A stretch of 41,321 nucleotides of DNA. Source: Clostridiales bacterium (GTDB lineage Bacteria; Bacillota; Clostridia; Christensenellales; Borkfalkiaceae). Shown piece after piece: positions 1 through 41,321 of this stretch. Both the position numbers and the translations under genes were made by a program. The notes below the pieces were generated by a model. It saw only the letters and a list, made by a program, of their open reading frames with translations, was not told the origin of the DNA and did not search any database. Location: positions 1 through 41,321 of the forward strand of contig JAMPAF010000016.1 in the NCBI GenBank assembly GCA_023667345.1, read 5' to 3'. Each line of letters begins with the position of its first letter. Position 1 is the first letter of the stretch.

Positions 1-253
1 GCAAACGTTTTTACTTAATTATTTTTTATATTATCTATAAGTTTTTGTTATAGCCCCTTATACTTGGTGTCTTCTTTTAACGCGCAAGCGTTCAAAGAGG
101 ACGAGCAACACACTTCTCAAAACAACCATTGCTCTGGTTGTTTTGGCGTTGCGAGATGAGCAAACGCATACGTCCCGCGTTTGCGGTGACCGTAGCAACG
201 GTTGCCCTTACCGTTGCGGAGACCTCCCGCGTAGCGGGTAAAGGTAATAGATA

Positions 254-294
254 AATTCAGAATTAAGAATGCAGAATTAAGAATTATGCTAAGG
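254..294. repeat. Terminal-inverted-repeat fragment of the MITE-like family
   Basis: Bases 254-277 are identical over 24 bp to the reverse complement of 41038-41061, the right end of the element at 40867-41062. The following TTATGCTAAGG also occurs in the element upstream of pyk (about 7827-7837). This looks like one end of another family member, here next to a hairpin-bearing CCTCTATCCC segment. Confidence 0.6.
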
Positions 295-350
295 AATAAT
301 TAATAGAACCAACCTCTATCCCCTCTTCGAGGTACTTTCCCCTTCAAAGT

Positions 351-398
351 GGAAGGCACGAATGCGGTAAAAGGGCATTTAAGAAAAGATTTCTCGAC
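351..398. repeat. 48-bp direct repeat, copy 1
   Basis: The unit begins GGAAGGCACGAATGCGG and ends TTTCTCGAC. It recurs at 624-671 with only a few mismatches. In both copies it follows a CTTCCCC...GGAAG half-hairpin and runs into a GAAATGACGCACC tail, so the two copies are larger composite repeats rather than chance matches. Confidence 0.75.
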
Positions 399-571
399 AA
401 GCTCGAAATGACGCACCCCACACCGCCGTCATTATGAGGTTTTTGCGGCATTGCGGACTTGTTTGAAACGTTATAGCTCTTAGCCGTAAAAACCGTGATA
501 ATCTTTTTGCGCGCCTCGAAGAGGTACTCTCGCGCAAAATAATCTTCACCTTGATACAACGTTATTTAAGG

Positions 572-630
572 CGAACGAACAGCATTCCCCTCATCCGCCC
601 TTCGGGCACCTTCCCCGCCGAGGGGAAGGC
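572..630. repeat. Dispersed palindromic unit (CCCTCATCCG...CTTCCCC-GGGGAAGG)
   Basis: Contains CCCTCATCCG, a small CCCTTCGGG hairpin, and the arms CCTTCCCC / GGGGAAGG. The same arrangement appears at 3149-3203 and 9423-9481, always between genes. This is a REP-like unit with strong RNA secondary-structure potential. Confidence 0.65.
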
Positions 631-671
631 ACGAATGCGGTAAAAGAGTATTTAAGAAAAGATTTCTCGAC
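624..671. repeat. 48-bp direct repeat, copy 2
   Basis: Second copy of the unit at 351-398, directly after the palindromic unit at 572-630. It runs on into a segment with GCTACTGCGTGCCG (683-696), a 14-bp word that recurs at 17074-17087 inside the giant gene cluster. Confidence 0.75.
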
Positions 672-886
672 GCACTGCGTTTGCTACTGCGTGCCGCCTA
701 ACGGCGGGGCGAAATGACGCACCCTGCAAACTCCGTAATTCTGGATTGCCACGTCGCTACGCTCCTACTGCGCTTCGCTCCGTGCGACCGCCTTTGGCGG
801 GCGGGCGCAATGACGGTAGCCGTGCAACGGATACGCGGGCGGGGCGAAATGACGCTTCTTAGCCCGCCGCCGTCATTATAATGTTT

Positions 887-919
887 AAGCCCCGCGCGTT
901 TGAAAAACGCGCGGGGCTT
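887..919 (-). terminator. GC-rich hairpin downstream of rpmF
   Basis: Arms AAGCCCCGCGCGTTT and AACGCGCGGGGCTT surround a short A-rich loop. It lies 19 bases past the rpmF stop codon. On the minus strand the hairpin is not followed by a good T run, while the plus strand reads TTTGATTTTG after it, so its direction is uncertain. Confidence 0.55.
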
Positions 920-937
920 TGATTTTGTACTTTTTTA

Positions 938-1126
938 TTACTTTTTAGCGTCTGCCTGAGCAACAACTTCTACTTTATCGTAGTAGCCGCAGTTGCCGCA
1001 CACGCGGTGCGCCTGCATAAGCTCGTGACAATGAGGGCACTCTACAAGCGTAGGAGCCGTAGCCTTATAGTTGGCAAATCTCTTATTCGTCCTGCTCTTT
1101 GACTGTTTTCCCTTGGGTACTGCCAT
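938..1126 (-). CDS. rpmF: 50S ribosomal protein L32
   Basis: Small basic protein of the large ribosomal subunit, 62 residues, the normal length for bL32. It starts MAVPKGKQSKSRTNKR, the family signature, and carries a zinc-ribbon formed by Cys30, Cys33, Cys43 and Cys46 (the zinc-binding form rather than the cysteine-free paralogue). The start is supported by AGAGGTG eight bases upstream. It lies 29 bp behind the YceD/DUF177 gene, a pairing conserved over most bacteria, so the two are almost certainly co-transcribed. A fatty-acid gene such as plsX, often next in Firmicutes, is not present; repeat-rich DNA follows instead. Confidence 0.97.
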   Translation of the reverse strand: MAVPKGKQSKSRTNKRFANYKATAPTLVECPHCHELMQAHRVCGNCGYYDKVEVVAQADAKK

Positions 1127-1155
1127 TATCTTTCACCTCTCAATATTTTCTTCAA

Positions 1156-1557
1156 TTAATTTTCGCCTTTCAGGCAATCTTTGCAAAGCAAGACTTCGGG
1201 TTGACTGAAAAGCATTGCATCCGTTACGGCTTGCGACAAATCGAGTCTGTTTCCGTCATAAACGTAACTGTCGCCGTCCCCGCTTTCGGTTACGAACAAC
1301 AGCGGCTCGGTGGTATATTCTATCTGCTCCTCCGCGTCCGCAAGGCAATAACTGCACTGCCCGACAAGGCGATATGCAAGGCTGAGCGTTACTTCGACCT
1401 CGTCATTTTCGAAAATCTCGTACCTGCCTTCTACCTTTACGCCGCCCGCAATTTGGCAGAGCGGAAGCATGTTCAAGTCCTGCGGGGGCCGATAATCGAA
1501 CGAAAATTCGCCCGTGTACAGTCCCTTTGCCATTAGCTTTTTAATCTCTAAAATCAT
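1156..1557 (-). CDS. yceD: YceD/DUF177 family protein
   Basis: A 133-residue protein recognised as DUF177 (YceD; YlbN in Bacillus) from its position just before rpmF and its architecture: an N-terminal strand-rich part (MILEIKKL...), a central CSYC pair (Cys68, Cys71) in the ...YRLVGQCSYCL segment, and a C-terminal CKDC pair (Cys125, Cys128) that together could bind a metal. The family is linked to ribosome and 23S rRNA biology in bacteria and plants, but its biochemical role is not settled. The chosen ATG has only a poor ribosome site (TAGGG, two bases away); a second ATG at residue 9 is possible but would remove the typical N-terminal strand. A repeat-bearing gap of 252 bp separates it from ackA upstream. 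Confidence 0.85.
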   Translation of the reverse strand: MILEIKKLMAKGLYTGEFSFDYRPPQDLNMLPLCQIAGGVKVEGRYEIFENDEVEVTLSLAYRLVGQCSYCLADAEEQIEYTTEPLLFVTESGDGDSYVYDGNRLDLSQAVTDAMLFSQPEVLLCKDCLKGEN

Positions 1558-1682
1558 ACCCTAAGCCGACTATACGATTATATATTACGTTCGCGCGCTT
1601 TGTCAAGCCATTTTATTGCCTGTTAAGAATTTCTTTTTGTCGGTCGCTAATAACTTTTTATAAGGTAAAAAGTAATTATAAC

Positions 1683-1768
1683 CACCCCGAGCAGACCACG
1701 AGGGGATTCTCTCGGTCAATCGAATCCCTTACGGGAATTCTCATATCCCTCGAAATGACACACCTCTA
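1683..1768. repeat. Dispersed intergenic repeat of the GAAATGAC type
   Basis: Between ackA and the YceD gene. It contains the inverted words GAATCCCTTACGGGAATTC and ends CTCGAAATGACACACC, the same ending seen at 400-420 and 707-724. No terminator with a T run is visible in this gap, so read-through from ackA is possible. Confidence 0.5.
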
Positions 1769-1809
1769 TTGTGCCCCGTAGTTATTTTAAAATAATATTA
1801 CGAATTAAA

Positions 1810-3000
1810 TTACAAAAGTTCGGCGGTTTCGCGGGCGATAACAAGTTCCTCGTTGGTAGGAATTACGAGCACTTTGACCTTGCTGCCCTTTGCCGAAACC
1901 TCGTGAACGCCGTCAACTCTCTTTGCGTTTTCCGCTTTGTCGAGCTGAACGCCCAAGAATTCCAGACCCTCGCAGACGCCTTCGCGCACGCCGGGGGAAT
2001 TTTCGCCTATACCCGCGGTGAACACTATGCAGTCAAGTCCGCCCATAGCCGCCGCATATGCGCCGACGAACTTTTTCGTCTGATAATTGAACATATCGAG
2101 AGCGAGCGCGCACCTCGCGTTGCCCTCCTTCGCGCCGTTATCCAAATCGCGGAAATCGGACGAAACGCCGGAAATGCCCGCAACGCCGCACTGTTTATTT
2201 AAATATGTGACCATATCGGCGGCGTTCAAGCCCTTCTTTCTTGCGAGGAATTCGACCGCCGACGCGTCAATACAGCCCGAGCGCGTGCCCATCAGAACGC
2301 CGTCGAGGGGTGTGAAGCCCATGGACGTATCCACGCACTTGCCGCCGTCTACCGCCGAGATAGACGAGCCGTTGCCGAGGTGGCAGGTTACGATTTTGAG
2401 CTCTTCGGGCTTTTTGCCGAGGTAATTTGCCGCCTCTTTGGAGACGAACTTGTGGCTCGTGCCGTGCGCGCCGTACTTTCTTACGCCGTATTCTTTATAA
2501 TCTTCGTACCTGATGCCGAACATATACGCCTTTTCAGGCATGGTCTGGTGGAACGAGGTGTCGAAAACGAGCGCCATGGGCGTTTTGGGCATAACCTCTA
2601 TGCACGCCTTTAAGCCGGTTGCCGCCGCGGGATTGTGCAGGGGCGCAAGCTCGAAAGTCTTTTCCAAAGTTTTGAGTACCTCTTCGTTTACGAGCGTGGG
2701 CTTTTTGAAATATTCGCCGCTTGCAACAACTCTGTGACCGACCGCGCCTATCTCGTCCATCGACTTGATAACGCCTATTTCCTTATCCTGCAAGGCTTCC
2801 AAAACGAGCTCGATGGCTATTTTGTGGTTGGGGATATCCTGCGTATACGTCTTTTCGCCGCCGTTGCCCTTTGCCTTTAACAGCGAGCCGGGGATACCTA
2901 TTCTTTCCACGCCGCCCTTTGCGAGCACGCCCTCGGTTTCCATGTCGATAAGCTGATATTTAAGGGAAGAACTTCCCGCGTTGACTACTAATATTTTCAT
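1810..3000 (-). CDS. ackA: Acetate kinase
   Basis: Converts acetyl phosphate and ADP to acetate and ATP, the ATP-yielding end of acetate fermentation; cytosolic. The 396-residue length is standard. The start MKILVVNAGSSSLKYQL is the ASKHA-fold signature. Residues matching the known active site are in place: Asn7, Arg90, Asp147 (FDTSFH), His179 (AHGTSH), the phosphate loop HLGNGSS (207-213), Arg240 (GTRSG), the TAGIGEN loop (328-334) and Glu384 (TNEE). The start has TGAGGA upstream. It follows pta with a 226-bp gap that holds palindromic repeats, so the two are probably one transcript with structured RNA in between, which may alter relative expression. Confidence 0.98.
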   Translation of the reverse strand: MKILVVNAGSSSLKYQLIDMETEGVLAKGGVERIGIPGSLLKAKGNGGEKTYTQDIPNHKIAIELVLEALQDKEIGVIKSMDEIGAVGHRVVASGEYFKKPTLVNEEVLKTLEKTFELAPLHNPAAATGLKACIEVMPKTPMALVFDTSFHQTMPEKAYMFGIRYEDYKEYGVRKYGAHGTSHKFVSKEAANYLGKKPEELKIVTCHLGNGSSISAVDGGKCVDTSMGFTPLDGVLMGTRSGCIDASAVEFLARKKGLNAADMVTYLNKQCGVAGISGVSSDFRDLDNGAKEGNARCALALDMFNYQTKKFVGAYAAAMGGLDCIVFTAGIGENSPGVREGVCEGLEFLGVQLDKAENAKRVDGVHEVSAKGSKVKVLVIPTNEELVIARETAELL

Positions 3001-3046
3001 TTTAAAATCCTCACATAAATTTTGTTTTATTGCTATTTACCCGCAA

Positions 3047-3212
3047 TGTGACCTTCCCTTTGGAGGGAAGGTGGTATTTTCGTAGCTCCGCAAGAAAATG
3101 ACGAATGAGAGGTTGCTAAAAACTATGTGCGACAGTTTTAAATTGCCAACCCCTCATCCGTCACCGCTTACAGCGGTGACACCTTCCCCCTAAGGGGAAG
3201 GTTAAAATGCGG
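3047..3212. repeat. Two palindromic repeat units between pta and ackA
   Basis: The first unit is the hairpin ACCTTCCCTTTGGAGGGAAGGT at about 3050-3072. The second, 3149-3212, reads CCCCTCATCCGTC, then a CACCGCTTACAGCGGTG hairpin, then CTTCCCC/GGGGAAG arms, and ends in AAAATGCGG. It matches 9423-9481 base for base over much of its length. In an operon leader such structures could stabilise or terminate RNA. Confidence 0.65.
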
Positions 3213-3226
3213 TCTTAATTCTTAAT

Positions 3227-4231
3227 TTACTCAGCTTGCAGCGCCGTGACGGCAACCGTTGCCACGATATCCTCTACGTTGCAGCCGCGGGATAAATCGT
3301 TCAAAGGTCTTGCAAAGCCCTGACATACGGGTCCTATCGCCATATAGCCGCCGAAACGCTGTGCAATTTTGTAGCCTATGTTGCCCGCGTTTATATTGGG
3401 GAACACGAACACGTTTGCGTGCCCCGCCACCTTCGAGCCGGGGGCTTTGAGCTGACCCACCTCGGGAGCGACCGCCGCGTCGAACTGGAACTCGCCGTCT
3501 AAGGCAAGGTCGGGCGCCATTTCCTTTGCAAGCGCGGTTGCCTCCTGCACCTTGGGTACGGATTTGAAATATTTGTCGTCGTTGCCGCTGCCCTTCGTCG
3601 AGAACGAGAGCATTGCAACCCTCGGTTCAACGCCCGCGATTGCCTTTGCCGTCTTTGCGGAAGATACCGCGATATCCGCAAGCTGCTGTGCGTCGGGCTC
3701 GATATTTATCGCGCAGTCGGCAAACACGGCGACGCCGTCGGGATTGTACTTGTTTTCACCCTCGGGGGCTATCATTATGAAACAGCTCGATACGGTCTTA
3801 ATGCCGGGCGCGGTTTTAACTACCTGCAAGCCGGGGCGGAGAGTGTTAGCCGTCGAGTGGCACGCGCCAGAAACGTAGCCGTCCACGTCGCCCGCTTTGA
3901 GCATGAGCGCGCCGAACATCGTTCTGTCCTTCGCCTGTTCTTTTGCCTGTTCCTCGGTCATACCCTTGGCTTTTCTCGCCTCGTAGAGAATGTTCGCATA
4001 CGCCGCGGTCTTTTCGGAAGTGAGCGGGTCGATGAGCGTTACGCCCGTCAAATCGACTTCGGAAGCGACCTTTTTACACTCCTCCGCGTTACCTATAAGC
4101 ACGATTTTCGCAATGCCCTCGGCGGTAATTTTAGCCGCCGCTTCGATAACGCGCTTGTCCTCGCCCTCGCATAAAACTATCGTCTTTTTGCGGGCTGCCG
4201 CCTTTGCCTTAATCTCTTCAAGTAATCCCAT
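3227..4231 (-). CDS. pta: Phosphate acetyltransferase
   Basis: Transfers the acetyl group from acetyl-CoA to phosphate, feeding acetyl phosphate to acetate kinase; cytosolic. At 334 residues it is the short single-domain Pta of Gram-positive bacteria, lacking the N-terminal DRTGG and P-loop parts of the enterobacterial enzyme. Family motifs visible are KTIVLCEGEDKRVIEAA (16-32), LSFSTKGS (208-215), DGEFQFDAA (245-253), VFPNINAGNIGYKIA (276-290) and the CoA/active-site segment GPVCQGFARPLNDLSRGC (300-317) with Ser314 and Arg315. The start has AAGGAG seven bases upstream. It is the first gene of the acetate cluster and shares a 118-bp divergent promoter region with tmcAL. Confidence 0.97.
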   Translation of the reverse strand: MGLLEEIKAKAAARKKTIVLCEGEDKRVIEAAAKITAEGIAKIVLIGNAEECKKVASEVDLTGVTLIDPLTSEKTAAYANILYEARKAKGMTEEQAKEQAKDRTMFGALMLKAGDVDGYVSGACHSTANTLRPGLQVVKTAPGIKTVSSCFIMIAPEGENKYNPDGVAVFADCAINIEPDAQQLADIAVSSAKTAKAIAGVEPRVAMLSFSTKGSGNDDKYFKSVPKVQEATALAKEMAPDLALDGEFQFDAAVAPEVGQLKAPGSKVAGHANVFVFPNINAGNIGYKIAQRFGGYMAIGPVCQGFARPLNDLSRGCNVEDIVATVAVTALQAE

Positions 4232-4277
4232 ATCAAAACTCCTTAAATTGCTTTATTTATCCGCGGCTTTGGTTTAT

Positions 4278-4306
4278 AATGTAACCATAGTACCGCAGTT
4301 TATCAA
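4278..4306 (-). promoter_or_regulatory. Candidate housekeeping promoter of pta
   Basis: On the minus strand TTGATA (4301-4306) is followed after 17 bp by TACATT (4278-4283), upstream of the pta ribosome site. The -35 is good and the -10 only moderate; an alternative -10, TATAAA, overlaps slightly downstream. No regulator site is evident. Confidence 0.45.
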
Positions 4307-4349
4307 CGCTTTAATTATATAATAATTTTTTTCGGTTGTAAAGATTAAA

Positions 4350-5495
4350 ATGGAAATTTGTGCTATTATTTGTGAATTTAATCCCTTCCACAACGGTCAT
4401 AAGTACCTTATCGACAGAGCGAAAAAGCTTACGGGGTGCGACGCCGTCGTCTGCGTTATGAGCGGAAGCTTTACACAAAGGGGCGAAATTTGCCGCACCG
4501 ACAAGTTTTTGCGCGCAAAACAAGCGGTTTTGTGCGGCGCGGATATCGTTCTGGAACTGCCCGCCCCCTTCGCGGTTGCCCCCGCCGAAATTTTTGCGCG
4601 GGGCGCCTTGAAAGTTATTGCGGGCGTTGCCGAGATAAAATATCTTGCTTTCGGCACGGAGAGCGGCTGCGAGGGGTGCAACCCCGACGAAAGCGATTTT
4701 TTAATTGCGGCGGAGATACTTTTAAACGAGAGCGCGGAGTTCAAAAGCGCGCTTGCCGAGGGGTTGGAAAGAGGCGAAAGCTATATAAAAAGCTATGCGG
4801 CGGCGTTTAGAGCTTGCGGCGGGAAAGCGGGACTGCTCTCCTCCCCCAACAACATTTTGGGCGTCGAGTACGCGAAGGCGGTTAAAAAGAGCGGGGCGCA
4901 TATCAACCTTATCCCCGTAAAGCGCGTAGGCGCGGGCTACGGCGATTTGACGCTTACCGAAAACTTTTCGTCGGCGGGCGGGATACGCGCAAACGCGGGC
5001 GACCCCGCGATAAAGGGCTGTATGCCCGAGTGCTCGTATACAGATTTTATAAATTCGACGGACAATACGGTGCGGTTTAAAAGACTGGCTGTCGATTGGC
5101 TGTTTATGTGCGACAAGCAAAATTTAAAGCGGGTTTACGGGTGCACCGAGGGGCTGGAAAACAGACTGAAAAACCTTGCTTTCGGGAACGGTTACGACGA
5201 AATTTTGGAACTTGCCGCGTCGAAGAGATACTCGAAATCGAGAATATCCCGCATACTGTGCAGCAACCTTTCGGGGCTGTACGCGGACGACGCGGAAGAG
5301 TTTTTAAAGAGCGATTTATCCGCAAATATTCTTGCGGTAAAAAAGGACAGAGCCGACGGGCTTCTCCCCTTGTTTACGGTTGACGGCGGCGACGCGCGGT
5401 GCCGCGAAATCACCTCGCGCACATACGCGCTGTGGCGGTACCTCTCCTCGCCGCTCCTTTTAGACAACCCCAACGAAAAAATGATTTTGGTATAG
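4350..5495 (+). CDS. tmcAL: tRNA(Met) cytidine acetate ligase (TmcAL, YlbM family)
   Basis: Makes N4-acetylcytidine at wobble position 34 of elongator tRNA-Met, using ATP and free acetate via an acetyl-adenylate. The 381-residue protein opens with a nucleotidyltransferase fold: the HxGH-type motif EFNPFHNGH (9-17), then MSGSFTQRGE (37-46), and later the family segments FGTESG and SSPNNILGVEYAKA. This identifies it with YlbM, which was formerly annotated only as a nucleotidyltransferase. The ribosome site is weak (GTAAAG), but no better start exists before the HxGH motif; a TATAAT hexamer at 4318-4323 may be its -10. It is divergent from pta, and its substrate acetate is the product of the neighbouring pta-ackA pathway. 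Confidence 0.93.
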   Translation: MEICAIICEFNPFHNGHKYLIDRAKKLTGCDAVVCVMSGSFTQRGEICRTDKFLRAKQAVLCGADIVLELPAPFAVAPAEIFARGALKVIAGVAEIKYLAFGTESGCEGCNPDESDFLIAAEILLNESAEFKSALAEGLERGESYIKSYAAAFRACGGKAGLLSSPNNILGVEYAKAVKKSGAHINLIPVKRVGAGYGDLTLTENFSSAGGIRANAGDPAIKGCMPECSYTDFINSTDNTVRFKRLAVDWLFMCDKQNLKRVYGCTEGLENRLKNLAFGNGYDEILELAASKRYSKSRISRILCSNLSGLYADDAEEFLKSDLSANILAVKKDRADGLLPLFTVDGGDARCREITSRTYALWRYLSSPLLLDNPNEKMILV

Positions 5496-5537
5496 AAAAA
5501 AGGCGTTGCGCTGAAATTTCAGCGCAACGCCTTTTTT
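5496..5537. terminator. Bidirectional intrinsic terminator
   Basis: A nearly perfect palindrome: A-run, AGGCGTTGCGCTGAAA, its complement, then CTTTTTT. It begins at the base after the tmcAL stop and ends 10 bp before the stop of the convergent zinc-ribbon gene, so it can serve both. Confidence 0.9.
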
Positions 5538-5546
5538 AATTTTTTA

Positions 5547-5879
5547 TTAAACCGCAGTCAATACCGCCGCTATTGCCGCTCCGTAAATAATGCCGATAAT
5601 TAAGCCCATTACCATAGAGACCGCACTTATAATTATGCCCGCCAGAGCCAGTCCTTTGTAGGGCGCGCCCTCGTTTACGGCTTTTTTATAGCCCATTATC
5701 GAGCAAATCAAGCCGACAAGCGCAAAAAGGAACGAAAAAACAAAGCCGACTATCGCTATCGTATTTTCGCCCTGCGTACCGCTTTGCGAACTGCCTCCCA
5801 TCGGTTTTACCTGCACTCCGCAGTGAGGGCACACAACGGCATTATCGCTTATCTCTCTTCCGCAATTTTTGCAATACAT
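5547..5879 (-). CDS. Zinc-ribbon membrane protein (DUF4190-like)
   Basis: A 110-residue protein with an N-terminal zinc ribbon (Cys3-x2-Cys6 and Cys17-x2-Cys20, in MYCKNCGREI and VCPHCG), a short polar linker rich in Ser/Gly/Gln, and two hydrophobic helices at about 41-63 and 76-100 joined by a loop with YKKAVNEGAPYKG. This zinc-ribbon plus DUF4190-type layout is common in Firmicutes; its function is unknown. An earlier in-frame ATG (5894) overlaps the sequence GGAGGAT; the ATG at 5879 sits at proper distance after this site and is chosen as the true start. The gene is divergent from an XRE regulator, which may control it. Confidence 0.8.
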   Translation of the reverse strand: MYCKNCGREISDNAVVCPHCGVQVKPMGGSSQSGTQGENTIAIVGFVFSFLFALVGLICSIMGYKKAVNEGAPYKGLALAGIIISAVSMVMGLIIGIIYGAAIAAVLTAV

Positions 5880-5937
5880 TTTTTTATCCTCCATATTTTA
5901 TTAAACAGTTTGATTAATATATTTAATCACTATCGAC

Positions 5938-5967
5938 ATTATACGACTAAATAACTTAATCCGTCAA
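5938..5967 (-). promoter_or_regulatory. Promoter of the zinc-ribbon gene
   Basis: Minus-strand TTGACG (5962-5967), an 18-bp spacer and TATAAT (5938-5943). The match is close to the sigma-A consensus and it faces the zinc-ribbon gene, with about 60 bp of leader. Confidence 0.65.
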
Positions 5968-5977
5968 GCCCTTTGAC
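5963..5977. promoter_or_regulatory. Inverted repeat at divergent -35 region, possible operator
   Basis: GTCAA-gccctt-type spacing-TTGAC forms a short inverted repeat covering the -35 of the zinc-ribbon promoter and a TTGACT facing the XRE gene at 6028. The plus-strand TATAAT (5991-5996) is too close to that TTGACT (12 bp) for a normal promoter, so the plus-strand promoter is unresolved. Confidence 0.3.
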
Positions 5978-6027
5978 TAATTTTTTTGATTATAATTAAT
6001 CTCAGAAAGGTTCGGAACGGCGCTAAA

Positions 6028-6348
6028 ATGATTAGATTACTTGAACTTAGAACGGAAAAAGAGCTTTCGCAAAGAAAGATGGCTCAAATACTTAATATCA
6101 GTCAGGGCACGTACAATAACTGGGAAAACGCCAACACTCAGCCGTCGATTGAACAACTTATACAGCTTGCAAAGTTTTTTGAGGTATCAGTGGATTATCT
6201 TGTAGGAAACACTGACGCGACGGGAACCTTGATATCGGAAAAGCGACTTTCTGACGACGAGCAAAATGTACTCCGTCTTTACAACGCACTTGCAAAAAAC
6301 GAAAAAGAAGCGGTTAAAACCTTAATGGCAAGCGCATTAAAAAAGTAA
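6028..6348 (+). CDS. XRE-family transcriptional regulator
   Basis: A 106-residue protein whose first ~60 residues are a Cro/C1-type helix-turn-helix: LLELRTEKELSQRKMAQILNISQGTYNNWE has the typical LRxxKxLSQ start, the recognition helix around SQGTYNNWE and the ending FFEVSVDYLVGN. The C-terminal 40 residues (SDDEQNVLRLYNALAKNEKEAVKTLM) look like a small helical oligomerisation segment. I chose the ATG at 6028; the reading frame stays open to a TTG at 5986, but homologous XRE proteins begin at about MIRLLELR. The ribosome site is weak (GGAACGG). It is divergent from the zinc-ribbon membrane gene, a common regulator-target arrangement. Its ligand is not known. Confidence 0.88.
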   Translation: MIRLLELRTEKELSQRKMAQILNISQGTYNNWENANTQPSIEQLIQLAKFFEVSVDYLVGNTDATGTLISEKRLSDDEQNVLRLYNALAKNEKEAVKTLMASALKK

Positions 6349-6352
6349 AATT

Positions 6353-6384
6353 GCGCGGGGCGAAAAATTTTCGCCCCGCGCCTT
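6353..6384. terminator. Bidirectional terminator between convergent genes
   Basis: Arms GCGCGGGGCGAAAA and TTTTCGCCCCGCGC around one base, followed by CTTT on the plus strand and preceded by AAAATT (TTTT on the minus strand). It lies between the XRE stop and the stop of the 296-residue gene. Confidence 0.8.
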
Positions 6385-6391
6385 TAAAAAA

Positions 6392-7282
6392 TTATTCTTC
6401 TACGCGGTTTATTATTATAGTCGGCGTCCGTTCCTGTTCGCCCTCTATACGCCAGTCGTCTATTCCCTCTTCGAGATAGAAAACCGTGTCCAGCATATCA
6501 AGCTGTCTTTCTATATCCCGCATAAGCTCCGAATCGCGAAAATCGGGTTTACCGCGGAAGTTTACAATCTCGCCTAAGGTTCGCGGATAGCCTGCGGGGT
6601 GTAGCTCTTTAAAGCTCTTTACCGCGCTTAGCTTTTCGAAAACGTTGTCGGAAAAGACGGGTTTAGCAAGCGAAAGATATTCGCCGTAAGTCAAATCATT
6701 CCACCTTGGAACGCCGCGAATAACCCTCTGCCATTCATTTTCGACCTGCTCGTTCAAATCGTACAGCTTGCTACGGTTCGCCGCCATTTTGTTACGGGGG
6801 AGTTTCGGCAGATTTTTATACCGTTCGAGCATTTGATTATAAAGCTTGGTTTTAATTATTTCCTTACGGCAAAAATCTGACACTTTATTGCAAAAATCTT
6901 CGTCTATGTCGTTATACCCCTCGTGCGAACACGTGGAATACATTACCTTATCCCCCGAAAGCAGGGTGAGATTTTCAAGCCAAACGCCTTCTGTTATCTG
7001 CGGCATCTGCCCTAATCCGCCGTCCGCGATAAGTTTTTTAAATTCGTCGGTGAGCACAAACCTGTATATTCTGCCCCACATACCCCAGCTTTGCCCTTTT
7101 TGGGAGCCGAGTATTGCGGGAATTAAAAATTCATACTCCGTGCCGAGCGCGGTTAATTCAAGCCCGTCCACTTCGTCGTTATTTACCGCGTAGAGCATTT
7201 CAGCGCAATCGCACAGCGAAAAAAGATATGCGTAAGCGCGTTCTTCTATTTCGGCATTGTCAATGTAACGAAAAAAGTTCAT
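6392..7282 (-). CDS. Protein of unknown function, 296 residues
   Basis: I do not recognise this protein. It has no signal peptide or membrane helix and looks soluble and acidic, with a mixed helix/strand composition. Notable parts are an N-terminal helical segment with CDCAEMLYAV, an aromatic stretch QSWGMWGRIYRFVLTDEFKKLI, a central charged helix (CNKVSDFCRKEIIKTKLYNQ split over a loop) and a segment PRWNDLTYGEYLSLAKP. The coding evidence is good: an AAGGAG site seven bases before the ATG and the terminator at its end. It lies downstream of rnpB in the same direction, separated by a strong hairpin, so it may be read from its own promoter. A defence or stress role cannot be inferred. Confidence 0.75.
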   Translation of the reverse strand: MNFFRYIDNAEIEERAYAYLFSLCDCAEMLYAVNNDEVDGLELTALGTEYEFLIPAILGSQKGQSWGMWGRIYRFVLTDEFKKLIADGGLGQMPQITEGVWLENLTLLSGDKVMYSTCSHEGYNDIDEDFCNKVSDFCRKEIIKTKLYNQMLERYKNLPKLPRNKMAANRSKLYDLNEQVENEWQRVIRGVPRWNDLTYGEYLSLAKPVFSDNVFEKLSAVKSFKELHPAGYPRTLGEIVNFRGKPDFRDSELMRDIERQLDMLDTVFYLEEGIDDWRIEGEQERTPTIIINRVEE

Positions 7283-7298
7283 AACATTCTCCTTAAAA

Positions 7299-7337
7299 TT
7301 TTTTTACGCCGAAGCACCGCGCTTCGGCGTAAAAAAA
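7299..7337. terminator. Hairpin between rnpB and the 296-residue gene
   Basis: Stem ACGCCGAAGC / GCTTCGGCGT (7306-7315 and 7321-7330) extended by a seven-T arm pairing with seven A. On the minus strand it follows the 3' end of rnpB by two bases. The T run precedes the stem on the minus strand and only TTTT follows, so it may act as a processing or termination signal for rnpB. Confidence 0.6.
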
Positions 7338-7339
7338 GC

Positions 7340-7699
7340 AAATCCGAGATTAATCTGTAAGCCGAGTTCTGTCGTGTACGGTTATCTATCCAGACCCGCA
7401 GTCGCCTACGGGTTCAAGCGATGTCAACGAATACAAGCGGACGGGCAGCCCCCGCATTTAAACGAGCCTGTATTCCAATCTTGCATCGGGTGGGGTTTAA
7501 CTGGCTGTCCGCGTTGCCGCGGACACGGTGAGCCCTTACCTCGCCATTGCACCCTTACGGAAAATTTTCCGCGGTATATTTCTGTTCACTTTCCTTAAAG
7601 TCGCCTTCACCTGCCGTTAGCAGGCACCCTTGCCCTGTGATGCTCGGACTTTCCTCACGCAAATTCCTTTGCCCGCAACCGTATAATTAACTCGGATTT
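7340..7699 (-). ncRNA. rnpB: RNase P RNA (class A type)
   Basis: Catalytic RNA of ribonuclease P, which trims the 5' leader of tRNA precursors. On the minus strand the sequence contains the conserved GAGGAAAGTCCGAGC block near its 5' part, the CAGGGC and GGTAAGGGCTCACC segments, the ACAGAAA core and the closing GACAGAACTCGGCTTA block. The two ends pair as AAATCCGAG / CTCGGATTT (helix P1), which sets the limits at about 7699 and 7340; total length about 360 nucleotides is normal. Its GGTGCAATGGCGAGGTAAGG region suits the A-type (ancestral) architecture rather than the Bacillus B-type, as in many Clostridia. A matching promoter lies just upstream. Confidence 0.95.
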
Positions 7700-7705
7700 G
7701 CAAGC

Positions 7706-7735
7706 ATTTTAACATATTTATGAATTTTCGCGCAA
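7706..7735 (-). promoter_or_regulatory. rnpB: Promoter of rnpB
   Basis: Minus-strand TTGCGC (7730-7735), 18-bp spacer, TAAAAT (7706-7711). The predicted start, six to seven bases after the -10, coincides with the 5' end of the P1 helix of rnpB. Confidence 0.7.
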
Positions 7736-7753
7736 CTATTTCGGCGATAGATA

Positions 7754-7782
7754 TTGCTTTTTACCGCAATTTATTTTAAAAT
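7754..7782 (+). promoter_or_regulatory. Candidate promoter of pyk
   Basis: TTGCTT (7754-7759), 17-bp spacer, TAAAAT (7777-7782). If used, the transcript would carry the repeat element at 7794-7952 as most of its roughly 190-nucleotide leader. It lies back to back with the rnpB promoter. Confidence 0.5.
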
Positions 7783-7793
7783 TGTAATGTAAA

Positions 7794-7952
7794 TTCAATT
7801 CGGAATTAGGAATTAGGAATTCGTAATTATGCTAAGGTGAAGAGCCTCAACCTCTTCCGTCTTGCTATGCAAGACACCTTCCCCTTCAAAGGGGAAGGCA
7901 AGATTGACCGCATTATACAATTCCGAATTACGCATTACGAATTACGCATTAA
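7794..7952. repeat. MITE-like palindromic element in the pyk leader
   Basis: The ends are inverted, imperfect copies of AATTCGGAATT / AATTCGTAAT words (7796-7832 against 7917-7952). The centre holds a CTTGCTATGCAAG palindrome and the CCTTCCCC / GGGGAAGG hairpin. Ends and core match the element at 40867-41062 and the fragment at 254-294 in design. It stops 24 bp before the pyk start codon. Confidence 0.6.
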
Positions 7953-7976
7953 ATTTTCATTTAAGGAATATTAATT

Positions 7977-9398
7977 ATGAAAAAAACTAAAATTATCTGT
8001 ACCTTAGGTCCCGCCAGCGAGAACGAAGAAGTTTTATCGAAAATGATTGACGCGGGCATGAACGTAGCCCGTCTCAACTTTTCGCACGGGACGCACGAAG
8101 AACACGCGCAGAAAATCGAGACAATAAAGCGCGTGCGCGAAAAGAAAAAGGTGCCCTTGCCCATTCTTCTGGACACGAAAGGTCCCGAATTCCGCATTAA
8201 GACCTTTGCAAAGGGCAAGGTGAATTTAAAAGAGGGCGACGCCTTCACCTTCACCACCGAAGATATCGAGGGCGACAAGACGCGCGTTTCCGTTTCGTTC
8301 GCGGGCATTTGCGAGCAGATGTTCCCCGGCGACAAAATTCTTTTAAACAACGGCTTGATAATTTTCGAGGTGGTAAAGGTCGAAGCGCCCGACGTCGTGT
8401 GCAAGGTGCTTGTCGGCGGCGAGCTTTCTAACCGCAAGTCGATGTTCTTCCCCGACAAGGAACTGGAAATGGAGTACCTCTCCGAGCAGGACAAAGCCGA
8501 CCTTAAATTCGGCGTCGAACAGGGCGTTGACTTTGTTGCGTGCTCGTTCGTATCAAAGGCGCAGAACGTTATCGACGTGAGAAACTGGCTGAGAGAGTGC
8601 GGCGACAAGGACGACCAGATTGAAATTATAGCAAAGATAGAGAACCGCGCGGGCGTGAACAACCTTGACGGCATAATAGGCGTTTGCGGCGGCGTTATGG
8701 TTGCGCGCGGCGACCTCGGCGTCGAGGTGCCCTTCGAGGAATTGCCCGCCATACAAAAAACTATTATTAACAAGTGCCGTATACGCGGCAAGCGTTCGAT
8801 TACCGCCACAGAAATGCTGGAATCTATGATTAAACAGCCCCGCCCCACGAGAGCGGAAATATCCGACGTTGCGAACGCCGTTTACGATGGCTCCTCCGCC
8901 ATTATGCTTTCGGGCGAGACGGCGGCGGGCGCGTATCCCGTAGAAGCGGTTCGCGCAATGGCGAAAATCGCCGAGCAGGCGGAGCTCAACACCAACTATA
9001 TCGCGTACATAAAGGACAGCGACTATCACGTTAAAAACCTTGCGGAAGCGCTTTCGCACTCGGCTTGCACGCTTGCACAGGATATCGGCGCAAAGGTTAT
9101 CGTCGTGTGCACGCGCACGGGCGGCACGGCGAGAACGGTTTCACGTTTCAGACCCATGATAGATATTATAGGTATGACCACGGACGAGCGCGCATACAGA
9201 AAGCTTGCGCTGAGCTGGGGCGTTATACCCATGATGAGCGAGGAGTTTTATTCGGTTGACGTACTCTTCCACTACGCGAAGCGCGCGGCTATCGACACTG
9301 GGCTTGTGACAAAGGGCGACAAGATTGTTTTGACCGGCGGCACCCCCAACGGCAAGAGCGGAAACTCCAACCTTATTAACGTTGAAACGATTGGGTAA
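7977..9398 (+). CDS. pyk: Pyruvate kinase
   Basis: Last step of glycolysis: phosphoenolpyruvate and ADP to pyruvate and ATP; cytosolic. The 473 residues cover the full A, B and C domains: KIICTLGPAS (5-14), MNVARLNFSHG (28-38) with Arg32, LLDTKGPEFR (64-73), the B domain at about 75-165, IIAKIENRAG (217-226) with Lys220 and Glu222, MVARGDLGVEV (241-251) with Asp246, and the ATEMLESMIKQPRPTRAE signature from about 277 to 294. It lacks the extra C-terminal PEP-utiliser-like domain found in Bacillus-type enzymes. The start has AAGGAA upstream. Its product pyruvate feeds the acetate pathway encoded to the left. Confidence 0.98.
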   Translation: MKKTKIICTLGPASENEEVLSKMIDAGMNVARLNFSHGTHEEHAQKIETIKRVREKKKVPLPILLDTKGPEFRIKTFAKGKVNLKEGDAFTFTTEDIEGDKTRVSVSFAGICEQMFPGDKILLNNGLIIFEVVKVEAPDVVCKVLVGGELSNRKSMFFPDKELEMEYLSEQDKADLKFGVEQGVDFVACSFVSKAQNVIDVRNWLRECGDKDDQIEIIAKIENRAGVNNLDGIIGVCGGVMVARGDLGVEVPFEELPAIQKTIINKCRIRGKRSITATEMLESMIKQPRPTRAEISDVANAVYDGSSAIMLSGETAAGAYPVEAVRAMAKIAEQAELNTNYIAYIKDSDYHVKNLAEALSHSACTLAQDIGAKVIVVCTRTGGTARTVSRFRPMIDIIGMTTDERAYRKLALSWGVIPMMSEEFYSVDVLFHYAKRAAIDTGLVTKGDKIVLTGGTPNGKSGNSNLINVETIG

Positions 9399-9422
9399 AC
9401 GGCGTAAGTACAACTGCGAACC

Positions 9423-9481
9423 AACCCCTCATCCGTCTCCGCGTTAAGCGCGGCGACACTTTCCCCCTAAAGGGAAGGTTA
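9423..9481. repeat. Dispersed palindromic unit after pyk
   Basis: AACCCCTCATCCGTC, a CCGCGTTAAGCGCGG hairpin, then CTTTCCCCCTAAAGGGAAGG. It is close to the unit at 3149-3203, differing mainly in compensating changes in the first hairpin, which suggests that the RNA or DNA structure is kept. Confidence 0.65.
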
Positions 9482-9502
9482 AATTGAAGAATAAAAATAT
9501 GA

Positions 9503-9532
9503 CCGCGCGGCAATTTGCCGCGCGGCTTTTGC
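9503..9532 (+). terminator. Terminator of pyk
   Basis: Stem CCGCGCGGCA / TGCCGCGCGG with a three-base loop, followed by CTTTTGCTCTT on the plus strand. It lies just before the stop of the convergent XRE gene and could also act on it. Confidence 0.8.
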
Positions 9533-9534
9533 TC

Positions 9535-9777
9535 TTAATCTAAATTGAGATTGTCGTATAAAAACAGTCGGCTGTCCAAAAATTGGCTTACCGTCATATC
9601 CAAACCGTCGGCGACTGCGATAAGCGTCCTTAAATTTACGCCCTTTGCCTTTCCCTTCATAATGCTTTTCAGTGTTTCGTGCGAAACGCAAGCCTTCTGC
9701 TCCAATTTATACTGCGTCAGATTTTTTTGTTTTAACAACTCCCGTATTCTCTCCGCAACCGCCTGACTTATATTCAT
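9535..9777 (-). CDS. XRE-family transcriptional regulator
   Basis: An 80-residue protein that is almost entirely a Cro/C1-type helix-turn-helix: VAERIRELLKQKNLTQYKLE, then the recognition helix around CVSHETLKSIMKGKAKGVNLRTL and the ending ADGLDMTVSQFLDS. The last ten residues (LFLYDNLNLD) form a short acidic tail. The reading frame can start at a GTG (9789), but that GTG is part of the ribosome site GTGAGG of the ATG at 9777, which I chose. Two near-identical palindromes lie between it and the divergent membrane protein gene; the first touches its ribosome site, which points to self-repression and control of the neighbour. Confidence 0.88.
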   Translation of the reverse strand: MNISQAVAERIRELLKQKNLTQYKLEQKACVSHETLKSIMKGKAKGVNLRTLIAVADGLDMTVSQFLDSRLFLYDNLNLD

Positions 9778-9789
9778 AAAAAACCTCAC

Positions 9790-9804
9790 GGGTTAAATTT
9801 CACC
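9790..9804. promoter_or_regulatory. Operator-like palindrome, box 1
   Basis: GGGTTAAATTTCACC, an imperfect palindrome around AAATTT, directly upstream of the ribosome site of the XRE gene. It matches box 2 at 14 of 15 positions; the centres are 47 bp apart. Confidence 0.6.
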
Positions 9805-9835
9805 TTAAAGTTTAATATTGCAAAAGAAAAATTTA

Positions 9836-9852
9836 GGGGTTAAAATTCACCC
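9836..9852. promoter_or_regulatory. Operator-like palindrome, box 2
   Basis: GGGGTTAAAATTCACCC, ending six bases before the -35 of the promoter at 9859-9887. A dimeric XRE protein bound here would sit against RNA polymerase at the membrane-protein promoter. Confidence 0.6.
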
Positions 9853-9858
9853 AATAGC

Positions 9859-9887
9859 TTGACTTTCTTCGACGCAGGTAATATAAT
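9859..9887 (+). promoter_or_regulatory. Strong sigma-A-type promoter
   Basis: TTGACT (9859-9864), 17-bp spacer, TATAAT (9882-9887): eleven of twelve consensus bases with ideal spacing. It drives the gene at 9921. Confidence 0.85.
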
Positions 9888-9920
9888 ATTTAAAAATCAA
9901 TCAATACGCAGGAGGGAATC

Positions 9921-10406
9921 ATGAAAAGCACCGTGCAGAGCGAGACGCTCGGCGAAATAGTTTACGAGGAAAATTTTTGGACGGGCGGTAAAAAAATTAC
10001 CGTGAACGGCACACCGCTCGAAAGAGTTTCGAAGAAAGAGTTCAAAACCGCGGACGGCGGGCAAGCGCTTGTACAGGGGAACTTTTTTACGGGCGCAAAG
10101 CTTGTCTTAGGCGATGTGCAGACGGTTCTTATACCGACTATTAAATGGTACGAGATTGTTTTAGCTGTTCTGCCGTTTGTTCTGATTATGGTTTGGGGCA
10201 ATTCGGTTGCGCTTTGCCGCATAGTTCCCGTTATAGGCGGCGCAATCGGCGGCGGCATAAGCGGCGGACTGAGCGTTTTGGGTCTCTTCTTTATGCGTTC
10301 GGCAAAGCCGGTTTGGCTTAAAATATTAATCGGTCTTGCGGCGATTGGATTGACCTTCGGTATCTGTTGCGGAATAGGTTATGCCGTTTTAAGCGCCTTG
10401 ACTTAA
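9921..10406 (+). CDS. Small membrane protein with N-terminal repeat domain, unknown function
   Basis: A 161-residue protein. Residues 1-75 form a polar, strand-rich domain with an internal duplication: ENFWTGGKKITVNG (17-30) and GNFFTGAKLVLGD (53-65). Three hydrophobic helices follow at about 76-94, 99-124 (very glycine-rich: IGGAIGGGISGG) and 131-157. There is no signal peptide, so the N-terminal domain is probably cytosolic. The ribosome site AGGAGG is excellent. The gene has a near-consensus promoter with an operator-like box beside it and is divergent from an XRE regulator, so strong but repressible expression is likely. I know no function for this family. Confidence 0.8.
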   Translation: MKSTVQSETLGEIVYEENFWTGGKKITVNGTPLERVSKKEFKTADGGQALVQGNFFTGAKLVLGDVQTVLIPTIKWYEIVLAVLPFVLIMVWGNSVALCRIVPVIGGAIGGGISGGLSVLGLFFMRSAKPVWLKILIGLAAIGLTFGICCGIGYAVLSALT

Positions 10407-10421
10407 CTTATAAAAGCATTT

Positions 10422-10458
10422 GCCCCCGCGCAGCGAAATTCGCCGCGCGGGGGCTTTT
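10422..10458 (+). terminator. Terminator of the 9921 gene
   Basis: Stem GCCCCCGCGC / GCGCGGGGGC (10422-10431 and 10445-10454) followed by TTTTATAT. The giant cluster ends convergently at 10521, and no separate terminator with a T run is visible for it; the same hairpin may stop both. Confidence 0.8.
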
Positions 10459-10520
10459 ATATCTATAAATTCTTTCGCGGTGAAATCTTTTCCCCGCGCC
10501 GCCGCAATATACGGCAGCCG

Positions 10521-13500
10521 TTAATCGCTTCTTAAACGCTTTATTAAATCCACAGCTTGCTGCTCGGATATCACGTACTTGGTTACGCGGGTTAATCCGC
10601 CTATCTCGTACGCGCTCTCCGCCTCGCCGCTCAGGCTGTCAATCAAAAGAGTGTCGCAAACCTTATAGCGGAGTAAATCGGACGCAAACAGCAAATCTAT
10701 GTCGCCTTCGGCACACCCCCTCAGCGTTTCCAGATTAATCGTGGGCACAGTGAAGGTTTGTCCCGCGCCGCTTGCGTCTATCGCGTTGAATACCGCGTTC
10801 ATTTCGTGCGCCGAAATAACGCCGCGTTTTTCCCCTTTCGTATCGGTTATAACGTCTAAGTTTTCGTCGCTTACGTAAAGGTTGCCCGCGTTCTGACTTA
10901 TTATCTGTTCGGTTATCTTTGCGCGCACTATGCGGCTCTTTACTATTACCCCCCGCTTATCCGCCGCAGGATATTCAAAGCCCGTCGCCCCGACCGAGTT
11001 TACTTTTGCATCCTCGCCGAACATTGCGGTGAACGCTTCGCACAGCGCCCACACTTCGTCGCCGTCTATACAGCCGTAACTGTCGATTAAATCTCTGTCG
11101 ACAATGAGGTTTTGATTGTCCCTTACTATGCTGTCGGAGACCGCCTTTAAAATGAGGTACGATTTTACGGAGCGGTCGGCATTGAAAAGGCTGCCCTGAA
11201 TTTTGGATAGCGAAACATCGTCGAAATATGTGTCTTCTACGTTGTTAATGTTCTCAACAAGGTCTAAAACCGCCTTTATCTCGCCCTTCTTTATTATCTT
11301 TAAGTCCTCTTCGTAAGCTTTGGGGTGGTCGACGCCGAGGGTGTTGTTTTCGGATATCTGCTTTGTGAACACGCCGCGGATAATTACCGACGAAATTACG
11401 ACGTCGGTATCTTCGATATCCGAAACCGCCTCGTTTATATCGAGGTTATTCAGGTCGTCGAAGTTCTCTATTCCCAAACCGTTTACCGCGTAAATGAGTT
11501 CGGATATGAGCTCTTTTCCATACCGTTTATAGCCGCCCTTTATGGAATAGAGCACATTTTCGTCAATCAACTGAACGGTATTTTCCTCTTCGTCTTTGCT
11601 GTTTAATAACACGTCGTCGAGAGCCTTGCTTAATACCCCGCTGAATATTGCCGACGGGTACACCGCGTCGAGCTTAGTCCCCGTATATCCCTCGGGCGCG
11701 GCGGCGTTTAAGCTTAAAATTTCCGTCTTAATCTTATTTGCAAGCTCGTCGCCGTCGATATTCATTACGTCGATATCGAAAATTTCGAGCACGCCCGAAA
11801 GGCTTTTAAGCTCCTTTTCGGTGTAGTAGCCGCCACTCTTTGCGCCGTAGAGTATATCCTCGTCGATATTGTCCTTTAAAATGTCGTCAAGACGCGCGGT
11901 TATGCTTGCCCGCACCACCTCGGACGCGTAGCAAACATTGAGACGGGTTACATTGCCGTTGACTTGCGACGCGTCGTTCATTGTCTTTAAAAAGTCGGAA
12001 AGTTTGTCGGTTAAAGCCTCTTCGTCAAACACGAACTCGCCCTCCGCGGCGGATATGCCCATTATCTCGTCGAGAGCGTCGATAAGGCGCACGAGCTCCG
12101 CCTTCCACGGGTTTGTCGCGTTGAACTTTGCAAGCCTTTCCGCCGTCGCCGCCTGCTTATACTTTTCGGGCAGACTGAGCATATTGCCAACGTCCTCGCT
12201 ATCGGCGAGCGTTCCCGCAACCGACGCAGAAAGTATGTAACTTTCGGAAAACAGCTTCTTGTTCTCTTCGAGCACGAGCTTTGAAAGCACAGAGGTTATA
12301 TCGGAGTCTTCGGATAAGCCGAACGATTTGACCAGCTTTATCACGTTTTCCACCTCGTTCTTTCTTACGAGCGCGGGGATAGAGTCGTCCTCGAGCTTCT
12401 GCATAGCCGCTTCCGGCACAGTCAGCTTAAACGTGCCGAAATCGTTGTTTTCGCCCGTGAGGAATTTGGAAACCGTGTAGTGCAGAACGCTTGATTTTAA
12501 GCATGTCTGCAAATTTTCGTCGGTGAATTGGTCGGACGTGAATTTATCGAGTATGCCGTCCGCGTCGAACTCGCCGCTCACTATGTCGGCAACCTTTATG
12601 CCCGCCGCATCGAGCGCGCCCAAAAGATTTTTAAGTTCGCCGTCCTTGCCTCCCGCCGTCGCCCAGCCGTCGAGGTCGTCTTTGAGCGACTGCGGAATTA
12701 CAACCGTTCCGTCGCCCTTTAACGCGTTTACGAGGTGCAAAGCCACGGTGCCCTCGAAAACTGTACTGCTGCTAAGCAGCGTGTCAAAGACGGGCTTTTC
12801 GGTAAATTCGGCGATTGCCGTCTTCATATCCGCCGCTTCGTCCTGCAATATGGGTTTAATAAATTCGATAAGTTCGGAAAGGCTGTCAAAGAGCGCGGAA
12901 AGCTCTTCCTCTTTTATGAATTTGACGGGTTCGCCCCCGACCTTTTCGCGTGCCGCCGCGGGCACGTACGCGTAGTCAGCGCCGTAGTTTATTACCGCCG
13001 CCGAGATTACCGAGCGCAACAGCCCCGAGCGCACTATGTACTGCGCCAAAGAATTTCCGTTTTCGTCGGGCGTATTTACCGTATCGTTCAAGGCGTTGAG
13101 GAATTTTTCCATATCCCTGTCTTTATCGAAACTTTCGAACATGGAAAGCAAATCGCTGTTTTTACCTATCGCGCCCAAACCGTTTAAAACGTTGTACATT
13201 TCGCCCGCTTTTTCGACTTCGCCGTCTGCGTTATAAACCGTTTCGTACACCAAATCGCGCGGGAGATATATGCCGTCGAATAGGCTTGAAAGCGCGCTTT
13301 CGATAAGGGTGTATATTTTGCTTGTCGCAAGCGTTTTGCCGAGAATTTTCGAGCTTAAAACGCATTTTGTGATTTGGTCGTAATTTGCGATATTTTCGTC
13401 GTAGTCGGGGTTTTGCTTGTCAAAAACCGCAATCACCGCGTCGAGCGGCTTGCCCGCCGAAGAGACGCTGTTATAGAGTTTGAGCGCGCTATCCGCCACG

Positions 13501-15284
13501 TCTAAAAAGGCGTTAATCTCGCTCACCCACTCGATATTTTCGCGGTAAATATCCGCGTAGGCGACGCCTTCGGTCCCCTCCTCGGTAAGATAGCGGTTTA
13601 CCGCATAGCAATACAGCCTGCCGAGCACGGGGTCGAGCTCTTCCGCTCTGTTTTCGTTTAAAAGGGAAATCTGCTTTATGCGCGGCAAGAGGTCGGCGAC
13701 GAGGTCTAAAACCTCGTCCGTCGTCGAGGTGTTTTTGCCCAAAACGTCCATTACGAGATTGAAAATAATCTGCACGTCCTTCTTGGTTATAAGGCGCGAG
13801 ACGTTTATGTACGGCTGTACTATCTGCAAGTCGGTGCCGCCGAACACCTCCTTCAACGCCCTTTCGTCGGGAATTGTATCGGACAGATAGCCAGAAGTGA
13901 ACAGTATCTTTAAAAGCTCTCTGTTGTCCGCGCTTAAAGACGGCGCGAAGGACATATCGTCAATGTTGGCGATAGCCGAATTTACGAACGACATTGCAAA
14001 GTTGATTATGTAGGTCTGCGCGTCGAACTCGCTTATAAGTTCGTTGAACTCGGCGCGGAAAGCTTCCTTGGAAATTACGTCCATTACGGTGTCGAACGCG
14101 CTCTTTGTCGCCTCGCCCTTGATAAGCGGTTTAATCTCGTCGCCGCCGTATTTTAAGAGCAAATCCATCGTGTCGCGCGCAAAGCCCGTGTATGCCGCAA
14201 GCTCTTCGCGGAAAACAATATTGTCGGAAACGCCCAGTTCCTCGTCGTCAAGCTCGCCCGAGAATACGAGGTCGGCGGCGAACAGATAATAGGGAACGTT
14301 CTCCGTCGAAGAAATGCCGTTCAGCACCTTGAAAATGCCGTACGTGCCGTAACTTTCTATCGAACGGTAAACTGAATAGTACTCGTTTATGTTGCTGTCG
14401 CCGAAATCGAAGTCGCCCGCCTTGCCGTCGCCCCGCCCTACCGCTATGTAGAGCGCGGAGCCGAGGAAGGAAAGCGATAAAAGCCCTATCGCCACGCCGC
14501 GCACGAGCCCGACCACGCCGCCGCCCGTGTGATGCTTGGAATAGCGTCTGTCAACCTTGTTGTCAACATACTTCTTCTTTATCTTATCCCTGTACTTTCC
14601 CTCGGAATAGAAGCAAAGATAGATTATGTACATTATGAAGTCGAGTATGAGGAACAGGATATAAAGTATAAGCGCGAACGCAACGCGGTATATAAGGTCG
14701 GCTAAGGTGTAGATATATGCCTTGCTCCCGCCGAGCATAATCGCAAAATCGCCGCTTATTACCGTGGGAAGCCACTCGACGAAAACCTGCTTTATGCCGT
14801 TGCACTCCGCCGAAACGCCCAGCGTATTTGCAAGCGAGCCCTTGCCGCCGAACAGCATATCGGCTAATTTTAAGACGAAGCCGTCAACCGCGGGCAGCCT
14901 TACGAGAACCGCGTACAGAATTATGCACACCGCGGCGATTACCACCTCGTGAAGAAGGAGAATTAAGCTCTTTCTAAGCCCCCTCTTCAAGCCTATGAGC
15001 GTGGAGAACAGCACGGTGAGCGTAAACAGCACCGTGGGCACCCACTTTACGGCAAAGGTCACTAAATCGGGCAGGCTCCAACTTGTTGCCTCGACTATCA
15101 AATCGACGATTAACGCCGCGCCTATACCGCCCGCGACGATAAGGAAAATGAGTACCGCCGTTTTAAACCTGCGGAAGGCTATCGCCGTTAAAAGGAGCAC
15201 GGCGGCAATGACGAACAGCAGCATCTGCCAGTTCGCGAATATGCCGTTTATGAAGTTTGCAAAGCCCGCAGCGAGCATATTCAT
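10521..15284 (-). CDS. Giant membrane protein: CvpA-like membrane part plus helical-repeat ectodomain
   Basis: A 1587-residue protein, last gene of the cluster. Residues 1-285 hold about six hydrophobic segments (roughly 20-37, 43-64, 75-98, 106-129, 192-226, 257-282). GLKRGLRKS (98-106) and GGGVVGLVRG (254-263) resemble the two glycine/arginine motifs of CvpA-family proteins. By the positive-inside rule the basic loop at 230-251 is cytosolic, placing the remaining ~1300 residues outside. That ectodomain is acidic and helical; from about residue 835 it repeats a pattern of SSxILRxxVT...L.VP...I...E...L...LGI...D...LLxSxIL at roughly 100-residue intervals. I do not recognise this repeat. The ribosome site is AGGAGGA. 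Role inferred from context: membrane partner of the giant surface proteins. Confidence 0.85.
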   Translation of the reverse strand: MNMLAAGFANFINGIFANWQMLLFVIAAVLLLTAIAFRRFKTAVLIFLIVAGGIGAALIVDLIVEATSWSLPDLVTFAVKWVPTVLFTLTVLFSTLIGLKRGLRKSLILLLHEVVIAAVCIILYAVLVRLPAVDGFVLKLADMLFGGKGSLANTLGVSAECNGIKQVFVEWLPTVISGDFAIMLGGSKAYIYTLADLIYRVAFALILYILFLILDFIMYIIYLCFYSEGKYRDKIKKKYVDNKVDRRYSKHHTGGGVVGLVRGVAIGLLSLSFLGSALYIAVGRGDGKAGDFDFGDSNINEYYSVYRSIESYGTYGIFKVLNGISSTENVPYYLFAADLVFSGELDDEELGVSDNIVFREELAAYTGFARDTMDLLLKYGGDEIKPLIKGEATKSAFDTVMDVISKEAFRAEFNELISEFDAQTYIINFAMSFVNSAIANIDDMSFAPSLSADNRELLKILFTSGYLSDTIPDERALKEVFGGTDLQIVQPYINVSRLITKKDVQIIFNLVMDVLGKNTSTTDEVLDLVADLLPRIKQISLLNENRAEELDPVLGRLYCYAVNRYLTEEGTEGVAYADIYRENIEWVSEINAFLDVADSALKLYNSVSSAGKPLDAVIAVFDKQNPDYDENIANYDQITKCVLSSKILGKTLATSKIYTLIESALSSLFDGIYLPRDLVYETVYNADGEVEKAGEMYNVLNGLGAIGKNSDLLSMFESFDKDRDMEKFLNALNDTVNTPDENGNSLAQYIVRSGLLRSVISAAVINYGADYAYVPAAAREKVGGEPVKFIKEEELSALFDSLSELIEFIKPILQDEAADMKTAIAEFTEKPVFDTLLSSSTVFEGTVALHLVNALKGDGTVVIPQSLKDDLDGWATAGGKDGELKNLLGALDAAGIKVADIVSGEFDADGILDKFTSDQFTDENLQTCLKSSVLHYTVSKFLTGENNDFGTFKLTVPEAAMQKLEDDSIPALVRKNEVENVIKLVKSFGLSEDSDITSVLSKLVLEENKKLFSESYILSASVAGTLADSEDVGNMLSLPEKYKQAATAERLAKFNATNPWKAELVRLIDALDEIMGISAAEGEFVFDEEALTDKLSDFLKTMNDASQVNGNVTRLNVCYASEVVRASITARLDDILKDNIDEDILYGAKSGGYYTEKELKSLSGVLEIFDIDVMNIDGDELANKIKTEILSLNAAAPEGYTGTKLDAVYPSAIFSGVLSKALDDVLLNSKDEEENTVQLIDENVLYSIKGGYKRYGKELISELIYAVNGLGIENFDDLNNLDINEAVSDIEDTDVVISSVIIRGVFTKQISENNTLGVDHPKAYEEDLKIIKKGEIKAVLDLVENINNVEDTYFDDVSLSKIQGSLFNADRSVKSYLILKAVSDSIVRDNQNLIVDRDLIDSYGCIDGDEVWALCEAFTAMFGEDAKVNSVGATGFEYPAADKRGVIVKSRIVRAKITEQIISQNAGNLYVSDENLDVITDTKGEKRGVISAHEMNAVFNAIDASGAGQTFTVPTINLETLRGCAEGDIDLLFASDLLRYKVCDTLLIDSLSGEAESAYEIGGLTRVTKYVISEQQAVDLIKRLRSD

Positions 15285-15323
15285 TTTTCCGTCCTCCTTT
15301 TTAAGATTTTTTAAAAATTGATG

Positions 15324-16298
15324 TCAGTTTATAAGGTTCAGAAATGCGTCATCTGGAATATACGAGCCGGAGGGGTGGCGAAAATCGCGCACCGGACAGC
15401 CGTTAAACGCTCCGGAAAGCAGCGTTATGCTGTAATTAGTGTACACGCCCGTCAGGTTTTTGCAGTTTGTAAACGCGCCCGTATCCACCGTTATCACGCC
15501 CGAAAACGTGACGGTAGATATTTTGGAATTTTTAAAGGCGCCGCTATCTATCTTCGTGACCTTGTACGAGCCCAGTTCTTCGGGGATTACAAGGTTGGAA
15601 GCGTCTCCCGTATAGCCGTAAACGGCTACGCCTCCGTCGTAAATTCTTAAAAGATAGCTTCCCTCGGTAAACTTTTTCGTGTCCTTTTTGAACATATATA
15701 AAGTTACGAACACGAACGCGAGCGAGAGTATGATTATGAGCACGTTGAAAACCAGCGGGAATTTGGTGAGATTCCTCGACGTGACGTCCTTCATTACGAA
15801 GGGGTACTTGCTCTTTTTGTACTTTTCGGGCTTTACCTTTGGTTCATTTATCTTTTTAGCCCTTTTGCTCTTCGCGGCGTCCTCTTCCTTGGGGCGGGTT
15901 TCGTCGCTGTAAAACATTCCGAACTTGTAGGTGTTGTCCTCGAACTCGCCCTCGTTCCACACAAACCTGTCGAACGCCGCCTGAATTAAGCGAACCGAGA
16001 CGGACGTGCATTTAAAGCTTACACGAAGCTTTGCCTTGGGGACGAACTCCTCCTCCGCGCCCGCGAGAAACTCGTTGTAAACCACCACCGACTTTTCTAT
16101 CAAATCGCCCGCCGCATTGTACTGGCACACCTCGAACCGCATGCCGAGGAGCTGTTGGGTAACGTTGTTGTTGAATCTGAATACAATGTACTTGCGGCTG
16201 GACTTGTCGTCCTCGAACACAATGTATTCGTTTAACGTTACGGGGTCGGACGACTTGTCGGTGTACTTTATTTTGGTTACGGTATTAAACGAACTCAT
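15324..16298 (-). CDS. Single-pass membrane protein with BspA-like leucine-rich repeats
   Basis: A 324-residue protein. Residues 1-135 form a strand-rich domain (YIVFEDDKSSRKYIVFRFNN...) that I do not recognise; 136-180 is a basic linker (KSKRAKKINEPKVKPEKYKKSK); 181-203 is one membrane helix; 204-324 is outside and contains BspA-type leucine-rich repeats (LRR_5): LVIPEELGSYKVTKIDSGAF, then STVTFSGVITVDTGAFTNC and ITLLSGAFNGC. This orientation puts the N-terminal domain in the cytosol, fitting the basic linker. BspA repeats commonly mediate binding at the surface. The gene overlaps the end of the preceding one by 14 bases and its ribosome site GGAGG lies inside that gene, indicating translational coupling. 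Confidence 0.85.
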   Translation of the reverse strand: MSSFNTVTKIKYTDKSSDPVTLNEYIVFEDDKSSRKYIVFRFNNNVTQQLLGMRFEVCQYNAAGDLIEKSVVVYNEFLAGAEEEFVPKAKLRVSFKCTSVSVRLIQAAFDRFVWNEGEFEDNTYKFGMFYSDETRPKEEDAAKSKRAKKINEPKVKPEKYKKSKYPFVMKDVTSRNLTKFPLVFNVLIIILSLAFVFVTLYMFKKDTKKFTEGSYLLRIYDGGVAVYGYTGDASNLVIPEELGSYKVTKIDSGAFKNSKISTVTFSGVITVDTGAFTNCKNLTGVYTNYSITLLSGAFNGCPVRDFRHPSGSYIPDDAFLNLIN

Positions 16299-17019
16299 AT
16301 TCCAACGCGCCTCCGTTCATCGCCTTTGCGTTCTTGCGGCGGAAGCTCAGCACGGTTACGAAATAGCCGAGCACCGCAAGCACGAAGCTTGCGCCTATCG
16401 CAATGTAGTTTAAAGAGTTGTTGAGGTACTGGTACGCCACGTTTCTGCCGTATATTAAGCTTCCGCCCATAATTTCGACGATAACGTGCCTTAAAACGAA
16501 GAGCGCGGCGAATATTACGGCGCTCTTTAAGCACGCGTAAACGCGCAGTCTCTGCATGGATATGGGGCGCACGTAATTCTGGTTTATCACCGTGCCGTCC
16601 GCCTCGGCAATGACCACGTTCACGCGGGCGCAGCTTCTTTTGAGCGCAATAATGCGCGAGGACACGTCGGTTAAATCCCTCTGCGTAACCTCGAGCACAG
16701 ATAAAACCCTCTTGCGGCGGGAAAACTGCACAACGTAAAAGCGTATGTGTCTGAATGTTTCGGTGAAGTTGCAGACGAGGTATTTTTCGTACGCAGATTT
16801 ACACACGACGTACTTTTTGATAAACCGCCGCGTTTCGCCCGAGGTGAGATATATGGAGTTTATCGAATTGACCGACCTCTCCTTTTTCAACAGCTCGTCC
16901 TCGTGATAGTTGTGATAATATTTGTTTTTGGTAAGATTTGTGCACAAAAGGACTATTACGCCCGCGATAAAAAGTACCGCCGATATAAGGCACAATATCC
17001 TCCACCATAGCATTGTCAT
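16285..17019 (-). CDS. Three-helix membrane protein, unknown function
   Basis: A 244-residue protein with hydrophobic segments at about 5-27, 164-183 and 203-227. The ~135 residues between the first two are basic and polar, with cysteines at 73, 83 and 130 and a strand-rich pattern (VLSVLEVTQRDLTDVSSRIIALKR). The frame stays open upstream to a TTG at 17091, but those extra codons come from an inserted repeat; the ATG at 17019 has AGAGG six bases away and is the likely start. It is translationally coupled to the leucine-rich-repeat gene that follows. No family is recognised; the context suggests a part of the surface complex. Confidence 0.8.
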   Translation of the reverse strand: MTMLWWRILCLISAVLFIAGVIVLLCTNLTKNKYYHNYHEDELLKKERSVNSINSIYLTSGETRRFIKKYVVCKSAYEKYLVCNFTETFRHIRFYVVQFSRRKRVLSVLEVTQRDLTDVSSRIIALKRSCARVNVVIAEADGTVINQNYVRPISMQRLRVYACLKSAVIFAALFVLRHVIVEIMGGSLIYGRNVAYQYLNNSLNYIAIGASFVLAVLGYFVTVLSFRRKNAKAMNGGALEYEFV

Positions 17020-17031
17020 AAAAACCTCTGT

Positions 17032-17147
17032 CGTTACCGTAAATTTATAGTTCCTTCGACTTCGCTTCGCTTCGCTACTGCGTGCCGACAAAGTCGGGAC
17101 AGGATGACGCCCCTGCGGGGCGGAACGTTGCCGTAAATTTATAATTC
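17032..17147. repeat. Inserted repeat flanked by 22-bp direct repeats
   Basis: The flanks CGTTACCGTAAATTTATAGTTC (first 20 shown as pattern: 17032-17053) and 17126-17147 match at 20 of 22 positions. Between them lie 72 bp with tandem CTTCG words, GCTACTGCGTGCCG (also at 683-696), a GGATGACG word and a CCCCTGCGGGG hairpin. The right flank contains the stop codon of the 379-residue gene (17139-17141). It is the only repeat unit inside the giant cluster. Confidence 0.7.
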
Positions 17148-18278
17148 TTCGCCGCCGCTTTCGTCTAAACCGTCGTCAGATAAGCCGTCATCTGCTGCGG
17201 GCTCTTCGCTTTGCGGAAGCTCGTCCGCGTAGTCGTCCTCATCGCCTAAGCCGCTTTCCGTCTCTTCCGCCTGTGGCACAGACTGCTTTGCGGGCGGTTC
17301 GGGCTGAGGTGCGGGCGCGGGCTTTTGCGCCTTCTTTTTGGGCTTATGCCTGTGCGCAAGCTCCTCTTCGGGGGGCGTCTTTTCCTCTATGCCATCGTCG
17401 AAAAGCGCGGTTAGATTGTCCGCGATTTCCTCTCTGTCCACCCTTGCGCCGCTTATCTTTTTAATATTTATGCCCGAGGTGCGCTTTTGCGCGTTTACGG
17501 GGTCGAGCGCGATATCCTCGAAAAGAAGCACGAGCGAAAGGTTTTGCGTCATGTTGAAAACGGGTATCGTAAAGCCGAGTATGAGAAGGCTTACTATCGC
17601 CCATACAAGAACTATGAGCAAGGTGTATCTGCGCCCGCCAAACAGCAGCAGTATGGCGACAAAGCCCGCCACGCACAAGCCGACTATCAAAGACATAATC
17701 AGAAGGGGCACGAACACGCTTAAAATTACCGTCATTTTGCCGCGGCTCTTCATCGAGTTCACGCACACGGAAACGACCTCGCCCGCGGAGAGCGCGGGGT
17801 TGCTGTCGATAACGTACGACGTGGGCGAAAACACCGCGACTACTATTATAGTGTAAACGAGGTAAATTATCAAGCAGGGAACGGCAAAAATAGCGTAAAT
17901 GAGCGCAGTGTACTCAATCGACACGAACTGCGAGATTGCGAGCCCGAGCGCGAATATCGCGCCGCAGACCACCGTTAAGAGCAGAAATCCGCCGAGATAC
18001 ATCAAAAACTCTATTACCGTTGCCACTATCTTCGTCCACAGCGGCTTTTGCGAAGCGCGGGTGAGCGACTGCGGCACGTCGACCGTGCGGGCGTTTTTGG
18101 CGATTTTTGCCTGACGCACGTCGGCTAAATCTACCATTGCGCCCAAAACTACCGTGAGCCGCGCCACAATCGACATAAAGAAGTACAGCATACTCTTTAT
18201 GACGTTCTTATTTTTCCAAATGGTCTGGGCGGAAATTTTGAACGCCTGCCTGAAATACCAGGCGAAACCTTTATTCAT
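17139..18278 (-). CDS. Multi-pass membrane protein with acidic cytosolic tail
   Basis: A 379-residue protein. About five to six hydrophobic segments lie at 27-51, 84-118, 124-150, 183-215 and 219-241. The segment after the third, SPTSYVIDSNPALSAGEVVSVCVNSMKSRGK, resembles the loop of DUF975 and GlpQ-type membrane domains, where a helix pair follows an SPxxYV...NP...SA pattern; the match is by eye only. Residues 260-379 are hydrophilic: first basic, then a KPKKKAQKPAPAPQPEPPAK stretch, ending in a strongly acidic tail (EDDYADELPQSEEPAADDG). Its ribosome site is GGAGG. It starts 39 bp after the 5394-residue gene. A docking or scaffold role for the tail is only a guess. Confidence 0.8.
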   Translation of the reverse strand: MNKGFAWYFRQAFKISAQTIWKNKNVIKSMLYFFMSIVARLTVVLGAMVDLADVRQAKIAKNARTVDVPQSLTRASQKPLWTKIVATVIEFLMYLGGFLLLTVVCGAIFALGLAISQFVSIEYTALIYAIFAVPCLIIYLVYTIIVVAVFSPTSYVIDSNPALSAGEVVSVCVNSMKSRGKMTVILSVFVPLLIMSLIVGLCVAGFVAILLLFGGRRYTLLIVLVWAIVSLLILGFTIPVFNMTQNLSLVLLFEDIALDPVNAQKRTSGINIKKISGARVDREEIADNLTALFDDGIEEKTPPEEELAHRHKPKKKAQKPAPAPQPEPPAKQSVPQAEETESGLGDEDDYADELPQSEEPAADDGLSDDGLDESGGEEL

Positions 18279-18317
18279 ATTACCTCCGTGGGGCGCGGTA
18301 CGCGCCCCCGCATTTTG

Positions 18318-21300
18318 TTAATTTAACGAGCCTTCGGCAACCTGCGCCGTAACTCCGTCGGGCAAAGTAGCTATAAGAGAATACTTGCCGCCTACGTTGT
18401 ACTTTCTCGACCCCGAAACTCTGTACAGAGCCACGGTTAAAACGTAGCCGCCGTCCGTCTGCGTTGCCGTAACCTGAATTTTGTGTTTGTCGTAAGCGCT
18501 GAGCCCCACGACCGTGTAGCCCTCGATTACGCCCTCATCTATCGTACAGCCGCTAAAATCAACGTATATTTCGCGCTGCATGTTTGCCTCGTCCGCAGCG
18601 GTTATATAGGTTGCCTTTACGTCGGTCGTTACGATATCTTTAAGTCTGTAATTAGAGCTGACGTCGGTGCGGCTGCCGTTTTGGACGGATGCGACACTTA
18701 CGCCGAGCACGTATTTGCCATCTTCGACGAATACGAGCACCTGCACGCTGTGACCCTCTGCAAGGTTCTCCCCGCCCGTTAAGACGTAGCCGCCGTTTAA
18801 TACCCATCTGCTTTCGCCGTCGAACGCAAATAGACCGCTATCTTTGCCGACCGCAAGTTCGCTTGCGCTCACGGTTATTTCCACGCCTATTGCGGGGCGG
18901 GCGTATTCCTCCGCCTCCGAAAGAGTGATAATTTTGACCGTGGCTCCGTCGAGCGTGCAATTTTCGTCGAGCTTGTAGTTCGCGCTCAAATCGCTGCGTC
19001 TGCCCGCGGCTGTTTCGCTGAATACGGTTATGCCGATAAGCCAGCCTCCGTCGATATAGAACGCGGTTACCTCCGCCCTGTGCGCGGGCGTCGCGTCTTC
19101 GAACAAGCCGTTCACCCCGATATCGAGCTTGCCGACAGTAAGCTCGCTTGCGCTGAGAGCGGACAAATCTGCGCTTAAAACGTTTTCTCTTACATAAATA
19201 ATTCCGCTTTCGGGGTTGTCGCACACGAGCGAGTAGATTGCCGTTACGTCCGCGCCTTCGCCGTCGTACACCTTTACAAGGCTTGTGATAAGGTCGGCGT
19301 ACTCGCCCGCCGCCGCGGGAACGGTAACCGTGTTTTTGCCGAAGCTTAGCTTATGCCCGTAACCGAGCGTTTCGCCCTCGGAAAGGCTTATCGCGCCGCC
19401 GTCGAACGTGTAGGTTTGGTTTGCGCCCGTGTACGGCAAGGTCTTGCCCAGTTCGCCGAGCGTGTAGTGAATTTCCGTCTGGGTATACGATACGCGCACT
19501 CTGAAATTCGCCGCTAACAGTCCGAGCGACTTAATCGTCGCGTTGAGCGCGTTATACGTGTAGATTACCTTGTAGTTTGCGGAAACGTCCTCGCCGCCGC
19601 TCGTTATGTGCACCGCGGAGATGGTGAGGTTGCCGCTTATCTGCGTGGGCGCAAGAGAAGTGCCGACCACCGTCACCTCGTCGCCCTCCGCCACGTCGCC
19701 GTTTTCCGTGTTGCGGCTTGCGATTTCGAAGTTTGTCGCGCCGAGCGTGAGGTTTTCGCCCCTGTATTCCTGCGCAACGCCGCCGTAAGGGTCGGTGGGC
19801 GTTACGACTATCGTGCGTTCGGTGATTTCCACTACCGCCGCCGCATTGCCCGCGGTTATCTCATAGTTTTCCATGCCCGCGAAGGCGATTACGACATAGT
19901 ACTTGCCCACGTTGTAGCGGGTGACGATTTTGCCGTCTTTATTGCACAGTTCGAAGGTGTATTCGGGAGCGCCGTCGCCCGCAAAGCCCGCACACTCCGT
20001 AAGGCTTGCCTCGAAGTCGGGGCGCGAGTTGGAATATACGAACTTGTTCGTTCCGTTCACCGCCACCGTATAGCTCAAAGGGCGGGGCGAAATTACGAAC
20101 TCTATCGTATCGTAACGCACGTAGTATCCTTCCAAAGCGTCGCCTGATAAGGTCACCTTAACGGTGTACGTGCCCGCGTTTACGGGGGTGCCGACAATCC
20201 GGTTGCCCTCTTTGTCGGTGAACGTGTAGGTTGCGGTAAGGCTCGCCGCGTCCGCCTCGGAGAAGCCGTATTCATCACCATCCGCGGGGCTTTCCACGTC
20301 GTGTAAGTGGACGTAGCCGAAAAGGCTTAAAGCCACCGCGTTTCCGTCGTAGACGTGCGGGGTTTCATCGTTGAGCACCGGCTTTACGAGTACCTTTCTT
20401 TCGGTTACCGTAAGCGTGCCCGCGGTTATGCGCTTGACGTCATAATTGTTCATGACGTCGCCGCCGAACTCCGCCGTTACGCTCTTATACGCCACCGCGT
20501 TTGCGGGAAGGGGAAGTATGTCGGTATAGCTAAATGTTACCGTCGCCCTGTCGAGGTCGTCCCCGACGAAGCCGTCCTTATCATCCGAAGTGCCGGAAGA
20601 TATATGCGCTTTGGTATACTCCTCGCCGCCCCTCTCGACTACTCTGTCGTCGACCTTTATTGTAATCCCGCGCTTTTCTATCGTCAGCGTGCATGAAAGC
20701 TTGCTTGCCGCCGCGTCCAACTCGTAATTCGCCGCCTTGCCGCTCGTAAACGAAATGTTTGCCGTGTCGAACTCAACGTTGCACGAGCCCGCGTTCACGT
20801 TGTCGCCGTCGAAGATTACCTTGCACGCAATCGCGTCGCCGTCGCAGAGGTTGGTCGTCAACGCCTTGCCGTCCGCAAAGTCGTACGCCTCGCCGTCGTA
20901 GGTATGCGTTACGTCCGAAAGCCCGATGACAAGCTTTTTGGGCGTTATGATATGAGTTATGTACTGGCAGGTTACATTGTAGTTTGCCGACAGAACCTGC
21001 GAGGTTCCCTTTACCGTCGTTGCGTCGGTATCGAGGAACACGTAGTACGTGCCCGCGTCCTTGGGCGTGCCCGCGGTTATCAGCCCCGCGGCGTCCGAAC
21101 AGTATCTGACCGCAACGACGCCTGTCTCTTCTTCATAGGCAAACTGCCCGCCCGTAACCGCAAGCTTTGAGCCGTCGTAGGCGTGGGTCTTGCCGTCGTA
21201 CTCCGCCGCCGCCCATTCGCCAAGCGAAAGCGTAATTTCTCTGCGGGTTATCTCGAATTCCAGAGACGCGCACGTAATTTCGTAGTTGCCCGCGCCGTTG

Positions 21301-24300
21301 CCTTCGCCCGCATACGCGATATAACAGTTGTTAGTATCCAGCCGCACGGTATACGTGCCCGCGTTGACGGGAGCCTTGCCGCCGCGCACCTCGTAAAGGA
21401 GCGCAACGGTTGTAATCTCATCGCCGCCGACAAGCCCGTCCGCCGTCACCTTCTTAAACTCGGTATCGAACGAGCTGTCGCCGTATTCGAAATCGGTCTT
21501 TGCGCCGTTTAAGGTTACGTTTATCGCCTTTTTGGCTATAACCACCTTGCCGTAGTTGTAATTTACGTTGTAGTACGTTTCCGTTACGTCCTCGCCTCCC
21601 GCCGTGATGGCGATTGCAAACACGTTCTGTTCGCCCTCGGTTGCGTCGAGGAATTCGGGAATTTCGCCCGCTACGGCTATACCGTGACCCGCTAAAAGCT
21701 TGTTTTCGGTATACGTGAACCCGCCGTCGGAATAGGGCGTGCCGCAGTATACTTTATTTAAAATGGCGTTCGTGTTTATGGTAATCGCTATTTTAGTTAC
21801 CTTTAAAGTGCCGTTTTCGTAGCCCGCTATCTCGTAATTTTCGGGTGCGGAGTATGTGCACGCGTTTTCGGTTTCGCCTATCTCCGTGCGGCTTGCAAAG
21901 GTGAGCATAACGAGCGTATCGGTGCCCAAAAGCCCCTTCTTGCTCTGCTTTACGCCGTCCTTTATCCACTCCGTGTCGTAGCCGTCGTATTTGCTGAGCG
22001 CGTTGCCGCTGTATTCTTCCATCGCATCCGCCGTCTTTACGATAATCTGTCTCTTTGCGACCGTGAGCGTGGCTGGCGTGAACGTGACTGTGTAGTTAGT
22101 AAGCTTGCCGCCCACTACCGACATACTGCTTTCGTCGCCCGTAACCGTGTATTCGCCGAAGCCGAGATATTCAGCCGCGTCGCAGATTTCGTCGCCCTTT
22201 TTATAGAGAGCGCGGAAACGTAGCTTTTCGCCGTTTACAAGCTCGCTTTCATAATACTTGTCGGGTTCTAAACTCTCACCGTAGACCTTCGATTGGTCGT
22301 CGAGCGCAACGGTGACGGAAAGTTTTTCGACCGTAAGCGTGCCGCGCGAGATTATGTTTATATCGTAGTTGGGAGTTACGACTGCGCCGTCTGCGGTGAT
22401 TGTAACCGTCATCGAGTTGGTTATACTGCCGTAATCGGTAATTTCCGCGTGGTTCGAGGTCGTGAGCTTATGCCCCGCAACCAAATCGCTTTCGCTGTAT
22501 ATACATTCCGCCGTGAGCGCGGCGCCGTTATAGGAGCGGGTCGCGCCGCCGTAAGCTACGTTTATAACCTTTTGCTCGATTTCAAGCCTTGCGCCGTTTT
22601 CTCTGTGGCTGACCTCGTATTCGCCCGCCGCGTTGCCGCTTGCGTCCACAACCTTGTAGATTGCGGTATTATTACGCGACGAACTTACGTTGCCGTCCTT
22701 TGTGGCAAAACTGCCGTCGAGAATTAATCTGTAACCTGCGGGCAGCTTTAAGCTTTCGTCGCCGTTAATTACGTACTCCACCTCGTCCGCGGGCGCGTCG
22801 GGGTCGAGCTCGAGCGGCGTGCCGTCGTAAGTCTTTGTAACCGTTTTGCGCACAATCTCTATGCCCGTGCCGTTTATTGTAAGAGTGCCCTTATTTACCT
22901 TTTTGACCGTGTAATTTTCCGCGCCGACCGCGCCGCCGCTTACAACTATGCCGCCGCACACGATATCGTACGTGCCCGCAAATACGGGCTCTACACTCTC
23001 GCCGTCTCTTTCGAACGCGGGGATAACTTTAAGCGTATCGCCGCTCAACAGCCCGACAACGCTCTTGTAGCCGCTTGCACCCGCGGGATATGCGGGCGTT
23101 TCGCCGTAGCCTACGGTTATATCGTCCATGGAAACCGTAAGCTCTCTCGCCGTTATCGCAAAATCAAAGTCGGGGCAGACGGTTATTTCATAGTTTTCGA
23201 TATCGCCGCCCGTGACCGTGCAGTTTTCTTTATCTGTCTTCGCGGTGTAATTGCCGACGAATTCGGGGGTTACGAACCCGCTTTCGCCCTGCCTTTGATA
23301 GCTGACCGCAACGACTAACCTTTCGCCCGAAACCATGCCCTTGACGGTTGCGTTGCGTATCGCGCCGTCGTAATCGTCGCCGTACGCAAACTGCGTAACG
23401 CCGCCTCTGTTGAGCGTGACCTTGATTTCGCGGGGGATAACCTCGAATTCAACCGTTTCGGACGCAAATTGCGGCTCGTAGTTGGCAAAGCCGTTTTCTA
23501 TGATTTTTCCGCCCGCGTTTTTAATAACCGTGTCCGCCCATACCGCCCGTGCGGTGTATGTGCCTATGCCGTTTACCGCTCTGTCACAAATAACCGCAAT
23601 CTCCGCCGTTTCGCCGTTTTCAAGCGTCACCGCGCCGTCGGTTACAGCCTTAACGTAATCGTCGCCGTACTGCAACCGTAAGCCGCCTTTAAGCGTTACC
23701 GTGACGGGCTTTTTAGCAATGACTATCGTGCCCGCCGTATAGCCGATTTGGTAGTTATCCGACAAATCGTCGTCGCCGCACATAACTGAGTAAGTCGTGT
23801 TGTTGTCCTCGCCTTCGGTGGCGTTGACATACTCGTCTTTATAGTCGACAACCAGCCTGTGGTTGAGAGCGGTGAGCAAGCCTTCCGCCGACTTGTACTC
23901 GGTATTGCCGTGGGGCAAGCCGTCGTAGACTTCGTCCGCGTCGCCCGTGGCTATTTGCAGCGGACGCTTGCCTATCGTGAACGAAAGACGGTTAAATTTT
24001 ACTGTGTAACTGGATACGCCCGCGCCCGAAAGGGTGACGGAAACGACGTACGTGCCCGCGTTGACGGGAGCGCCTTGCAAAATGTTGCCTACGTTGTCGG
24101 CAAACGTATAAGTTGCGGTAAAGCCCGCCGCGTCCTCTGCTGTGAAGCCGTATTTATCGTCCTCCGCCGCGCCCTCGATATTGTGCGAGTGCGTGTAGCC
24201 GAAAAGGCTTAAATCCACCTCTTCGCCGTCGTAAATATACGGCGTCGCGCCTTTGAATACGGGAACTACGGCAACCTGTCTTTCGGTTACGGTAAGTGTG

Positions 24301-27300
24301 CCGTAGCTGTTGAAATTTTCGTCGATTACGTAGTTATCCGGAACTTTATATTCGCACTTGTTTTCAGTGCTGCCGACCTCGGTTTGCGACGCGCCCGAAA
24401 CGAACTCCAAAGTATCGCCCCCGAGAAGCCCTTCCGCACTCTGTTTTCCGTCGTCGTTTACCCAGCAGGTGGTATAGCCGTCGTGCTTTGTGAGCGCGAC
24501 GCCGCTGTATTCCGCCGACGCGTCCGCCGTGTTTACCGCTATGTGGCGGGCAGTTACCTCGAAGTCCGCCGCGGGTGCGAAATTCAAATCGTAGTTATCG
24601 ACGCTTGCGCGCCCGCCCGTTATGTACGCCGTGTCCTCGTCGTAGCTTATCTGGTACTTGCCGACCGGCAGTATGAAGCGCCCGTTCTGCGTTTGCGGGG
24701 TTACCTTTTCGACGCCCTTGAAGTATTCGACGCCGAAGCTCAATGTTTCGCCCGCGGCGAGGGGCACGTGCGTACCGTGAGTTATGACAGGCTGTTCGCC
24801 GTACACGGCGGAAACGCTGTCTATCGTGACCTCAACGTATTTGCGCGAAACCTTCAATCTGCCGAAATTAGTCGTTATTTCGTAGTTATCCTTATTCGTC
24901 AGCGTGAAATATACGGTGTTTTCGGACTCGCCCGCGTCAATCTGCTCGCCCGTGCCGGTTACGGTGAACGTGTCGCGGTCGGCTATGGGCTTGCCGCCCT
25001 CGGTCGCGCCCTTGTAGATAACCTCGTAGTCCGCGGTAACCGCCGTGCCGTCGTACCCGTCTTTTGTCGCGCTTTGCGACTTTATTTCGATTTTGCGGGG
25101 CGTTACTTTAAGTTTGCCGTAGGTTGCGTTGTCGGGACCGTATTTCAGTTTGAGATTGCCCGTTTCGTTGCCGTCGGCGTCTACGATTTTAAACTTCGTG
25201 GTGTTGTTTACGCCGTCCTCTCCCGTCACGTCGGTACGCTCGCAGATACTGTCCCCGTCCGCGATTATTCTGTAACCGAATTGTCCGACGTCGCCTCCGT
25301 CGTAGTCGTAGCGTTCGTATTTGTCGGTAGAAAGCGCGGTGCCGTCGTATTCCTTTTCCGCGTTTGCGGTGTAAAGAATTACCAAGCCGGTGCTTATATT
25401 CAAGGTGCCGTTAAGCTTTGTTACCGCGTAGTCGCCCGTCGCGTCCTCTCCGTCCGCGTTTTTAGCCGTAAAGCTTACAAAAACTATTTCGTATTCGCCC
25501 GCGTCCGCGGGGGGATTTGCCGCCGTGTACTCCGTGCCGTCCTTGCCTGTGAACTTGACCTCGGTAACCGTGAGCTCGTCGCCCTCTGCGAGAGCGTCCG
25601 ACGAATTTAAGTTATAGTTGTTAGCCGCAACTTTGTACTCGACCGCCGTGCCGAAGGGGAACCAGAGGTCGCTCACGCGGATTTTTACGGGCTTTTCGGA
25701 AATTTTGAGCGAGTGATTTTCTTTTTCGTAATTTATGTTGTAGTTTGAAATCTTGCCGCCCGAAATCTCTTTACCTGCAACCGTTACGGGGTAAGTGCCC
25801 GCGTGCACGGGAAGATTGCCCTCTTCGTCCGCAAACGAGAAGGTCAAAACAAGGCTTTCGCCGTCTGGCATATCTTCCGCAACCGAGTATGCGAGCGCGT
25901 CGGGAAGGGCGTCGCCGTAGGTTATCTGCGCGTCGGTCACGCTTACGGTTAAATCCATGGGCGTGATTGTAAATTCCACGTCCCCGCAGGTTGACGAAAG
26001 CTTATAATTTTCAATGCCGCCCCCGACGGGGTTGCCGTCTCTGTCCGTTACCGTACAATTTTCAAAGTCGAGCGAGGCGATATACGTGCCCGCGTCCTTA
26101 GGGATAAACGCCTCTTCCGCCGCGCGCGATACAAACGAACGCGCACGAAGAGCATAACGCGCCGCCTGCGCGGGTGCCTTTTCCGTGTATATAACGGCAA
26201 CGGTTATAATTTCGCCGTCCGCCGCGCCGACTATTTCCGCCGAGCAGATATCGCCCGCAAAAGGCTTGCCGTACGTAAACGACGTAACGCCGCCCTTGTT
26301 GAGCGTGATTTCTATTCCGCGCTTTAAGATAGTCAATGTCGGGTCGTTTTCGACGAACGTAATGTCGTAGTTGTCAACGCTTGCGTTGCCGCCGACAATA
26401 TCCGCCTCAGCCGTAATCGAGTACACGCCCGCCGCCGCGGGATTTTCGCTCTTGTCGCCCGTTTCCTTATTAATAAACGTATAGGTAAGTTCGAGTTCGT
26501 CGCCGTGATAGAGCGCGCCGACGGCTATCTCGTTGCCGACGTTTACCGCCCTTTCGCCGTATGTGAAGCTGTCACCGAGAAGCTTTACCGAAAGCGGGCT
26601 TCTGTCGATTATAAGCTTGCCTTCGTAAATGTAGGTGACTTTATAGTTGGAATACAGCGCGTTGCCGCCCGTGACCGCCGACCTCTCTTCGTCAACCGCA
26701 ATATCGTACGTGCCCGCGTTTACGGGAAGAAGCGGCTTGCCGTCCTTATCCGTGAGCGGCTTGCCGTTTTGGCTGAATATGTAGGCGGGTACGAGTTCTT
26801 CGTCGCCCAAAAGCCCGCCCTCGGTTACCTCGTGCGCGATTTCGGGGAAGGTTTCGTAGCCGTAAACGCCCGCGCCGCCCGAAATTTTTACCGTAAGCTC
26901 CCTTTGCTTTATAGTTAAAAGTCCGTCCTCGCCGTCGACGTCGTAGTTGTCGGAGGGGTTAAGATTAATGCCCCAACCGTCGTACACGATTGCGTACTCG
27001 CCCGCGTTTACGGGCGTGCCGTCGTAATATATTCCCACATTGAGGTTTTCGCCGTAGGGCATTACAAAATCCGTGTGCGGAACGCCGTTCACGGTGTAGG
27101 GAATATCGCCGAGTTCGGGCAAGTCGTCGCCGTAGGTAATTTCCACGTCCTTGGATATGGCTATGTGCAACTCTTTAGGCGCAATTTCGAGCTCGCCCCC
27201 GTTGCATATGATTTTGTAGTTTTTAAGCCTGTCGCCCGCCGCCGTCTCGCTCTCTTCCGTTTCGGAATAGCTTACGGTAAAGCCCGTGGCTTCGACCGAG

Positions 27301-30300
27301 TACGTGCCCGCGTCTTTGGGCGTAACGCCCTTTCCGTCTTTGGTATATTTTACGTGCACGGCGAGAGTATCTTCGTATTCGAGTACGCTCTCACCGTCGT
27401 CAAATGCGAGCTTATCGGGCGGCAAGATATCGTAACCGCCGTCCTCTCTAAGCACGCCGAAGTCACCGTAGACATAAGTCTTTTTATCGAGGGTAATTTC
27501 GATTTCCTTTCGGCTTACGGTAAGCGTGGCGGCGCTGTCTTCAGTCGTGCCGAACCAATAATTCTTTGCGCGCGCTTCGCTTCCGTATACGTAACTATTT
27601 TTGATATGAACGGTGTATTCGCCCGCGTTTACGGGGCTGTCGTACCGATTATTTTCTTTATCGCTAAAATAGAAATCGAAATCGCAGGTCTCTCCGTAAG
27701 GCAGTTCTGTCGTCGAAACGGGGTTTTGGTCATACGGATTTTGCCTTACCGTGATAGAGTACTGCGGTTTTGCAATCTCTTCGCCGTACGTATACTCGGG
27801 TATAGAGTACTTAATGATTACCATGCGGTACCAGATACGGAAGTTTACGGATTCGCAATCGACGTTATAGTTGAGTCCTAAGCCGAACTGCTCCCCTTCC
27901 GCGGTGTGTATAACGCTGTGTTCATCGTCTAAAATTATACGGTATATCGCGGCGTTGGCGGGTACGTCGGCTGAAACGTCGCCCACGTTTACGAGCCCCG
28001 AATTTCGGTAATCCAATAAAACTTCGTATAATACTGATAATTCGAGTCGGTCGCCGTGCTGAATACCCTCGGTATTTACCGTATCGAAATTGCCTATCCC
28101 CGAAGGATAGCCGCGATAATCGCCGTAATTTGCGTCCTGTACGGCGCTAAGCGCCAGCGTAAGGTCGGCTTTTCTTATATTCAGTTCGCCGTCCGTTACG
28201 GTTATGTAGTAGTTACCGCTTTCGCTTTCGGTTAAAGTGCTTTCGCCGTTTATCTTTGCGGCTTTGAAGGTCACGCCGTACGTGCCCGCGTTGCGGGGAG
28301 TTACCTCGTTTTTGTCCCCGTCGTCTGGCAGATAATAGATATATCCGTCCGCCGCGAAGGTATCGCCGTAAGGGAGATTTTCCGTCTGCCCGCTACCGAC
28401 CGTGAACATATAGCTATGTACGGGCAGTTCGTCGTCGCCGTAGGTGCTGTTTTCGGTAGAAACAGAAACGTTTATCCGCTTTTGCGTGATTGTAAGCGTG
28501 CCGGGCATAAATGTTATGTCGTAACTGCCGTCGTAATACGTTTCGTCGCCGTCGGAAATCATATAATCTTCGTTTTCTTCGTCGAACGTGATTATGTATG
28601 TGCCCGCGTCTTTGGGGGTGACGAAATCGCCGCCCACGACCTTTTGATATTTAACGCCGTGCAAATAGCCTATCCAAAGCTTTTGGTTAAATACGAGCGC
28701 GTCGGAATTATTTAAATCGTAGTTATTTAAGCCGTCGGGATAATCCAAATCATCGCCGTATTCGATTTCCAAATCGCTTAATTTAACCGTGATTTCGCGG
28801 GGCACGATTTCGAAAGCGTAACCGTAAAGCACTCCCGAAACGTAGTAGTTAAGTTCTCCGCCCGCCATTTCCTTACCGTCCCCGCCGTACACGGTTATAC
28901 CCGCAACGTCCTCGCGATATTCTCCGATGTCTACGGGTCTGTCGACGGGTATATTATGCGAACCTGTAATGCGCTGATATTCCGCTTCGACCTCGAAATA
29001 CTCGCCGTACGGCGCATCCTCATCCACATAAGAAGAACCGCCGTTATATAATTTGTAATTCACGTAATTGCGCGGTCCGTCGGGATATTTTACGGTATCG
29101 CCGTAGGGCACGTCGCCCAGCTCGATAAGGAGGAATGAAAGCATAACGCGCTTTATCTGCAAATTTTCAAGGTCGTCGCAGACGAAGGTATAGTTATACG
29201 CGCCGCTCTCTATTTCGTTGCCGTCTTTATCAAAAACTTTGCAGGCGTTTTTGTTAAGGCTTGCGGAATATTGGTATCTTTCCGCCGTTTCAGGCAAATC
29301 GTTTGCGTTTTTGGGCGTGCCTTTTTCGCCGTTGACGAAAAAGGCGACCGCGACTTCGAGCTTTTCTTCATATTCGAGCCCGATAGTTTCATAGTTTTTA
29401 AAGTTATTTACGCCCGCGGGATAGCTGAAAGTTTCGCCGTAGTACACGGGGTCCAAATCGCTTAAAACGACGGTGACGGTTTTGGGCGTTACCGTGAGTT
29501 TGCCGTCGGTTACGTGCACCGTGTAGTTGCCCGAAGGCTCGCCCGAAGCCGTCTTAATGTACGCGCCGAAAGCCGTAATGCCGTACCCGCCCGCATTTTT
29601 GGGCGTTACCTGCGCCTTGCTTTCGTCGCCGTATACGTAGTAGCCGAAGGTTGCCGCGAACTTATCGCCGTTTTTAAGGGTGTACCCGTCCCCCTCGCCG
29701 TTTTCGTCGAGGTAAACTTTATACGTAAATTCGGGAATTTCGCCGCCGTATTCGCAAGTGTTGTTATCGCCGAGAACAACATAGATATCGAGAGCCGTGA
29801 CGGTGAGCGTGCCCGTTTCGCTGCAATGCGGGTTATAGTTATTAAGGTCGGCATTGCCGCCCGTGACGCCCGTCGCCGTAGCGTTGATTGTGTATGTGCC
29901 TACGCCGTTTATCGACGGGTTGTACGAATAGGAAAGCACGAGCTTTTCGCCGTAGGGCAGTTTGCCGCCCATCTGGTTCACCGTCCACCCGTCTGTGTAT
30001 TCATAGGTATTTTCAATCCCGCTTTCGGGCGTGCCGTAAACGCAGGTGTTGTCGTTAATCTTAAACCGAACGTCGTAGGTCGTGATTTCGACGTTGCCGT
30101 CCTCGCAGACTATTTCGTAGTTTTTAAGCTCTGTGCCGCTGTCGATATAATGTATATCCGCTGCGTTTGCCTTTATGTAATATTTAACGGCATAAGCGGT
30201 ATAATCGCCTACGTTCAAGCCCCAATCGTACTGCACCCGTTCGAGTTCTACGCCGTTCTTTTTGTAGCCGACGGATATTTTAAGAATTTCGCCGTAGGCG

Positions 30301-33300
30301 GTAACGGGGTCGTCCTTTCCGTCCGTCCTTGAATATCCCGTATCCGAAACCAAGCCTTGCAGTTGGTCCTCTCTGCCATAGCGATAGCTCGTATCGCTGA
30401 GCTTGATATGCACCTGCTTTTTTGCGATTTCGAGAACGCCGTCGTTTAAGTATTCCGAAGTGCCCGAGTTAGGGTCGGACGCGATAAAGGCAAACTGATA
30501 ACACGTCGGGATGGGCGCGCCGTCCTTATCAAAGAACACGGTGTTAGCCCCGTCGACAGTTATCGTGTACCTGCCCGCCGCCGCGGGCTTTTCGTTTATG
30601 TATTCGTTGCCCTCTCCGTCCACGTACTTAACGGCTAAGTCTATCGTATCGCCGTAGAAGAGCTCGCCCTCGTACAGGTCGGGCTGACCCTCGGGGTAAT
30701 CCCACCCGTCGCCGTATTCAACGCCCGAAATGTCCTTTATATCGACGGCTACCGTCGCATACTGTATATACAGTTCGCCGTCGAGCAATGTGATATTGTA
30801 GTTTTCTCCGTCGCTTCCGAACGCTATTTCCGTGCCGTTTAAATTAACTGCGTCCGCCGTAATGCCGTAGCTGCCCGCATATTTGGGCGCCTCTATCCTA
30901 CCCGCGTTTACTCTTTCGTAATCCACCCATTCTATTTTATAATAGGAATAGCCGAGAGTGATTTCATCGCCCTCTATCACCGTACCCGAGGTTACCGTAT
31001 AGCCGTTTTCGGGCAAACTTTCGCCGTACGTGATGAAATTGTTGTCGTTGATATTTGTAAAGCTGTCTATTCTCAAAGTTACGGCGCGCGCGGTTACGGT
31101 AAGCGTGCCCGAATTGAACGTGAACGCGTAGTTGCAGTTTTCAATATCAATCTCTTTGCCGTCGATAAATACCTTATCTTCGTAAATATCGTACTCGCCT
31201 ACGTCCTTTACCGTGCGGTCGTACTTGTAGGTGAGCGTGAGTTGTTCGTTATAGGGCAACTCCGTCGCGTACGGGGTGAGCGTCAGACCGAGGCTGTATG
31301 TTTTGTTGTTTACATTCTCGCCGTAGACCGCCGTGCCGTTGCCGATATCGACCTCAACCTCGCGCGGGGTGACGACCTCTTCGCCGTCCCCGCAGGTTAT
31401 GATATAGTTGGTTGCATTGCATTTGCCGTCGCTGCCCGCGGTTGCGCTCTCGAATAACGAGCCGTCCTTTCTGAAAATTTCGAACACAGCGGCAACGGTT
31501 TTGTACGTGCCCGCGTTTCTTAAGGTCACGTATTTGCCGTCTTGCATATATTTTGCGGTTACGGTAAGCCTTTCGCCGTTGACGAGCACGTCGCCGCCGT
31601 TGACGTTATAACCGTTCTGCACGAAACGAACGTGCGTACTTTCGGTCATCTGGACGCGATAGCCGTAATAGGTTGAATACTCCGCAAGCCCTATATTTAC
31701 GGTAACCTTTTTGACCGTAAGTGTGCCGTCGACGTATTTCTTTACCGAGTAGTTGCCGTGCGTATATCTGTTTGCGTTTTTGATTTCGCCCGCGTCGGTT
31801 ATCGACTTTTCCGTAGTCGGTATGAGTACGTCGGGCAAGCCTCCCAAATCCTCGCGCGAGACTATGCCCGCCTTGGTTTCGTCGGGCACCCATTCGCCGT
31901 CCTTTTCCACCGCGTATTTTGCCGTGTACGAAATGTCGGAGAGCGGCGAGCCGTCGTAGGACTTTTCCCTGCTTGCGGTGTACACGATTATCGGGCGGGG
32001 AATTATGACGAGTGAGCCGTATATATATCCGGCTATTTTATAGTTGCCGTTGGGCACGGAGTAGGTTACCGCGTTCTGCGTGGGGATATCGTCTATCGTT
32101 CTTACCGTCATATAGCTGTTTACGGTAAGTTCGTCGCCGTTCAGAAGTCCCAGCCCCTCGCCGTCTCTGTACGCCGTCGTGTAGGACGTATCGTAGAAGG
32201 GTTTGCCGTCGTAAATATGGCTTGCGGTGGCGGTTGTTACAATTATATTCCTCTGCCCGATTACGAGCGTGCCCGCGGTGAACGTGAAGTCGTAGTTTTC
32301 AACACTTGCGTTGCCGCCCGAAATCGCCGCGTCACCGTTGCCCACAATCGAATAACTGCCCGCGTTGAGCAGAGTGTAAGTCCGTCCGTTTTCGTCAGAC
32401 CAGTTTGCAGGCGTGCAAACCGCGCCGTCCCTTTCGAAATGCGTTGTAAAGGACAGCGTTTCGCCGTTGGGAAGCGCGCCGCAACCGAGGGTGAAGCCGT
32501 TATCGGGGATATTTTCGCCGTAAACCGAATTTGCGTCGTTTACCGTAACCGAAACGGATTTCCGCCTTACCTCGAGAGTGCCGCAGGCTATCCCGCCCAC
32601 GAGCACATAGTTGGAATGTGTGCCGTCGTACGTGGGCAACGTGTATGCGCAGACGTTGGGAACCGAGCCCGCGTTTGTCAGCGAGGTTGCGCTCGTCGCG
32701 GTGAGCATATCCGTGCCGCACAGCCCCTCGCCGTAGGCGTTTATGCGCGTTGCCGTGTAGCCCGCGTCAGAGAAGGGCGTGCCGTCGTATTCGCGGCTTG
32801 CGTCAACCGTTTTAACCGAAATTTGCAGAGGCTCGATTTTAAGCGTGCCGAGGGTGTGCTCTATAACATAGTTATATCCAACGTCCTTTCCCTTTTCGTT
32901 GCGGACGGTGTATTCGACCGCGTTTTTAACGCCGCTTCCGCCCGTCACGTTTGTAACCGAGAAGGGCTTTGTAATTTTGAGCGAGTGCCCTTCCGCGAGG
33001 TTGGTATACGCGGGGTTGTCGCAGACAAGCGGGTCGCCGTCGTAGACCTTTGTATCGCTGCCCGTGGTTACGGTGATATTGCGCTTTTTAACGGTTAGTT
33101 TGCCGTAATTGTATGTAATTTCAAAGTTGTCGGTTACGGGTATGCCGTTTAACGTTACGCGCACCTTAAAGTCGTTTTTGTGCTCGCCCGCGTCGGTCGT
33201 GTCGGCGGAAAGGCTCTCCACCGCCGTTACTTTGAATTTTTCGTCAAGCGTTTCCGCGACGGTGAAATTGAAGTCGGTGAAGGGCGTGCCGTCGTAGGTG

Positions 33301-34502
33301 TGCGCCTCGGGCGTAGCCGTGGTTACCGTGAGCTTTGCGGGGTTGATTGTCAGCGTGCCGAAAGCGGAATTTTCGCCGTCTATGCGGTAGTTGCGGGTGA
33401 TATCCGCCGTGCCGTCGTAAACTGTTACGTTAAATCTGTTTTCGTACGTGCCTACGCCCGCGTTTTTGGGCAGAGTAGCCAAATCGGCGGTTACGGTATG
33501 CCCTTCGACGAGGTTGTTATACGTAAATTCGGGCTTTTCGAGCGGGGCGCCGTCGTAGAACTTTTCGTCGCTTGCCGTGGATATGGCGAGCGGGCGGCGG
33601 TTTACCGTGAGCGACGACGTGGCGGTGTTTACGTTGTACCAGCCGCTGATATCGACGTTGCCGTGCATTAATGTAAAGCTTTCGACGCGCACCGTGTATT
33701 CGTCCGCGTCCACCGCGCCGCCCGCGTGATTTTCGATAGCCGTGACGGCGGTGAGCGTATCGCCGTACACGAGCGCGTTTTGCGTGCTTTCGGCGACGGC
33801 GTTGTCCGTGTTGTGCGCCTTGCCGTCGTACGTAAACCCGTACGTTTCGGGCGTTATCGTTATGTTCTTCTTATTTACGGAAAGAGTTTTGCCGTTGAAC
33901 GTTACGTTGTAGCAGCAGGTGAAGTCGTCACCGCTTGCGTCAATTATTTTAAGGGAACTTTCGACCGCGTTCACCTCGGTTGAGGGCGCGCCGTACTCCG
34001 CGTATGTAAATTGCAGCGAGCTTTTATCCACCCTGTGCCCCGCGACAAGCTGGGGCAAGGTGAAGTCGGGCACGCCGCCGTAGGTTACGCTGCCGCCCGT
34101 TACCGTGAACTCTGCGTCGAGGGGCAGAATTTCGAAGCTTACCGCGGGCGAATAGCTGTACCCCACCAACTTTTTGGTTACCGTGCGCGCCGAGTATTTG
34201 CCCGCCTTTACGGGCTTTTCGCTCGTCCAGTCGCCGCCCTCTAAGCGGTATTCTATGCGCTGTTCGGAAGGCGAGGCAAGGAAAGCCGACGCCGCCGAAA
34301 CCTCGTAATCTTCGTTAAAAGCGATTGTTTGGGCAGACAAAGACATGCCGGACGTGTACGAGCCCTTTGCAACCATGAGCCCGACGGACGTGCCGACAAT
34401 GAGCGCAAGCACGCCGCAGATTAAAAATCTGAACTTGTGCAATATGCGCTTTGCCTTTGCCAGTTTTTCTATTCGGTTTTTATAATTGTCGTAAGAAATC
34501 AT
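18318..34502 (-). CDS. Giant surface protein built of YDG/MBG-type repeats, 5394 residues
   Basis: One uninterrupted frame of 16.2 kb, about 0.6 MDa. Residues 26-45 form a single hydrophobic segment after a basic N-terminus: a signal anchor or signal peptide, so the rest is outside. I count about 52 modules of 80-115 residues from about 48 to 5107, each with the pattern ...V(Y)DGxxL or ...VYGExxP, then L..GD.L, NAGTY, NY.I.Y, GTLTV.KR.I. These fit the YDG and MBG families of bacterial Ig-like beta-sandwich repeats. YDG modules dominate the first ~930 residues, YGD/YGE modules about 930-3040, and both mix later. Residues about 5108-5394 are three different, shorter repeats. No LPxTG, no C-terminal helix and no catalytic domain are visible. 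Start site: AGGT upstream of the ATG. Confidence 0.9.
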   Translation of the reverse strand: MISYDNYKNRIEKLAKAKRILHKFRFLICGVLALIVGTSVGLMVAKGSYTSGMSLSAQTIAFNEDYEVSAASAFLASPSEQRIEYRLEGGDWTSEKPVKAGKYSARTVTKKLVGYSYSPAVSFEILPLDAEFTVTGGSVTYGGVPDFTLPQLVAGHRVDKSSLQFTYAEYGAPSTEVNAVESSLKIIDASGDDFTCCYNVTFNGKTLSVNKKNITITPETYGFTYDGKAHNTDNAVAESTQNALVYGDTLTAVTAIENHAGGAVDADEYTVRVESFTLMHGNVDISGWYNVNTATSSLTVNRRPLAISTASDEKFYDGAPLEKPEFTYNNLVEGHTVTADLATLPKNAGVGTYENRFNVTVYDGTADITRNYRIDGENSAFGTLTINPAKLTVTTATPEAHTYDGTPFTDFNFTVAETLDEKFKVTAVESLSADTTDAGEHKNDFKVRVTLNGIPVTDNFEITYNYGKLTVKKRNITVTTGSDTKVYDGDPLVCDNPAYTNLAEGHSLKITKPFSVTNVTGGSGVKNAVEYTVRNEKGKDVGYNYVIEHTLGTLKIEPLQISVKTVDASREYDGTPFSDAGYTATRINAYGEGLCGTDMLTATSATSLTNAGSVPNVCAYTLPTYDGTHSNYVLVGGIACGTLEVRRKSVSVTVNDANSVYGENIPDNGFTLGCGALPNGETLSFTTHFERDGAVCTPANWSDENGRTYTLLNAGSYSIVGNGDAAISGGNASVENYDFTFTAGTLVIGQRNIIVTTATASHIYDGKPFYDTSYTTAYRDGEGLGLLNGDELTVNSYMTVRTIDDIPTQNAVTYSVPNGNYKIAGYIYGSLVIIPRPIIVYTASREKSYDGSPLSDISYTAKYAVEKDGEWVPDETKAGIVSREDLGGLPDVLIPTTEKSITDAGEIKNANRYTHGNYSVKKYVDGTLTVKKVTVNIGLAEYSTYYGYRVQMTESTHVRFVQNGYNVNGGDVLVNGERLTVTAKYMQDGKYVTLRNAGTYKTVAAVFEIFRKDGSLFESATAGSDGKCNATNYIITCGDGEEVVTPREVEVDIGNGTAVYGENVNNKTYSLGLTLTPYATELPYNEQLTLTYKYDRTVKDVGEYDIYEDKVFIDGKEIDIENCNYAFTFNSGTLTVTARAVTLRIDSFTNINDNNFITYGESLPENGYTVTSGTVIEGDEITLGYSYYKIEWVDYERVNAGRIEAPKYAGSYGITADAVNLNGTEIAFGSDGENYNITLLDGELYIQYATVAVDIKDISGVEYGDGWDYPEGQPDLYEGELFYGDTIDLAVKYVDGEGNEYINEKPAAAGRYTITVDGANTVFFDKDGAPIPTCYQFAFIASDPNSGTSEYLNDGVLEIAKKQVHIKLSDTSYRYGREDQLQGLVSDTGYSRTDGKDDPVTAYGEILKISVGYKKNGVELERVQYDWGLNVGDYTAYAVKYYIKANAADIHYIDSGTELKNYEIVCEDGNVEITTYDVRFKINDNTCVYGTPESGIENTYEYTDGWTVNQMGGKLPYGEKLVLSYSYNPSINGVGTYTINATATGVTGGNADLNNYNPHCSETGTLTVTALDIYVVLGDNNTCEYGGEIPEFTYKVYLDENGEGDGYTLKNGDKFAATFGYYVYGDESKAQVTPKNAGGYGITAFGAYIKTASGEPSGNYTVHVTDGKLTVTPKTVTVVLSDLDPVYYGETFSYPAGVNNFKNYETIGLEYEEKLEVAVAFFVNGEKGTPKNANDLPETAERYQYSASLNKNACKVFDKDGNEIESGAYNYTFVCDDLENLQIKRVMLSFLLIELGDVPYGDTVKYPDGPRNYVNYKLYNGGSSYVDEDAPYGEYFEVEAEYQRITGSHNIPVDRPVDIGEYREDVAGITVYGGDGKEMAGGELNYYVSGVLYGYAFEIVPREITVKLSDLEIEYGDDLDYPDGLNNYDLNNSDALVFNQKLWIGYLHGVKYQKVVGGDFVTPKDAGTYIITFDEENEDYMISDGDETYYDGSYDITFMPGTLTITQKRINVSVSTENSTYGDDELPVHSYMFTVGSGQTENLPYGDTFAADGYIYYLPDDGDKNEVTPRNAGTYGVTFKAAKINGESTLTESESGNYYITVTDGELNIRKADLTLALSAVQDANYGDYRGYPSGIGNFDTVNTEGIQHGDRLELSVLYEVLLDYRNSGLVNVGDVSADVPANAAIYRIILDDEHSVIHTAEGEQFGLGLNYNVDCESVNFRIWYRMVIIKYSIPEYTYGEEIAKPQYSITVRQNPYDQNPVSTTELPYGETCDFDFYFSDKENNRYDSPVNAGEYTVHIKNSYVYGSEARAKNYWFGTTEDSAATLTVSRKEIEITLDKKTYVYGDFGVLREDGGYDILPPDKLAFDDGESVLEYEDTLAVHVKYTKDGKGVTPKDAGTYSVEATGFTVSYSETEESETAAGDRLKNYKIICNGGELEIAPKELHIAISKDVEITYGDDLPELGDIPYTVNGVPHTDFVMPYGENLNVGIYYDGTPVNAGEYAIVYDGWGINLNPSDNYDVDGEDGLLTIKQRELTVKISGGAGVYGYETFPEIAHEVTEGGLLGDEELVPAYIFSQNGKPLTDKDGKPLLPVNAGTYDIAVDEERSAVTGGNALYSNYKVTYIYEGKLIIDRSPLSVKLLGDSFTYGERAVNVGNEIAVGALYHGDELELTYTFINKETGDKSENPAAAGVYSITAEADIVGGNASVDNYDITFVENDPTLTILKRGIEITLNKGGVTSFTYGKPFAGDICSAEIVGAADGEIITVAVIYTEKAPAQAARYALRARSFVSRAAEEAFIPKDAGTYIASLDFENCTVTDRDGNPVGGGIENYKLSSTCGDVEFTITPMDLTVSVTDAQITYGDALPDALAYSVAEDMPDGESLVLTFSFADEEGNLPVHAGTYPVTVAGKEISGGKISNYNINYEKENHSLKISEKPVKIRVSDLWFPFGTAVEYKVAANNYNLNSSDALAEGDELTVTEVKFTGKDGTEYTAANPPADAGEYEIVFVSFTAKNADGEDATGDYAVTKLNGTLNISTGLVILYTANAEKEYDGTALSTDKYERYDYDGGDVGQFGYRIIADGDSICERTDVTGEDGVNNTTKFKIVDADGNETGNLKLKYGPDNATYGKLKVTPRKIEIKSQSATKDGYDGTAVTADYEVIYKGATEGGKPIADRDTFTVTGTGEQIDAGESENTVYFTLTNKDNYEITTNFGRLKVSRKYVEVTIDSVSAVYGEQPVITHGTHVPLAAGETLSFGVEYFKGVEKVTPQTQNGRFILPVGKYQISYDEDTAYITGGRASVDNYDLNFAPAADFEVTARHIAVNTADASAEYSGVALTKHDGYTTCWVNDDGKQSAEGLLGGDTLEFVSGASQTEVGSTENKCEYKVPDNYVIDENFNSYGTLTVTERQVAVVPVFKGATPYIYDGEEVDLSLFGYTHSHNIEGAAEDDKYGFTAEDAAGFTATYTFADNVGNILQGAPVNAGTYVVSVTLSGAGVSSYTVKFNRLSFTIGKRPLQIATGDADEVYDGLPHGNTEYKSAEGLLTALNHRLVVDYKDEYVNATEGEDNNTTYSVMCGDDDLSDNYQIGYTAGTIVIAKKPVTVTLKGGLRLQYGDDYVKAVTDGAVTLENGETAEIAVICDRAVNGIGTYTARAVWADTVIKNAGGKIIENGFANYEPQFASETVEFEVIPREIKVTLNRGGVTQFAYGDDYDGAIRNATVKGMVSGERLVVAVSYQRQGESGFVTPEFVGNYTAKTDKENCTVTGGDIENYEITVCPDFDFAITARELTVSMDDITVGYGETPAYPAGASGYKSVVGLLSGDTLKVIPAFERDGESVEPVFAGTYDIVCGGIVVSGGAVGAENYTVKKVNKGTLTINGTGIEIVRKTVTKTYDGTPLELDPDAPADEVEYVINGDESLKLPAGYRLILDGSFATKDGNVSSSRNNTAIYKVVDASGNAAGEYEVSHRENGARLEIEQKVINVAYGGATRSYNGAALTAECIYSESDLVAGHKLTTSNHAEITDYGSITNSMTVTITADGAVVTPNYDINIISRGTLTVEKLSVTVALDDQSKVYGESLEPDKYYESELVNGEKLRFRALYKKGDEICDAAEYLGFGEYTVTGDESSMSVVGGKLTNYTVTFTPATLTVAKRQIIVKTADAMEEYSGNALSKYDGYDTEWIKDGVKQSKKGLLGTDTLVMLTFASRTEIGETENACTYSAPENYEIAGYENGTLKVTKIAITINTNAILNKVYCGTPYSDGGFTYTENKLLAGHGIAVAGEIPEFLDATEGEQNVFAIAITAGGEDVTETYYNVNYNYGKVVIAKKAINVTLNGAKTDFEYGDSSFDTEFKKVTADGLVGGDEITTVALLYEVRGGKAPVNAGTYTVRLDTNNCYIAYAGEGNGAGNYEITCASLEFEITRREITLSLGEWAAAEYDGKTHAYDGSKLAVTGGQFAYEEETGVVAVRYCSDAAGLITAGTPKDAGTYYVFLDTDATTVKGTSQVLSANYNVTCQYITHIITPKKLVIGLSDVTHTYDGEAYDFADGKALTTNLCDGDAIACKVIFDGDNVNAGSCNVEFDTANISFTSGKAANYELDAAASKLSCTLTIEKRGITIKVDDRVVERGGEEYTKAHISSGTSDDKDGFVGDDLDRATVTFSYTDILPLPANAVAYKSVTAEFGGDVMNNYDVKRITAGTLTVTERKVLVKPVLNDETPHVYDGNAVALSLFGYVHLHDVESPADGDEYGFSEADAASLTATYTFTDKEGNRIVGTPVNAGTYTVKVTLSGDALEGYYVRYDTIEFVISPRPLSYTVAVNGTNKFVYSNSRPDFEASLTECAGFAGDGAPEYTFELCNKDGKIVTRYNVGKYYVVIAFAGMENYEITAGNAAAVVEITERTIVVTPTDPYGGVAQEYRGENLTLGATNFEIASRNTENGDVAEGDEVTVVGTSLAPTQISGNLTISAVHITSGGEDVSANYKVIYTYNALNATIKSLGLLAANFRVRVSYTQTEIHYTLGELGKTLPYTGANQTYTFDGGAISLSEGETLGYGHKLSFGKNTVTVPAAAGEYADLITSLVKVYDGEGADVTAIYSLVCDNPESGIIYVRENVLSADLSALSASELTVGKLDIGVNGLFEDATPAHRAEVTAFYIDGGWLIGITVFSETAAGRRSDLSANYKLDENCTLDGATVKIITLSEAEEYARPAIGVEITVSASELAVGKDSGLFAFDGESRWVLNGGYVLTGGENLAEGHSVQVLVFVEDGKYVLGVSVASVQNGSRTDVSSNYRLKDIVTTDVKATYITAADEANMQREIYVDFSGCTIDEGVIEGYTVVGLSAYDKHKIQVTATQTDGGYVLTVALYRVSGSRKYNVGGKYSLIATLPDGVTAQVAEGSLN
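20076..20395 (-). repeat. Duplicated module (LSLFGY type), C-terminal copy
   Basis: This module contains YDG...LSLFGY.H.H, YGF...DAA, TATYTF, PVNAGTY and VTLSG. Over about 95 residues it is identical at roughly half the positions to the module at 23960-24270, far closer than to other modules. It indicates an intragenic duplication some 12 modules apart. Confidence 0.7.
23960..24270 (-). repeat. Duplicated module (LSLFGY type), upstream copy
   Basis: Partner of the module at 20076-20395. The preceding module (GLLGGDTLEF, ...SxTEVGSTEN) also has a close relative near 21800-22050 (GLLGTDTLVM, ...SRTEIGETEN), so more than one duplication or conversion event has shaped this part of the gene. Confidence 0.7.
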
Positions 34503-34547
34503 AAAATACCTGTGTTTTGCCCTCTATTTTTCGCTTATTTTACCTAA

Positions 34548-37500
34548 TTAAACAATAACTAACTGTACCGCAAGTCCCGCGTCGACGGTGCCGTTTACGT
34601 TGGTGAACTCGTAGCAGCCCGAGTTTGTGAGCGTGTAGTCGGCGAGATAGTACAGATAGAACAAGGTGTCGCCGTAGTCCTCGCGCTCAGCCATCGCGCT
34701 TCTTATTACGAGCTGGTCGCCCTCTGCAAGAAGGGTCGTAGGGGACAACGATATATAGTCCTTGACCTCTAATATCTGCTCGCTCGCGTAGCCGCCCTCT
34801 TTGTAGCGCTGTTCGCTCATATAGTACGGCGACGCCATAAACGTCAGCGCGCGCTTGTTTATCTTAAACTCGCCGCCTTCGACTGTTATTTCGAAGTTAT
34901 CCTTTACGCTCTCGTCTATAAGCTCGACCCCGTACTTATAAACGCTGTCTGTTGTAATCTTGTACGATACACCCGTATCACCGTCGGTGTAAACGTCGTA
35001 CTCTACGCCAGTTGCGGGGTCGGTGTACTTGTTACCCGCTATCTCCGCGCCATCTTCGAGTGGCTCGTAGTAGTTGTTGGCAAGGCGCAGTTCCTGATAG
35101 TACTTAACGCGCAAATCTTCCGCCTTTATAAGGTCGCTCTTCGCGCCGTAGAAGTCGGTTATTTCGGTTACCGCATATCTGATATCGACGGTATAAGTTG
35201 AGCCGTTGTACTGCTTTTCGTAGTTCTGCAAAACTACGGTAATCTGCGCGGGAACTATCTCCCACTCGCCTTCTTCGAAGGTTAAAGTGTAGTTGCCCGC
35301 AAGCTCGTCGGAAAGCTTTACGCCGTAGGAATATTTGCCGACGCCGAGCATATCGCCCGAATAGGTGAATGCGAACGATGCCGCGGTTATGCCGTCGGGA
35401 TTGTCCCCGCCGACCGTGAGGGCGGTTATATCCGTTGCAGAAGCCGTTTGAACTTTGCCCGTGTACTCTTTGCCCGTCGTCTGACCGATATAGCTTTTAA
35501 GCCCGACCGAAATAGTCAGCGGGGCTACGTTCAACACGTTTTTGCCGTCGGTAACTATGTTGTAGTTCGCCGCCGCGCCGCCGTCCTTTAATACGACCGT
35601 GAATGTATGCTCGCCGACGTTTGCAAGCCCCTCTTCGCCGAACACGATTGCAAAGTTGTCGGGGGAGAATTTTTCGTTGTCGACTTCCGCGATTGCGTCC
35701 TCGCCCGAAAGGCTGATATCGCCGCTCAAACCCTTGTAGGCGGCGGTGAGATTTTCGTTCAATTTAACCGTGATATCGGCGGGAACAACCGAAACGTAGC
35801 CGTAGTCGCAGTTAGCTTCGTCAATCTCGTAGTTTGCCGTAACGTCGGTTTTGATTCCGTCCAGCGTGCAGTAAATTCTGAACGCGAACTTGTTGAGAAG
35901 CGAGCCTTCGGATACGTTGGTTACCTTGACGATTTTGTTCTCGGCAGCCTCCCCGTCCGCTTCCGCAAAGTGACCTTCCACCGCGCCGTGAAGCCCGACT
36001 TCGGGCGCGCTCCGGGCTTCGCCCGTGTAAGTGAACGCTTTCGTGAGCGTGGAAACGGTTATCTTCCTCTTATTTACAGTGACTTTTCCGTTTGTAATTT
36101 CGATTTCAACGTCGCCCTCAAATTCAGCCAACTTTGCCGAAAGCCCCGCTCTGAGCACATAGTCGCCCGCGTTTGTATGATTGAGCGGCGTTTTGCTTTC
36201 GCCGTCGTCGTAAAGAAGCACGATATCGTCCTTTGTAAGTCGGTCGCCCTCAACCGAAGCTATCGGCGAAACCGTATTCACGTACTCCTTGCCGTCGATA
36301 ATAACCGTGTTTTTCTGCGACGAAAGGTCATACTCTTCGCCGTCGTAAACCTTGGAAAGGTCGTTTACGGTGATTGCGGTTTTGCGCTTAGCGACATGTA
36401 TCTTTCCGCCCTCTAAAACGCCGTCCTCTATTTTATCGCCGTCGTCGTTTGTGAGCATAAAGTTGCCGTTTGTAAGCGTTGCGGTATAGGTATAATCGCC
36501 CGAGTGCAACAGCGCCGTCTCTTTGCCGTCCTTTAATACTGTGAACTTAAAGTCCGCGGCGGTTATTAGGCTGTCCGCCCCCAAATTCAGCGCGTCCGCA
36601 CCATCAATTCCATGTTCCTCAAAGTTGAAAGTAAACGTTAAATCATTGAGCGATACGGAAACTTCCAACTGATTGATTTCTATGTTTGCATTGCGGTCCG
36701 CGCCCTTTCGGATAACCAAATCGAAGTTGCGCGCCTTATCCTCGTCTTTTATAACCGCAATGTACTCGTACGTGCCCGCGTCCACGATTTTATCGAAGCC
36801 CACAGCCTTAAATGCGAAATCTTCCTCTGTTACCGTAGCCGCAATGGCTTGCTCTTCCGGCGTTGCTTCCGTACCTATTAAAATGTTTGCGGAGTTTGCG
36901 GGAATTACAAACTCTTCGCCTGAGTAGTTTTCGGTATAGTCTGCAAGCGAGATATTTACCGCGAACTTATTGATAACCAAGTCGCCCTCGGGCACGGTAT
37001 AGAGGAAATTCTTAGCTAAATTTTCGTCCTCTATGACCACGCTGTATCTATACTCGCCCGCGTTTAAAAACTCTTCGGCGCAGACGATAGCTAAATCTTT
37101 ATAGGAAAGTATGCGCCCGTCGACGGATTCCCTCTTGCCGTCAAGAATGGAAACCGTCTCTTTTAGGTCGATATCTTTAACGTTGCCGTCGTACTTGAAC
37201 GCGTCTTCGCCCGTGTAGGACTTGACAATGCTTAAAATTACTGGCATTTTCCTTACGTTCACGGCGCACGTCATCTGCGCGTCGTCTATTTCAAAGTTAG
37301 CCGCGAACGCCTCGTCGGCAAATCTGACCGTGTAGGTGTACTTGCCGAAGTCCTTTACGGGCGCGGAATATTCTATAATAAAGTCCGCCTCGGCAAAGGA
37401 TATACCCTCTGCATCCGACTTGTTTTGTGCGACGGTGTATTCAACCCCGCCTATGGTTATCGCTCTTATCGCTTCTTGCGCCGTGAACTCCTTTACTTTG

Positions 37501-40500
37501 CCGTCGTAGGTCATATCCACATTCAGGGCGTTTGTAAAATCGCTCAGCGATAAGGTCGCGTTCACGGGGGTTACAGTAAGCTTGCCGCAGTCTTCCGAAT
37601 AGACGATTTCAAAGTTGTCGGTAACTTTCGTGCCGTCCGTTGTATATATGTCGCAGTCGAAAATGTTGTCTACGGTGCCCGCATTCGTAATCGAAAGAAG
37701 CTCTGTGTTCTCGGCAAGACCCGCATTGAAATTCCGTCCTAATGCGTCTTCCTCAATAAACACCGTTGTAGCGCTTAACGGTCTGCCGTTGTAAGGCTGC
37801 CAAGCGTTTAACGTTCTTAAAGTTATCGTACATTTCGTTATTTCGAGGGTGCCGTACTCGTAAGTTATATCGTAGTTGGATATAACCGTTATGCCGTCGC
37901 TTATAATATCTATTTCAAACTTATTTTCTTTCGTGCCGAAGTCGGTTATCGAGGGCATGTCTTCATCGGCGGGGAAGCTTAAAATATGGTTGGAAAAAAG
38001 CTTTATTTTCTCCGCTTCGGCAACAGACTTTTCAATGAGCGGCGTACCATTGTAAGCGCGCTTATTGCTGCCCGTCGTTACGGCTACGGGGAAAGGCTTT
38101 ACCTTAAATGCGCCGCCTTCGAAAGTGAATTCATAGTTGTCGGCACTTTTGTTGCCGCCCTTTATCGACTTGCTGACGGTTACCGCCTGATAGTCGTCCG
38201 CGTTGAGCAGAATGTGTCCGTCATCGTCCTCTGTATACTCAACGGTTGCACCGTCCTTTTGCAAAGCCGTCGTAATTTCGAGTTTTTCGCCGTTGGGAAG
38301 CTCGCCGCAGTCGAGCGTAAAGCTTATTTCGGGCAGAGCCGTATCGCCGTACACCATCGCCGTATCGCCGATTGTTACGGTTACTTTTTTGGGATTGATT
38401 GTCAATATCGCGTGGTCTCTCGCCGTCACGCCCCCGTCCGCGCCCGCAACAGGCACTTCGAATGTGAGCGCGTAGTTGTGCTGCGCCTTTAACTTTATCG
38501 CAGCTACGGTGAAATTGTAATTATCCGCATTGACGGGCTCGGGTTTTTCGTCGTCGAAAACTATCCGCAAATCGCTCTTTGAAAGCCCGACAGTGTCGTT
38601 TATATCCTCGCCCTCTTTGACGGAAGTCCTTTTAAGCGAAAGCACGGTTTCGTCGATGCCGACTGTCTGCGCATAGCCGTTGTAGGTGCGCTCCGCGTCC
38701 GCAAGAGTTACCGTTATAGGCAAAGGGTTGACCGTAACCTTTACGCCCTTGTCTTTGTCGGACAAGCCGCTTATCTGCACGTCGAAATTTTTAGCAACCG
38801 CGCTGTCGGCAATCTTTACAGTGTATGTATAATCATCGCCCGCGTCTAAAATTTCGTCCGCTATGACCGTAAAATCTTCCTTTGCAAGAAGGTTGTCAAT
38901 CTTAACGTCGGCAGGCAAAGTCGCATTGCGCAAGGCTATGACGGAAATCGCGTCGTCTACGGTTATTTTTACCGCTTTACCCGAGTAGGTGAACGCGTTG
39001 GCATCGCCCGTATACTCTTTGAGCGTGACGGAAACGGGCAGAGGCTTTATCTCCAAAATGCCGCTTTCGGGCACGAACAACTCGTAATTCGAGTATTTTT
39101 GCCGCTGTTCGCTTGTGGCGTCCTTGAATTTTACCGTATACCAGTACTCGCCCGCGCTGCACATTGTGCGCGTTTCCGCAACCGCGTCGAAGTCGGAATA
39201 TGTGAGCGAGAAGTTCACCTCTTCGCCGTCGGGCAGAATAGGGTCTACCGCAAAATAGCTTGCGTTTTCAATTGTGGGTATGTGATTTTTACTGTCGTAA
39301 TTTACCTTTTCCCTGTCGCTTTCCGCATTTTTGAGCGTGACCTTTACGGGCAGCACCTTAACCTTTAAAGTGCCGTATTCGTATGTTATGTCGTAATTTT
39401 TCGTTACGTCGGCGTTTGTTTCGTCCTTGATTGCAACCGTGTACGCGTTGGGTATTTCGCCCGCGTTCGTTATTGAGGGAAGATTGCCGTCGCCGTCTAT
39501 CTCTATATACTGCTCTTCGTTGACGAGTTGGTAGCTCGCGCGGTTAGTTTCGAGCGGGTCGCCGTCGTAGTACTTTTCGGCGGAATAGGTTTTGAAAACG
39601 AGTTCCTTTTTCGTAACTTCGATTGTGCCGTTTATGCGGGTTATATCGTAATTTTCGATAAGCCCCTTTATGGTGACCTCGGCTATCACGTTCTCGACCT
39701 TGCCGACGTCGGTGATAGAGCCGTAGTACGAGACGCCGACAAACTCGTCCCTTTCGGCAAGCCCTTCGACCTTTAACGCCTCCTTATCGCCCCTTAGCGA
39801 CCGCTCTTCGCCGTTGTACACGTAGGTTTCGCTCTTTGCCGTAACGGTGAGCGGGCGGGGCGTGATTTTAAGCGAGCCGGTGTATTCGGACAGGTTGAAC
39901 TCGTAATTGTCGGTGACGTCCACGCGCTTGTCGCCGACCGTTTCGTAAATTTTAAGCGACGTAATCTGCGTTTCTATCTCGTCGACGTCGGTGATTTTGT
40001 CGCCCAAGCCGTCGTTTATTGCAAATTCGTACTCGTGCCCGTCCACAAGCTTGTAGGCGCGCCCGTCGCCGAGAGCCGTCTCTTCCTTGAAAATTATCCC
40101 GTTGACGGAAAGTTCCGTGCCGTCGTACACCTTTTCGTCGGATTCGGGGCAGACGGCTATAACGCGCTTTATCACCTCTATGCCTTCGTGTCTGAATTCG
40201 ACTATGTTGTAGTTTTTGGTCACGTCGTTGCCCGCGATATCGTATATGAGCGGGGTTAAATCTTCGGGCAGAGTGTCGCCCACGTTGATGAGTGCCGCGT
40301 CGGTCGAGCCGTATATCTTATGACCGTTGCAGAGGTCGCCTTCGGAATCGTCGGATATTTTGTACTGGTTGAAGAGCACTTTCGAGCCGTTGTACACCAC
40401 CTGCTGCGCGGGCAGTTCCACGCTGATTGTTTTAGGGGTTACGGTGAGCGGCGCGCCGACTACCTTTATGGAATAGTCGCCCGTCACGTTGAAGCCGTTT

Positions 40501-40826
40501 TCGTCGTAAATTTTAACTATCGCGTCGCACATAGAGGTGCCGACGTCCGTCTGCGAGCCTATAAATTCGTAATTTGCGGAATGTCCCGCGGAGAGACTGC
40601 CCTTTTTAAGCCTTATGTCCTTTTCGGGGTCGTCGTATCTGAGCGGGGTGCCGTCGTATTCCTTCTCTTTGCCCAGTCCCTCTATGTCACCTATCACATA
40701 TACAAGCTCTATGGGGTCGGTTTTCATAGAGCCCGTCGCATACAGTGCCAGCGCCGTCCCGAGTGACGCCGCTACCGCTACTACCAGTATTCCTACGATA
40801 AGTATCGTTTTCCTTAATTTTGACAT
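34548..40826 (-). CDS. Large surface protein built of YDG/MBG-type repeats, 2092 residues
   Basis: First gene of the cluster. The N-terminus (LRKT, then hydrophobic residues 8-30, ending TALALYATGS) is a signal peptide, possibly cleaved after the ALA-like site, or an anchor. I count about 21 modules of 85-130 residues. Those in the first half are YDG type (KEYDGTPL, KVYDGTELS, KYYDGDPLE), with one MBG-type module (MVYGDTALPEISF); the second half is divergent, with S.A.NF.I or AGEYRYSV patterns instead of NAGTY. The last module ends in AVQLVIV with no anchor motif. The frame stops 45 bp before the 5394-residue gene. The start has AAGAGG upstream. The shared architecture indicates that the two proteins descend from one ancestor and probably act together. 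Confidence 0.9.
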   Translation of the reverse strand: MSKLRKTILIVGILVVAVAASLGTALALYATGSMKTDPIELVYVIGDIEGLGKEKEYDGTPLRYDDPEKDIRLKKGSLSAGHSANYEFIGSQTDVGTSMCDAIVKIYDENGFNVTGDYSIKVVGAPLTVTPKTISVELPAQQVVYNGSKVLFNQYKISDDSEGDLCNGHKIYGSTDAALINVGDTLPEDLTPLIYDIAGNDVTKNYNIVEFRHEGIEVIKRVIAVCPESDEKVYDGTELSVNGIIFKEETALGDGRAYKLVDGHEYEFAINDGLGDKITDVDEIETQITSLKIYETVGDKRVDVTDNYEFNLSEYTGSLKITPRPLTVTAKSETYVYNGEERSLRGDKEALKVEGLAERDEFVGVSYYGSITDVGKVENVIAEVTIKGLIENYDITRINGTIEVTKKELVFKTYSAEKYYDGDPLETNRASYQLVNEEQYIEIDGDGNLPSITNAGEIPNAYTVAIKDETNADVTKNYDITYEYGTLKVKVLPVKVTLKNAESDREKVNYDSKNHIPTIENASYFAVDPILPDGEEVNFSLTYSDFDAVAETRTMCSAGEYWYTVKFKDATSEQRQKYSNYELFVPESGILEIKPLPVSVTLKEYTGDANAFTYSGKAVKITVDDAISVIALRNATLPADVKIDNLLAKEDFTVIADEILDAGDDYTYTVKIADSAVAKNFDVQISGLSDKDKGVKVTVNPLPITVTLADAERTYNGYAQTVGIDETVLSLKRTSVKEGEDINDTVGLSKSDLRIVFDDEKPEPVNADNYNFTVAAIKLKAQHNYALTFEVPVAGADGGVTARDHAILTINPKKVTVTIGDTAMVYGDTALPEISFTLDCGELPNGEKLEITTALQKDGATVEYTEDDDGHILLNADDYQAVTVSKSIKGGNKSADNYEFTFEGGAFKVKPFPVAVTTGSNKRAYNGTPLIEKSVAEAEKIKLFSNHILSFPADEDMPSITDFGTKENKFEIDIISDGITVISNYDITYEYGTLEITKCTITLRTLNAWQPYNGRPLSATTVFIEEDALGRNFNAGLAENTELLSITNAGTVDNIFDCDIYTTDGTKVTDNFEIVYSEDCGKLTVTPVNATLSLSDFTNALNVDMTYDGKVKEFTAQEAIRAITIGGVEYTVAQNKSDAEGISFAEADFIIEYSAPVKDFGKYTYTVRFADEAFAANFEIDDAQMTCAVNVRKMPVILSIVKSYTGEDAFKYDGNVKDIDLKETVSILDGKRESVDGRILSYKDLAIVCAEEFLNAGEYRYSVVIEDENLAKNFLYTVPEGDLVINKFAVNISLADYTENYSGEEFVIPANSANILIGTEATPEEQAIAATVTEEDFAFKAVGFDKIVDAGTYEYIAVIKDEDKARNFDLVIRKGADRNANIEINQLEVSVSLNDLTFTFNFEEHGIDGADALNLGADSLITAADFKFTVLKDGKETALLHSGDYTYTATLTNGNFMLTNDDGDKIEDGVLEGGKIHVAKRKTAITVNDLSKVYDGEEYDLSSQKNTVIIDGKEYVNTVSPIASVEGDRLTKDDIVLLYDDGESKTPLNHTNAGDYVLRAGLSAKLAEFEGDVEIEITNGKVTVNKRKITVSTLTKAFTYTGEARSAPEVGLHGAVEGHFAEADGEAAENKIVKVTNVSEGSLLNKFAFRIYCTLDGIKTDVTANYEIDEANCDYGYVSVVPADITVKLNENLTAAYKGLSGDISLSGEDAIAEVDNEKFSPDNFAIVFGEEGLANVGEHTFTVVLKDGGAAANYNIVTDGKNVLNVAPLTISVGLKSYIGQTTGKEYTGKVQTASATDITALTVGGDNPDGITAASFAFTYSGDMLGVGKYSYGVKLSDELAGNYTLTFEEGEWEIVPAQITVVLQNYEKQYNGSTYTVDIRYAVTEITDFYGAKSDLIKAEDLRVKYYQELRLANNYYEPLEDGAEIAGNKYTDPATGVEYDVYTDGDTGVSYKITTDSVYKYGVELIDESVKDNFEITVEGGEFKINKRALTFMASPYYMSEQRYKEGGYASEQILEVKDYISLSPTTLLAEGDQLVIRSAMAEREDYGDTLFYLYYLADYTLTNSGCYEFTNVNGTVDAGLAVQLVIV

Positions 40827-40866
40827 ATATGTTTACCTCTTAAAAAGAGCGAAAAATTCTTTGTTT

Positions 40867-41062
40867 TAATTATGAATTCGTAATGCGGAATTGTGGAATA
40901 GAACCCCCACCACCCGCAAAGCGGGAGCCTCCCCCTTGAAAAGGGGTATGCCTTTATCCGCAATAACCCAAGGCTCACCCTTCTTTAAAGAGGGGGGAGC
41001 TATCACGTTAGTGACTGAGGGGGGTATTCAATTCTACATTCTGCATTCTTAATTCTGAATTA
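40867..41062. repeat. MITE-like element with ~40-bp terminal inverted repeats
   Basis: The left end (TAATTATGAATTCGTAATGC...) and the reverse complement of the right end (TAATTCAGAATTAAGAATGC...) align over about 40 bp and both run into a C tract. The interior has several hairpins: CCCGCAAAGCGGG, CCCCCTTGAAAAGGGG, a TCACGTTAGTGA palindrome and CCTTCTTTAAAGAGGGG. It begins 40 bp before the 2092-residue gene and ends two bases after the stop codon at 41065. No transposase is encoded; mobilisation would need one in trans. Confidence 0.7.
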
Positions 41063-41064
41063 GC

Positions 41065-41321
41065 TTACACGTTCTGTTCTATCAGTCTTATCGTTTCCTT
41101 GCATAGGGCAAGCTTGTTTTCGCCGAAAAGTTCGTCTAAATAATCGCAGACGTTGTCCGCCATTTGCTTTACGTAGACGGGGTTCTTGCTCTCTAACTTT
41201 CGGAATATCTTCCTCGCAAGAATATCGTCCAAAGCTTCCACTTCCGTTCCCCCGCAAGCAACCAAAACCGGCACATAACAGCGTATCTGCTTCATTATTC
41301 GGTTGCCGAACGTTATGTGGA
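41065..41321 (-). CDS. C-terminal end of a gene running off the window, possibly an AAA-type ATPase
   Basis: The frame is open to the window edge, so at least 84 residues of the C-terminus are present and the internal ATG at 41295 is not the start. The visible sequence begins HITFGNRIMKQIRCYVPVL and continues VACGGTEVEALDDILARKIFRK, a soluble helical region with no membrane segment. The FGNRIMKQ...VACGG..EALD pattern recalls the C-terminus of AAA-family ATPases of Clostridia, from memory only. It precedes the giant cluster in the same direction, with a MITE-like element between, and might belong to the same unit. Confidence 0.6.
   Translation of the reverse strand, partial: HITFGNRIMKQIRCYVPVLVACGGTEVEALDDILARKIFRKLESKNPVYVKQMADNVCDYLDELFGENKLALCKETIRLIEQNV

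Follow-up and report, generated by a model that had tools for sequence, protein, structure and literature searches.

A McrBC-type NTPase module linked to genes for giant MBG proteins in Clostridia

What does a set of genes that encodes two giant repeat proteins and a series of membrane proteins build, and is the set complete as it lies in the sequence? The question is raised by a 41321-bp stretch of Clostridiales DNA (the window, which is the entire contig C7), whose ORF list places six minus-strand genes at positions 10521-40826. A sequence-only reading had described them as a six-gene operon in which the membrane proteins are dedicated partners of the giants. The ORFs and the gaps between them (45, 39, 119, -14 and 39 bp, 5' to 3' on the minus strand) match the gaps of 39-119 bp or 14-bp overlap given there, whereas a ribosome site for every gene is clear by eye in five of the six and weak in the 5394-aa gene. 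The pair of MBG giants that it named is borne out by domain matches above cut-off (MBG in the 2092-aa and MBG_2 in the 5394-aa protein), as is LRR_5 in the 324-aa protein (Pfam). The features of the locus are as follows, from the upstream end.

41065..41319, minus strand: AAA2, C-terminal 84 aa, cut by the contig end (G004 AAA protein, residues 403-486: 92% identity, E 1.1e-46)
40835..41055, minus strand: dispersed MITE-like repeat of about 220 bp (28 matches in its own genome, itself included)
34548..40826, minus strand: protein at the small-MBG position, 2092 aa, one N-terminal TM segment (MBG 32.1 bits, cut-off 23.3; gene order in relatives)
18318..34502, minus strand: giant MBG protein, 5394 aa (MBG_2 27.7 and 41.1 bits in two halves, cut-off 25)
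17139..18278, minus strand: multi-pass membrane protein, 379 aa, with a Pro-rich acidic tail (DUF975 sub-threshold)
16285..17019, minus strand: three-TM protein (TM3), 244 aa from an ATG (hydropathy; match to a G004 protein)
15324..16298, minus strand: LRR_5 protein, 324 aa (LRR_5 above cut-off; predicted model)
10521..15284, minus strand: membrane protein, 1587 aa, last gene of the operon (hydropathy scan; Pfam, NCBIfam)
10422..10454, minus strand: terminator-like hairpin, 66 bp past the last gene (15-bp stem with 13 G-C pairs, weak T tail)

The operon of the window and its missing front

The window ends inside a seventh gene on the same strand, AAA2, and in relatives the operon continues upstream, so the six-gene set is incomplete. 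The six genes as a whole system are thereby ruled out: they are the rear of a ten-gene operon that does not start at 40826 and whose front is a McrBC-type NTPase module, contrary to the six-gene operon first proposed. In the window's genome the search for DUF2357 brought up only a gene of another class (class B), not the one that belongs to this operon. Household genes (pyk, pta and ackA) surround the locus, and the totals from promoter and terminator scans lie within two standard deviations of shuffled sequences. The MITE-like repeat sits between AAA2 and the 2092-aa gene and is not part of the machine; the AAA2 and small-MBG ORFs are only 28 bp apart in G012.

Among the smaller membrane proteins, the 379-aa multi-pass protein matches DUF975 at 20.6 bits against a cut-off of 34.8 (Pfam), which is sub-threshold. 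The ORF of the three-TM gene opens at a TTG (17091), but this start was dropped: its similarity to the G004 protein sets in at the ATG at 17019. An hhalign comparison relates the soluble domain of TM3 to the N-domain of the LRR protein (E 4.5e-6, probability 86.5%). The 324-aa LRR protein itself comprises a predicted beta-sandwich (residues 1-130), a linker, a TM segment at about 180-206 and LRR_5, in a model with a mean pLDDT of 83.4; the beta-sandwich is probably inside the cell, although charge does not settle the side. A fold search with this model gave nothing below E 0.001; RhoGDI and PDE-delta appear among its small beta-sandwich matches at a non-significant E of about 0.05, and the beta-sandwich of some McrC relatives has been likened to RhoGDI by Bell et al. 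(2024; PMC11090510). The 1587-aa protein has six N-terminal hydrophobic segments in a hydropathy scan and a long C-terminal region without a known domain. The CvpA-like label that it had been given was dropped, as neither Pfam nor NCBIfam profiles return a CvpA match.

Gene order across relatives

In relatives with unbroken loci the order begins with a gene for a GH3-like/dead-AAA protein, followed by AAA1, a McrC-type DUF2357 gene with a coiled coil and AAA2; then come the small MBG gene, the giant MBG gene and the other four genes of the window set. This ten-gene order is complete in the Clostridia MAGs G004, G826 and G828 and in the Bacillales MAG G830, and an eight-gene form is carried by the isolate Anaerocaecibacter muris. 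With an AAA alignment, 67 loci were gathered from the best 80 of 520 relatives; in most of them the small-MBG gene is named by position and not by domain scan. Within this sample DUF2357 and the dead-AAA/GH3 protein are each found in 55 of the 67 loci. Of 47 loci with 4.5 kb or more of upstream sequence, 46 have the dead-AAA protein; of 40 with 6 kb or more of downstream sequence, 38 encode a protein with the giant-type N-terminus, and in the other two (L093 and L141) the gene before it takes up the whole stretch or runs off it. A single AAA gene is found in 19/67 loci, many of them on short contigs, and in four loci (L128, L129, L136 and L145) the small MBG gene comes right after the single AAA gene, the DUF2357 gene being absent between them.

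The two MBG genes and the NTPase module form the common core; it is often accompanied by the three-TM and LRR proteins as accessories, whose genes are positioned upstream in other lineages. The count of 24 LRR loci includes one LRR-only ORF (L096:1689-2546), which is also one row of alignment A4; neither entry belongs. Matches to the 379-aa multi-pass protein occur in 6 of 61 genomes, its own included, and the protein is labelled in 4 of 5 further type II records; the 1587-aa protein is found in one of two layouts only. A search across the phylum (398 genomes, E 1e-40) returned the class-B locus of the window's own genome as the only match, so occurrence outside the order is known from the AAA-alignment search alone (best 80 of 520 relatives).

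The proposal that the membrane proteins are dedicated partners of the giants gains from this comparison: the neighbours are not unrelated elsewhere, and the six genes recur in the same order in other Clostridia and, with the four further genes, in the Bacillales MAG. A chance neighbourhood of unrelated surface genes is very unlikely, to the point of being negligible, because the order is kept in other genomes, from Clostridia to the Bacillales MAG and across most of the 67 loci (best 80 of 520 relatives).

The NTPase module and its known relatives

By pattern, 98 of 100 full AAA proteins have intact Walker A, Walker B and NxD motifs, and N-terminal membrane segments are present in the AAA proteins scanned. 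When the AAA profile was compared with the PDB, the only matches below E 0.01 were three McrB sequences (best 2e-4), and the NCBIfam McrB match (E 1.4e-5) lies far under its cut-off. In 32 of 38 loci (among the best 80 of 520 relatives) the AAA1 and AAA2 cores of a locus share 99-100% identity. Codons were compared in the 34 of these 38 loci whose copies are of equal length, and 277 synonymous and 117 other differences were counted, 107 of the 117 in L138 and L141; six loci with at least 10 differing codons and less than 5% amino-acid differences hold 174 synonymous against 5 other differences. In the AAA tree class A forms one group with a support of only 0.19 and class B does not form one group, so no claim of descent is drawn from it.

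The third AAA-like protein, encoded by the first gene, combines a GH3-like domain with a TM hairpin, and no NTPase motif is found in any of 50 full GH3-type proteins, one of which (L137, 714 aa) is wholly without the AAA-like part. C-terminal GH3 and Fn3-like domains are above cut-off in all four proteins scanned, while the GH3 catalytic barrel (PF00933) is above cut-off in none of them (G015 reaches 22.9 bits against 27), and the alignment around the GH3 nucleophile site is poor. The DUF2357 gene adjoins the AAA genes in the relatives' loci. Its class-A products match the Pfam family at E <= 0.01 in 24 of 43 cases and miss it in 19, the G004 protein among them; the class-B protein of the window's genome scores 33 bits against the curated cut-off of 23.3. 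The DUF2357 protein ends in a long coiled coil, with residues 348-558 and 571-615 helical in the predicted model. A fold search with the whole model gave no match below E 0.001, and a second look returned mostly helical and coiled-coil chains. None of the 23 Pfam families matched by the 43 DUF2357 proteins is a nuclease family, and none is labelled in the operon genes; judged by sequence, the DUF2357 protein thus lacks a recognised nuclease, although it may contain one that is too diverged.

McrBC relatives have been described as type IV restriction systems (PMC11090510), which fits a role in defence against phages or in surface sensing, with the giants and LRR proteins as outside sensors and the McrBC-like complex as inner effector or relay. 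The AAA protein also matches the PADLOC candidate PDC-M26A (E 3.3e-44), but this match is partial, its best stretch covering about 116 residues, and other McrB relatives might match likewise. The patchy distribution (20 of the 396 genomes searched in the order have class-A-range DUF2357, with E no higher than 2.4e-74) would suit defence as well, whereas the household surroundings of the window locus and the nuclease result do not. Such a defence role is considered unlikely, and restriction of nucleic acids is probably not the function of the operon because no nuclease was recognised.

The closest published relatives are the CoCoPALM systems of the McrBC NxD branch, which are linked to signal peptidases and are mentioned in one 2024 paper (PMC11090510). 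They share with the present operon an NxD McrB-like domain with a membrane segment, a DUF2357 coiled-coil partner and a link to envelope proteins. Their McrB carries an FtsB-like TM/coiled-coil domain, where the AAA proteins scanned here have a TM segment, and they include a signal peptidase gene, whereas none is labelled in the operons read here. This operon is set apart by its two AAA copies, by a third, dead AAA joined to a GH3-like domain and by its two MBG/YDG proteins, and the terms 'MBG' and 'glycosyl hydrolase' are absent from the main text of PMC11090510. The class-B locus of the window's genome (contig C13) resembles the published CoCoPALM loci: it holds a gene that is signal-peptidase-like by eye, AAA, DUF2357 and a gene that scores 20.2 bits with the S26 signal-peptidase model, below the cut-off of 22.9. 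Classical McrBC is also alike in that McrB comes first in the PDB with the AAA profile and that a DUF2357 partner gene adjoins, but the operon proteins differ by their membrane segments, by having no recognised nuclease and by being tied to surface-protein genes. In type IV restriction by McrBC, the McrC protein carries a PD-(D/E)xK nuclease and hydrolysis is GTP-specific. The CoCoPALM branch has been named, with no further study found in the literature searched; the matches listed include none that treats MBG giants together with McrBC-like genes, most subscription papers and bioRxiv preprints lying outside the coverage.

The giants and the putative machine

The 5394-aa giant has a short tail bearing two invariant Tyr at its N-terminus and a single TM segment at that end; a C-terminal TM segment is absent. 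The same plan is found in all 23 complete proteins at the giant position (a count that leaves out cut proteins, L096 and G826), each with one N-terminal anchor and without a C-terminal TM segment or LPXTG-like motif. Their sizes range from 650 to 5394 aa, L147, G054, G017 and L137 having only 650-819 aa. Two Tyr and one Gly are invariant in 43/43 giant-type N-termini, and the mean identity of the tail is 33% against 28-30% in the distal ectodomain, the N-termini having been found with a model of the same region. The surface location and topology of the giants are predicted from sequence. The window giants contain the repeated stalk domains MBG and MBG_2 and no recognised adhesive domain above cut-off; among five relatives' giants scanned, YDG is above cut-off in three and the adhesive domain AgI/II C2 in two, the L142 giant having a transglutaminase core and AgI/II C2 and the cut L116 giant giving no match.

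In their length and stalk domains the giants resemble the fibrillar adhesins with MBG/YDG stalks, for which PMC9210967 describes an N-terminal, often adhesive end distal to the surface anchor; an anchor was found in about half of the training proteins, and its C-terminal position is usual but not strict. The operon giants, in contrast, are N-terminally anchored with a free C-terminus. Other MBG giants of the same order, encoded on other contigs (3,201-10,127 aa), share the MBG domains, but none of the eight gives a match to the N-terminus of the operon giants, a result that is informative for six because the other two are truncated there. Seven of them have, as judged by eye, a C-terminal hydrophobic segment with a Lys/Arg tail. 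In two genomes that carry this other type (G024 and G022), searches for AAA (E 1e-20) and for DUF2357 (E 0.001) found neither.

AAA rings commonly extract membrane proteins, and the N-terminal anchors and short tails of the giants would suit a handle for an AAA/DUF2357 unfoldase that clears stalled or misfolded giant membrane proteins and builds no structure. The differently anchored giants of the order, found in G024 and G022 without such genes, speak against quality control of this kind, which also leaves unexplained the LRR, three-TM and GH3-like partners and the loci whose 'giant' has 650-819 aa; it is regarded as rather unlikely. The module could also be no more than a static membrane scaffold, leaving the work to the giants, in a structure for cell attachment or cell shape. 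The long DUF2357 coiled coil, the dead AAA-like protein and the adhesin stalk domains would agree with this, but the retention of the NTPase motifs in AAA1/AAA2 and the 174-versus-5 codon differences argue at the sequence level for a selected activity, and a purely static role appears improbable.

The AAA, dead-AAA and DUF2357 genes lie directly upstream of the pair of genes that, in the window, code for MBG stalk proteins with one N-terminal anchor each. The explanation favoured here, held with about even confidence, is that the ten-gene operon encodes an NTPase complex, derived from McrBC and bound to the membrane, by which two large surface proteins are assembled, clustered or moved. The giants would be inserted by the ordinary Sec route, probably as signal-anchor proteins. 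AAA1 and AAA2, perhaps with the dead AAA, would assemble into a ring on the inner side of the membrane, and DUF2357 would plug and stimulate this ring by analogy with McrC on McrB. TM segments and the beta-sandwiches (probably cytosolic) of the three-TM and LRR proteins may couple the ring to the giants' tails, and NTP hydrolysis would then assemble, cluster, position or pull the stalks.

A bolder version, offered tentatively, is a new surface machine in which a hetero-oligomeric McrBC-derived ring under the membrane actively extends, retracts or clusters long N-anchored stalks. This ring would consist of the dead AAA, a DUF2357-coiled-coil plug and two AAA proteins whose near identity gene conversion would maintain. 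Near-identical direct AAA repeats of 1.1 kb flank the DUF2357 gene, and recombination between them might loop it out and thereby inactivate the machine in some cells of a population; the four loci without DUF2357 could suggest such products, unless they are collapses of the assembly.

The linkage of McrBC-like motor genes to surface giants suggests a new kind of machine for building or moving surface structures. The ten-gene operon with its very large surface proteins provides a second envelope link for a McrBC-type motor, besides signal peptidases, and it offers partners and a possible anchor logic (N-terminal, with the tail inside) for giant proteins. The near identity of the two AAA genes stands out as an example of apparent concerted evolution in a two-gene ATPase. 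With an isolate carrying the eight-gene form at hand, Anaerocaecibacter muris, the operon presents a testable case of a part of the McrBC superfamily that would serve the envelope and not defence.

The operon and its front

In its assembly (1.59 Mb, 83% complete) the window makes up one entire contig (C7, 41,321 bp). Six minus-strand genes occupy the window's right part, separated by 45, 39, 119, -14 and 39 bp, in the following order of transcription:

Gene 1, minus strand: 2092-aa MBG protein (small MBG)
Gene 2, minus strand: 5394-aa MBG protein (giant)
Gene 3, minus strand: 379-aa multi-pass protein with an acidic tail
Gene 4, minus strand: 244-aa three-TM protein
Gene 5, minus strand: 324-aa LRR_5 protein
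Gene 6, minus strand: 1587-aa membrane protein

Starting 66 bp past the last gene is a G+C-rich hairpin of 15 bp whose T tail is weak, and no terminator-like site was found on the minus strand in the intergenic gaps within the scanned ranges (10400-18500 and 34300-41321). An 8-bp all-G-C hairpin between the 5394-aa and 379-aa genes (18290-18308) has its T tail only on the plus strand. Elsewhere in the window, the minus-strand gene at 6392-7282 encodes a 296-aa protein without a Pfam match, and by eye the adjoining ORF on the plus strand (5986-6348) has a helix-turn-helix-like appearance.

The contig's right end encodes, on the same strand, the final 84 residues of another protein, with 92% identity to the C-terminal end of an AAA protein from the sister species G004, in which four further genes stand ahead of the six:

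Front gene 1: protein of 1118 aa, combining GH3 C-terminal and Fn3-like domains with a C-terminus that is AAA-like (dead-AAA/GH3)
Front gene 2: AAA_5 protein, 486 aa (AAA1)
Front gene 3: protein of 616 aa (DUF2357-type)
Front gene 4: second AAA_5 protein, 498 aa (AAA2)

In the window's own genome the GH3-type first gene and the beginning of AAA1 are found at the end of a separate contig (C30), and a search of that genome for the intervening DUF2357 piece of the operon did not find it; we attribute the assembly break to near-identical AAA copies. The interval between AAA2 and the 2092-aa gene harbors, inside the operon, a dispersed repeat of about 220 bp (40835-41055) with 28 matches in the same genome, itself counted.

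An McrBC-type module with twin AAA proteins

The AAA profile retrieved only McrB sequences from the PDB at E < 0.01, and the McrB model of NCBIfam ranks first for these proteins with a score far below its cut-off. Their sensor 1 surroundings fit the N-x-D form which, according to Bell et al. (2024; PMC11090510), belongs to one branch of McrB. Judged by sequence, the partner of the AAA proteins is a relative of DUF2357, which forms McrC's N-terminal domain: the Pfam model matches 24 of 43 partner proteins of the operon's type (class A) with E up to 0.01, the partner in a second AAA + DUF2357 pair of the window's genome (class B) scores above the Pfam cut-off, and BLAST matches the two classes to each other at E 2.7e-26. 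AlphaFold models the class-A protein as an alpha/beta part at the N-terminus, predicted with confidence, plus a helix of great length; a fold search with this model gave no match below E 0.001, and helical and coiled-coil chains dominated a second one. No nuclease family appeared among the Pfam matches of the 43 DUF2357-type proteins, and this absence of a recognised nuclease argues against a restriction role.

The class-B pair (locus L082, contig C13, 105-4699) is flanked on one side by a gene whose S26 signal-peptidase match is sub-threshold and, on the other, by a gene similar by eye. It resembles the CoCoPALM systems, signal-peptidase-linked McrBC relatives that Bell et al. named and deferred to later work (PMC11090510). 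Genes for EAL and GGDEF proteins lie about 2.6 kb upstream of this pair.

By pattern matching, Walker A, Walker B and N-x-D are all kept in 98 of 100 full AAA1/AAA2 proteins, and not one of the three is kept in any of 50 full GH3-type proteins (one of these, the 714-aa protein of locus L137, has no AAA-like part). AAA1 and AAA2 differ in their N-terminal parts; over the remainder, which begins about 50 residues ahead of Walker A, their identity is 99.1-100% in 32 of 38 loci, the pattern being missing from L134, L137, L138, L141, L147 and L148. Those cores are closer to each other than to any other locus, and the loci differ widely among themselves. The corresponding DNA repeat typically spans about 1.1 kb, from shortly before the AAA domain to near the stop codon, and the copies lie 1.9-2.7 kb apart. 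Assembly could mask a few AAA1/AAA2 differences; six loci with ≥10 codon differences between the copies, including that of Anaerocaecibacter muris, show 174 synonymous differences versus 5 others, so that the assembler did keep those copies apart. We infer gene conversion together with selection for identity. Additionally, in loci L128, L129, L136 and L145 the small MBG gene directly follows a single AAA gene with no DUF2357 gene between, which reflects either a collapse during assembly or a genuine loop-out between direct repeats.

Anchors of the giants and the small partners

All 23 complete proteins in the giant position (cut proteins, locus L096 and genome G826 being left out of the count) carry their single hydrophobic segment close to the N-terminus and lack one at the C-terminus. 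Their lengths range from 650 to 5394 aa, and thus the holder of the position is not always giant. Two tyrosines in the tail ahead of the segment and one glycine after it are invariant in 43 of 43 sequences; mean identity is highest in the membrane-proximal domain (37%), compared with 33% in the tail, which is barely higher than the 28-30% in the distal ectodomain. Charge distribution in the window's giants suggests that the tail is inside and the stalk outside.

Among eight MBG-domain giants on other contigs of the same order, two of them cut at the N-terminus, none matches the N-terminus of the operon giants. Seven show by eye a C-terminal hydrophobic segment followed by a Lys/Arg tail; they measure from 5,579 (cut) to 10,127 aa:

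L162-L164: G024, contigs C39, C36 and C25
L165-L166: G014, contig C20
L167-L168: G006, contig C1

A giant at L142 (7511-13528) combines an AgI/II C2 domain with a transglutaminase-like core (72.6 bits against a cut-off of 23).

In the predicted model of the 324-aa protein, a beta-sandwich (1-130) is followed by a linker, then a TM helix and finally an LRR sheet. This protein's N-domain and the soluble domain of the three-TM protein are related to each other (hhalign E 4.5e-6, probability 86.5%). Because an N-terminal signal segment is absent and the LRR is placed after the TM helix, the sandwich is probably inside the cell, although the charges flanking the helix are equal and favour neither side.

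Distribution, layouts and possible role

The 379-aa, 1587-aa and 244-aa genes each have a match in 6 of 61 genomes, own counted; the sixth match of the 244-aa gene (G015) is weak, and this gene has none in G009, where the other two do match. All six genes stand in a single row in G004 and G051; the row is interrupted by contig ends in G007 and G012 and spread over two contigs in G009. A class-A-score-range DUF2357 protein occurs in 20 of 396 genomes of the order.

For a wider survey, 13 aligned AAA proteins served as the query against the GTDB species-genome collection; the best 80 of 520 relatives gave 67 loci, many of them short contigs, whose genes were labelled with profiles built from sister genomes. 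By record title these are chiefly Clostridia MAGs with some Bacilli (Anaeroplasma, Acholeplasmatales, 'Bacillales' and a MAG titled Haloplasma contractile), and include a record titled Anaerocaecibacter muris strain CLA-AA-M11. Since loci were chosen by AAA similarity, the counts tell the companions of this AAA type and not its frequency.

Genes in the 67 survey loci (best 80 of 520 relatives)
DUF2357-type protein: 55
Dead-AAA/GH3 protein: 55
Two AAA genes: 48
Giants' N-terminus: 42
LRR protein: 24, one spurious (L096)
Three-TM protein: 22

Among loci that leave enough room, 46 of 47 have the dead-AAA gene and 38 of 40 the giants' N-terminus, the two loci without that N-terminus being stretches that the preceding gene fills or overruns.

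Six records read reveal two layouts. Type II runs dead-AAA, AAA1, DUF2357, AAA2, small MBG, giant, multi-pass, three-TM, LRR and 1587-aa type; it is complete in G830, G828 and G826, while the stretch read covers only part of it in G833, where the multi-pass gene has no profile match, and in G831. Type I (A. muris) runs three-TM, LRR, dead-AAA, AAA1, DUF2357, AAA2, small MBG and giant. The small MBG gene was identified by position, and Pfam MBG models exceed their cut-off in that of the window and of G830 (25.5 versus 25 bits in G830). The 1587-aa protein occurs in 10 of 20 genomes searched, with an upstream three-TM gene in none of those 10 loci, and the three-TM protein in 18 of 20; in this search L105 and L122 had neither. 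In L077-L078 and L075-L076 (G054 contig C20 and G017 contig C5) a long Pro-Trp-rich repeat precedes the MBG-like part of the small MBG protein, and the position of the GH3/dead-AAA gene is taken by one for a membrane protein of 269-278 aa.

With linkage, domain content, motif state and anchor position established, the most likely working scheme can be sketched: the AAA module would form a ring, DUF2357 would stimulate this NTPase ring, and the module would contact the tails of the giants, possibly for the assembly, clustering or movement of stalks. The McrBC motor type is already known and its signal-peptidase-linked cousin already named; the literature searched gave no account of the link to MBG giants, the GH3-like dead AAA, the twin AAA pair or the two layouts, and there is a fair chance that the operon system will turn out to be a kind of its own.
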